A stretch of 57,361 nt of DNA from Gryganskiella cystojenkinii (Eukaryota > Mortierellomycota > Mortierellomycetes > Mortierellales > Mortierellaceae): contig JAAAIG010000147.1 of assembly GCA_015852425.1 (NCBI GenBank), positions 1-57,361 on the forward strand. The letters run 5' to 3'. A program made the position numbers and the translations under genes. This document shows positions 1 through 57,361 of this stretch, one piece after another. The notes beneath the pieces were generated by a model. That model made no database searches and was not told the DNA's origin. It saw only the letters and a program-made list of their open reading frames with translations. How positions within the stretch are numbered: position 1 is the stretch's first letter; each line of letters begins with the position of its first letter.

Positions 1-498
1 GGAATAGAGGAACGATGTTGACCCAGTCAGGGGCTGCCATGTTGGCCGGGTACTCCACTCCGTTCATCTTCAGGGGGTTGAAACAGCTTTGTGGAATTTT
101 TGATGGTTTCTGAAAGCGATCGTGACGGTTCGTCCTACCCCAGGAACATGGGAAGGGATGTAGGTCTGAACCTTACCGATCTGCTTTTTGATCGCACTAA
201 GCACAGAACCGCAGTCAGTCTCGGTGGGGAAACCCGAATAGTAAATGGAACGACGGGTGAGTTTGGTCTTTGGCGCTTGGTGGTGGTCCGCATAGCGGCC
301 CAGGTTCTCATCCAGATAAACAGTGTCAAGAATGATTTTTTTGCGGGGAGCAGGGGGGGTGGGAGGCGCTGCACCTCGAACGACCGCCGCGTACGGTCGG
401 CTGTTGTTGGTGCGGCCCCGGGGAGCGGGAGGAGGGTCATTGGTATGGGGGAGGGTGCCAGTGGCAGCAGGAGTAGCGTTCGCGTTAGCAGTTGCCAT
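1..498 (-). pseudogene. Transposon-like ORF1 N-terminal part, frameshifted, runs off the left edge
   Basis: The reading frame starts at an ATG at 498 and runs leftward for 142 codons to a TGA at 70-72. The first 50 residues are Ala/Pro/Thr-rich and low in complexity; a more structured part follows, with SGFPTETDCGSVLSAIKK near residues 88-105. Past the stop, the other frame keeps reading sensible protein (MNGVEYPANMAAPDWVN) to the window edge. The switch falls on a run of five G at 73-77 (C on the coding strand); one missing base there would explain it. I cannot name the family. A gag-like ORF1 of a retroelement is my guess, from the basic, low-complexity N-terminus and the neighbouring transposon debris. 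It could also be a live gene with a sequencing error in the homopolymer. Confidence 0.45.
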
Positions 499-677
499 GA
501 GGGAAGGAAAGAAGTTTCTTGGTCGAGACGAGACGAGACGGTGAGACTGTTTTTTTCTTTTTCAGCATGAACCACAAAGCACAAGTGCAGGACTAAGACT
601 AAAGACTAAAGGTTCGTGCCTGTGCGAGAGCCGTATGAAAATTCGTTCCATCCCCTGGCCATGACTAGGAATCCAAA

Positions 678-720
678 CGAAAAATATATACGTCGCCACT
701 CAAAGTATAATTGCAGCCAC
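678..720 (+). repeat. Left terminal inverted repeat of the MULE-like element
   Basis: Forty-three bases that are the exact reverse complement of 1836-1878, with no mismatch. The outer end reads CGAAAAATATATACG and the inner end TTGCAGCCAC. Similarity stops abruptly on the inner side. Confidence 0.9.
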
Positions 721-847
721 AAGACGTTTTTGTTTGACTGACTCCTTTTTTTTTTTTTTTTGGGAGTTACTTCAACCATCCATATGCACATGGCGTTTTC
801 AAAAAGTTTATTGATCAGCGGGGTGGCTCCATGGCCCATGCATTACC

Positions 848-1617
848 TTGTTTCGAGGAATACATCAACACTCAGACTACACAGAACCAACGCAAGTTCA
901 AGAACGATATGTTGCGTGCATCTACCTACAGTACCAACGGAATCCAATGTTTGATCTTCTACAAATGAAGATCTCACTCATTGCCATCGGGGAGTGCTAT
1001 CTCCAGGTTGAATGGTCCAAAGTCCCAAATTTACCTGACTGCACCGGCGTCTTCAACACCGTCATGGGCATGCCATGTGCGCATGCCATCCTCGACAGGG
1101 GCACTATTACCACATCAGACTTTGACGACCAATGACTATTTGACCTGCATACAGTCCAAGTTGAGCCCGACGTCATCCCATCGATCGTCATGAGTGTTCT
1201 TTTGAAGGGATCGTCAGCTTGTCCCAAGCTGAACAGCCTTTTTCATTCGACTGAATCGAAATCAAAATGGTTGCGACTGGTGGCGGATTGATGCCTCCAA
1301 GCAAGTAAAAAACCGTCAAGAAAGGGAGTCCCAAGAAGCGGATACCAGGAGGATCATGAGCGGGCATAAACGAGAGGACGCACGTCTTGCACACCTCCCA
1401 GTCGTGAGGGAGCATGAACAGGAACGACTTCGCTTGCTTAAAGAGTGACATCAACATGCAGAAGAACAACTTGCAGAACTTCTTGAGGCCCCGTGAGTAT
1501 GAAGAAGACGAATATGAAGAGCGACTAGTTTGCAAGAAGAGGACCGTTAACCCAGACGCCATTAGCAATGGCGACGTTGTGCGTTTTAAGCGCTTTTTGG
1601 CAGCAGCAAATGCGTAA
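848..1617 (+). pseudogene. MULE-type transposase, C-terminal remnant with SWIM-like zinc motif
   Basis: The frame open over 848-1135 contains CTGVFNTVMGMPCAHAI (from about 1040), matching the C...GxPCxH end of the SWIM zinc finger found after the DDE domain in MULE transposases. Its stop at 1133-1135 is TGA where a Trp codon would continue sensible protein (DDQ-LFDLHTVQVEP), so a point nonsense mutation is likely. Further open segments follow in shifted frames; the last, 1414-1617, is acidic and charged (REYEEDEYEERL) and ends just before the right part of the element. No catalytic DDE core is visible, so the gene is internally and 5' truncated. Confidence 0.65.
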
Positions 1618-1835
1618 GGTGGTATTCATCATTGTCATAAAACGATTTTGGTTAAAGTAGTGAAATGGTTCCATAGTTCAAGTAAATTAAGCTCATGTTA
1701 TAAAAAAACAAGAAAGAGAAATGATGGAATGTAAGAAAAAACGAAGATGGAATGATGGAAAGTAAAAAAAAAAATCGGTCAAACGAAAAGTCAAGTCAAA
1801 TGAGGCTCCCCTGAGACAACCCAAGCCACACCACA

Positions 1836-1878
1836 GTGGCTGCAATTATACTTTGAGTGGCGACGTATATATTTTTCG
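1836..1878 (-). repeat. Right terminal inverted repeat of the MULE-like element
   Basis: Exact inverted copy of 678-720, followed at once by AATCCAAA, the same 8 bp that precedes the left repeat. Confidence 0.9.
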
Positions 1879-1886
1879 AATCCAAA

Positions 1887-2513
1887 AGCAAAAGACCGAC
1901 TCTCGTCGACCTTGAAACCAGTCACACACAATAGGAAATTTTCTATTTTTTTTTATTATTTTCGCTTCAGAGTCTGTTATAGCCCCTCGCACTCCACTCC
2001 AGGCTGTGAAAGCGCCTCACTGACCAGCCAACCAGAGCCAAGAACTTTGACTTTTTTTTATTTTTATTTTTGTTTGTGTGCATCAATTCAATTTCATCTT
2101 TTTCTTACAACACCTACAACACACACTCTCTCTCTTTCAGTACTCTGCCGAACCTCTTTTCCTCCATCATCCCCCATTGAGACACATAACGTATGTAATC
2201 AGAGACTCGGGAGGAACTAGACTCATCACCCTGAATCAAGGCTAGATGTGACCACAGGATGAACTCGCAAAGCCAAGCACTGGACATTTCATCGCCTTGG
2301 ATTGCGCCAAAGGGAGATGGAATTAAACAGAGCGGAAGCTTATGACGATGGACCAATTAACAAGGACAAGATGTTCAGTATCACCGACCCCCCTACACAA
2401 CACACATATTACGAACAGACTATAGTCAAGTGTAGTCTTTAACCTCTTTTTTTTATTATATTTTTTATTTGCATTCTACACCTCTTCTCTGACACCGCCT
2501 CACAGCTATCACA
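1887..2513 (+). other. Region upstream of the CK2 beta gene; presumed promoter and 5' leader
   Basis: No convincing ORF. Several T-rich and CT-rich tracts (1945-1965, 2052-2075, 2125-2140, 2448-2465) are typical of promoters and leaders in this window. The end of this stretch would be the first, non-coding part of exon 1 if the split start codon described for the next gene is right. Confidence 0.5.
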
Positions 2514-3725
2514 AGTAAGCCTTGGATATACACCTCTTTTCTCTTGTTACTAATCGATTCCTCAATGTACGGCCCACCAACTCTTTCTTTTAGTTTTTTC
2601 TTGCTAAATGCTCCTTCCCCTCCTCCTGAACCAAATAGTGGAAGATTATACGAGCGGCTCGGATTCTGACTACACCAAATACTGGATCGACTGGTTCCTG
2701 GGCACTAAGGGCAACGAGTACTTTTGCGAGGTCGATGAGGACTACATCCTGGACCGGTTTAACCTCACCGGTTTAAACACCGAGGTTCAATATTACTCTC
2801 AGGCCTTGGACTTGATCACGGACAACCTTGGTAAGACGAGTTTTAATTTTTTATTTTTGGCTCTTGGACCAGGCCATAACAAGTTCTGGCCTGAATAGGT
2901 TATTACATCAATGTTTTCTCGGGGTAAAAATGACAAAAGGACTCGATTTTTGCTAACATATAACCTCCATCGTCATTTAACCCCTAATTTCACCACCGGC
3001 TGTAGATGAGAACTTGGACGAGGAGATGCGCGATATCGTCGAAAAGTCTGCGCGCCACCTTTATGGATTGATTCACGCTCGCTTCATTATCACCACACAT
3101 GGCCTTACCAAGATGGTATGTCGAACAGACCTGTAAACCTTGTTCAAGAGGAAATAGCACAGTCTGCTCGTTTGCCACCGAAACTTACCTTCTCTTTTCT
3201 TTATGTTTTACCTTTCGATAGCTGGAAAAGTTCAAAAAGTGCGATTTCGGACGATGCCCAAGAGTTCTCTGCCACAGTCACCCATTGCTGCCCGTGGCCC
3301 TTTCGGATATCCCTTACACCAAATCTGTCAAGTTGTTCTGTTGCCGTTGCGAGGATATCTATAACCCGAAATCGACCCGCCATGCTTCGATCGATGGAGC
3401 CTACTTTGGTTGCAGTTTCCCTCATATGCTCTTCCAGGTCTATCCTCAGTTGGTCCCCCCCAAGAGCACGGATCGTTATATTCCCAGGATCTTTGGATTC
3501 AAGTTGCATGATGTCGCAAAGCAACACCGATACCAGGATATGGTCCGAGAGGAGAGTCATGCAAGGATCATGGCTGGCATTGAGGGTCTCCCCACAACAG
3601 CAGCGGCTCCCTCGGGTCCTGCGGCTTCCTCTAACAACAACAGGGATCATAGCAAGAACAACAACAAAGTCGAGGTCAGTCCGTCTGCTGCAACGGAATC
3701 TGGAGCCATGGCGGATGTGAACTAA
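2514..3725 (+). CDS. ckb1: Casein kinase II regulatory (beta) subunit
   Basis: Regulatory subunit of the tetrameric Ser/Thr kinase CK2. Proposed exons are 2514, 2639-2830, 3006-3115 and 3222-3725, giving 268 residues. The N-terminus [16 protein letters not shown] matches the family. The acidic EVDEDY motif follows, then the zinc-binding Cys pairs C113/C118 (CPRVLC) and C141/C144 (CCRC) that form the dimer interface. The family-typical end ([10 protein letters not shown]) is extended by a low-complexity tail of about 50 residues rich in Asn, Ala and Ser. Introns 2 (2831-3005) and 3 (3116-3221) are GT-AG and join in phase. The start is the odd part: intron 1 (2515-2638, GTAAGC...AAATAG) would join A to TG and so create the ATG. 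The alternative is acceptor 2593 with ATG 2608, which adds [11 protein letters not shown] in front of EDYT. Confidence 0.93.
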
Positions 3726-4034
3726 AAAAAGAAAAGAAGAAAGAAAAAGACAATATCGCATATTGTCACTCGAGCACTTCGAGCCAAACATTACAGGGAC
3801 TCGGGAAGAATAAATTCATTTTGCAGCAGCACCTATTTGTAGCAGCAGTTGGTTGTGGTTCGGGCGCAGTGAAGGAGAATTGCTTCAATGTGTCACGTGT
3901 ATGTTGGAACGGCTCCATGCAAAAACAAAAGAGCATCACATTATTGTTTCCCAACGTCCAACAATCCTTTTCCTTATACTTTCAGCCGCTGACCTTGTTT
4001 GCATCCCCGTACACTTTCAAATCCTCTTCACACT
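3726..4034 (+). other. Intergenic, CK2 beta 3' end to next gene's leader
   Basis: Purine-rich just after the CK2 beta stop (AAAAAAGAAAAGAAG), with an AATAAA at 3809-3814 that could serve as polyadenylation signal. ORFs here are short and overlap in several frames. I see no supported gene; an upstream non-coding exon of the next gene is possible. Confidence 0.4.
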
Positions 4035-4752
4035 ATGCCATCTATTCGCTCATATGATAGTAGCGCTATGCCAGGTACTCGCCCTTATTGGTCAATTTGC
4101 ATTCATTTAACCGTTCGACACCTATGCACACACCGTTGGCATGGTCTAACCCGTTCCATACTTTTCTCTTTTTCTCTATCACTCAGTGGGAGCGACACAC
4201 GAAGACGATCCAAAAGCAGGCATGGCCTTTGTAAGTCGGACTTTTCTTGACTTTCACTCTCTCTTGCGACAGAATGCCACTACCCAACTGATATGGACAA
4301 TGTGTTGTTCTCTCCTTTGACAAAAAATGATTTGCTCTTTTTTTCTTTTCTGACCATGTAAATAGTCAATAGCCATCACGGTTGGCACTCTTCTTGGTCT
4401 CTTGTTCTGTTTCCGTCGAGCGTCAAAATTGCTGCCAAGGAACTTGAATATCCAATTGCAATTGTTCAAGGAGAACCTGACCGGTAACGGTCGGTCAGCG
4501 GGGTCTCAAGAAAGACGGGGACCGATCGCATTGTCAGACGACGATCTCGAGGGTGCCACAGGAATCGATTGGGAGGCTCTTGATGAGGAGTTTTTGAGAG
4601 AGGTCGGTGATGGCGTCGAAACGTATGAGGACGAAGACGCGGATGCAGAGGAGCACCCTGCCAGGGTATCAAATGAGCAGGGCAGGCGAGAAGAGGAGGG
4701 AGAAGGAGAGGAGAATCATGCCCATTCAACAGCAGCAACGAGTACGAGTTGA
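4035..4752 (+). CDS. Small single-pass membrane protein with acidic C-terminus, unknown function
   Basis: I do not recognise a family. Assembled from three exons: 4035-4074, 4187-4230 and 4366-4752 (phases 1, 0), giving 156 residues. The N-terminus is short and polar. A hydrophobic segment MAFSIAITVGTLLGLLFCF (about residues 24-42) is followed by FRRASK, a basic flank that predicts the C-terminus on the cytosolic or matrix side. The last 90 residues are strongly acidic (SDDDLEGATGIDW, YEDEDADAEE). The introns have good branch-point-like sequences (GTCTAAC, TCTGACC) and pyrimidine tracts; the first donor, GTACTC, is weak. Only the third exon is a long open frame, but the splices restore one frame across the membrane segment, which supports a real gene. 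Confidence 0.6.
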
Positions 4753-6876
<2,124 letters not shown>

Positions 6877-7198
6877 ATTCTCTTTTTGAATTTGTCTTGA
6901 TTTTTTTTATTAAAAACTTGGGTTCGTACTCGAGTCATTTCAATAAAAAAACGGAAAAAATTGCCCAGCCGGATCCAGCTTTGTTGGATGAGGATAAAAA
7001 AATATTAATCTTTTAATTATTGTTGAATGAATGAGGATTGATCGTTGTATGACAATTGTCTTTGGCCGTTCATGACAGGTATGGATATTATTGGATTGAA
7101 GGTGGGTACTAGATATATACAGGTGAAAATAAAATACAATCCAAACTACTATGGCCGACGAGACGTACGATCAGGCGCTTGTCAGCTAACCGGTGCCT
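6877..7198. other. Convergent 3' regions of rpl10 and the Gln-rich gene
   Basis: AT-rich spacer between two converging stops. AATAAA occurs at 6941-6946 on the plus strand, a plausible polyadenylation signal for rpl10. No gene seen. Confidence 0.5.
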
Positions 7199-9780
7199 TT
7201 ACTCGGACATCTCGGCATCGCTACCCCACTTTTTATCCAGCGCATTGGAATCCTTGAGTTTTGAGAACCCAGTCCCACCATTCTTTTCCTCCATCTTGCG
7301 TCTTTTGACATGATGATTCGCTGCGGTCGCATCTGTAGGGCGACCTGCTCGATCCAGTCGAGGTTTCTTGTTGGGCGGCAGAATCGAATATATATCATCA
7401 AACTGTGGATCGATCCCTTCCTGATCAGCTTCATCATCCGAAGGGTCCCACACCTCTTTGGCACCTCCTCCTCCTCCTCCTCCTCCTCCTCCGAACCCCG
7501 ATCCTGCAGCGCCAGAGGACAGACCTGGGATCGCCTGGGGACGAAACAGTCTCCTGAACCCAGCAATCCACCGATGATGCCCATGACTGTCTGTTGTAGC
7601 ACCATTGTTCGTTCGAGAGGATTGACTGGATGTCGTTGGTTGCGTGCCTTCTGGGACTTGTAGCGAAGAGATTCCCAGATCTTGAAACAGTTGCACGAAT
7701 TGGGATTGTCGCATGGGGTCTCGTCCGAGATAAACCGCGATATAGGAATGAATTTCCGAGTATTTCTTGCCCGATTGAGGGTCTCCTCCATTGGCTTGTT
7801 CGAATTTCTGCCCTGCCATGACGACGCAGGGCCAATCTGCCAAATTGGATTGGCCAAACCATCGGGCTGACGTTGGAACGATCGAGATGGCCTCTAGAAC
7901 GTTACCTTATAAAAATATCAATGGAAGATAGCAACAAAAAAAGGCTTTTAGTATATCAGGTCTAAGAAAACAGATGTTGATCAAATGCACGGCGGAGCAA
8001 ATTATTTCATCCAATGTTTGTTTTTTTTGAACCTCTTACCACTCGAGAATTCCTCCCACAACTTGGCGTTCAATTGTCCTGCAAGCCGCACATCATCCAA
8101 CAGGATCACTTCTGTATCCGTCTCGAACCTCCGTTTCGAGGGCAAGATAGGCACATGCATAAAACAACTCTGAATCGGTTGTACAGTCGACCGAGCACTC
8201 GAGTCCTTTTCTCCAACAGGCGGTGGGATCGACACTACCCAGGCGTCATTGTCCATGATTTCCGGAAATGGGATCGTGATTGGAGAATTCAAGGGTGAAT
8301 CCTCATAAGAAGTCGGGTCAAGTTGTGGCGCCCCACGAAAAAACCCGTAGACTCTTTCGAGTACGGCGATCGGGGCATGGAATCGTCGAGTGTCTGTCAA
8401 GAGGTGCGCGAATTGTTTGGAGAAGGGTTCGTCCTTGATGGCCGCGTTAGGCGTCGCGGGTCGAGAACCTGATGATGACGTGGATGAGGCTGCAGCAGTG
8501 GTAGCAGAAGCGCTGGCCCCGGATATTGCTGCTGCTGTTGTTGATTGGGACCCATTGATGTGGTTTATACCTGCAGGAGTCGAACTAGGTCGTACCGGTT
8601 TACTGGTACTATTACTGCTGCTTTGATAGGTTTGATGGCTTGAAGCCGACCTTGACAGCGCCACCATATGTTGCTGTTGCGGTTGCGGCTGTAACAGCCT
8701 TTGCTGCTGCTGCTGCTGCTGTTGCTGTTGTTGGCGCTGCAACTCTTGTAGCCGAAGCCTTTCTTGCTGTGTCTGCAACTCTTGTTGGTCCTGTTTTTGT
8801 TTTAGCAGGACCATCCGTTGTTGTTCCATCTGTCTCGCCGCCTCTCTCAACAACTCTTGTTCTTGTAACAACTCCCGCTGCCGTTGCTGCTGTGCCGCAA
8901 GACGTCGTAGCTGCTGTTCCTGTTGATTTTGTAATTCAGCCGCGGCTCTCTGGTCCCGTTGTTGTTGTAATGTCTCCGAAAGGACCCTGTGGACAAAAGT
9001 CCCCGTCATGTCTTCGACATCCTCGGGTTTTAGAGAAGTCGGAGAGAGCGAGAGTTGGCGGGTCCATTCTGCAAGAACTTGCTGCCAGAGTTCTGGGAGA
9101 ATCGAATCTCGTTTGAGGGCTGAGGGGCGTAGTTCCATCGAGACTTGGTACAGGGCTTTAATAACTTCTTCAGACGCGGGTCGAACAGGTATGGTATGAA
9201 GTTCCTGCAATATCTCTGCGCACCCAATCTACAACGCCCCACGAAAAATACAAAAAAAAATCAAAAAAAAGTGGTTAAACAGCGTGGGTATATACCATCT
9301 CTTAAGAGTTATATGCCTGGGGCTTTGTCCTCAGACTCTTACCAAATCAACTCTCCGACTGCTTGGTATGTCCCAGGTCCGTTTACAAAACTCGTTTTCG
9401 TTGGCACATCGACTCGGATCCTGTTTCCATAACCGTCGGAAAAAAATCTCTCGAAACGCTAGAACTGTGCTCTCGAATGGTGACCGGTTCTTGTCCACGC
9501 CGTTTGTTCGCCTGTGGTGGTATTTCCGTTGCTTTGACGATGATTTCGTGTCCTGTCGGATATAGGATGGGTCTATCTAGGACGGTTAAGAAAAATAGGT
9601 TGAGAGAATATACACATGGTCAGTGACCGAAACAAAAGTGAAGAGTGGTAATTGACCAGAGTCGGCGCGTGGTCTTGAGTGTCGATGGGAAGAAGGTACC
9701 TGTTCCAACAGTAAGTGGAGTTCTGTCTTTGGTGGGGATGTTAAATCGCTGACGGAGAGGTAATCGGTGCCTCGTTCCAT
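7199..9780 (-). CDS. Gln-rich coiled-coil nuclear protein, unknown function
   Basis: What look like two genes join into one by splicing: exons 9780-9700, 9576-9343, 9228-8040 and 7893-7199, all in phase, for 732 residues. All three donors are GTACC or GTAAGA. The first 180 residues are mixed globular sequence with Cys and Trp (FREIFFRRLWKQ, NEFCKRTWDIP). A coiled coil of about 110 residues follows, almost all Gln, Arg, Glu and Leu and ending in a poly-Gln run; then a Ser/Thr/Ala linker, a second globular part (SARWFGQSNLADWPCVVMAG), a Gly10 run, and basic NLS-like stretches (NKKPRL, VKRRKMEEK). This resembles a transcription or chromatin cofactor, but I do not recognise the family. Acceptors at 7905 and 7893 are both in frame and differ by four residues. 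Confidence 0.7.
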
Positions 9781-9979
9781 GGCTTGTTGAAAAGATGTGA
9801 ATAAGAGGACCTGATGCCGATGTGAGGAGAATGATAATAAGAACGAATGATTTCGACGCGCATTCTTTTTGACTTTGCCCCCTCTCACAGGGTATAACTT
9901 ACACGTGACTTTTTCATATATTTCCACCTTCATTTCCTGAAAGCAACAAGGGAGGATGCATGGTCTATTTTACTTTATT

Positions 9980-12900
9980 TTACGACTGTGCCACGCGCGG
10001 TTGTTTCCATAACCGAAGACTCAACACCGCCGCAATCCCGGCCATGATCCCTCCAAACCGCAACATCACGCCAATTGTATCTGGGTCTCCAGGGGCTGCC
10101 AAGGTATCGCCTCCGGCGCCCACAGCCGACGACGGCTCCTCTTGCCTGTTCTTGGGTTCGATCGCGGCAAACACAACACTGCTGAGAAAACTCACAAGGA
10201 ACTGCGGCAACACAATGTAAATATTGTGGATTCCCAACAGTGCACCTGCCGAAGAACTTTCCGAGGTTGCTGATACTGGAAGACTCGAAGATGACGGAGT
10301 TTCTTGACCAGGATGGGCACCACTAAATCGAATAGGATCGTTACCTCGCCGGTTAGAAGGATTTGTTCGTCCCTCTGGTCGATTACCACTACCTTTCCTT
10401 TTCGAGTGTTGGTGGTGAGTGGAGGCAGGGTATTGATGACGGTAGTGATGGGAACGTTTGGGGACCAACCTTCGTTCATCTTCATTCATGTTCGAGTGGT
10501 AGTGTCGGGACTTGTCCTGACTGCTCTCGCCTCCGCTCGTGTCTTCAGTTTCAGAATCCGTATCGACATGCGCAAAATCCTTCCCTTGTACGGTCCAGCC
10601 GACAGTTTCATTTGGTAATGATGGACCTTCCAAAGTCGTCGGTGACGGTGTCCCTGTACGACTCCTAAAAGAATCCAAAGTGATTGGGACCGCATTCTTT
10701 GAGGAGGAGGAGACTGTGATCACCTCATCTTGACTCTCTCGAGCTCGCACAGGCAGGTACCTGCTACCGGCAACACTTCTCCCCTCGACCATTCCAATCT
10801 CTTCGCCCTCGCTGTCACTCTCACCACCTTCACCATAGTATCCGCCTCCTCCTTCCCCTTCTTTTGGGTACACGACTTGGATTGAGTCCAGACCAACGCC
10901 ATTGCTATTGCTGTGATGTGATTGCGGTCGACTAACCCGAAGCCGTTCCTGGTGTTGTTCTTCCTGCATCCGCTGAGATATAACCTCACCCAGGATCGAG
11001 AACGGTGCCCACATCGAGACCGCCCAGGCGACGCCACAGCATGAGAATAGGATCGTGGACCCCCACAGATCATGAACATACAAGGTACTGATCCAAGAGA
11101 ACGACGCCAGCGCCAGAGAAAGAGTATATAGCCTGGGAAGCGTCAGTCCTTTGATAGGAGGTCGAGCCCATCTGGGGATGTTGAGACCTTGCCACTTTGA
11201 TCCACGTTTCCGTCCGATTTCATCTGCAAAGCCGGTCATAGATCGTTGATTTCCAAAGGGCCCTGAAGAGACCGAGGTAGTCTGGACAGATGCGGCAGGC
11301 GCCGTGAGCACGGGTAATACAATCGACGCCGCCAGAGAGACAACCGAGTAGACCAACAGACAAAATGAACCTGCTCGGACAGCCGCATCCCGCACTCCAG
11401 CTGCAGAGGAATCCAACCCGGGTCCTGTATTCGGTTCGACGACGACGGGAGTTCCATTGATGAATTGTTCCTGGGTATAAATCTCGGCGATATAGGTCGA
11501 AGAATAAAAAAGAAACGGAAACCATCCCATCCAAGCAAAGAATTGGACGTTGCAGAGGTGCTGGATCCTGGTCGGTAAATGGCGAATGGATTGATATATG
11601 GATTTGAATCCTTGGAGGAACTCGTGTACGAATGAATTTGAGGCTGCCTTTGTACTGTACGGCGTTTTTGGGGGGGGAGGGGGGGAAAGGAAGAGATATA
11701 TGGTACAAGTTAGATCTTGTGAGAGTGCACCAACGATAGAACGTATATGCCTGTTGGAGAGATAAATGGCCACACATACTTTCTTGGACGGACCACGACT
11801 CGCTCAGTGACTGTCAAACAAGTCAGTCCGACACAAAAGACCAAAAAGAGGTTGGCAATGACACATAAGCCCTTGATCTGAGTATCGCCAAAGAAAGGAA
11901 CTCTCTTGGGTAGATCGACGTTGCCCATGAAATAGCCCAAGATACCACCGATACCCATCAATCGACTCGCCCATGAAGCCGCTGTTTCTTGTTGTGACGA
12001 GGGTAGGCTGTCCACGATCAATGTCCTGCAACTCGCTTGTACTAGAAAGTGAATTCGCGAGCAGATGCATGAGACTGGAATTCAGCCACAGTTGAAAAAA
12101 AGAGAAATACGGGCGACTGGGTTCCTTTCTGCGACTCCAAAAACATAGCTTACCGCAGTTGATCGCAAAGTCCAGAACGTAAATCGATCCTACTGCCATT
12201 AAGATTGTCGCCGTTTCGAGCTAAGGGATCAACAACAAAAGTCAATTTTTTTGTTAAAAAGAGTTATGTGTCTGGTGTCATGCTCGCAAAACGAAGAAAC
12301 GCTTAGAAGCGGTTCTGCTGAATCCATCGCCTTTCCTCAGGAACCTTTGCTTACTTTTGCATATCCAGCTCCGAGGATTACCGTCATGACCTCTTTACAC
12401 CAACCGAGAAAGAAGAACGAAATAACGACTGCTACGACACCGACGATTAAGAACGGTCTCCGTCGACCCAGTTTGGATGTGCATCTGTCTGAAAGTACGC
12501 CAACGATCGGTTGCATGACCAGACCTAAGACGAGTGGGAGTGTGCCACACAACACCAACAACAACAAGGAACGGATGAGAACCAGTTTATCAACGCAAGA
12601 CAAAAAGGCAACCATGGCTGGCTTGCAATAAAAACTAGTGTCCTTTCTCGGCGATTTTTTTCTGAAAAGAAGGGCACAAGCGATCAAAAATCATCAAACT
12701 GCCTTACCAGAAAGGGGTCCTGCCAGCCAAACCAGGGACATGAGTGATTTCGAGAGACCGAGTTGGAGTAAGAACGGAGTCCCGTAAGCCATCTCCACAG
12801 ACCCTATTGAACCAGGCGGAGAAAGAAAAAAATAAGTCTTTTGAGCATTTGCATTTCGCCCAGCGCAAAGACAAGCTTTTTTATCAGTTTGATGGCTACA

Positions 12901-13472
12901 TGATTCCACGAATCAAAAATCAAAAATGATATCATCGATGAGGACGATCCACGCCTGAGAAGATTTAGAGCCAACAGCCATGCTCCTTCCGAGTATTCTT
13001 TTCCCGTCCTTTTATGCAGGTTGTTTGTCCCCCAGTGAAAAAGGAACTTTTTGGTCTTCTTTTCGTCAGACTGACATTTCCTTCCTCCTTGACAAAACAT
13101 AAAACCTACATGTGAATTGAAGTCTGGAACAGAGCGACCAGGGTTAGCGAACAAGTCACCATTGTGAGTAAGCAAACATGAGATTGAAGAGGTAGTAAAG
13201 AAAGGTTTTTTTTGGTCATACCCCATCAAGGCCGTAGTTAAAAGAATCATACGAATGGTCCTGTTGGGCCCCCAGATACGAGCTCGTCCATGGAGACCTG
13301 GTCTCTTCTCTGCCTGTCTTGAAGACGGTCTTGGACTGCTATCAAGGTCCTCGAGAACGATACTCCGGCTTCGTCCCAGTTCTGGTGTGTCATTAGAACG
13401 AGGTGATATTGTCGCTGTCACTTGTGGTTCTATTTCAAGCACGGCAGGGGATGTGAACACGGTGATGGTCAT
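9980..13472 (-). CDS. MFS sugar/cation symporter of the sucrose transporter (SLC45/GPH) type
   Basis: Predicted plasma- or vacuolar-membrane transporter for sucrose, maltose or related alpha-glucosides with protons. Exons: 13472-13222, 13123-13110, 12803-12708, 12524-12355, 12220-12154, 12041-11780 and 11654-9980. Every junction keeps phase, giving 844 residues. Family hallmarks are the first helix ending LQFTWSVEMAYGTPFLL, then SLVWLAGPLSG, QPIVGVLSDR with SKLGRRRPF in the 2-3 loop, and DFAINCVQASCR before TM5. Six further hydrophobic segments lie in the last exon (for example FFAWMGWFPFLFYSSTYIAE). Two long hydrophilic loops, one Ser- and Glu-rich of about 230 residues, make it longer than plant SUTs (about 500) and closer to animal and fungal SLC45 forms. 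The second exon is only 14 nt and completes the GLQFT part of TM1. Substrate cannot be told from sequence. Confidence 0.9.
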
Positions 13473-13851
13473 GGTGGACGGTTGAGAATTGTGATGCCGA
13501 GAAAAAAGAATTCCCGACCATTCAACGTCTTGTGGAGAAAAAGTGGGAGAGATATAGATTAGAAACGAAAAGGTGCTAAAGAGTGGAACTAAGAAAATGA
13601 AAGGGGGAGTATGAACGAGAAAAAAAGGGACGATGGGTTGGTATTGGAATGGGACCAACGGAAGAGAATTGAAGAATGAGAGAATGGAGTGAATGGGAAG
13701 AAGGGAAAGGCGAGGAAATACCCCCCCTCCGGGGATAGATAATCATTTTATCGCGTGCTGATGCTCTCCAGCGATTCCTTCGTATTTTTTTTAGTGCGCT
13801 TTGGACATTATTCAACTTTTACAGTGGGACCATTTTATTTGGGACTTTTTT
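13473..13851. other. Spacer: transporter promoter and 3' end of the Ntr1/TFIP11 homologue
   Basis: Both flanking genes read leftward, so this holds the transporter's promoter and leader. On the minus strand it is CT-rich near the transporter ATG (13560-13700). No gene seen. Confidence 0.5.
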
Positions 13852-16800
13852 TTACTGTCTTGCTTGGCCACCTCCAGCAAGGACCATCATCTCCTCCAGT
13901 CCCATTGGCATCCACACGCCCGTGTCTGCCATCTTGACGAACGCCACCTCCTCCGTCATATGCACCAGAATACCGCCCGAGGTACCTGTGGAATTACCCC
14001 CCAGACGATACAACGGCCGACCAGATCTTTCGTGTGTAAGTTTCGTCATCACAAACAACAACGAATTCTCGGTCGCGTATTTCTGAACCAAATCCTTGAA
14101 TGTCACAGACTCGGCCAAGTGTTTCTTGGTCTGGAGGCGTTCCAGGGGGTTCAAGGAAGAAGAAGAAGCCCTGCCATTCGACAATGACGACGATGCTTGA
14201 GCCCGAGCTTGAGCTCGTGCTTGAGCCAAATCTGTTGGGACCATGACCTTGAGCCCTGACATGGCCTGATTGAGCATATCGAGACCTCTCTTGAATCCGT
14301 TTACGACTGCAGGATCTTGAAGGACCGTAGCAGGGAAACGAGTCTTCCACCATTCATACCACTGATAAATTTGTCCCAGATCCGTGGTCGAGTCATGTGT
14401 CAACCACAGATAAAGAACTTGATGCCACTTGGGGAAGAACTCGTTCACCAGCAAGGACGAAAACGTGGTCGAGGGGAAAAACGAGTGCCAGGGCATGACC
14501 GCATCAAAGATTTCAATCTTTTGATCCCTTGGATTGATCTCCAGCATCTGAAGACCCTCGACCAACTTGGGCAAGACTGATTTCAACAGGAGCAACTCCA
14601 TATCCGAGGGATCAAAGACACCCTGCCAGGGTTGCAGCACATGCAGCCCACTCTCATCCAGTACGTTCCAACCGAGCAAACCCGAGGCCAGTTTTCTGCG
14701 AACGTCTCCAAAGAGTTCTTGTTCTAAACGGTCCTCGCCAATGATCGGGAGCCACGGGAGAATAAACGTATGGAGCATGAGCGTATCCCGGGGTGACCAC
14801 TTTTCGACTTCCTTGACGAGCTTCGGCATAATCAACTGGGTAATAATGTTGTCGTGCATAAATGCAGGTAACAATGGTTGTTCCCAAGCTTCGAGGAGTT
14901 CGATCACTGGGTCACAATCCCGTGCGTCCCAATGGTTGTTGATCGCGGACCGGACTTTGGGGAGCCATTGATGGTTGAGCAGACTTTCGTAGGCAGTCAT
15001 CTTTTCGGTCTGATGGGGTTTTCCGCCGTAAACGGGGATACCATCCCGATCCAACATGCCCTGGGTATGATTGTGAGCGACACGTGAGGTGCGAAGCAAT
15101 TTCTGCCATTTCCGGAACAAGCCTGCACCGAGTCTTGGGTTTGGTAGAACATCCCAGTCGCGGTAGAGTCGCTTGAAACTGTCCTGAATCGAGGCAATAA
15201 CGACTTGATCGAGTTCATAGACCTTGTATTCTTCATAATAGAGTCCCGCAAACAACTCGAAGGGTTCTTGGAAGGATCGTTCGATAAGAGCTTCTTGCAT
15301 ATCGACGGCAACCTCGCCAGTGGTATCGCTGGTGGATTGTCGGATCTCGTTCATGATCTGCTCGCATTGTTCCGTCAACGACATGACCTTGACGAGTCGT
15401 TCGAGGTTGTCCACATCCTGCGTCACGAGTTTCTGGATCCGTGCACCCTCCTTCTCGAGGATTTGTTGTCGGACATGATCGGCTTTCTGTTTCCGGGCGA
15501 GATGTTCCAAATCCGTGGTTGAGATATCTGCCATGAGTTCCATGTTATGACGAAGTTCAGGGAATCGCTCGTGGGATTTTACGATTGCGGAACTGATCTG
15601 ACTTGCGGACGTCAGCTCTCGGACCTAATTATCAGAAAGAAAGAAGAGAAAAATATAAAAATAGTACGTTAGTATCCATGTGGTAAATGAGCGTAACATA
15701 GGGCCAGGCACAAGTCAATATCAGCGAGTCCAAATACATACCGTCTTGCCCGTCATATCGAGAATCTTTTGGGGTTGCGCTTGCGTCATGGGCAAATCAG
15801 CAGACTCGATCTCTTGTTGAATCTCGGCCGCCGTCTTGTACTCGACCTTGAGCTTTCGCTTTCCGCCTCTGGAGCCGCCTGCAGTTTTCTTCCATCCGTC
15901 CGACTTGACTTCCTTGTCCCTCTTATCACCGTGCTGTTTCTTCTTTTTGGCCTTTTCATCCTCCTCATCTTCCTCCGAACTGACAGCATAGCCTCGTCGT
16001 TTCTCTTCGGCTCGGTCCTGATCCGTCTTTTCCTTGAAGCCTTTGAAACCGATACCCATCTTGACAGGACGTAATTTCGTCTGGATCGGTTCTACTATAC
16101 CCTCACCGCCGGCGCCGAGACCGTAACCCATTTTCCAACCCATCTTTTCCAGCATTTTCATACCGAATCCACTGCCTTTGGCTGAGAACGCACCATAATC
16201 TCTGGCGACTTGGACGGGTGCGAGGGTTGGACCAGGGGCTGCTGAAGGTTTTGAACGGGATGTCGCTGATGTGGCAGGTGTAGGCGTGGAAGGTCGTGAA
16301 GAGGATGGACTCGAGTCACTGTTGGCGGGGTTGAGACCAGCTCGGTTGATAAAGGCGCTGAGACTGCTGCTCTGACCAGCATGCTTGTTCCTGTTGTTCC
16401 TGGGCGTGTTGTTGCCCGAACCGGAAGGTGAACTGGGTTGAGAAGAGAGTCCAAGACTGGCTCGGATGGTCGCGGCCATGACCTTGTTGGCCGCAGGCAG
16501 TGGAGCTGGTGATGAGGGGGTGGATTCTTGACCATCCATGTCGGGTGTTTCTGGTGTTGTCATCGTTGAAGCAGCTGGTGCGCCCAAGCCTGGCGGCGCC
16601 AATCCGATGCCGAGTCTAGAACGCATAGATGTTGTTGGTGCAGCCTTATCCTCGTATTCGTCAAACTCTTGTTGGTTTTCTCTTTGACGGGCTTTGAATG
16701 CAGCCTCTCGTGCGAGTCTGGCCTCTTCTTCGTCAGAATCGGACGATTCCTGATCGGAATCGATGTCCATGTCTTTGTCGTCGCCGCCATTGCGACTTTG

Positions 16801-17324
16801 TGGACTTTGACTACCGTCCGAGTCTGAGGAGCCTTGATCGTCGTCGTCGAAATGATCGTGGTCAAGGCGTTTTGACGGTTTCGAGGGACGAGAAGAGGAT
16901 GCAGAAGAGGAAGCAGCGACGAATTCGAATCCTTCCCGCCTCCGTGCCTTGGATCGATCATTTCCTCTGCGCCCACTGCCACGCTCGTCCTCTGATCCTG
17001 ATTCGATAAAGGATCCGTAGATGACATCTTCCTTTGTACGTTTGCGTCGTCCGCTGTGGGTGGGATCTATTCCAAGAAGAGTCGAAAAACGGGAGGGGAA
17101 GGGAAAGAAAGAGCTGGTTAGTTTCATGATTGTTTTAAAAGTGAGGACAAGAATTTAAAAAAAGAGGGCATGGAGGGTTTCGCAAACACGAATAGTGAAG
17201 CGCATTCCATACCTCTAAACTGCTCAGCCTCATCCTCGAGATCTCGTTGGGTGATGCCTCGTTCTTGGGGGGTGTCGTCGTCTGAAGAGTACGAGTCTTC
17301 GAGGGCGTGTTTCCTGCGTGGCAT
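13852..17324 (-). CDS. G-patch/GCFC splicing factor, Ntr1 (Spp382)/TFIP11 homologue
   Basis: Nuclear protein that activates the DEAH helicase Prp43 to take apart the intron-lariat spliceosome. Exons 17324-17213, 17066-15742 and 15624-13852 join in phase for 1069 residues. The acidic N-terminus (MPRRKHALEDSYSSDDD...) leads to GRRKRTKEDVIYGSF, the TFIP11 N-terminal motif. A long Ser-rich linker follows, then the G-patch at about 328-375 (GSGFGMKMLEKMGWKMGYGLGAGGEG), which in this family contacts the helicase. The GCFC domain fills most of exon 3 (WDVLPNPRLGAGLFRKWQKLL, LPWLPIIGEDRL). The end keeps the family C-terminal block (TFKDLVQKYATENSLLF). Length is above the yeast protein (about 700) mainly through the linker. 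It is divergently arranged with the CBS/PB1 gene. Confidence 0.93.
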
Positions 17325-17737
17325 TGGTTTCTTTTTTGTGATTTGGTGGGAGGGTTGTCCTGTTTTGACAGGGTGTAAAGGATTAATGTGAGAAGAGTGT
17401 GTGTGTGTGTGTGTGATTGCGTTGATGCCATTTTCTCCCCTTTATTGATCACCTCGAATGTCGTCAAGTCACGTGCATTTTTTTTTTTTCATTTCTTTTG
17501 GAGGGGTGTTCAAGACGGAGGTCACTGCTGGTGTAGCCATGGATNNNNNNNNNCAAAAAAAAAAAAAAAAAAAGTCCATTCTCCGTTCCTGAATCCGCCT
17601 TCCTTCGTGTTTCGTGGCATTGTTCTTTTTTCTCTTTTCTGTCTTCTTTTTGGATCCTCAAATTAAACAACAACTCCTCTCTCACATCCATCCATCCTTC
17701 CCATCCTTCAAACCTCCATCACCCTTCCACAGAGGCA
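17325..17737. promoter_or_regulatory. Divergent promoter region with an assembly gap
   Basis: The Ntr1/TFIP11 and CBS/PB1 genes read away from each other, so both promoters must lie in about 410 bp. It contains a GT-repeat (17397-17414), long A and T runs and nine N at 17545-17553 next to an A run, a sign of unresolved homopolymer or scaffold joining. No TATA box stands out. Confidence 0.55.
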
Positions 17738-20599
17738 ATGTTGAAGTCATCAGGATACCAAAAGTCAAACGCCGGCTCAACCGTCGGCACACCCACCATG
17801 AAACGCACCACCGTCCCTGGAGCTTCTTCTTCTTCTCCCTCAAAATCTACAACCCCCAACAACACCCTCGACGCCGGACTCTCGGCCTCAGAGATGGCTC
17901 GTAAACGACAGTCTCGTAAAGATGAAGCTATCCGTAAAAAGCTTGACCAGGAACTCGGTCGCAAGAAACCCTCGACCCGTGCGCATGGATCTACTAGACC
18001 GGTTCAGGGAACCGTTGGTTCTCTTCGGTAAGAAGGCGACTTGGGGCAGGCTTTCATTTTACTTTGTTGCAGGACATTTCCACTCTGTTGAAGGGAACAC
18101 TCGGAACAGGACAACGAGCAAACGACTGACCTACATCTTTATCATCCTGTTTACGTTCACCCCTTGCGCACTGGGTCCTCCGTCATTTCCGTGCCGTTTT
18201 ATTTATCACATGTAGCCCTTCCCGTGCGTTGACCCTTCCTGATACGGCCATGGTGGTCGATGCTGCCAGGTAATTTACAACAACAACTAAAAAAAAGATG
18301 TTTGACGGTACATAAGCACAAAGCATATGGACTGTTATGAACAGCAAACTCGAAAAAAAAGAAAGGGCTCTCTTTCTGTTGGGCGGCTGATCACTAAACT
18401 CAGAGTTCATTTTTATCCACTCCCTACCCCACCCTCAAAATAGGCTTATGGCCGCCAAGAGGCAAGTTCATCGCACTGAATTATCTGGAATCTCGTTTTG
18501 CTCAACAGGATAATATCGTTCGAACTGCTCTCGAGAAACCCTGGAATGAATGCTTCTGGACTGGAACTGTTGGGAGACGTTTTTGCACAAGTGGGGGTTT
18601 CCAGCTCAGAAACTGACACCCGTTATTTTTCGTTTGTGTTGGACTATTTAGAGCGGATGCTGTGCTCGTGATCGACGCCCAAGAGCAGACACTCGTTGGT
18701 AAGTGTGACCCTCCTCATCCTCCCACCCAACTCGAGGCGATGAAAAAAATATACCAACAGTTGAAGCGCGGACTAACGCTGAACATTCAAAAAACACTCT
18801 CTGATAGGTATCATGACGGACAAGGACCTGGCGTTCCGTGTCGTTGCTGAGGGACTTGATATTCGCAACACTTTGATCTCACAGGTCATGACCAAGGTAA
18901 CAGTTGCACATTAGAACAAGGACATTGTCCAGAGACTTGTTTGGGAGGCTATGGGTCGTAACATCATACTAACTTGTAGTGTTGTATCCCCAACTTTAGA
19001 ACCCCTTCTGCGTTACCACGGATACCAACGCTACAGAGGCTCTAAACAAGATGGTCAATGGAGGATTTCGTCACTTGCCCTGTCTGGACGCTGATGGTAA
19101 AGACATCTGCTTTGGGACATCATTTTGGATCGAACATCGAAAGCTGTTATTACGTTGACATTGAATGACACTTACATGATTTTTTCCAATAGGCGATGTC
19201 GTGGGCTTGTTGGATATCACAAAGTGCCTTTACGAGGCTTTGGAGAAATTGGAAAAGGCTCATCAGTCCTCGAAAAAGTTGGTCGATGCGCTTCAGGGAA
19301 TGCAGTCAGAGTGGGCACAGCCTGCCAACCCTGAGTTGCAAAACTATGTCGATATTGTAATAATTTTTTCGCGCCCTTCGACCGTGCTGGACGTGATTTA
19401 TATACCAATGTTACTTATCGCAGAAAACACTCTGATTATACACAACCAAAACTAGATGAGAGAAAAGATGGCTTCACCCGACTTGAACACGATCCTCGAG
19501 GGCAGTCATGGAGTGGCCGATATCCAAACTAGAACCTCGGTCAGGGAGGCGTCCAGAATCATGAGGCAGTGTCATACAACCGCCAGTTTGATCATGGAAG
19601 AAGGTCGTATCGCAGGAATCTTTACCACCAAAGTATGACCACGTCTTCGGGTATAATCGAAGTGTCATTCAGATCTGTTAACAAAACGTACTTACTTAGG
19701 GTTTTCACGTATATTCGACTATTATTTTTTTATAGGACATTGTTGTTCGAGTGATGGCCGCAGGATTGGAACCCGACACAACATCTGTCATTCGTGTCAT
19801 GACCCCTCACCCAGACACTGTCAAATCTAGCATGACCATCTTGGAGGCTTTGAAAAAGATGCACGACAATCACTACCTTCACTTGCCAGTTGTTGACGAG
19901 AATGGTCAAATGGCCGGATTAGTAGATGTCCTTCAAGTCTCCTTTGCGATGCTGAATCAGATGAGCACGATTCAAAACGATGGCGCACCGGGCAACGAGG
20001 GCCAGGGACCTGTCTGGAACAAGTTTTGGGAGTCTTCCTTTGCCCGTGAGGAGACTGGATCCGAAGTTTCGGCCTCGGACGCTCGTTCGGGTTTCGCGCC
20101 TCCACTCTCGGATGCACATTACGGGGGTGGTACAGGATCGATGATGGAGTCCTCGGTCTTACCGCCCCTGTCCAGTCTGGATGAGAACGGGTCCGAGTTT
20201 ACGTTCAAATTCGAGGGGAGCTCGGGACAGGTCCACAGATTCGGATCCAGTACAAGATCATTTACAGAGTTGCATGACAAGATTGTGGAAAAGATGGGCG
20301 GGTTGGAGGCTGGATCGGATGTTGTTCTCAGCTATCGCGATGAGGAGAATGATCAGGTCCTGCTGTTGACAGACGCAGATATCGTCGAAGCTGTGCAGAT
20401 GGCGTACAGGAACCAGTGGCAGTTGATCCGACTCTCTGTTACCACGACAGCCAAGAATGCAGCCAAGGTCAAATCGTCGTCAACAAGTAACGATACTCAG
20501 GCCAAGATTGCGGGATTGGATCCAGTGGTTGTTGCTGCTGCTGCTGGCTTGGGTGTCGGTTTGGTGATTGCGCTCGCGATTGGGTTCATGAAGAAGTAA
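17738..20599 (+). CDS. Four-CBS-domain and PB1-domain protein with C-terminal membrane anchor
   Basis: Nine exons in phase: 17738-18027, 18216-18269, 18444-18461, 18652-18698, 18808-18896, 19000-19096, 19193-19356, 19456-19632, 19736-20599; 599 residues. The Ser/Thr-rich N-terminus includes a basic MARKRQSRKDEAIRKK stretch. Two CBS pairs follow at about 100-235 and 265-400 (DAVLVIDAQEQTLVGIMTDKD, HLPVVDENGQMAGLVDV); such modules bind adenine nucleotides. A PB1 domain lies at about 466-550 with an OPCA-like acidic stretch (SYRDEENDQVLLLTDADI), a protein-protein interface. A hydrophobic helix at about 575-596, ending FMKK, should tail-anchor the protein. The same CBS-PB1 arrangement is known in fungi and plants. 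Exon 3 is only 18 nt, and the intron after it starts GC, not GT. Confidence 0.92.
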
Positions 20600-21015
20600 A
20601 CACAGACGAGAAATGGTTATGAGGCCTTTTTTTTAGAGACAAGACAAACAACCACAACGATACAAAAAGATAGGGAGAAGAAAGGACAACATAGCTATCT
20701 TGTGTTTTAAAGAAAAATAACGACAAAAAAAAAGAGAGAACGCATACGTTTAGGGTCAGCTTCCTATCTTACATGTTTACAAACGGACGCACGACGGCAC
20801 TTCAAACATCGCCACCCCACAACTCCAAATAATATTCTCTCAACACATCTTTCTTACTTAGCCCACCTCGCCCTTATTTAATTTTCTTCGACCCTTTTCT
20901 ATTGCCACTCTTTCATCTGTCTGGTTTGCCATCTTCTCTTTGAATCTCTTTTTCAATCCCTCCCTCCCTCCTCGATCCCTCATCCATCCCACACAATCCA
21001 TTTTCCCAATTCGAA
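20600..21015 (+). other. Intergenic, CBS/PB1 3' end to first F-box gene promoter
   Basis: A-rich 3' flank (AAAGAAAAATAACG) followed by strongly CT-rich sequence from 20850 to 21000, ending TTTTCCCAATTCGAA before the ATG. Similar CT-rich leaders precede several of the F-box genes. No gene seen. Confidence 0.5.
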
Positions 21016-22689
21016 ATGTCCCATGCACTGGACAAACCTGAAATAAGGGATCTCATCGCTCGGGTTCTCAGTCTTCATGACCTGACCCAATGTGCCCAAG
21101 TGTCCAGGTCGTGGAGATCGTCGTTCGAACCCTGGGTCTGGTACGAGTTGAAAATCAGCTCCTTTGAGGGCAACTGGAAACTCGTTCATCAGGCCCTCCA
21201 GCGTCATCGCGAAGCTGTTAAGAGAGTCCGCATCATTGCAATGCCAAAGAACTCGTTTTTCCCGGATATGTCCTTTCCGCGCCTCAAACGTCTCCATCTC
21301 CGCTACAAGATCCTCCCTGGGTCGTTTCTCAATCAACATCGATCGATGCTCACTCACCTGGATCTTAATTACGACTATTGGCACGTTGGCTCAAGTCGTG
21401 ATCACAGCTTGCACTGGCAAGCGGCGTCGTCCTGTCCTTCTTTGACATCCCTTACCATGCATAACATTAATATCACACCAGCTGTTTGGCCCTCTTTCTA
21501 TGATCTCTGGTCCCGCCTCCGCCAACTCCACCTGTACAACCTTCGTATGGCTTTGACTCTCGATGACAATAACACTCAAGACCAAGGAACCCAGGTCATG
21601 CCTCCGCCATCCTCTTTGGCCTCGTCGTCTCCGATTTCAGTCGAACCGTTCTTCAGGAATCTCCCCTGCTCATCAACGATCAGAGACCTGGGCCTCTTCC
21701 ACCTGGGCCTCTTCCGCCGCCAGATGGTCCCAACCTGGTTTAGCGAGGGCTCCCAAACCACCGAATACCTGTCACTTTTGAGATCCTGCCCAGAAATTGA
21801 ATCTTTTTCATGTGCTGGCTATGGTTTCGGCAATTGTCGTAATGGGATGGGAGACAGTCTCGCAGAGACTCTTCGCGATCGTTGTCCTAAACTGGTCAAG
21901 TTGTCCATGGACCAGGTGGATGCGTTGTCGAATGATAAAATACGTCCGGTCATGCTTATGCTCCGCAGTGAAGAAGAAAACCGTCGAAGTCCTATCAAGT
22001 CTCTGTCGATGCAAGGATCCCTATTTTCAGATCATTGTTATCAGGAACTCGCTTCATTCTCTTTTTGGGCAATCAACCTGGAGACGCTCGAGCTGGAGTG
22101 TGCACTGTCGGTTAAGAGTCACATGGTCCATGATTTGCTCTGTTCTCTCCCGAATCTCAAAACGTTTTCAGCCCAGAGGTTGTTTGAACGCGATCTTTTA
22201 GTAGATCCTCGACCATGGGTCTGTCTCGGTCTGATCCGTTTCAAGATCTTGATCATGGATCCGATCATCACAGAGGCAAGACCTGACCACTCGTCGTCGT
22301 CACCACCACAGCCGCTGCTGACTTTGTCAGGTTATCCTGTAGAAAGCACAAGGAATGCGATTCTGCAACGGATCGGGAAAACCTTCAGATCTTTGAAATA
22401 TATGTCCCTGACGAGCGATTACGCACAGTCCCAGTTTGGACTCGATCATGGGTTAGAGTTCCTGTCGGATCTGGTTGCGATGGAAGGGCTAGAGTTCTAT
22501 CCGGGAGAGGATCCAAGATTAACAGATCAGGATATCCGATGGATGCTGGCGCATTGGCCAAGATTACGGTATATTGTGGGACCTCTCCATGGAGAGGATA
22601 GAAAGGTCCAGCATGGTCTGGAGAGGGTGTTGCGAGCGCATGGGGTTCGAAGGAGCGCAGATGATTGTAAAAGTGTCGGGATCTTTTGA
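21016..22689 (+). CDS. F-box-like/LRR protein, copy A
   Basis: Single-exon gene, 557 residues. The F-box-like motif is at residues 4-45 (ALDKPEIRDLIARVLSLHDLTQCAQVSRSWRSSFEPW), the part that would bind Skp1 in an SCF ubiquitin ligase. The body is a series of irregular leucine-rich repeats (FPRLKRLHLRYKIL, LRQLHLYNLRMAL, LETLELECALSV) that would choose the substrate. It carries the family's C-terminal signature: RPWVCLGLIRF near residue 400, then DIRWMLAHWPRLRYIVGPLH and HGVRRS close to the end. It is the first of the array and the most diverged from D and E. There is no signal peptide or membrane segment. Function is inferred from the fold only. Confidence 0.85.
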   Translation: MSHALDKPEIRDLIARVLSLHDLTQCAQVSRSWRSSFEPWVWYELKISSFEGNWKLVHQALQRHREAVKRVRIIAMPKNSFFPDMSFPRLKRLHLRYKILPGSFLNQHRSMLTHLDLNYDYWHVGSSRDHSLHWQAASSCPSLTSLTMHNINITPAVWPSFYDLWSRLRQLHLYNLRMALTLDDNNTQDQGTQVMPPPSSLASSSPISVEPFFRNLPCSSTIRDLGLFHLGLFRRQMVPTWFSEGSQTTEYLSLLRSCPEIESFSCAGYGFGNCRNGMGDSLAETLRDRCPKLVKLSMDQVDALSNDKIRPVMLMLRSEEENRRSPIKSLSMQGSLFSDHCYQELASFSFWAINLETLELECALSVKSHMVHDLLCSLPNLKTFSAQRLFERDLLVDPRPWVCLGLIRFKILIMDPIITEARPDHSSSSPPQPLLTLSGYPVESTRNAILQRIGKTFRSLKYMSLTSDYAQSQFGLDHGLEFLSDLVAMEGLEFYPGEDPRLTDQDIRWMLAHWPRLRYIVGPLHGEDRKVQHGLERVLRAHGVRRSADDCKSVGIF

Positions 22690-22931
22690 TGACAGGCAGC
22701 GCCTTTGAGTTCGCGTTGCAAAATTGAATAAAGTTTTTTTTTAAAAAAATGGGATTTTCAGGGGCAAAAAAAAAACGTCAATTACATTCTTCACAACGAA
22801 AAGCAGCTTCAAGAAAAAAGTCGTCCTGAAATTACTATATAATTCCTGAATAAATCGTCAACTACATTCTTTTTCTTGCATCATTCAAAGGAATCCAACA
22901 AAAAAAATAAACCGATTTCCAGACCTCGGAC

Positions 22932-24557
22932 ATGCCATCCCCACTCGATCTTCCCGAGATAAGGACCTACATTTCGCGCTTTCTCTGTCCGGGCGACCTT
23001 GCACAATGTGCTCTTGTCTCAAAGGACTGGCGCAGCTCTTTCGAATGTCACATCTACCACAACATCATCCTCCGGTCAACCCCGCGCAGCGACAAGGTTC
23101 TTCCCAGACTCACGCTCGAGCGCCACCTTTGCGACCTCAAAAAACTCGACCTAAACCTCTCTGACAAAAACCTATTTATCACTCTTGAAGACCTGGCTTT
23201 TCCATACCTCAGACACCTCGTCCTTTATATGAACAGACCGGCTGCTCTTTATATGTTAAGACCAGCCTATCGATCCGATTTTATCTTGCGACATCGTCTG
23301 AATCTCACACGCCTTGAACTCTATCTCCTCCATGATCCCAAAGCCCGAGATAACCCGGTCGAGCTATGGGAAACAGCTGCATCTTTACCTGCACTGACGG
23401 ACCTCACCGTGTCCAGGATCAATATCACGCCCAATGTCTGGCCAAGTTTCCATTGCCTCTGGTCTCGCTTGACCCGTCTCCACATCACAGGCCTCTATTT
23501 TGTGACCACAATAGATGATAACGACAACACAAACAGCAACTCGACCTCGCCTTCGTTATCCTCACCCAGGGACATTTTTCAGGGTCTTGGTTCCAGTCGC
23601 ATCAAAGAGATGTCCTGGACTAATCTCATCGGAGTGGTCAAGCCGGACAGTATTCTCCTTTTTCTCGAGGCCTGTCCTGATCTCGAAACCTTCCGCTGGA
23701 ACCATTTCCCGCACACTTTTCCAAAGGTCAAGATGGGCGAACGTCTTGCGTATTACACCAGACATTGCCCGCAATTGACTAAGCTGACTTTGAGTATGGG
23801 TGTCTACAATGAGGAGAACGTGCTCCTTCCCTTCTTGAAAGCAAGGATGGAAGGCCCCTTTCGGCCGCTCAAGGAACTCTCTGCGAATGGAATGCTCCTG
23901 GGCAACGTTTCGATGCAACAGATCGTGGCCAATTACGACTGGTCCATGGCTCTCAGGGTTCTGGATTTGGAGAGTTCTACTACGGTCTTGTCCCAGATGG
24001 GCCACACGCTGTTATGCAGCGTGCCGGGCCTTCAAGACTTTTCGGTGGGTTTGCTCAGGGAGACTGATTTCGTAAAGGATGCTCGACCTTGGGTCTGTCT
24101 GGGGTTAACCCGTCTTTGCGTTGGTATCGAATTGGACCCTTCAACGTGGATCGTTCCTTCTACCTCTTCCGTTTCTTCTTTCTCGTTCTCCCAAGGTCTG
24201 TTCCAACGGATTGGCAAGCTCACCAGCTTGAAGTCTCTTGAATTCCCCCACAGTGTATGTCTTAATGTCTTGTCATCGGAACGGTACCAGCTTAGACTCG
24301 ATTACGGGTTAATGTTTATGACCGGATTGCGACAATTGCGGCTGTTCAAAGTACGGCGCTATTTCATGAGCCAGGATGGACTGAGATTGACGCGAGCGGA
24401 TGCTCAATTGATGATACAGACTTGGCCTCAGTTACGGTGCCTCATAGGCGTACTCCACTCTGATCCTACAGAGAATAAGTTTCTGAGGGGATGGTTCCAC
24501 GATCGCGGTGTTGAATCAAAGGACGGTCCAGACACGTTGGAAGTTCGTCTAGGTTAA
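22932..24557 (+). CDS. F-box-like/LRR protein, copy B
   Basis: Single exon, 541 residues, 242 bp after copy A on the same strand. F-box-like N-terminus is MPSPLDLPEIRTYISRFL followed by CPGDLAQCALVSKDWRSSFE. LRR segments include LKKLDLNLSDKNLF, FPYLRHLVLYMNRP and LTRLHITGLYFV. It has a Ser/Thr/Asn-rich insert near residues 195-215. The C-terminal signature is present (RPWVCLGLTRLCVGI; DAQLMIQTWPQLRCLIGVLH), ending GVESKDG where relatives have GIRR. The spacer before it holds an imperfect direct repeat (CGTCAATTACATTCTT at 22777 and CGTCAACTACATTCTT at 22856). Confidence 0.85.
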   Translation: MPSPLDLPEIRTYISRFLCPGDLAQCALVSKDWRSSFECHIYHNIILRSTPRSDKVLPRLTLERHLCDLKKLDLNLSDKNLFITLEDLAFPYLRHLVLYMNRPAALYMLRPAYRSDFILRHRLNLTRLELYLLHDPKARDNPVELWETAASLPALTDLTVSRINITPNVWPSFHCLWSRLTRLHITGLYFVTTIDDNDNTNSNSTSPSLSSPRDIFQGLGSSRIKEMSWTNLIGVVKPDSILLFLEACPDLETFRWNHFPHTFPKVKMGERLAYYTRHCPQLTKLTLSMGVYNEENVLLPFLKARMEGPFRPLKELSANGMLLGNVSMQQIVANYDWSMALRVLDLESSTTVLSQMGHTLLCSVPGLQDFSVGLLRETDFVKDARPWVCLGLTRLCVGIELDPSTWIVPSTSSVSSFSFSQGLFQRIGKLTSLKSLEFPHSVCLNVLSSERYQLRLDYGLMFMTGLRQLRLFKVRRYFMSQDGLRLTRADAQLMIQTWPQLRCLIGVLHSDPTENKFLRGWFHDRGVESKDGPDTLEVRLG

Positions 24558-24895
24558 CAAAGGCAAAGTCGCACACTTTTTTTTTTTTTTTTTTTTGGCT
24601 GGTTGTACATAAAAGGATGGCGCAGCTTGACAGCAATAAAAATGAACGCTAAAAAATCGTAATTGGTCGGCACATGACAGCAAATCAAGTAAGAAACGTT
24701 TCCCTTGAGGTCGACAGACCACCCAGCAACAAAGGCTTGGCTGACAACTTTGTGTCACTGACATAAAAATATTGAAAACGAAAACACAAGACATCTCCCT
24801 TTCTTCTTCCTTTTGCCCACTCACCCCCTCGTTTTCCATTTTGCAGTGCCTATTTCCTTTTCTCGTCCTGTCGTCACTTTTTTTTTCAAAATCAA
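24558..24895 (+). other. Spacer between F-box copies B and C
   Basis: Begins with a run of about 20 T (24577-24596), then AATAAA at 24636. CT-rich leader sequence precedes the ATG of copy C. No gene seen. Confidence 0.5.
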
Positions 24896-26506
24896 ATGCC
24901 TTCTCCGCTTGGTATCCCCGAAATCCTCTGTCTCATCACGCGGTACTTGACCCAGCAACAGCTAACGACTTGCGTGTGCGTATCGCAAGATTGGAACCTT
25001 CTGTTTGGTGGTTTCGTCTGGCGCGACCTGAAGGTCGTCCCTCTCAAAGATCCCGGTACCATCTCTCTGCCCTGGAAGACCGTGGAACGAAACCTGAATG
25101 ACATTGAAGTTCTCGATTTCAGGTCTTTGGAAGACTGCTACCCAGATCGCCCATATAGTGATCGCGTTCGCGTCGAGCGCGCTGATTTTGAACGCTGGGA
25201 CTGTCCATACCTCAAGAGTCTCAGTTTCCGTATGGACGTCTATCGTACTCTTGGACAACCCGATCCTATCCTCCGTTACCCGATGCTTACACATTTGGAC
25301 TTTGGTTCTGTCGAATATATCACGGGTCTTCATAACGGCACCATTTGGTCCGCCGCAGCTTCCTGTCCATTGCTCCAGTCCCTTTCGGTAACCAAAGTCG
25401 ATCTTGTCTCCAGGGACTGGTCTCATTTCTATGCACTGTGGTCTCGTCTCCGCCGTCTTCATCTGCGCAAGTTGGGCATCCACACAAGGAATATCTTTGT
25501 GGGCAATGGACTTGTTATCTCTGGAGCTCCAGAGACCTTCTTTCAAGGTCTGGGTCCCTCCAAACTTCAAGAATTAGGACTCTTTGACCTCCATGGTCTG
25601 AACGGGATCAACGGTCAACTCTGGTTTCTGAGTCAGTGTCCGGAACTCGAGAGATTTCTCTGGCATCATTCTTCTCGGATTCAAGGTGATCGAAAAAGCC
25701 TTGGTGAACATCTTGCGACGCGAACCTCGGACTGCCCTAGACTCGTCCATGTGTCACTAAATGTCTCGTCGCGATTTTACGTGGCGACAGACGATCATCT
25801 TTTGCCGCTCTTGCTCGCCAAAAGAAATTTTCGCTCATCTCTACAACCTCTTCAAGAGTTGATTCTCCATGGAAACGTGTTTGGGACTCAATCCGATATT
25901 GAGCTTCGAACCCACGCCCATGCGTCAACACTCCGGATCCTAGAGTTGAAAAACCTGACCAGGTTAACAAGCTATGCGGCGCACAGGCTGCTGTGTCAGC
26001 TACCAAACCTGGAAGCCTTCTCTGCACCGCATCTTTACAACGACGATATGCAATACGAGAGCGAATACCGCCCTTGGGTTTGTACACGTCTGAATCGATT
26101 GTGGGTCGGACTGGCTTGGAGGCATAATATGGTTAATAGCAGTTCGAGTTATGGTCTTTTCAGGCGACTGGGTATGCTCACGGAACTCCGATCACTTACA
26201 GTGTCGAGGTATGCGATGCATGGTGAACCGCATAGAGGTTACTACCATGTTGGGTCTTCTCCGTTCGGCCGTGCGCTTCGGTCACTGGACGAGCTGACTC
26301 AACTGGAGAGTTTCGATCTGACGGATACAAAGCAAGCGTTCACGAAGGAAGACGTGGTTTGGATGGCAGACCACTGGCTCTCGCTGAGATTTGTCACTGG
26401 CTCTCTCCATTTCGATGCAGATAATGATGGGCTATTGAGGGCGATCTTGGAGGATCGTGGGATTCGTCAACAGCCTGATCGTCCGACTCCGATCCGGATC
26501 TGTTGA
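24896..26506 (+). CDS. F-box-like/LRR protein, copy C
   Basis: Single exon, 536 residues. F-box-like motif MPSPLGIPEILCLITRYLTQ, then QQLTTCVCVSQDWNLLFGGF. LRR blocks include LRRLHLRKLGIHTRN and LQELGLFDLHGLNGING, plus the FLWHHSS motif that recurs in copies D and E and in the pseudogenes. C-terminal signature: YRPWVCTRLNRLWVGLAW, DVVWMADHWLSLRFVTGSLH, DRGIRQQ. Its 3' part shares a 26-bp stretch (26135-26160) exactly with 32500-32525, where it abuts a duplicated segment. Confidence 0.85.
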   Translation: MPSPLGIPEILCLITRYLTQQQLTTCVCVSQDWNLLFGGFVWRDLKVVPLKDPGTISLPWKTVERNLNDIEVLDFRSLEDCYPDRPYSDRVRVERADFERWDCPYLKSLSFRMDVYRTLGQPDPILRYPMLTHLDFGSVEYITGLHNGTIWSAAASCPLLQSLSVTKVDLVSRDWSHFYALWSRLRRLHLRKLGIHTRNIFVGNGLVISGAPETFFQGLGPSKLQELGLFDLHGLNGINGQLWFLSQCPELERFLWHHSSRIQGDRKSLGEHLATRTSDCPRLVHVSLNVSSRFYVATDDHLLPLLLAKRNFRSSLQPLQELILHGNVFGTQSDIELRTHAHASTLRILELKNLTRLTSYAAHRLLCQLPNLEAFSAPHLYNDDMQYESEYRPWVCTRLNRLWVGLAWRHNMVNSSSSYGLFRRLGMLTELRSLTVSRYAMHGEPHRGYYHVGSSPFGRALRSLDELTQLESFDLTDTKQAFTKEDVVWMADHWLSLRFVTGSLHFDADNDGLLRAILEDRGIRQQPDRPTPIRIC

Positions 26507-26704
26507 AAAAAAAGGAGAAAGGAACCAGGAAGAAGAGACAGTGTTCTGATTTCTCCCTTATGGAGGCGTCGATTGGAAGCGCATAATATTGTTAGAGATG
26601 CAGTGCTTATTTAATACATTCATTGTCTTTCCAACAAAGGTTCATCTCTTTCTGTCACATCACAATTCTTTTTCATCACGATTCAAACAGAAACGAACAA
26701 AAAA

Positions 26705-27061
26705 ATGCACTCGCCATTCGACCTTTCAGAGATCAGACATCTAATTACTATTTCATTGTCGCGTCATTCACCACCCGCGTCCGCGTCGCACACGCATGAC
26801 ACGTACATTTTCCTGAATACATCTAGAGTGAACTGAGGATTACACCTGGGTCTCGAGTCAATTCTCTGGCACCACGGTCGCGGCGAGAACGAGGGTGATC
26901 GATACGACCTCGGACGGCATCTTATCAATCGATTCCAGAATTGTCCTCGACTTGTATGGTTGTCCTTGAAGGTCTATTTTATCCCATTGAAGAACGAGCT
27001 GGCCAAGTTTTAACCCTGAGAATTAATCCTCCAGCGAAACTCGAGTCCTGACTGTAACAGG
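26705..27061 (+). pseudogene. F-box/LRR pseudogene with internal deletion
   Basis: Opens with ATG and MHSPFDLSEIRHLIT, a clear family N-terminus, then loses frame after about 16 codons. From about 26857 a mid-gene fragment reads LWHHGRGENEGDRYD... NCPRLVWLSLKV and stops at TAA after LAKF, matching the FLWHHS...CPRLV part of copy C. The F-box tail and first LRRs are missing, so a deletion joined the two pieces. Most of it (26744-27061) is duplicated at 32526-32845. Confidence 0.8.
26744..27061 (+). repeat. Duplicated ~320-bp F-box pseudogene segment, copy 1
   Basis: Closely matches 32526-32845 over its full length with scattered substitutions and a few single-base indels, in direct orientation. 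Shared landmarks are CATTGTCGCGTCATTCACCA near the start and TAACCCTGAGAATTAATCC near the end. Confidence 0.88.
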
Positions 27062-27066
27062 AAGCA

Positions 27067-27639
27067 CTCGCCAGTTGTCATCTCAGACCCCCGGGCTATA
27101 CGAAGTACTTTCCGATCTCCAGGATCCCGCCATAATTCTCAAAAAAGGTGTTGAATTGCTCGAAAGTGAAGTCTCTAGGGACATGTCGCAGGTTGAGTTT
27201 AGTAACAAGGGTGTTGATGGACGCAATTTTGATGCCTTCGATCAGAGGCGTTTCCTCTTTTCCAGGTCGTCAATGGTCGCGTTCAGAGTGTAACCTGTTC
27301 TTGTTGGGTGGGCCATTCGTGTGGGTGATGGGAATGTCGAGGGTCTCGGTGATGATGTCGATCACGGCGTCGGGTTTGAAGACGCTACATCGGGGCTGGG
27401 ATCGCAAAAGTGATGGATCCTTCATTGGGAGTCCGTACAGGTAAATTCAAATTTGCAGCATCTTGGCGTTTTAAAATGGTTTTGCATCTCTTCGTCCATT
27501 CAGGAGGACTAGAGGAGGGTTCAGAGGTGGATTTGTTTTTAGCTGTATCGGCATACGAGCCTCGAGATTGAGTACAATTAGAATTGCCGCTGCCAAGAGG
27601 GGCGCCTTTACCAGACACTTCAATAACTGAGTGGTTCAT
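27067..27639 (-). pseudogene. Transposable-element ORF fragment, decayed
   Basis: Read leftward from 27639: MNHSVIEVSGKGAPLG..., then GSYADTAKNKS, PEWTKRCKTILKRQ and GSITFAIPAPM to a stop near 27385. The next frames continue as VFKPDAVIDIITETLDIPITHTNG and, after another shift, LIEGIKIASINTLVTKL and FTFEQFNTFFENYG, ending near 27100. The pieces look like one protein broken by at least two frameshifts and stops. The low-complexity N-terminus with SYADTAK resembles gag/ORF1-like proteins of retroelements and may be related to the ORF at the left edge. No reverse transcriptase is nearby. The family is uncertain. Confidence 0.45.
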
Positions 27640-27867
27640 GTAAAGAAGTTTGCTCTATTGTTCATGTAACATAATAAACTCTTCCCAACAAAACGACAGA
27701 ATCGGCGGCAAATTCTCAAAGTTTTCTTGTTCTTTTTGTCCCCCCTCTCGTTCTTTTCTTCATACAACTCATTCTTCATCCTAAGTTCATCTTCCCAAGA
27801 ACCCAACCCATACCCTTCAACTTTCAACGTTTCAACAGTCTCGTTTTACGCACAACATCACTTCACA

Positions 27868-29164
27868 ATGGACGACGGCATCCAACACTCGTCATCGTCG
27901 CCAAGTAACTTGCGCCAGCCAAGTATTCGTTCTTTCTTTCAGCCCAAAGAACTGCCCCAGAGAGCTATACGTGCTCTTTTGCCACCAAGCTCATCAAGCA
28001 AAGGCAAGGACATCAAAGAGCCGGCTTCAGCAAGATTACGACAAAGACAGCCTTTGCCCCCGACCATCAACCTTTCCTCTTCATCATCTTCAACACCGCA
28101 CTCCTTTATCGAGCTCTCTGATGACGAGGATATGTTGGATGATGAGCAACCGCCTCCAAGTGCCTTAAATCTGGACTCGCCGTCAAATGAAATGTCCTTG
28201 TTCTCTGACAGTGGCCTGGATATGATCGATCCTCAGATTCGCCAATCATTACCGGCACCAACACCAACTACAGCTAAACGCGATACACGACTCGACCCTG
28301 CTGTGCCAACCAAAATTGTCTCGAAGTGCGACCTGACAACAAAGGCTATTGGAACGGACGACAGAAAGATTCTCATGGGCCAAGGTGTTACAAGACGACA
28401 AATCGACGGCGTTATCCAGGGTGAGAGGATAAAAGCTCGAAACAAAAGTCTGCCGCATGCCAACAAGCCTGTACCACTCTCCGGCGACCTACGAAATCTT
28501 GTAGTGTCCTTTTGTGATCCGATCACCAAGAAAATCAGCGAGGCAAACAAGAAAATCCTCGTTGACAAAGGCGCGTCAAGAGTGCAAATCAGCCGTGTTA
28601 TATCCTGTGAGAAGCAGAAGGCCCAAGGCGAAGAGCAAGTGGGCCGCCGTGACTCTGGTCATCGGATCGACCCTGAGCTACGGGCCCTGGTAGTCTCCAA
28701 GATTGATGCCAATCACCAAGACCATAAAAACAGACGACCGAAAGTATCTCAAGGACCAAGGTGTTACTGGACAACAAATTCATAGCATCATCCAAGCTGA
28801 GAAGAAAAAGAATATCAGACTCAGTCAACCGCGACACATCCCTTAAGATCGAGCAGCGCTTGCTGCTGCGTTCGATCCTGTTTCGAGCACAGTGGACAAG
28901 GACAAGATCAAAGAGGTCAAGATCAAATTCAACCTCACCACATCCCAGGTCAATAACCGACTCGCTGTTATCAAGAGACAGGCAGCAAGAAATCGATCTC
29001 CGGTCCCGCAAGGCCAGTCGAACCAACAACCAGAAACCAGCAGCACCCAAGGAATCGCACCTGCGATGAAGCGGAAGAGTAGTGACGAACAGGGTGCCAG
29101 CTCGTCATTGTCCAACAAACGCCAACGGCAACTTATTCCCGACTCGGAGATTGTAGCAGGATGA
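27868..29164 (+). pseudogene. PIP-box protein with four HTH-like repeats, frameshifted
   Basis: The open frame from ATG 27868 starts MDDGIQHSSSSPSNLR and has QPSIRSFF at residues 17-24, a textbook PCNA-interacting PIP box. A Ser/Pro-rich acidic linker (IELSDDEDMLDDE) follows. Then come repeats of about 60 residues with the shape L..LVVSKxD..TK.I...D.KIL..QGV.R.QI..VI..EK.KA: about 28290-28440, 28480-28626, 28668-28830 and 28860-28990. Repeat 3 is broken by a one-base shift near 28706-28713; after it the correct frame runs to TAA at 28844-28846, past which repeat 4 is still in frame. The end is basic (MKRKSSDEQ, NKRQRQL). The repeats could be helix-turn-helix DNA-binding units of a replication-linked protein. 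An unusual intron cannot be excluded. Confidence 0.55.
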
Positions 29165-29579
29165 TCGACAGAAGATCTGGTCAAGATTAACGACATCGCC
29201 AAATGCAAGCGCAATCAGCAAGAGCATTGGAATCATTGGACCGTCAGTATCGGTGAAAAAGTTGTAGAAGCCGAACTGGAAATACGGAGGTAAAAAGCCC
29301 TAACTAGAAAACCCTATACAACCCCTTGGGACCCTTCCCCCCCCCCCCCCCCCGGGTACATATAAACTGACATCCTATTATTTTTTATACTCTGATCATA
29401 GAACCCGTGCCATTCGTTTGGTCCTCGCCTTTGTCGGAGTCAATTTACAACCTCGAAACGACACCTCCTTGCACACAAAGTCACCCCTTGGAGTCGCTCA
29501 TCTTGGGGGGTTTCTGGAACAAATATCCGTCGACCTTTGGGATCTAATACGCATCAGCAAAGAATGCCCACTCCGTTGA
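29165..29579 (+). pseudogene. Exon-like remnants after the PIP-box gene
   Basis: Directly after the previous stop, another frame reads STEDLVKINDIAKCKRNQQ to AELEIRR at 29289. A GT-AG intron (29290-29401) containing a run of 17 C would then join in phase to TRAIRLVLAFVGVNLQP...IRISKECPLR, stopping at 29577-29579. Splice sites and phase look genuine, so this was once coding. Whether it is the 3' end of the PIP-box gene or a separate gene is unclear. Confidence 0.4.
29337..29353 (+). repeat. Poly-C run of 17
   Basis: Seventeen consecutive C followed by GGG, inside a predicted decayed intron. Such G/C homopolymers are rare in this AT-leaning intergenic sequence and are length-unstable in sequencing. 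Confidence 0.9.
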
Positions 29580-29655
29580 TGAGTCGTGAACATCAAGATG
29601 AGTCGGAGGCAAACGTCCCGAAGTCGAGGGTATCCAATAGCCACAAGTCGTTTTA

Positions 29656-30527
29656 GTCGGTGCTCGATCAATTGCCCGAGCTTGCTTCTATAAACCATGA
29701 GAACTTGACCGAGGCTGTGCAGGATGTCTTTGGTATCAAGGTATGTCCTCAACTCACCTATTACAACCATCCACAACCCTTCCTGAAACCACAGCTAATA
29801 AGCAACCAGATTCAGCACAAGAACTCCACTATCGCCACCATGCACCTGGAGGTCGATGACAATAGTAGGAGTGGTCTTGAACGATATCTTATCACGAAGG
29901 CACAGCCCTCGCTCCAGCTCTCACCATGTCTTTTGGAACCAATCCCATTAACTGACATTTCTTTATTTAATTTATTTTTTGTTCGTTCATCCTTACTTGA
30001 AATTTAATAGGGTGCCACCAGCGAAACCCCTGCCCCAGCTGTCTGTATAGATACATATCTATTAACCGCAAACATGGATCTCTTACAATGTTATCGGTGC
30101 AAGAAACCGATAACATCGTCATGCCCGAAGACTCCCTCAATCCAAAGAGTCTCGTGAGCGACGCCTCTGGGATCATCCAAGAGTTTGGATACTAGCTGTG
30201 CCGACCTGTTGTCCTAGAAGGTGGACATACTATCCTTGCAACCCCGTCGGTCAAGTTGATAGTAAGGACAAAGGACCCACCTTTGTCGCCGAGCTTGTAA
30301 TACACGACACCGTTTTTGACGGCGTTCGAGAAGATGAGGGAGATGGTCGAATCGACCTGTCGAACTGGGACGTCATCGACACAGATTCAAGCGAGGAAGA
30401 CACGGATTTAAGCGAGGATGACGGGGATTCAAGCCAGGATGACGTGGATTTGACTAAGAATGAAGTTGATTCGCCTCCCAAGAACATTCCAACTCCGAAA
30501 TTTACGTTGAACTTGGTGACGGTGTGA
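29656..30527 (+). pseudogene. Decayed coding fragments ending in an acidic repeat tail
   Basis: Fragments in changing frames look coding: LDQLPELASINHENLTEAVQ to FGIK before a GTATGT donor (29660-29740), IQHKNSTIATMHLEVDDNS (29811-29900), and MLSVQETDNIVMPEDSLNP (30089-30195). The last open frame, 30198-30527, includes TFVAELVIHDTVFDGVRED and an acidic stretch of three imperfect tandem units (SSEEDTDL, SEDDGD, SSQDDVDL), ending TPKFTLNLVTV. Stops and frame changes between the pieces mean no intact gene. I do not recognise the protein. Confidence 0.35.
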
Positions 30528-31451
30528 TGTTACGAACTTAGGTTGGGGATCTCTGTCGCTCAGCGGAAACAAGGGCAGATGCAAGCAACGTCAAAGGGAA
30601 AGGGGATTGCTTGCATGGGGGAGGATTGAAAGTACAAAGGGACTACTTATCAGAGAGGGATGGCACCGGAATCATCATCGGGGCCAATAGTGTTGGTGGG
30701 AGACAGCAGGCACAAAGGACTGTTGGTAAGAGACAGTCGGCAAAAAGAAGGTATTGTTCAACAAGATCAAAGGTTCATGGTAAAGGTAAAAGGGAAGAAA
30801 GTTCCAAGAGCAAAGTTGCCTTTGCTCTCGCTCTTTTATTATTTCGATATTCACTGAAGGGGCGCGGTCGCATGTACTTGTGTGTTCTGGTTTCACTACA
30901 CCACATCGGTGATGGCCGAGGAGGAGTACTTCATCGTCGACAACTCTTCTGAGAAAGGTGAGGGTGAGGAAGAGGATGAGGGAGAGAATTGCCAGATCAA
31001 GGGACTCGGGATCAAGGATGAAAGGCCGAATAGTCCACCGTTAAGGGCGCACTCTTCTCCGGCCGGGGTCAGGGTCATCTTCCTTGACGCCACCACCGGT
31101 CGTGGTGAGATGGAAGAAGCAGAGCGAGGCGTTTGAGAGCCTAAGAAGGATGGCTAGTGAAGAGGACATCTTTCGAGGATTCTCGTCTTGTCGTAGGATA
31201 TTATCCACAAGGTATTATATGTGGCGATAATAAAAAACGACAACAGCTCTACATACACGCATGCTAGATACACGTACATTTTTTCCTGATACGTCTAAAC
31301 CAAAAAGCACAACACTCCCCGCGTTTGTGTCTCCAACCATGTCCTACCCGCAATCACCTTCTACTTTACCTGCTTCTCCTTCTTCTCCTTCACCTGATCC
31401 TCCTTTTCCTTCACTTTCTCCTCTTTCTCCTACTCCTTCATCTTTACCTCC
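30528..31451 (+). other. Gene-poor stretch with low-complexity ORFs
   Basis: Open frames here are low in complexity: an acidic one at 30882-31136 (EKGEGEEEDEGEN) and a Ser/Pro-rich one at 31261-31575 (TLPASPSSPSPDPPFPS). The latter starts at ACACGTACATTTTTTCCTGA, which resembles ACACGTACATTTTCCTGA in the duplicated pseudogene segment, so it may be built partly on the same repeat. None is supported as a gene. Confidence 0.4.
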
Positions 31452-32488
31452 TTATCTTACTCTATCACCTTTGGTCCTGTCGAGACAGGTAGTGGCAACA
31501 TATAATCGAATCTCGGGGAGGTTCTTTAGAAAGCGATGTCGAGGTAAGCTGAGGCGTGCAGAAAGGCTACTATGAACAACATATTCATTCGACTGCCGGA
31601 GGTTCTCAGCCTTATTGAATAAAACGGCCTCCCGATACAGAGCTGATGTATTAAACGATGTTTTTCTGGTCACCTCGCCTCCAACACCCGCGACAAGCTC
31701 GCCCGCGTTCAGGAGCCCACCTCGGAAATCTCGGAGACTAGGAAAGGTACGCAGGATCTCATGAGCCATCCAACTCTCGGTTTCATTGCTGAGATGCAAG
31801 ACCTCGAGAATATTGAAATTCAAGATCCCAATATGAGCGTCAGGAACAATCCAACGCCGGAGACCTAAGGGACAACCTCTCAAGATCTGTACCAAGATAT
31901 TGTCGCTGAGAATAATCGGGCGGTAGAGATTATTGACACTTTCGACAGACAATTCGATCGATACCAGCCCTCGTCGTAAAAAGTCTACCAACCGTACCAG
32001 GAATGGGGAACTTCCAGTGTTCTCTCTGCCTCCTAGATAACATTTGGTCATGGGCTAGACGATCGATGCAAGTTTCGGGCAGCATTCGAATAATCTCAGT
32101 TGATGTTCCCAGGACATAAACGATTGGGAACTATTTGCGGAAAGTTCTCTCAGTTTTTGAAAAGACAGGAGTCCTTTGGGTCGAAGGGCTCCTTTGTTTC
32201 AACGAGGACAGAAGGCCAACAGTTGTCCAATGTTAACGTCGTCAGCTTGGGTGCCAGAACGAGAAACCTTTAGGAAGCTGCCCTCGAGTGCAATATGTGT
32301 CATCTCTAGTGCTGTGATCCAGGGACAGGATAGGACGAGTTGTTGAAGGAGTCTTCGTGGATATCGACACAGGACAAGGCCTCATTCGAGAAACTGAGCG
32401 TGTGCAAGGCCGGGTTCTGTTGGAGGAGTCGTGCCGCGAACGAGTAGTCCTTGTCAAAGTTGCCACCGATTTCAATCTCTAGCCGCAA
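31452..32488 (-). pseudogene. LRR-type protein remnant, minus strand
   Basis: Read leftward, 32488-32306 gives MRLEIEIGGNFDKDYSFAARLLQ and ALHTLSFSNEALSC. The frame over 32051-31452 gives IGILNFNILEVLHLSNETESW, AHEILRTFPSLRDFRGGLLNAGELV and a longer tail. The spacing of Leu and the 'AHEIL..FPSLRDF' block match the LRR part of the array proteins (compare AHRLLCHLPNLESF). Frames change between the parts and no F-box start is visible, so it is dead. Its orientation is opposite to its neighbours. Confidence 0.6.
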
Positions 32489-32525
32489 GAGTTTTCGACA
32501 ATAGCAGTTCGAGTTATGGTCTTTT

Positions 32526-32845
32526 AATCACTCATTCATTGTCGCGTCATTCACCACCTGCGTCCGCGTCTCACACGCATGGCACGGACATTTTCCTGAA
32601 TTCATCTGGAGTGAACTGAGGATTGCACCTGGGTCTCGAGTCATTTCTCTGGCGCCACGTCGCGGCGAAATCGAGGGTGATCGACACGACTTTGGACGGC
32701 ATCTTATCAATCGAATCTATAATTGTGCTCGACTTGTATGGTTGTCCTTGAAGGTCCATTTTATCCCAATGAAGAGCGAGCTGGCCAAGTTTTTAACCCT
32801 GAGAATTAATCCTCCAGCGAAACTCGAGTCCTTGACTGTAACAGG
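32526..32845 (+). repeat. Duplicated ~320-bp F-box pseudogene segment, copy 2
   Basis: Second copy of 26744-27061. It begins exactly where a 26-bp match to copy C (26135-26160 = 32500-32525) ends, so the junction at 32525/32526 is chimeric. Confidence 0.88.
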
Positions 32846-33499
32846 CTTCCTGTTGGGGAGACAGTCTGTACGCCGACTTGAGACCCTATGGATCGACACT
32901 AAGGGTTCTTGACGTGAGGGACGTGATCCAGATCCACAGCCAGCAAGTCCATAGCTTGCTCTGTTCGTTCCCAAGGCTGGAATCTTTTTTCTGCCGATTT
33001 TATCGAGGACAAGGGTGTGCAAGCCGATCCTGGTCGTCCCTGGGTATGTCTGGGCTTGAAACGATTGTGGATTGGTATTGATTGGACGGGAACCTCAGTC
33101 GAGACCTTGGTATCGCCGAAGTACGAAGGGATTTTCAAGAGACTTGGAATGCTCAGAGACTTACGATCCTTAACGGTGGCGAGCTATGATCAACATCAAT
33201 CTTTTGGTGCTCCATGGGAGATGTTTGGGTTTGGTGATTATGACCAGCATCCCAAATTTGGTCTGTCGCTTCGGCTGTCCCTGGTTGATCTGGGTCACTT
33301 GGAGAAGTTGGACTTGACGGATACGAGACAAGAGTTCTCGGGGGATGTGAAGTGGATGATGGGGCACTGGCCTGCGTTAAAGTATGTCGTTGGTACTCTT
33401 TACGCGAGCCCTGAGGTCAACGTTCTGCTGAGACGGATATTGGAGGATCGAGGCGTTCGAAAGAACGTTGCTAGACTCCTGACGATCCTGATCTCTTAA
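32526..33499 (+). pseudogene. F-box/LRR pseudogene, 5'-truncated
   Basis: Lacks the F-box start. Mid-gene pieces are recognisable: NCARLVWLSLKVHFIP-type sequence near 32720-32780, then STLRVLDVRDVIQIHSQQVHSLLCSFPRLESF (32886-32990). A frame change near 33010 leads to an open C-terminal part (33017-33499), with RPWVCLGLKRLWIGIDW, DVKWMMGHWPALKYVVGTLY and DRGVRKN. The intact C-terminal frame implies the loss of function is not very old. Confidence 0.8.
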
Positions 33500-33883
33500 A
33501 CGCATGGTGGGTAGCGACACTTTTCACCAAGACCCACAGTAACGCAAGGCTGAGTCTTACAAAGACAGCAACAAATATGACGAAGCCGTCACGGTGTGTC
33601 TGTGTAACCGCAATAAAACATAAGACCCCCTCTGGAACTGTTCCCACGATATCTATTTTTGCATGATGAAGGCACAGTGCGCAAGACAACGATAACTCCT
33701 GAGATACTGCTGTAAGATTGGTTCTTTTCTTTCCATTCCTTTGTTCTTTCGTTCTTATCTTTTACTCGTTCTTGCATCTCCTCTTTACCCTTCCTTCTCC
33801 AAACTTCTTCCGGCCTTTTCCTCCTGCTTTCCTTCAACTTTTTTTCATTCGGCAAAGACGAAAACTTTTTTTTTGGAAGCAGG

Positions 33884-35452
33884 ATGTCATCTCTATTCAC
33901 TTACAGCGAAATCCGGAAATTCATTGCTCAATACCTTTCACAGCAAGATCTGGCAATCTGCGCTCGAGTGTCTCACAGTTGGCACGAGTTCTTTGAGTGC
34001 TTTGTCTGGCGCAGCCTTAAGGTGGTCGAGGACGAGTCTCCTGGAGTTGTTAGTGTGCCTTGGGCAATAATCAAATGCCATTTGGACGAGATTGAACAGG
34101 TCGATTATAGGGCCTCGCAGCGGTACGACTCTATCGAGAGATTGAACTGTCCTCGCCTCAAGAACCTCACACTTCGCCTCAACTCCTTCAACGGGCTACA
34201 AGAACATATCATCTTCCGTCACCAGACCCTCGTCCATCTGGACTTCGGCGCAAATCAATATATCACTGGAGCTCATAGCTTTACCTCGTTTTGGTCAACA
34301 GTCGCCTCCTGCTCCTCGCTTAGGTCCCTCTCTGTATCCAGGGTCGATGTTGCGCCCAGGTCTTGGGCGAGTTTCTGGTCCATTTGGTCACGCCTCACAA
34401 TTCTCCACCTGCGCGAATTGGGGATCCATACGTGGTATGAGAACGTGGCCGGCGCTGTCCCGGCCTCGGGTCCTAAATCCTTTTTCCAGGGCAGTGTCGA
34501 ATCCAGGATCCAAGAACTGGGACTCTTTGATATCCATGGATTGACAGGTATTGACAGCTACCTTTTGTTGACAAGCCTTTGTCCCAACCTGGAGACATTT
34601 CTCTGGCATCACACCAAAAAGCTCCGAGGAGGTCGAGGAGGGATGGGAGCCCTTCTTACAGATCGAACATCGACCTGCCCTCGACTTGTCAATTTTTCTT
34701 TAAAAGTCAAGTCCTCGACCACGAACGATGAACTCCTCCCTTTCCTGACCGCAAGACTGGTTCATGCTTCCCCGATCAAGGAGTTGAATGTCGGAGGGAA
34801 CGCCGTTGGACTTCGATCTGGAATGGAACTGTTGGAACGTGATGGGTCCAGTCTCAGGATCTTGGAGTTGAAGGATTGCCCCGGAGTGAGCAGTGTGATG
34901 GCACATCGATTGCTCTGTCATTTACCAAACCTCGAATCCTTCTCGGCACCGCTGCTTCAAGACTGGGATGTAAAATTCGACCACCAACGGTCCTGGGCTT
35001 GTTTAGGGCTGAAGAAACTATGTCTTGGTCTCCATTGGATGGGCACCTCGGCCGCGCAGGTGCCCTCGCCCACTACTGACCGTGGTCTCTTCAAGAGACT
35101 GGATAAACTTGGATCGTTGAGGTCGCTCACGGTGACAAAGTATCAGTTCCATCAAAGTGACTCTCTCCAAGATGCCTATGCCACCTCGAATCCGACTTTT
35201 GGTCAAGTACTCCAATCCTTACCTGGCCTGGTTCGCTTAGAGACATTGGATATGACGGATACGAATCAAGCCTTCACCGAGCAAGATGTGTTATGCATCA
35301 CAGAGAATTGGCCCTTGCTGAAAAGTATTGTCGGTACCCTCCATGTGAGCCCTGAGATCGACGTTCGGCTGAGAAAGATGTTTGAGGACCGAGGTGTCCG
35401 TAAGAACGTTGCTCAACCCGGGACGGTCCTGATCTGTGGAATGAATGATTAG
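33884..35452 (+). CDS. F-box-like/LRR protein, copy D
   Basis: Single exon, 522 residues. N-terminus MSSLFTYSEIRKFIAQYLSQ then QDLAICARVSHSWHEFFECF. LRR body includes LTILHLRELGIHTWY and IQELGLFDIHGLTGIDS, then FLWHHTKKLRGG. The stretch SSLRILELKDCPGVSSVMAH...LCHLPNLESFSAPLLQDWDV is nearly identical in copy E, so D and E are recent duplicates. C-terminal signature: RSWACLGLKKLCLGLHW, DVLCITENWPLLKSIVGTLH, DRGVRKN. The leader is CT-rich with a poly-T run just before the ATG. Confidence 0.87.
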   Translation: MSSLFTYSEIRKFIAQYLSQQDLAICARVSHSWHEFFECFVWRSLKVVEDESPGVVSVPWAIIKCHLDEIEQVDYRASQRYDSIERLNCPRLKNLTLRLNSFNGLQEHIIFRHQTLVHLDFGANQYITGAHSFTSFWSTVASCSSLRSLSVSRVDVAPRSWASFWSIWSRLTILHLRELGIHTWYENVAGAVPASGPKSFFQGSVESRIQELGLFDIHGLTGIDSYLLLTSLCPNLETFLWHHTKKLRGGRGGMGALLTDRTSTCPRLVNFSLKVKSSTTNDELLPFLTARLVHASPIKELNVGGNAVGLRSGMELLERDGSSLRILELKDCPGVSSVMAHRLLCHLPNLESFSAPLLQDWDVKFDHQRSWACLGLKKLCLGLHWMGTSAAQVPSPTTDRGLFKRLDKLGSLRSLTVTKYQFHQSDSLQDAYATSNPTFGQVLQSLPGLVRLETLDMTDTNQAFTEQDVLCITENWPLLKSIVGTLHVSPEIDVRLRKMFEDRGVRKNVAQPGTVLICGMND

Positions 35453-35656
35453 ATGGGGCGCTTTATTGCCCGAGACCCGAAAACGGCACATAATAACAGT
35501 CTTTCGCCATGGCGAAGTCACCGCAATTAAAAACTTTTTTTTTTTTTTTTTGCGTGAAAGAACAGTGCGCCATGACTGCATGATATTTATCTCTTCTTGC
35601 TCCTCCTTCAAATCCCCTCTACTTCAACTTTCATTCGGCAGCAGACTTTGAACCCG

Positions 35657-36127
35657 ATGCCCTCTCCACTCAGTCTTCCGGAAATCCACGAGATGATAGC
35701 TCGCTACCTTTCACAAAATGACTGACTTGGCTATTTGAGCGCGCGTTTCCCGCAAATGGATCGACTTTTTTAAATATTTCGTGTGGCGCGATGTATCCAG
35801 AAAGAGACCCTCGGCACCGTATCTCTTCCTTGGGCAGTAGTTGAGAGACACCAGAGCGAGGTTCAAAGTCTCAGCTTCGTCAAACCGGCGGAGGAATCTC
35901 ATGGTCAACAGAACTTGAAGCGAACGAATGTTGATCGATCGCACCTCGAACGTTTGACATTTCCGCACCTCAAACACCTAACCCTTCGTGTGGAACCGTC
36001 TGAACATTCACAGTTCCCATTCTTTCGAACAAACCTTACGCAACTGGACTTTCCTGAAAGAATGATACTGGAAAGTCGAGGAATTTTTCGACAACCAGGT
36101 AGTCCGGGTGCGATTTACATCTCCTGA
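35657..36127 (+). pseudogene. F-box/LRR pseudogene, N-terminal fragment
   Basis: Starts MPSPLSLPEIHEMIARYLSQND and hits TGA at once; one inserted base here would restore LAI.ARVS.KW. A second open frame (35783-36127) continues with the LGTVSLPWAVVERHQSEV block seen in copies C and D and FPHLKHLTLRVEPS, then ends after about 100 codons. The rest of the LRR body is missing. It has the normal promoter-side layout of an array gene, so it was probably once active. Confidence 0.82.
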
Positions 36128-36422
36128 ACAAAGGCGCTGCGAAGGGTGGTTGCGTTATACTTTATGTTTTTTGAGGTGAGGAAAGGGATCATTCAGTAGC
36201 GCACAGCAGCAGTTGACTTGAAAACAAAAAAAAATGAGCTCTGCAACAAAATCAATTGCATAATCAGCCATGGCAAGCCCAAAGTCATCGTGTGTCACCA
36301 AAATGGGCGCAATCTTTTTTTTTGCCATAGCACCAAAGAAGAACCAAAGGGACATGAGCTTTCTTCGTTTCTCAAAAATACATCTCATTCATTCATTTCG
36401 GCCCCACTCTTTTTGCACCAAC

Positions 36423-37964
36423 ATGCAATCGCCATTCGACCTTCCTGAGATCAGGAATCATCTCTCCCAATTCCTCTCGCAACACGACGTAGCTGCCTGT
36501 GCACGCGTGTGTCGAGATTGGCATGAGTCCTTTAAATGTTTCATTTGGCGCAGCCTGAAAGTCGACATTGTGGCTGATGAAGGCACGATTCTGCCATGGG
36601 CGACTGTCGAGCCACATTTGGACGACATTGAAAACCTCGATTACAGGGGGGATTGGATCCGACACTATGCCCTCGAACGATTATCCTGCCCACGCCTCAA
36701 GATACTCACCCTTCGCCTGCAAACCTTCAACAGACCAGAACTTATCCTCCGTCACCAAATCCTCACCCATTTGGATTTCGGCGCCAATCCATTCACACCA
36801 CCTCACGATTTTTCCTCGTTTTGGTCAACCGTCGCGTCTTGCTCCTCGCTCAGATCCCTCTCCGTGTCCAAGGTGGATGTTACGCCCAAATCGTGGGAGT
36901 ATTTCTGGTCAGTGTGGTCTCGCCTGACGGTCCTCCATCTGCGCGAGTTGGGGATCCAGGCTACAGTCGGCTCTACTTCCTTCTTTCAAGATAGGAATGA
37001 CTCAAAGATAAAGGAGCTAGTACTCTTTAATATTCATGGTCTGAATGGTATCGATGGCTATCTCTCTTTCCTAAGCCTCTGTCCCGATCTCGAAACATTT
37101 CTCTGGCACCATTCCAAAGTGATTAGGGTGACCAGTAACAGTGGCGGAGGTGGACGAAAGAAAATGTGTGATCTTCTTATGGACCGAACTTCGACCTGCC
37201 CTCAACTCGTCAACTTTTCTCTCAAAGTCCCATCCTCGGTCTCGACCTTAACCAAAACCACCACCACCACTGATGATGAAATCGTCCCATTCTTGATCCT
37301 TCGAATGTGTCTTGCCCCGATTCAGGAGTTGACTCTCGGAGGCAGCCTGTTTGGGAGCCGATGCGGTCAAGAACTTTTGGAACAAGATGGGTCCAGTCTC
37401 AGGATATTGGAGCTAAAGGATTGTCCCGGGGTTAGCAGTACAATGGCTCATCAATTGCTCTGTCATTTACCGAACCTGGAATCCTTTTCTGCACCTCTTG
37501 TTCAAGACTGGGACGTGAAGCTTGATGGCGAGCATGACTGGGTCAGTTTAGGCCTGAAGAAGCTGTGTCTCGGTCTCGACTGGCTCGAAATCATGTCTTC
37601 TGTCACTGAAAACCACGGTCTCTTTAAACAACTCGGTCGACTCGCCGCTTTGAAGTCGCTCATGGTCACGAGGTATCGATGCCCTGTCTCGAAAGACCTT
37701 TTGGATACCTACACGCACTCGGCTTTGAGATTTGGTCAAGCGCTTCGGTCCTTGCCTGACTTGGAAACGCTGGATTTGACGGATACTACTCAAAAGTTCA
37801 TGGAAGAGGATGTGTCGTGGATGATGGACAATTGGCCGTCGCTCAAGGTGGTCACAGGCATGCTTCATTCAGACCAAGAGATGGATCTAGTTTTGAGAAC
37901 CATGTTTGAGAGCCAGGGCGTTCGGAAGACCGCGGCCAAACCCAGCAAGGTGTGGATCTCTTGA
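36423..37964 (+). CDS. F-box-like/LRR protein, copy E
   Basis: Single exon, 513 residues from ATG 36423. I prefer this start because MQSPFDLPEIRNHLSQFLSQ aligns with the other family starts; the frame stays open 51 codons further upstream (to 36270), but that part has no counterpart. F-box-like motif runs to CRDWHESFKCF. LRR blocks resemble copy D (LTVLHLRELGIQ, IKELVLFNIHGLNGIDG, FLWHHSK, RILELKDCPGVSSTMAH). It has a Gly-rich insert (SGGGGRKK) and a Thr run near the middle, absent in D. The end has DVSWMMDNWPSLKVVTGMLH and QGVRKT. Confidence 0.86.
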   Translation: MQSPFDLPEIRNHLSQFLSQHDVAACARVCRDWHESFKCFIWRSLKVDIVADEGTILPWATVEPHLDDIENLDYRGDWIRHYALERLSCPRLKILTLRLQTFNRPELILRHQILTHLDFGANPFTPPHDFSSFWSTVASCSSLRSLSVSKVDVTPKSWEYFWSVWSRLTVLHLRELGIQATVGSTSFFQDRNDSKIKELVLFNIHGLNGIDGYLSFLSLCPDLETFLWHHSKVIRVTSNSGGGGRKKMCDLLMDRTSTCPQLVNFSLKVPSSVSTLTKTTTTTDDEIVPFLILRMCLAPIQELTLGGSLFGSRCGQELLEQDGSSLRILELKDCPGVSSTMAHQLLCHLPNLESFSAPLVQDWDVKLDGEHDWVSLGLKKLCLGLDWLEIMSSVTENHGLFKQLGRLAALKSLMVTRYRCPVSKDLLDTYTHSALRFGQALRSLPDLETLDLTDTTQKFMEEDVSWMMDNWPSLKVVTGMLHSDQEMDLVLRTMFESQGVRKTAAKPSKVWIS

Positions 37965-38196
37965 TCAATTCCTTTAGCGACAGGGAGAAAAAGGTAACAA
38001 CCTCGGACTCGCAGCACATCTTTCAAATCTATGGTCCCAATCGTAGCTTTGTTGAAAGTCAACCTTGGACAATTCGTCACAGTAAAAAAAGTCCACAAAA
38101 TAATTGGTCGCCAAAAATTGTGGCTATCTATTTTTGTTCCCACATTAGCACACTTCACTGCTGTCATGCACCATACAACTTTCTAACATTCTACCC

Positions 38197-38740
38197 ATGA
38201 CCCCTCCCCCACTCGACATTCACGAACCCAGGGACCCGTTGCGTTGCAGAGTACCTTTCACCTCGCAGCCTTGCGACATGTGCACACGTCTCTTTCATTC
38301 GTGTCGTGGGTTTGGAGAACCACGCGAACACGAATTTGAGGACACTCATAGCATGGACAGCAAGTTCATTCACGAGATACTTTTGCGCGTTACCGAACAA
38401 CACAAAACCTTTCACTCACTCGTAACTCTCAAACCGGAAAACTTTTACACTGGCCGGGTCGTCTGTACGAGTCTGAATGACTCGACGAGCGACATTGGTT
38501 CAATTTCTTCAACCGATTCTGTGGGGAGATTAATCGGAGGATCGGTAAGTACGTTCAGGTACCTAGTCGTCTGGATCAGACAAGGGTAATTCGTAGAGGT
38601 CTTTGGCTCGCTTGCTATGCAAGGACTGAAGAAAGTTGACATTCCATGGACGAAGGATCATTGGCCTCCATTTGCAAGGAAAACGAGAGGCTATGGAAGA
38701 TTTTGTTGCGGCACGGTGGATGTTAAAATAGGTAGTGGGC
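38197..38740 (+). pseudogene. F-box/LRR pseudogene, both ends with the middle lost
   Basis: Begins MTPPPLDIHEPRDP, then frameshifts; another frame there reads like AEYLSPRSLATCAHVSFIR. Near 38690-38725 the sequence reads RLWKILLRHGG, the counterpart of LWKILREHGIRR at the end of copy F. Some 1.1 kb of normal body is missing between, so it is a large internal deletion. The segment lies directly upstream of copy F. Confidence 0.7.
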
Positions 38741-38921
38741 AAACACAATTAAAACAGACATGGTTGGCGCGTGGCAAAAACATCACACGATGAAAGTGGT
38801 GGCAAAATATGAGAATGCTTGTCGTTTGGACGCAAGTGTGAAGTATTTATTTATTAATTTATTATCCTTTTATCCTTTTCACTTCTTTCACCATCCAGTC
38901 AACAAACGCAATCTCGACATT

Positions 38922-40511
38922 ATGCCTTATGCACTCGAAATACCTGAACTCAGATTCCATCTTGCCCAATACCTGAATCGACCGTCCCTTGTCCATTGCG
39001 CTCTTGTCTCAAGGGACTGGAACGCAACCTTTCAAGACTGGATCTATCGAGAGATCAACACAGTCAATGAGGACATTCATCACAAGATTCATCTTCCAAG
39101 ATCAACTTTGGATCGTCACCTTCACGCTGTCAGGAAACTCGACCTGGACTGGAAAGATTCTAAAGTCCTTGCATCAAGCTCTCCATCTTTGACTTGTCCA
39201 AACCTCAAGTCGCTTAATCTTAAGCTCAATATATTTACCACGCGCGACTCTCTTATCTTGATCCACAATCATCGACACACAATCACCACACTCTCCCTCC
39301 GCGGCTTTCCATTGCCAGGCTTCACGGATATCCACGAGAGCTTGTGGCAGGCGGCAGCGTCCTGTTCGTTTCTCGAAATGCTCTGTATGTACAGAATTGA
39401 ACTGACACCAAAGGTCTGGCCCTGCTTTTGGTCCCTTTGGTCCCGCCTGACAGGTCTCCGCCTCACGTCCGTTGGACTGTTCACCCCTCCCGAGACCTCT
39501 CAACGATATGATAGCCATCAGCATCCAGATGGATACAATTCTTTCCTTCGGGGACGTTGTCCCTCAAGAATCAAGACGCTCGAAATGTCGAATGTCTCAG
39601 GTCTACCCTCCTTTGAGGATGATCTCCGTTTCTTGAGTTATTGCCCAGTCGTTGAAACCTTTCTCTGGACACCGATTTTCTATAAACGTGGTCGAGAGCT
39701 TCCGTACATGTCCTTGGGCAAAGAGCTAGTAGAGCGTACTCGAAGCTGCTCCAACCTCACCAGGCTCAAACTCAATATCGACAGCAAGGAACAGCAGGAC
39801 TGTCTCAAACTGTTTCTGGACTCCAGATTGCGCGATGACACCGAGATCATCGATGATGATAGTGGCGAGTCCAGCGAACGTATCAAGAACACGCTCCTTC
39901 CGCGGTCTTTGGAATCGCTGACGCTCTATGGTACTATCCTCTTTGACAGAGCCTGCTGTCAACTACTCGAGCGACAAGCTGGATCCACCCTGAGAACGCT
40001 GAAGTTGACCCTTGACATCGAAATTGATGGAAGGATGCTCCATCGGATTTTTTGCAGTTTACCGGCCTTGGAAAGTTTCACAGCATCCTCCTGGTTCAGA
40101 GCCGCGGATGACTTTTCAGAGTTCCCGGATCATCCTTGGGTCTGCAAAGGCATGAGCAAGTTGCAAATCAGTGCTCCTTTGCCTTCTCGTGAAGAGTACC
40201 AAGAAGAGGTTTATAGAAGAGTTGGTGTCACGTTCAAGAAACTGAGAGCTCTGAGGTACTTTGGAGGTCGAATTGACTGGACAAGGGTTCGTCGCCACCT
40301 CGGTGGTCTGCATTCGCTGGAGATCCTTGAAAGTTATAATGGGACGATGACGGAGGACGATGTTCGATGGATGATCGAGCATTGGACCGGGCTGGAATGC
40401 GTTCTTGGTAGTCTACATCCGGAACATGAAGTCGATGAAACGTTGTGGAAGATATTGCGGGAGCATGGTATTCGCCGAAATCTCGTTACTGGAGTCGTTC
40501 AGATCGATTGA
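38922..40511 (+). CDS. F-box-like/LRR protein, copy F
   Basis: Single exon, 529 residues from ATG 38922 (MPYALEIPELRFHLAQYL), chosen by alignment with relatives; the frame is open 54 codons upstream without similarity. F-box-like motif continues NRPSLVHCALVSRDWNATFQDWIYREI. LRR parts include VRKLDLDWKDSKVL, LKSLNLKLNIFTT and LTGLRLTSVGLF. C-terminal signature: DHPWVCKGMSKLQI, DVRWMIEHWTGLECVLGSLH, LWKILREHGIRRN. It has a charged insert (DDTEIIDDDSGESSERIK) around residue 310. Confidence 0.86.
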   Translation: MPYALEIPELRFHLAQYLNRPSLVHCALVSRDWNATFQDWIYREINTVNEDIHHKIHLPRSTLDRHLHAVRKLDLDWKDSKVLASSSPSLTCPNLKSLNLKLNIFTTRDSLILIHNHRHTITTLSLRGFPLPGFTDIHESLWQAAASCSFLEMLCMYRIELTPKVWPCFWSLWSRLTGLRLTSVGLFTPPETSQRYDSHQHPDGYNSFLRGRCPSRIKTLEMSNVSGLPSFEDDLRFLSYCPVVETFLWTPIFYKRGRELPYMSLGKELVERTRSCSNLTRLKLNIDSKEQQDCLKLFLDSRLRDDTEIIDDDSGESSERIKNTLLPRSLESLTLYGTILFDRACCQLLERQAGSTLRTLKLTLDIEIDGRMLHRIFCSLPALESFTASSWFRAADDFSEFPDHPWVCKGMSKLQISAPLPSREEYQEEVYRRVGVTFKKLRALRYFGGRIDWTRVRRHLGGLHSLEILESYNGTMTEDDVRWMIEHWTGLECVLGSLHPEHEVDETLWKILREHGIRRNLVTGVVQID

Positions 40512-40702
40512 ACTGATCAACAAGAGAATAGTGAAAAATGGTCTGTGAGGATCAGGCACGGTTGGATGGCAAGAGCACGTTGAATATTTCTGAGTAACTC
40601 GATAAATAAAACACAGACCCTACGTAGTTGTCAGAAAAGTGTTGACTTTTAAGACCTCTCCATCAATCAATCAGTCTATCAAGAAGAGAACATCTCTTCA
40701 TA

Positions 40703-41180
40703 ATGCCACTCCCTACACTGCACCGACCCAAGGTCAAGCCTATTCTCGCCCAGTACCTATATCGTCCATCCCTGGTCTGTTGTGCTCTTGTTTAAAGGGA
40801 GTGAAACGCAACCTTCAAGACTGGATTTACAGCGAGATCTCTACACCTTTGGCTGGGACTCTTGCCACAACGTCCATGTTCTTCCAAAGGAAACGTTTGT
40901 TTATCACTTTCACGCCTTCTGGAAACACAGTCTCGAAGTTTTACCGAACGCTCTTGACCCTGACCTGTCCACACCTGAAGTCTCTGCACCTTCATCTGCA
41001 CATTTTGGACGTGCGGACTTTGATCCATAATGATCAACGCATACTCACGCACCTTTTGCTCAGAAACTGCTTGCACAGGACTGGCTCGACTTGCAATGAG
41101 CATTTTACTGCTGGAGCATGGTTTCTGTCAAGATCTCATTCTTGGAGTTCAAATCGACTGAAGAAAGGAAAGGAAACATA
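40703..41180 (+). pseudogene. F-box/LRR pseudogene, N-terminal remnant related to copy F
   Basis: Starts MPLPTLHRPKVKPILAQYLYRPSLVCCALV and stops at TAA after a base change in the SRDW position. Later frames carry NLQDWIYSEIS, LTCPHLKSLHLHLHILDVRTLIHNDQRILTHLLLRN, matching copy F's ATFQDWIYREI and LTCPNLKSLNLKL...LILIHNHRHTITTLSLR. The body after this is lost. The close match and position make it a tandem duplicate of copy F. Confidence 0.82.
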
Positions 41181-41950
41181 AATAAAAAGGAACGAAGTTG
41201 CGCGTATGTCATTACCCACTCATACTGTTCATTCTTTTTATGCTAGTGGGACTGATGATATTAAGAAATATGTTTAAATTGCAAAAAATAATATATAAGT
41301 TTATCATATATTATATCTCTTTGTTTAAAAAGAGAGAGAGATATTGAGAGTTTTGTAGCCTGGTGCTGTCAAAACTTCGCCCTGTCAGATCAAGAAACTC
41401 CAAATATACCACCCTGTTCAGATATCGACCAGCGATGGTGATGAACCCATTTATCAAACGTTTGGAGCGGTTAACGCAAAATGCTATTGAGAATAAAAAG
41501 CTGGATTTGCGGTGACAAACTTCGTCTGTAGACAAAGGAGCGGTGATGACCAACAAATCCGTTACGCATGATATTGCGCGATTCAAGTGGCGATCTACTT
41601 GTGAACAAGAACAACTGTATCTGAGAAAACAAGTCTCATGTTTCCTAGAACGGATCTTCATAGAATGGTAGGACAGGAGGCGACGGAAAGCTTCAAGGTC
41701 CTCTGCGACACGAAAAATCTTCAGAAAAAAGCGCGTATGTTAAAGAGCGCGTCATTTTTTTTTTATTTTGATCATACTCTTCTCAAAAGAACCTCCGATC
41801 AGTAACTGGCGTGGCTATTTCGAAGACCTTCCTCGTGTTCTTTTCTTGTATCTTGCTGCCAATTCTTTCTTCTCCTCTTTCTGACCAACTGTCCAAAGAC
41901 TCGCCCCAACAAACCTTGACCCTCACGGCAGCCAACCTTTTCGTCTAAGG
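41181..41950. other. AT-rich spacer before the homeodomain-like gene
   Basis: Holds AT-rich sequence at 41270-41330 and a GA-repeat at 41331-41343. A minus-strand open frame (41661-41311) has leucine spacing (YLNRVVYLEFLDLTGRSF) faintly like an LRR remnant, too weak to call. The last 150 bp before the next ATG are CT-rich. Confidence 0.4.
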
Positions 41951-42859
41951 ATGGATCGTCTCGAAAAAGTCGTCCCTGCACTGCGGCCCGTGAGCGAAGA
42001 TTACTCTGTCGTCTTGGAGCAGACCTGGACAAAGTGCTTTCCGACGCTCCCTCAAAGATCCACGATCGAACATCTGCACACAACCACTGGTATTGATGTC
42101 AAGGTCATCTACTACTGGTTTCAATGTAGACTATATCTACCCCATATCATCAACGTCCTGGACGACTGCCTTGAGCGCCAAAACACCACAGTACAGTTCC
42201 CAGAACTAGACAAGTTCCATCTGCTTGTTCAGTTTTATGTCCCCGAATCGGCTTTCTATCAGCAGCAGTTTGCCCAAGACTTGTCTTGGGGCAATGACAT
42301 GCTCCCACCAGCACCACCACTATCGGAACAACAACTACACCAACAACCAGAGCAGCAGCAGATCTTAGACTCACTCGATCATCTGATCAAACCAAGGAAA
42401 TCGCATCATCGGCGGCTAAACAAGGCGCGGATTGATCTCTGGTACCCCCCTCTCCTGCCCCCAGTTCCATCCATAGGATCTGACGCAGAGGAAGAAGAAG
42501 ACAAGGATGGAGACTATATTGACGAGGTGTTAGATCTAGGACAGGACACCTTATTGACTCCATCTGTGAGTGTTACCACGAACCAAGTCTTGAGTACCTT
42601 GTCCATTTCGAATACTGTAACCGTGACATCAGAAGGTGATACTTTCTTTGACTCGTTGGAATCAACCTCACCGTCAAATGGAAAGGGTTCTGATGCTGAT
42701 TTTTGGGACAGTCCTGCTCCAACACAGACACTTTTGATCGAACCAACGCCAGTCGATGAAAAAAAACCGCTGGCCAAGACCCACATCAATAGCCGAAAGA
42801 TGTCGCTCAATCAACATCGATCAAAGGCAAAAAAAAAACAAAAAGAAAGTCTCGCTTGA
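41951..42859 (+). CDS. Degenerate homeodomain-like protein
   Basis: Single open frame of 302 residues. Residues about 17-65 have the three-helix layout of a homeodomain: SVVLEQTWTKCF, then PQRSTIEHLHTTTGID, then VKVIYYWFQCRLYL. The last aligns with helix 3 (xVxxWFQNRR), keeping W48-F49-Q50 but with Cys at the near-invariant Asn51 and Leu at Arg53. Asn51 makes the key adenine contact, so DNA binding may be altered or lost. The remainder is low complexity: Pro/Gln-rich near 120-140, acidic (EEEEDKDGDYID), Ser/Thr-rich, and a basic NLS-like end (RSKAKKKQKE). Only 114 bp separate its stop from the RRM gene's first ATG on the same strand. Homeodomain assignment is by eye. Confidence 0.6.
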   Translation: MDRLEKVVPALRPVSEDYSVVLEQTWTKCFPTLPQRSTIEHLHTTTGIDVKVIYYWFQCRLYLPHIINVLDDCLERQNTTVQFPELDKFHLLVQFYVPESAFYQQQFAQDLSWGNDMLPPAPPLSEQQLHQQPEQQQILDSLDHLIKPRKSHHRRLNKARIDLWYPPLLPPVPSIGSDAEEEEDKDGDYIDEVLDLGQDTLLTPSVSVTTNQVLSTLSISNTVTVTSEGDTFFDSLESTSPSNGKGSDADFWDSPAPTQTLLIEPTPVDEKKPLAKTHINSRKMSLNQHRSKAKKKQKESLA

Positions 42860-42973
42860 TCGAAACGCTTTCCCGCTGTGCGCTGACGTCAGTTTGTATT
42901 ATATTTTCTTGGTCCTACTTTCTAGTCCTTTCCCTCCACGAAAGCGTCGAGAACGAACAAATCTGAGAGCGGA

Positions 42974-43924
42974 ATGCTGGTTGTTGGAGGTCTCCCACCA
43001 AAAACATCTGATGGCAAGTCCCTGACGACATGGCTCTTTAAAAAACAGAAAAAAGGTTTTATCTTTGAATCTCACCGATCAACTGAACGCGTTTGCTCTA
43101 AATTTTTTTAATTTTTTTTCCTATTGATAGTTCGTCTTTGGATTCATTTTTCACAATTTGGCCCACTGACAAAATGTTTTGTGATGAGAAACCCTCGGAC
43201 AAGGAGGACAAAGCTTCGCGGCCAGGTGAAATTTGAATACCCAAAGGATGCAGATGCAGCGCTCAAGGTCATGCACACGCTGGACGGTCAAAAGGCGAGT
43301 TAAATATATCACTACGAGTTGTGTTTCATCATGCCTCTAAATTTACTTCTTATTTATCATTAATCTTGTCGCCATTCTCTTGCTCTGCTCAGTTGACAGT
43401 CAAGGTACCAGGTCCTGAACGTCTCGAGTCGTCATCATCAGCGTTGACCAAGATTCTGATCCGGGGACTTGCACGGACAGTTGACAAGGACGAGCTGGTT
43501 GATTTCGTGTCTCAATTCGGTCTCGTCTTGGATGTCTATCTGCCGCCACTTCACAAGTGCACTGTGGGCATGTCATCCCCGACTAGTTTCGGAATTGTCG
43601 AATTTGAGTCTGAGCACGAAGCAGAACGTGCTCTTGAGAGTCGAAATCTGTCATTGCATGGCCAGCTGGTAAGTCATGAATATCGTAAAAAAGATGGTTA
43701 AGATGGTTTATCCAATATCTTTTTGTCCGTTTTTATGCTCAAGTGTGTGACTTTTTTTTTTGTTTGTTATCTCTGTGTACTGTTACAAGGTCGATATTCG
43801 ACCTTTCGATGACGGAGGTGGAAGTTTCAAAGCTCGTCGATTTCAAGAGGCAAAAAGTAAAAAAACTGTTCTTCGAGAGGAAATGGGTCGCATAGCTACG
43901 ATCAACTCATTCAATTTCGATTAA
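42974..43924 (+). CDS. Two-RRM RNA-binding protein
   Basis: Exons 42974-43013, 43131-43294, 43393-43668 and 43790-43924 join in phase for 204 residues. RRM1 starts at the first residues (MLVVGGLPPKTSDVRLWIHFSQFG) and has LRGQVKFEY in the RNP1 position. RRM2 has ILIRGLARTVDKDELVDFVSQFG and SFGIVEFE. A short basic tail (FKARRFQEAKSKK) ends the protein. Introns 1 and 2 start with GCAAGT and GCGAGT, so both are GC-AG introns; no GT donor nearby keeps the RRM frame. Intron 3 is ordinary GTAAGT-AG. The frame is open upstream of the chosen ATG to an acceptor-like TTTCTAG at 42925, so a longer N-terminus is possible. The target RNA is unknown. Confidence 0.8.
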
Positions 43925-45091
43925 AACACGGTGAAGGATCTTTCAGGAATCACAAAGGAACATCATTGTCACAGCGACAACACCAATAGCAACTAACGTC
44001 CTACCCTCCACGCCGTCCAGACTTTTTTTTTTCGAAAACGCCAAACCTCGATCTTCAACGGCAATAAAACATATAAAATCAAGACGAGTCGCGTGTGCCG
44101 ATGGACCAAATATCCGCTCTCACTCTTTTTGTCCAGTCACAATTCCGTCTTCCACGCTTTCACCCCCTGCCTACTTTCTTTCCTACATTTTTCTTCCGGC
44201 ATTCTCGTCCGAATTCCGTTGGTTCTTAATAGCATCCTAGCCAAGCATGAATCGTTAGATCCCGATCATTTCATTTGATCCAGAAAAAGGCGTCTGATAT
44301 ACATTCTGGCCGTGCAACGTCAATCCATCACGACTAGGCTATGGTAGCTTCGGCCACTTGGTAAGTCCAGAAAGTGACATCCCCTTTTCCACGGTGCTAT
44401 CCCGTGTCGCGACCGTGAAGTACAGTGGACGATAGCTTGAATGCGGTGATTTTGGCCGTGGCCGTGGCTATTCTCGCATTCAGAGGACGTGGAGCTCCCG
44501 AAAACACCTACTAGAAAGCAAGTGGAGAGATGAACACGAAAACAAAGGCGAAGATAAGAGGACATGACAAAGAGGAGAATGGATCCTTGGGTTGCCTTTT
44601 CAACTATTATATTTCTTCTTGTCCTCTTCTGTAACTTGGGGCCGTTCAGGAAATGATCCTCTTTCATCAAAACCGCACTTGCAACTTTTGGACAATGACC
44701 AATAACAGTCGGTGACGACTAATGCCTCGACCAGTTTTCCGAAGAGCGAAAAGTAAGTCGAGAAACTCTCTAATACAGAAGGAAAAAACGCAAGGTGAAC
44801 AGTTCATCAATCAATAAAACGTAGTCCTTTTGCATGAGAATTTTCTTCGATGGGATTCGCATGTCTTCTTGTGTGGCACAGCAGACAAATGTATTTTGGG
44901 TGCGTGTGTTTCACCCCCAAATCGAGCACAAAATTGAAAACGCTTTGCCACCGAGCAAACTCCTTTTAAGGTCGTCCAGCACGCTCTCCTTTTTCAACAT
45001 TTCTTTCTACATTCCTTCCTCATCCCATCTCATCCATTCATCCCCATTCACTTTCTAACACAGATCATACCCGGAAAGAAATTCGACGAAA
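43925..45091. other. Gene-poor spacer of about 1.2 kb
   Basis: No supported gene. One plus-strand stretch near 44432-44516 reads LNAVILAVAVAILAFRGRG, hydrophobic like a membrane helix, but with a stop just before it and no clear splice partner. AATAAA occurs at 44812-44817. The last 100 bp before the next ATG are CT-rich, as in other array genes. Confidence 0.4.
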
Positions 45092-46726
45092 ATGACTTCA
45101 GCATTCGACCTTCCCGAAATCAGAGAATGCCTCTCCAAGTACCTGACCCGCCACGATCTAGTTTCTTGCGCTCGTGTTTCCTCGGAGTGGAACAAGTCCT
45201 TTGAGTGGCACATCTGGACAGAACTGAACATCGGCCCTAAACCTCAAGATAAATCTGACTTTGTCACCGCCCTCCCAAGATCAATCCTTGACCGTCACAA
45301 GGACTCTATTCAAACTCTTGTCCTTCGCAAAACGTCAAGCAACGACCAGCAAGACCCTACCTTCTTTCTCCGAGATCTATACTGTCCTCGCCTCAAGAAC
45401 TTGGATGTCCATTGGAACAGCAGTTATCAGGAGCATCTCCTATTTCTTGGCCGTCATTCCCGAACGCTGACGCACCTCTCCGTCGATCTCTTTGTATTAC
45501 CAGGAACCGGTCAAGGGAGCGTAGACAGCGAGGACTTTTGGCAGCTCGCAAGTTCTTGTCTTTCTTTGGAATCGTTGACTGCAAGGAGGGTCTTTGTGAC
45601 AAACAACAGCTGGCCTACTTGCTGGAAGTTGTGGTCTCGGCTAACATGTCTGCGTCTCCGTCGTGTCGTTTTTCGCCTACTCGCAATGCAAAACAACGAT
45701 AACACATCGATGGGCAACAAAACCGGAGACATCATTACAGGTCCCCTCACCCTGCTCCTTGATGATAGCCCCTACACATCGACATCTATTAAGGATTTAG
45801 AACTGATCAATCTCGAAGGCCTCAGTCACTTTGAGGACCAACTCGCTCTTGCCCGGTTTTGCCCAGATCTCGAGACGTTTATTTGGGACGATACCTCTAC
45901 CGATGACCCGCCCTCGGTAAGAACCCAGTATCTGAAGGATCTAGCAAACTATTGTCCAAAGCTCAAGTCCTTGTCAGTACATGGTAGCTTCGAAGAGGAA
46001 GTGCATGGTGTCTATTCGTTCTTGCGAGCTCGACCTCATATTCCCTTGAAAGTCCTAGAAATACCCCACCATGCTTTCGGGGAACTACTGTGGCAAGTGG
46101 TCAAGGAAAATCATGCCTCCACACTCACTACTGTCGATCTCAGCTTCTCGCCCACGATCACGGGAGAATTGTCGCATGAGATCATGTGCGCGTTACCGAA
46201 TCTCGAATCATTGAAGGTTCCAACAATCAAGGACAGGGACCTGGTGCGAGATCGTCGACCCTGGATCTGTCACCGTTTGCAGCACTTGACCATCGGGTTT
46301 CAGTTTGTTGTTGAATCTCGAACTTTGTTTTCGCCCTTGTCCTCATCTTCATCCTCATCCTTGCCCGAAAAGGATAATCGAAAGATGGTCTTTGAGCGAT
46401 TGGGCACACTCCGGTTCCTTAAAACTCTGAACATTCGCGAACTCGATTATGATGTCCAACCTCTGGGAGGTTTACGATTCCAACTCAAGGACGGTCTCGA
46501 CTTCTTGAAGACTTTGCAACAATTGGAGGAGCTGGAACTCTGGAACGGCAATCAGGAGCTGTCCAAGACGGATGTTCAGTGGATGGTGGACCACTGGCCC
46601 AGACTGAGGATTCTTTTTGGAAAGCTGCACAGTTCTAAGGTCTCGTCGACTGCTTACACGAGGCTGTTGTTGGCTCATGGAATCAAACCTTGGGCTTCGA
46701 TCCCAAAGGCGGTTTATATAAGTTAA
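45092..46726 (+). CDS. F-box-like/LRR protein, copy G
   Basis: Single exon, 544 residues. F-box-like start MTSAFDLPEIRECLSKYLTR, then HDLVSCARVSSEWNKSFEWHIW. LRR body includes LKNLDVHWNSSYQEH, IKDLELINLEGLSHFED and LTTVDLSFSPTITGE. C-terminal signature: RRPWICHRLQHLTIGFQF, DVQWMVDHWPRLRILFGKLH, AHGIKPW. A Ser run (SSSSSSSLPEKD) interrupts the last third. It stands about 4.5 kb from its nearest array neighbour, the gap being filled by the homeodomain-like and RRM genes. Confidence 0.86.
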   Translation: MTSAFDLPEIRECLSKYLTRHDLVSCARVSSEWNKSFEWHIWTELNIGPKPQDKSDFVTALPRSILDRHKDSIQTLVLRKTSSNDQQDPTFFLRDLYCPRLKNLDVHWNSSYQEHLLFLGRHSRTLTHLSVDLFVLPGTGQGSVDSEDFWQLASSCLSLESLTARRVFVTNNSWPTCWKLWSRLTCLRLRRVVFRLLAMQNNDNTSMGNKTGDIITGPLTLLLDDSPYTSTSIKDLELINLEGLSHFEDQLALARFCPDLETFIWDDTSTDDPPSVRTQYLKDLANYCPKLKSLSVHGSFEEEVHGVYSFLRARPHIPLKVLEIPHHAFGELLWQVVKENHASTLTTVDLSFSPTITGELSHEIMCALPNLESLKVPTIKDRDLVRDRRPWICHRLQHLTIGFQFVVESRTLFSPLSSSSSSSLPEKDNRKMVFERLGTLRFLKTLNIRELDYDVQPLGGLRFQLKDGLDFLKTLQQLEELELWNGNQELSKTDVQWMVDHWPRLRILFGKLHSSKVSSTAYTRLLLAHGIKPWASIPKAVYIS

Positions 46727-46999
46727 TAAGAGGGGGTGGGGAAATGTTGGTCATGCTTCTTTTTTTATTTTAACAGTTTCAAAGAAAAAATTGGTCGCCA
46801 TCAAATATATTCAATTAGTCTACGAAACAAACCCTCAGTCCTCATCCGGGGGGTCATGAATAAAAGTTCAGTCTTTGTCACGATAGAATCTAAGAAAAAT
46901 CAAACGACGAAATATTCTGAAAGGATAATAATAACCAGCAAGGAATGTCGATCATCGTGAGCCGGATACGCGCATGAGAATCAATACCTCGACGTTAGA

Positions 47000-47760
47000 A
47001 ATGGTTTCGAATAGTCAGCATGGCCAGTAGTATTCCAGGAGACATGGTGGTTATGAGGTGCAAGTCCATTTTCGAATTTTTGTTACTATTGTTATCCAGC
47101 ATCTTGTGGAAACGAACACCGTTCTCTTCCAGCAAGTCTCTCGGTATCCTGTCTCTACCGGGAAATCGATGCTCGCGAACGACTCTCAACTCTGGCCGGT
47201 TCTCTTGGATTCATTCAATTTCTTTGAACCCAGCATCAAGCCCGATCGCACCCAAGACCTTTAATCGTCTCAAAGTTCTTAGCCGATTCAGCTCTCCTCC
47301 TCCCCTTTTTCTTGCCTCGAGCAATAGAACCATAATTCATGCTTGTCAGTGTAAACTCCGTCAAAGACCCTATCGCCCTAGAAACACGGACTGAGATTTC
47401 GGCGTCTGCATTAAAATATCCAGGACCATGACCTTTAACTTGTTACAGACCCAGGCTCGATCGTCGTCATCCAATCTATCCGCATCCCCATATTTTATGG
47501 CTTTAATAACCTCCAGGTTCTGCACCGTACATATAACCACGTGTATAAACCGGCCTGTGAAATCAAGGTACTGTCCGAGATCGAAGACTTTGGGAGTCAT
47601 TGTTGTCCAGGATATTTTCAGAATCGACCACGAAAGTATGTTGAAATTGGTGCTGTTCAGGACTATTTCCGTCAATCCGGGGATTGTCTCCAATTCATTC
47701 TGAAAAAAGTTCGATCCGGAGAGGTCGAGGGCTTTCAATTATGGCCAGAGTAAAGTCGAC
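47000..47760 (-). pseudogene. LRR-type protein remnant with array C-terminal signature, minus strand
   Basis: Read leftward, MKALDLSGSNFFQNELETIPGLTEIVLNSTNF (from 47738) is an LRR run, followed by RAWVCNKLKVMVLDI, the WVCxxL signature of the array family. After a stop near 47370 another frame continues LNRLRTLRRLKVLGAIGLDAGF, then an in-frame TAG (47210 area), then NRPELRVVREHRFPGRDR. At least one frameshift and one nonsense change are present. It is closest in style to copy H, its minus-strand neighbour. Confidence 0.7.
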
Positions 47761-47999
47761 CTGAGCGGTGTGGTATCGGTGCCGCCTACTCCTGTCAGTG
47801 ATGGATATTGAAACAGTTATGATGACGATAAGGATGATCGCGTCACGATTGCGATAAACCTGTTCTCGTCATGGTATTGCTCATTTGGCAAAGGAGGAAG
47901 TCGGGGCAAGAGCGTAGTATTACCGGACAAACCAGAGTTGAGTCTGGCGGCCGTCAACATGGTATTCTTCGACAATGAATTCCTCGATCCTGTCCTTGG

Positions 48000-48180
48000 T
48001 GTTATTCCTGTCGAGGTCTTACAGTTGATTTGAGAGCACCTGCCATGTTCTCGGGTGTTAGTTGAGGGAACCTTTGATAAAACATGGCCGGATCGTTCGT
48101 ATAGAACCAAGAGCCCAAGAGGAGCGCCAACAGTCTGAGAAAAGTTGATCAAAGATTGAGATTCAGCGGTCGACATGATG
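48000..48180 (-). pseudogene. Exon-like remnant of an unidentified spliced gene
   Basis: On the minus strand, TTTTCTCAG (acceptor-like, near 48127) is followed by RLLALLLGSWFYTNDPAMFYQRFPQL-like sequence and ends at a GTAAGA donor near 48033. A further frame gives NTKDRIEEFIVEEYHVDGRQTQLWFVR. The compositions are protein-like and unlike the LRR array. I cannot identify it and no start or partner exons were found. Confidence 0.3.
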
Positions 48181-48653
48181 GAGTGAAGGGGTTCGGACCC
48201 GCTGCCGTTACAAGTGTCGACAACCGATCAGGATCTCACAGTGACGCGTCCGTCAGATTAACATGATCCTCGATCGAATGTGCTGTCAACGTTTCAGAAT
48301 GACGCTGGATTATAATCGATATCAATGACAACAACTATCCGAAGATCTTCTCATATCGCCATGTCGAATTTTTGGGCAAGATAAAGGACACGAACGACGT
48401 TCGGATTCCGGTACGTTCGGACGACCATCAATCTCAAGTATCAAAAAAAGGAGGCTAAAGATCCTCATAATGCGACGAACAAAAATCCTCTGATTGATGA
48501 AACAAATAAACAGGTTCTCACCGCAAACATACTCCTCGCTCATTTTGACAGGCATGAAAAAGAAAGTTTCCAAAATATATGTTATGGTGAAGTTTATAGG
48601 GAAATACATGACAATGTTTGCTTGTAAAATTAAACCCGAGTGCATAGAACACG
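48181..48653. other. Spacer downstream of copy H
   Basis: AT-rich, no supported gene. It lies where copy H's missing C-terminal third would be expected, but I could not find the family's HWP..L..V.G.LH signature there in any frame. Confidence 0.4.
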
Positions 48654-49961
48654 TCATGATTGTAGAGTTTCTGCTAGAAAGCCAACCGCCACCTTCCGAA
48701 GCTTCGGCAATGATCCAAACCGCTCATATATAGCCTGCTCAATCCTACACTTTCTTCCGACTGAATCTTGTGGCCCAAGCTCCTGTCCCTGCTCCTGCCC
48801 CTTATCAATCGACGTCAAGGATAACGGATCCGTGTTAATGATAATCCTGAGTTGAAGTTCCTCCAGCCCATGACAGACCCAAGTTCGCCCATTCAGGATG
48901 TCGTCAGCCATCATCTTCTGCCCTCTTAGAACCTTCAGCTTTGGACAGGATGATAGGATCTCCTGGAGCATTATGCTTGTGAATGCACTTGAGCGAATAT
49001 CCAAGTGTTGCAGAGAAACGAAATGTCGCTTCAAAGAAGCAAACGTTTCAACCCCAACAGCAGGGCTATAGGAGACAACCCGTTGCAGCCGACTTTCTTG
49101 TGTGAGTCCTCCTATGTGATCCAGCGCCATTGCCAAATCCCTATCCAGAAGGCCATGAAATGACAGGTCTAGAGAGTGAAGACGTGGCCATGTGTTCTTT
49201 CGGAATAGTTCTGCAGCCTTCTCCGATGGATATTCTAAATCGCCAGACCAAGTCAGGATCCTAAGTTCAGGGCATTGACTTAGGAACCGAAGTTGCTCTA
49301 CTGTTGTCATCCGTACGAGTGAGTCGAATTCGACATGATGCAGGTTCTTGAAACAGAATCCGGCTAGGAACTCGTCTCTGCGAATAGACATAGGTAACTG
49401 GAGCCAGTAGGCGGACGATAGATCGCCTGCCCAGCGTATGCTACTGCATCTCAGCTCTTTGTATCCGCCAAGCCATCGGAAGGTGTCGATAGTCTTGGAG
49501 TCTTGGAGGGCTTGCCAGAATGGGTGCAATGGGACCGAGCGGATCTCGGACAAACTGAGTTCCTTGAGAACGGGACAAGTATCCGCCGATATGAACAGAC
49601 CCAGGAGCACGGCCTGCTCGTCCTCTTGAGCTTCCTGAATGTAGGACCAATTGCCTAGTTTGAGCGTTTTCAGGTTCCTGAAATGGTATCCACGAAGATA
49701 TAACTCTTTGGGGATCGGTCCGGCAAGAATAAGATGGTGCACGTGGCCAATATTGTTGACAAAAGTATTGAAGGATTCAATGGGGACTAAACGGGCAAAC
49801 GGCAAGCGTATGCGAGGCTCCATGTGAACTTCTTGAAAGAGGAGGGGAAAGAGTGCTGCGTGGAATGAGCGCGAAACGCGAATGCAGACTGTCAGGCTGT
49901 GACAAGACATGAATCGACCGATGTTGAACACAACCTCGGGTAGGCTAAGGGCTTTTTCCAT
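48654..49961 (-). CDS. F-box-like/LRR protein, copy H, short C-terminus
   Basis: Single frame of 435 residues on the opposite strand to the other intact copies. N-terminus MEKALSLPEVVFNIGRFMSCHSLTVCIRVSRSFHAAL is a diverged F-box-like motif. LRRs are well kept (LKTLKLGNWSYI, LKELSLSEIRSV, LHSLDLSFHGLL, LQHLDIRSSAFT). It has GRTWVCHGLEELQLRI, the family signature, but stops after LPKLRKVAVGFLAETLQS and lacks the last ~100 residues. It may be a truncated functional form or an early pseudogene. It belongs to a different subfamily from copies A-G, with LSLPEVVF in place of DLPEIR. Confidence 0.78.
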   Translation of the reverse strand: MEKALSLPEVVFNIGRFMSCHSLTVCIRVSRSFHAALFPLLFQEVHMEPRIRLPFARLVPIESFNTFVNNIGHVHHLILAGPIPKELYLRGYHFRNLKTLKLGNWSYIQEAQEDEQAVLLGLFISADTCPVLKELSLSEIRSVPLHPFWQALQDSKTIDTFRWLGGYKELRCSSIRWAGDLSSAYWLQLPMSIRRDEFLAGFCFKNLHHVEFDSLVRMTTVEQLRFLSQCPELRILTWSGDLEYPSEKAAELFRKNTWPRLHSLDLSFHGLLDRDLAMALDHIGGLTQESRLQRVVSYSPAVGVETFASLKRHFVSLQHLDIRSSAFTSIMLQEILSSCPKLKVLRGQKMMADDILNGRTWVCHGLEELQLRIIINTDPLSLTSIDKGQEQGQELGPQDSVGRKCRIEQAIYERFGSLPKLRKVAVGFLAETLQS

Positions 49962-50565
49962 GATGTAAGGATCTTGGATTACAGAGATGAAGGATGAGAG
50001 AAAGGGCAGAGATGCCCCTTTTGTGGGGTGGTTTAATTTTAAGGAAAGTCGAAAGGCGCAGTCTGAATGTCAAGATGGGGTCAAGTTGCTGACATTGAAA
50101 TTCTCGGTGACGTAGTTCACCGATTTCGCCAAAATCAAAACGCGTTTTTCAGCGGTCTGGACCGCTAAATTTTTTTTTTTCTGCGTTATATTCGATCCAA
50201 GTCTGAAATCGTATTTCTATTAACTCCACTCGCGCATCCCTCTCGTCAATGCCCGGCAGAGGGCAGAAGTTGGTTACCTTGGACAGAATCAACACTCTGC
50301 TGCCGATTAGACCAGCCTCTGTTTCTGTTCTTGTTCTTTGTCATGTCTTCACTGGAAGAGTTGTCCAACTGTTTCATGTCGTGCAGCTTGTGGTGTGATT
50401 TTGGTGGTACAGTTAGCACTTAAGCTCCGAGTAGTTTTCATATTGACGAATAAAGGGATAGGATCAGAGTTATGAAAGGCTTTTATTTTGATTATTGATT
50501 CTTAGCTGGCTAAATTTTGCTGTGGCAACTACCATAATTTATTGCTCGGCTACAGAGCTATCTTC
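49962..50565. other. Spacer with the promoter of copy H
   Basis: No supported gene. It contains AGCGGTCTGGACCGCT (50152-50167), a perfect 7-bp-arm palindrome, and a T run after it. On the minus strand 50400-50565 would be the 3' region of the small secreted peptide gene. Confidence 0.4.
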
Positions 50566-50745
50566 TCAGTAAGCGCAGCACGCACCGGCACCGGGAGTAG
50601 TGCAGGCTCTGTTACCGTTGATGATATGGCCACCGTCATCAAGGCAAGTCCGACCAGAGGTACAATAACCACCGTTGCCGCAGAGCTGGGCCATGGCAGG
50701 GCCAGCCAGGAGAGCAATGGTGAGGATGACAGTAGTAAAACGCAT
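50566..50745 (-). CDS. Small secreted cysteine-rich peptide (59 residues)
   Basis: A short intact gene. The first 19 residues (MRFTTVILTIALLAGPAMA) form a classic signal peptide with a hydrophobic core and an A-x-A cleavage site. The mature part would be 40 residues starting QLCGNGGY, with six Cys at 22, 28, 34, 48, 56 and 57 (spacing C-x5-C-x5-C-x13-C-x7-CC), enough for three disulfides. Codons are C-rich at third positions, unlike the surrounding AT-rich DNA, which supports real coding. The ATG context is CAAAAATGC, and a TATA box sits about 80 bp upstream. It is probably an extracellular effector-like, structural or antimicrobial-type peptide; sequence alone does not decide. I do not recognise a named family. 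Confidence 0.8.
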   Translation of the reverse strand: MRFTTVILTIALLAGPAMAQLCGNGGYCTSGRTCLDDGGHIINGNRACTTPGAGACCAY

Positions 50746-50825
50746 TTTTGTTCTTGTGTTGTCAGAGGAGGAGAAAGTGAAAGGAAGTTATAATTCTGAG
50801 GATTAAGATGGGGTGAACCCTCTTG

Positions 50826-50833
50826 TATTTATA
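50826..50833 (-). promoter_or_regulatory. TATA box of the secreted peptide gene
   Basis: TATAAATA on the minus strand, 80 bp upstream of the ATG at 50745, with a CT-rich leader (CCTTTCACTTTCTCCTCC) between. Confidence 0.6.
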
Positions 50834-51345
50834 CCTAATCCTGGAACTTGGCGTTCCTTGGAGCAGGTTGGTATGTGACAGTAATTACACTTCTAGACTA
50901 CTAAATGACGCCGCATTTTCATAACTTGTGAAGATAGTGCACGGATACAAATTGTGCATTCTCTTCTAAGCCGAGGACATTCAATTGACTGGATAGACTA
51001 ACGGCGTGAGAATTCGTCATCAATTGTGCCTAAAATTTAACGGCGCGTTGTTGAGACTTCATCGACCGTTACCCTTTATTCATTGGTGCAAATTGCTCTC
51101 CACAACCGCTTTTTCCAGTAGCGCATACTGTACTGTAATCGAATAGAGGACAATTTTGTAGTGCAATATTTCTCCGTGAGAAACTGAGAATGCAGCGTGA
51201 GAGGATATCATGTGAACCGCGCGACTGTGGGAACAACACCCGTTGAGAGCGGCGTGTGGGACGGCAAAGAATTGCAATAATGTTTGCAGAGTTTCCTTCT
51301 GCGCGCCGCGTCCTCAGCGTTGCTCAGATGACTTGTGTTTGCAAA
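50834..51345. other. Spacer between the peptide gene and the transposon cluster
   Basis: No supported gene. Open frames are short and lack recognisable content. Confidence 0.4.
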
Positions 51346-51577
51346 TAGCCCTCATCAAAAATCGGAAATTCGAGTTCGCGGCGGGGAAAAGCTTTTTTTT
51401 GTGGAACTCGAGAACTGTTTTTCGTGCATGAGAGTTGCGGCCGCGAACTCTTTTCTGTGCAGACAAACGAAAGTTCGCGGTAGGCCATCATTTCATTCAC
51501 AAAAAACAGTTCTCGAGTTCCACAAAAAAAAGCATCTCCCCGCCGCGAACTCAACTTTCGATTTTTGAGGCGGGCTA
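51346..51577. mobile_element. TA-flanked foldback MITE
   Basis: About 75-bp arms (51348-51421 and 51502-51575) are inverted copies with few mismatches, for example TTTGTGGAACTCGAGAACTG against CAGTTCTCGAGTTCCACAAA. The loop between is about 80 bp. Arms start GCCC and end GGGC, with TA directly outside on both sides (51346-51347, 51576-51577), the duplication expected of Tc1/mariner-type elements. No coding capacity. Confidence 0.8.
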
Positions 51578-51927
51578 ATAACAGGGAAGTGTCTATTTGT
51601 CGTCCAATCCAACAGCTCTTATTTGTCGTCCGTTTTGCTTATTTGTCGTCCAGTTTGTTTATTTGTCGTCCAGTTTGGGCTCTTATTTGTCGTCCGACTC
51701 AAAGGGATTTTTCAGTCAATTGTCTGTTTTGGGTAACGATCTTACGTCCAGGCCCTTTCTTGCTGTCGCCTAGCCACAACACACCACAGAAAAGACTAGA
51801 AACCAGATCCAATATACACGCGAAATCATCCCACGTCTCCTTCCTTCCACTGCCGCAATCCCCGCTGTCAAATCTCAAGGATTGTTACGACAATCACGCT
51901 AAGTAGTTTTACACACATCAGTCTACG

Positions 51928-52104
51928 GAGCTGTTGCAAGCAGCTGCAGAGGACCCGGTCCGATCGCAGACTGTTCGTAAGGCACGGGATAAAGCCTCAG
52001 TAAAAGTGCGGGAACAAATTAAACCCGTGACTAAGTGTAAGAGAGTCCAAAAGCCAGTACTTTGGCCAGTATCCGGGAAACCTTCAAAGAAACCTGTCAG
52101 TTAA
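51928..52104 (+). pseudogene. Coding remnant inside the DNA transposon
   Basis: Fifty-eight open codons end in TAA: ELLQAAAEDPVRSQTVRKAR, then a basic stretch (KPVTKCKRVQKP). No start codon. Nearer the right end another frame reads LLNMCLHCGDRVQTTD before TGA, with a C-x2-C pair. Both look like leftovers of the parent element's gene, with the bulk deleted. Family not identified. Confidence 0.4.
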
Positions 52105-52323
52105 ACCCTAGGGATCTCAATGAACTTGAATTTTAAAGGAAAGAAGGACGAGTCCGGGCTAAGGTCGCGGATATAATAATAACAAACAAGGCGCCAAGGT
52201 GGTGGCAAACGTGATAAAGGCGAAAAAAAAAGACATGGTGCCAGCTCCACTTCTGAACATGTGCTTGCATTGTGGAGATCGTGTTCAAACAACTGACTGA
52301 AAAATCCCTTTGAATCGGACGAC

Positions 52324-53762
52324 TTTTCTTTTTCATTTTTTTTCATTGGCGCTTTGTTTACCACCAAAAGATGAAGTGGAGGGTCTAATCCAATAAACAT
52401 CGACTAAGACAACTAAGAGAAGGCTACGTGCTCCGTGAGGATTCTCGCACAACAAACGCCACCGCTCATCACGGTGTTAGGATGGAGAAACTACAGTTAA
52501 TAAAAAGGGATCTGCCCCCGTTTTTCTAATAAAACTAAGTGATATAAACCGTGAATTGAATTGAATAAACGCAGATCTGCCTGCGATGGGTCGTCTTGGG
52601 GACCAGGACAAAGCCTGTCCCGAGGCTCTTCCAGTGGCGCACCACACCGACAAGAACCCTCTGGACACAGCAGGCCCGAACCATCGTGCCAATTGCCGCC
52701 GTCGCCGTCAGAAGGAGACTGCTTTTGCTTCCGAGTGATACCCTGCGTCTTCTCCCAGGCAAGGGTGGCCTCGCATCGCGTCTTCCATAGGCGAGAAGAG
52801 GCGAACTTGTCCAAGTAACGAACAAAGCGATGTGCGACCGATGTCGCGATTGAGGTTGAGGTGTCGAAGAGGGCCTTCCAAGATTGGGCCAGGGCAACAG
52901 GCAGTAAACCCATGTAGACGTCCGCGAACGATCGACGACCAGGCAAAGGAGGGGCCGGGTCAAGGGGTGCAGGTGACACGGCATCCATGCCGTCGAAGAC
53001 GGCAGGCAAAGACTCCCAAAGTCGTGACTCGGGAAATGGTGTCCAATGTTGAAGTGTGGGAGGAATAGCATCTGGGTCTCGGCGCAGGTGAGCCTCATGT
53101 CTCGATTTTGCATCGCTGTGGGCCTTGATCATGGCCTCACGGCCCCAGGTGTTGACTTGACCGATCGCGTCCGACCATGCTATCCGTTGTGCGGTCTGTG
53201 TACTCTGGCATCGCCACAGGTGGTGGTTGTCCTCTGGCTCTTGACTGCACATACAACACGTTCCGTTGCCATACATTGTTGGGTGTCGAGCCGCCATAAC
53301 TGTGAGTGTGGGTAACATTCCATGTATCTTTTTCATATGGTGTGTGCGTTGAGTGGTGTCTTTACGCCCGCTGAAGTATGTGAAGACCGGACGTTTGTTG
53401 TGGATGATCGAGAGAGTAGAACGCCATTCGATTTCGTTGGGGTCGCCGATGGTGCGTTTGACTCGTTTCTGTGCGCTCCAAGTTTGATGGTGTCGTATGG
53501 TTGTTTGTGCTTTAAGTAGATCCCTGAGGTCCTGTTCTATTAAGCCAGTCGTGAAATGGGCTGAGAAAGGGAGATCGTCTTGGGCGCTCATTTCGACCTT
53601 CCATGCTACTGTGTCCTGGAGGACCGCGATTCGTGCTGCCTTATCCGCCTTGACGTTTCCAGGGTCACCCGCGTGACCTCGGACCCATTCCACGACGGTA
53701 GAACCTGCGCGGCTGGCGACCATATCGGCCAACACTGCCCATAATGACTGTGAGTTGCGCCT
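52324..53762 (-). mobile_element. 5'-truncated LINE (non-LTR retrotransposon)
   Basis: A 1439-bp insertion bounded by identical 15-bp direct repeats, TTTGAATCGGACGAC at 52309-52323 and 53763-53777. On the minus strand the 3' end is A-rich (AATGAAAAAAAATGAAAAAG) right before the duplication, and the 5' end starts abruptly inside an RNase H domain. Truncation at the 5' end, an A-rich tail and a variable-length duplication are the marks of target-primed reverse transcription. It lies in the right end of the DNA transposon, so it inserted later. Confidence 0.92.
52497..53762 (-). pseudogene. LINE ORF2 C-terminal part (RNase H end and zinc-knuckle tail)
   Basis: Open from the 5' truncation point to a TAA at 52497, about 420 codons. 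The first residues carry the C-terminal half of an RNase H domain (VVEWVRGHAGDPGNVKADKAAR). A Cys/His cluster CCMCSQEPEDNHHLWRC follows, as in the tails of fungal LINE ORF2 proteins. Reverse transcriptase and endonuclease are missing, so it cannot move itself. The frame is otherwise uninterrupted, so the insertion is recent. The annotated frame extends a few codons upstream into the host transposon by chance. Confidence 0.85.
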
Positions 53763-53903
53763 TTTGAATCGGACGACAAATAAGAGCCCAAACTGGACGA
53801 CAAATAGACACTTCCCTATTATGATAACAGCAAAATGATGCAACTCCGGAAGTTTTCAGCAGAAGTTCAGATGGAGGAACGGGATGATTGAATGCTTCAT
53901 TAT

Positions 53904-54070
53904 TAGGGGGTTTCCAACCTGGCTTTGTTCAAAAAAAAATGCGGCCGCATTTTGATGTTGCACAAAAAAAATGCGCCGTGAAGAATACGTGATGGTCGGG
54001 CCAGACACATCTGAAAACGTGGCGCAAATTTTCAGATGCGGTCAAAAAAGCCTATGTTTGAAACCCCCTA
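53904..54070. mobile_element. Second TA-flanked MITE (167 bp)
   Basis: Arms GGGGGTTTCCAACCTGGC (from 53906) and its imperfect inverse GCCTATGTTTGAAACCCCC (to 54068), with TA directly outside both ends. An internal AAATGCGGCCGCATTT palindrome lies at 53938-53953. No coding capacity. It sits 84 bp from the interrupted DNA element. Confidence 0.72.
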
Positions 54071-54512
54071 TTAGAATAGAGTCCATAGACTCCATAATAT
54101 TTTATTCGAGGAGAGAAATAAAAATTGGTCATGGCGATTGACCGACGACTATTTCTTGCCGAATGCCTCAGCCTTTTGCCAGACGAAAACATTGCCAGAG
54201 AGGATTGAAGAAGCGCAGAGGCTTTACCAAACTCTATGTAAGACACCCGTAGACCGCCATAAATCTAGCAAACTGAGTAACTGTCTTTCTACAGAAAGGG
54301 GTAAGTCATTCAATAGCAGAATAAAATATTTAATATATAAGGACGCTCTCTATGGCTCAGAAGCAATCATTCTCCCACAACACCTTCAAAAAAGTTCTGG
54401 TTACTCCACTTTTGCCGATACATGGACAGTCTCATTAAAAAATCATAATCCTCCCCTACAACATCAACATTGTATCCTCACTATTTCAGCCACTCAACCC
54501 GGCGGATTCTTT
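54071..54512. other. Spacer with one unsupported ORF
   Basis: The plus-strand frame 54138-54560 (140 codons) overlaps the end of the minus-strand gene and has no recognisable motif. A second frame from ATG 54131 reads MAIDRRLFLAECLSLLPDE and stops early. Nothing here is supported. Confidence 0.3.
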
Positions 54513-56535
54513 TCAACCTTCGTATTCTCTCAACATGGCAGTGTTACGACGATGACATAAGCAGAAGACGTGCATAAACAGCAGAGAAAAGGATGTTGGG
54601 CTCCAACGTCTTTTGGTCCGACTCTTGGAATGTGATGCCGTTGTGACCTCAATCGCACTTGCCGCGTCCTCTAGTTTCAGGCGGTCTTCATAGTTCAGGA
54701 CAACCACCTCCACTGAACGAGCGTCAGTCTCCTTTTGAATTCGGAGGGCCAATTGGCCAATTCCATGCACCGGATCAGTGTGATCACAGCAGCTTTTGCC
54801 TTAACGCCGAACTCATGCTTCTTCAAAGGCACGAGAAATGCATCAAACTGCATTAGACGGAAAACACCATTGAAATCAAGTCGACACAGCTTTGTCTCGT
54901 CTTTGAAGGACATTGCATCAAGGACTACCATCCCTCGACGCGGAACACTTTCCCGACAGGTTGAGCGGACCTGGCTTAACCATGAATCTCGCGTAGCCCT
55001 TGCCAGCTTGAACTCGTCTCGTACACGTTTGTCAGCCTTAAGGTTGTGGATAGTCGATGCTTCGGACAAATACAGCTGAGAGGAGCCATGGAAGGCTACA
55101 CTGTCAGCATAGTGGGCAGATTGATGTCCCCATTGGGGTGTCCTGAGCAGTGAGCTTAAACCCTCACACCGGCGGAAGACGTCTCTTGCCATCGGTGCGT
55201 CGTTGACAATGTGTATAATACACGTCTGCATGCGATTGGCCTCACATGGAATCCAAGTCTGGGCTTTGTTGTCGCCCTCCATGTTCGGGGTGGAATCGAT
55301 TGTCTCAGAGAATGCACGATTTGTAAGACCCAAACCATTCAAAGATTTTTCTAAAGATACTTTGGACTGGTTTGTGCGACTCTTGAGAGTCAAAAATCGT
55401 TGGCCATTCTGTCGCAGTAGTCCCACCAAAGTCCAAAAGTCCTGTTTTATTGAGCGCAAATAGGGTATTAGGTCAGTACAGTGTAGGCGGATCGTTGCCA
55501 TCAGGCAAGAATAGACTTGTATGGGACGTATGAATTGAAAAGGGATCAAACCGTATACCAAAGTGAAAAAGAATAGAGGGCGTGGAAAGAACAGGTCGGC
55601 GCCTTGTCTGCTCATTACGAAAGTTATGCAAGGCTTGCAAGACATCCCATGACAGTTTCTTGTATGGGTATTGCGCGCTGACATTATTTTTTAACCTTCA
55701 TACCACAGGCCTGGCCATTTTGTGAACAAACATACAACGATAATATTCCGATTGGTTCTTCTCTCTGGTTCCATTTGCCTTCTCTGGTCCTTCGTCGTCC
55801 TCATCCTCGTCACTGTCAGCAGCATCGCCAGCAGCATCGCCAGCATCAACACCCCTCGATTTTCTGCTTTTAAGTCTTTAATCTCCTTTAAGAAAAAATG
55901 CCTATGAATGGCATCCGGTCTGCCACCAATGTTGCGGATGGGGATTGATGCTAATTCGTAGAACCCTGCCAACATACACACAGTGATCGGCAGAAGAATC
56001 CCGTGGGGGTTTGAGATAGTATGGATCTAAGGCAGATGCCACGTTTCTGGTGACGGCATCTTGAGAAATGGAGGTGAATGTTGAGGATAAATCAGACAAT
56101 GCTGATGAATCTCGAGATAAAGATGGTGGTGGGTCACGATAGCATGTTCCTGAAGGAGTACGTCGACCTGAAGGTGAGTATAATATATCTTCCTTACTCG
56201 CTTTTGGTGTCGTTGTCCATGTTGATATGGTTGCACTGGTGGCTCCAGAACTTGGGAGGGAGCGGAGGCATCATGCATTGTTATTGAAGAGAGACTTGGG
56301 GCTGGTTCCAAATCACATTCTGTTATTGTTGTTGCTGCTGATAGTGCTGCTGAGATCAGAGTGGCTGTGCTTGCGGATAGAATAGTGGTGCTCGAGGAGG
56401 AAAAAGTGGCGCCTGAGGAGATAAAGGTGGAGCTTGAGGCGAAAAAGGTGGCCGAGTCTGGGGAGAAGATGGCAGTCCTCGGAGAGAAAATGGTTGTTCT
56501 TGGGATGGCAATTGGTGTAGGAGATGTGGTTGTGG

Positions 56536-56567
<32 letters not shown>

Positions 56568-56854
56568 GATATTCCTGTTGGTATCACTGCTGACAACCCT
56601 TTTGTTGTTGTTGATGCTGCTGTGCTCGCCGTTACCATAGTTGCATTTTGAGCATCTCCTGTTGTCGTGCGGCTAGTTTCTTGCTGTAGTTGCTGAATAT
56701 CAGCCTGTGGCCGAGGTGTGCTACTTTGTCGACTGCCATGCAGGGGAGTATAGCTATCAAACTGGCCCGTCCTTGGTGACCTCAAAGGTGAAGTCGGACC
56801 GCGAGGTCTTCTTGCTGCAACTGGGGTTTGAGAAGACTGGGTGCTTATGTCCAT
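54513..56854 (-). pseudogene. Multi-exon gene of unknown function with frame lesions
   Basis: From ATG 56854: MDISTQSSQTPVAARRPRG, a Ser/Thr-rich N-terminus with a poly-Thr run, then YSPSGRRTPSGTCYRDPPPS and SDLSSTFTSISQDAVTRNV in a frame shifted by one base (shift between about 56300 and 56230, not explained by a clear intron). An acidic exon near 55870-55695 (DSDEDEDDEGPEKANGTRE...KMARPV) ends at a GTATGA donor. It joins in phase to DFWTLVGLLRQNGQRFL after CAATAAAACAG near 55444. That exon runs to about 54780, where another one-base shift leads to HGIGQLALRIQKETDARSVE. Good splice sites argue for a former gene; the two shifts argue it is now broken or mis-sequenced. The family is not recognised. 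Confidence 0.4.
56521..56571 (+). repeat. GTT microsatellite coding poly-Thr on the minus strand
   Basis: About fifteen GTT/GGT-type units in a row; on the minus strand they read as ACA/ACC codons, a run of 14 Thr. Length is likely variable between strains. Confidence 0.85.
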
Positions 56855-57361
56855 GAAAGGACTTTCAAAGGGATCATCGGCTGTTTGGAAAGAAACGTCA
56901 CCTACGACAGATTCTGAGGAGTGTTAGGAGAAGAAGTTGATTGAAATTCTGCGCCATTTTGCTGTGCTGTGTTTGGGCTTTGCACCCTTGGTGAAATATG
57001 TGTGAGAGAGAGTGAGATAGAGAGAGATAGAGAGAAAGAAAGAGACTGAGAAAGAAAAGGACAAGGAAATAGTGCGAGATAATAGATGTCTGAAAAAGTG
57101 TAAGGGAAGAAAAAGTGGGAGCAAGCAAAAAGAAGGGTCGAAAACAATATGAAAACCATGGGAGCATGATATGGCGTGTTTGATAACAGTTTCAACAATG
57201 CACACGCTTTCTTTCCTCTTCTTCTGGTGAAGGTACACCTCTTGGATACACCCCTTGTCGGGTTGCTACTCAGGGTATGCCATAGTCATGCTATGCCATG
57301 GTCATACTCGAATGGGTTGTCTTGTCGCGTTTGTACCGTTTTGCACCGTTTTGCGTACCGT
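56855..57361. other. Right edge, presumed promoter of the minus-strand gene
   Basis: GA-rich simple sequence at 57002-57060. Near the end two short direct repeats stand out: ATGCCATAGTCATGCTATGCCATGGTCAT (57276 onward, in halves) and ACCGTTTTGC twice at 57337-57355. No supported gene. Confidence 0.4.

Follow-up and report, generated by a model that had tools for sequence, protein, structure and literature searches.

A tandem array of F-box/leucine-rich-repeat genes and their relics in the fungus Gryganskiella cystojenkinii

The window analysed is the entire contig C162 of the Gryganskiella cystojenkinii assembly (57,361 bases; the assembly comprises 35.0 Mb in 1050 contigs). Seven long single open frames, genes A to G, were identified by ORF listing on the forward strand between positions 21016 and 46726, and pairwise protein comparison found them homologous along their full length, with 27-58% identity. 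The tandem array of F-box-like/leucine-rich-repeat (LRR) genes claimed in the original prediction is therefore real, its open frames A-G lying where they had been placed. Most pairs share 27-34% identity, C shares 42-43% with D or E, and D shares 57-58% with E, while 47 columns of the A-G alignment are invariant. Each protein comprises an N-terminal F-box followed by about 15 leucine-rich repeats and a conserved C-terminal end. The start of E and F is likely the methionine preceding the F-box (36423 and 38922) rather than the first in-frame ATG. The genes and the decayed copies among them are listed in Table 1.

Table 1. Genes and relics of the F-box/LRR family in the window
Feature	Position	Strand	Evidence
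Gene A, F-box/LRR, 557 aa	21016..22689	+	ORF; family homology; Pfam F-box-like 22.4 bits, below cut-off of 24.3
Gene B, F-box/LRR, 541 aa	22932..24557	+	ORF; family homology; Pfam F-box 20.7 bits, above cut-off of 20.5
Gene C, F-box/LRR, 536 aa	24896..26506	+	ORF; family homology; grouping with D and E in tree
Relic, F-box start then mid-LRR piece	26705..27010	+	tblastn and profile
Relic, two collinear pieces in one frame	31455..32198	-	profile E 5e-6, 3e-4; no tblastn match at E<=0.001
Relic across three frames, C-terminal third best preserved	32505..33496	+	tblastn and profile, E to 5e-43
Gene D, F-box/LRR, 522 aa	33884..35452	+	ORF; family homology; Pfam F-box-like 25.6 bits, above cut-off
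Relic, F-box and first repeats, two frames	35576..36124	+	tblastn and profile
Gene E, F-box/LRR, 513 aa from Met preceding F-box	36423..37964	+	family homology; structure model
Relic, F-box piece alone, weak	38201..38422	+	profile E 7e-4
Gene F, F-box/LRR, 529 aa from Met preceding F-box	38922..40511	+	family homology; DNA copies elsewhere, open on C1016, broken on C246 and C791
Relic, 5' part of F-like copy, two frames	40646..41178	+	tblastn and profile
Gene G, F-box/LRR, 544 aa	45092..46726	+	ORF; family homology; sister gene on C874 (support 92/77)
Relic, late LRR piece	47373..47747	-	tblastn and profile
Gene H, remote relative without C-terminal end	48654..49961	-	ORF; pairwise comparison; tree

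The array is flanked by a CBS-PB1 ORF (19736-20599) on one side and by an RNase H-like fragment (52497-53855) on the other. The latter, on the minus strand, carries sub-cut-off matches to RNase H and zf-RVT and is probably what remains of a non-LTR retrotransposon after decay; over 727 columns it is 67% similar to DNA of contig C157 (locus L037). Three ORFs interspersed in the array, at 27727, 41951 and 43237, show no similarity to the family. The first (27727-28785, 352 aa), located between two relics, has no Pfam match, and its 3' part carries a repeat pair (28353-28433 and 28729-28809, 77% identical). The second (41951-42859, 302 aa), between F and G, has a sub-threshold homeodomain match (E 0.037).

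The best sequence-profile and fold matches of the family are F-box/LRR receptors of SCF ubiquitin ligases. Genes B and D score above the Pfam F-box cut-offs, A, C, E, F and G below them, and H gives no match; an N-terminal F-box was found in 17 of 25 family members at E<=0.01, and the F-box profile matches solved F-boxes. The motif PE(I/L) starts the F-box in six of the seven proteins A-G, D having SEI, and an LRR solenoid follows, as it does in FBXL proteins. Profile and fold searches thus support the proposed F-box/LRR identity for A-G as a family, excluding H. The same arrangement, an N-terminal F-box leading straight into an LRR horseshoe, is found in FBXL2, FBXL5, FBXL17, SKP2 and plant TIR1, COI1 and MAX2, with only 10-16% identity to chains of the FBXL/TIR1/COI1/MAX2 type in the structural alignments listed. 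A further difference is the W-x-C and terminal (D/E)xxW...W end, for which A-H reach no Pfam cut-off. Judged from fold and family alone, SCF function is the most likely role of the family, and three Skp1 loci score above the Pfam cut-off in the genome.

The C-terminal signature had been described as common to eight genes, A-H. This holds largely for A-G, where W-x-C is present in six of the seven proteins (E has S instead of C) and D-x-x-W-M in five (B and D deviate). The signature is family-wide, and the W-x-C tryptophan is kept in 52 of 52 aligned family members, a count that samples the fetched part of the genome's family matches. In the structure model of E the signature corresponds to the terminal repeats and the cap helix. 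It reaches no Pfam cut-off in A-H. Gene H does not fit the description: it has only local matches to A-G (19-27% identity) and none at E<=1e-3 with D as the query, and although W-x-C is present, the protein ends about 75 residues past this motif and no terminal motif was seen in the three frames read downstream. Gene H is also without the terminal repeat and cap, and in the tree described below it is placed, with uncertainty, outside the A-G clade on a long branch. It may represent a truncated copy from another subfamily.

Decayed copies were sought by tblastn with A-H masked and 52 family proteins as queries (75 matches at E<=0.001, against zero in the reversed sequence), and by searching 1365 stop-free pieces with a profile. 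The latter detected family pieces at all seven places where pseudogenes had been named, the one at 38.2 kb being weak and the one announced at 47000 lying slightly off, at 47.4-47.7 kb. In the reversed-sequence control (1510 pieces) the best E-value was 0.027, and every relic scores better. Five of the seven also reached E<=0.001 by tblastn, those at 31.5 and 38.2 kb being missed. A possible third piece of the minus-strand relic at 31455..32198 was found at 32309-32527 (weak, E 0.012); positions 38354-38463 are 83% identical to DNA of contig C791, and the best tblastn matches of the relic at 47373..47747 are family members beyond the A-G clade. The spread of the relics over up to three frames and their missing middles argue that they are frameshifted rather than intron-bearing. 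The most similar local duplicates seen are 26742-27061 and 32525-32845 (322 bases, 91.6% identical), and the two relics to which they belong both skip from the F-box to the mid-LRR region. This identity and the common jump indicate that the gene copied had probably already decayed, so that the most similar duplicates of the array are probably copies of a dead gene.

The family extends far beyond the window. Genome searches gave 94 matches with B as the query, 109 with E, 92 with H and 153 with the C-terminal 186 residues of G. Among the 150 matches listed for this C-terminal module of G, at least 97 contigs were hit, 29 of which were hit repeatedly; these matches are pieces, sometimes two per gene, and the census is bounded by the candidates scored. 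At least 150 matches to PF12937 (F-box-like) were found, all above the cut-off, among the best 150 of 561 candidates. A maximum-likelihood tree was built from 52 rows, namely A-H, 41 genome ORFs and three foreign proteins; the 41 were retained out of 54 by a score >100 and a span >380 positions, and the exclusion of genome ORFs below 250 aa biases the set towards open copies. Genes A-G cluster with one gene of contig C874 and one of contig C1016 (support 96/86), and the sister pairs comprise F and the C1016 gene (100/100), G and the C874 gene (92/77), and D and E (100/98). Since the closest relatives of F and G lie on other contigs, the array is not closed and its clade has copies elsewhere.

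Copies of F with 75-80% DNA identity occur on C1016 (open frame), C246 (one internal stop) and C791 (two, with internal stops), and their flanks are shared as well, the homology with C1016 and C246 extending about 175 bases upstream and about 100 bases downstream of the coding frame. No poly-A run was seen at the shared 3' end, and on C791 the stretch shared with F continues into the next relic. Taken together, these features make DNA-level copying of F likelier than a retroposed spread, which was set aside.

The nearest foreign relatives found for the array proteins include proteins of Linnemannia elongata, Mortierella species and Actinomortierella, and all are remote; the best two share 23% and 28% identity with A over 60% and 34% of its length, with about 8000 best candidates scored per search. 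Protein database hits numbered 4, 4 and 1, comprising D itself twice and seven remote proteins, and with E alone no foreign match was found among the roughly 8000 best candidates scored. Within the limited literature covered on early-diverging fungi and Mortierellaceae, no paper titled on Mortierellaceae F-box families was found.

The tree, the DNA copies and the relics show duplicates of several ages together with dead copies, the pattern of birth-and-death evolution. It is probable that A-G are part of a large lineage-specific F-box/LRR family evolving in this manner, whose members are predicted SCF receptors and which is shaped by DNA-level copying and decay. In such a family the N-terminal F-box would dock each protein to Skp1, and the horseshoe of about 15 leucine-rich repeats, with the family-specific end formed by the W-x-C repeat, the final repeat and the cap helix, would present a target-binding surface. 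A bound target could then be ubiquitylated by the SCF ligase; Skp1 docking, ligase activity and the targets are all predictions here. New copies would arise by DNA-level duplication, locally or onto other contigs, and many of them would decay.

Selection was assessed by pairwise Nei-Gojobori estimates. Whole-gene dN/dS is below 1 in all six computable pairs, three more pairs being saturated. Of the proposal that the array is a rapidly diversifying set of SCF receptors, the F-box/LRR identity and the birth-and-death process stand, but the adaptive part does not follow from the gene averages. The claim that D and E are near-identical in blocks and recently duplicated is contradicted by their protein identity, by their best DNA blocks, which are 76-79% identical, and by a dS of 1.44 (dN/dS 0.19). 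Gene conversion between them was also rejected, as synonymous difference does not drop unusually in any block of the pair (permutation P 0.60) and dS is high. The pair of F and the C1016 gene is less divergent (dS 0.41, gene-wide dN 0.187, whole-gene dN/dS 0.46); its most constrained segment is the F-box (dN/dS 0.075), the other segments having values of 0.35-0.76.

The LRR surface was compared by exposure classes based on column hydrophobicity and on the secondary structure in a single model (that of E) rather than on coordinates, exposed strand positions serving as a proxy for the concave face and exposed helix positions for the convex one. Between D and E, 13 of 58 exposed strand positions differ versus 47 of 93 exposed helix positions (P 6e-4), and the exposed strand is likewise less changed in C/D (P 9e-4) and C/E (P 0.004), the three comparisons being non-independent. 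In the other 10 of the 13 pairs none of the differences is significant at P<0.05, and in all 10 the share of strand positions that differ equals or exceeds that of helix positions. Pooling of eight disjoint pairs outside C/D/E, chosen after the per-pair results had been seen and with C/D/E left out on purpose, gives more change in the strand than in the helix (odds ratio 1.41, P 0.012); once D/E joins the pool, the odds ratio is 1.15 (P 0.27). In terms of the model, one binding face seems to have been preserved in C, D and E; in other members of the family the constraint on that face may be mildly relaxed, or change in it may be favoured. These data do not separate relaxation from positive selection. 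Whole-gene dN/dS gives no excess, and at the LRR surface, over which its calculation had been proposed, the strand positions are kept in C/D/E and change mildly more in the eight other pairs pooled.

A possible, though less probable, explanation is genomic drift: the number of copies and the sequence of most of them would vary neutrally, and a function would be retained in only a few of A-G. The relics and the broken copies of F on C246 and C791 accord with it, as do the relaxed LRR part of the F/C1016 pair and the codon-position pattern of F, which resembles that of the broken copies. However, D and E have a low whole-gene dN/dS and conserve their buried and concave positions, which points to maintenance of these two genes by selection, and the F-box is strongly constrained between F and the C1016 gene. 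Lineage-specific F-box genes of plants show tandem copies, pseudogenes and relaxed selection and are read as the outcome of drift (PMC3030570); the present array shares with those families the tandem copies, the pseudogenes, the relaxed purifying selection and the best-kept F-box, and differs in being a fungal family described in one genome.

An arms race, in which LRR faces diversify by positive selection to keep pace with changing targets (for example allorecognition partners, mobile elements or parasites), is unlikely. Scans with 45-codon windows were run in three pairs, with the ratio set to zero where the dS of a window was saturated, which hides any excess. Three of 54 windows exceed 1.5 in F/C1016 (codons 46-90, 257-301 and 266-311, the last two overlapping), and in the first of these dN is 0.33, against 0.187 over the gene, with a dS of 0.20. 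When the LRR codons were shuffled in 2000 trials, 4.6% of the trials reached this window count and 5.25% the highest value. However, synonymous difference is unusually low at codons 265-304 (0.05, P 0.021), a stretch overlapped by two of the three windows, and none of the 51 windows in D/E or of the 56 in L021/L023 exceeds 1, a weak test at dS values of 1.44 and 1.30, which are partly saturated. The lean towards strand change in the 10 pairs outside C/D/E, significant when eight disjoint ones are pooled, would suit such a race, but the opposite tendency within C/D/E and the loss of significance on adding D/E to the pool speak against it.

In Caenorhabditis, 73 of 95 C. elegans pairs are reported to have peaks above 1.5 (PMC8665587). 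That expansion and the present family share tandem duplication, purifying selection on the F-box and a freer C-terminal part, but here one of the three scanned pairs has windows above 1.5, two of its three lying in the synonymous dip. Lineage-specific F-box and LRR genes are also reported in another early-diverging fungus, a likeness in kind. The pattern of the array looks like the duplicate-and-decay turnover of plants and worms rather than a recent adaptive burst, and an early-diverging fungus joins plants and nematodes among the organisms with expanding and decaying F-box families. At present the array documents one more case of a known process, in a family whose C-terminal end stays below the Pfam cut-offs in A-H.

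Fungi of the Mortierellaceae type often host endobacteria. A broader proposal, to which we give less credence still than to the arms race, is that family-specific SCF receptors with the invariant W-x-C tryptophan and the W...W cap occur throughout Mortierellaceae, in dozens and probably more than 100 per genome, as an intracellular recognition repertoire for allorecognition or for defence against mobile elements or endobacteria, in which subgroups such as C/D/E would keep one ligand face while the rest diverge. Should part of the family recognise proteins of foreign or non-self origin, it would count as a candidate recognition system in such fungi. It is very improbable that the array encodes LRR adaptors that work outside SCF, with an F-box-like helix bundle that has lost Skp1 binding, since no other segment is as constrained as the F-box in F/C1016, the F-box profile matches solved F-boxes and some relatives pass the F-box-like cut-off more clearly than the array members (32.9 bits for a gene on contig C842), even though F-box scores are sub-threshold in most of A-H and the F-box modelled alone (60 residues, pLDDT 70.8) gave a single, unrelated Foldseek match (E 5.4).

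Elsewhere in the genome, contig C146 carries family genes with identical scores in opposite orientation at 5678-9835 and 49059-53216 (L025 and L026), pointing to a large inverted repeat or to an artefact of the assembly.
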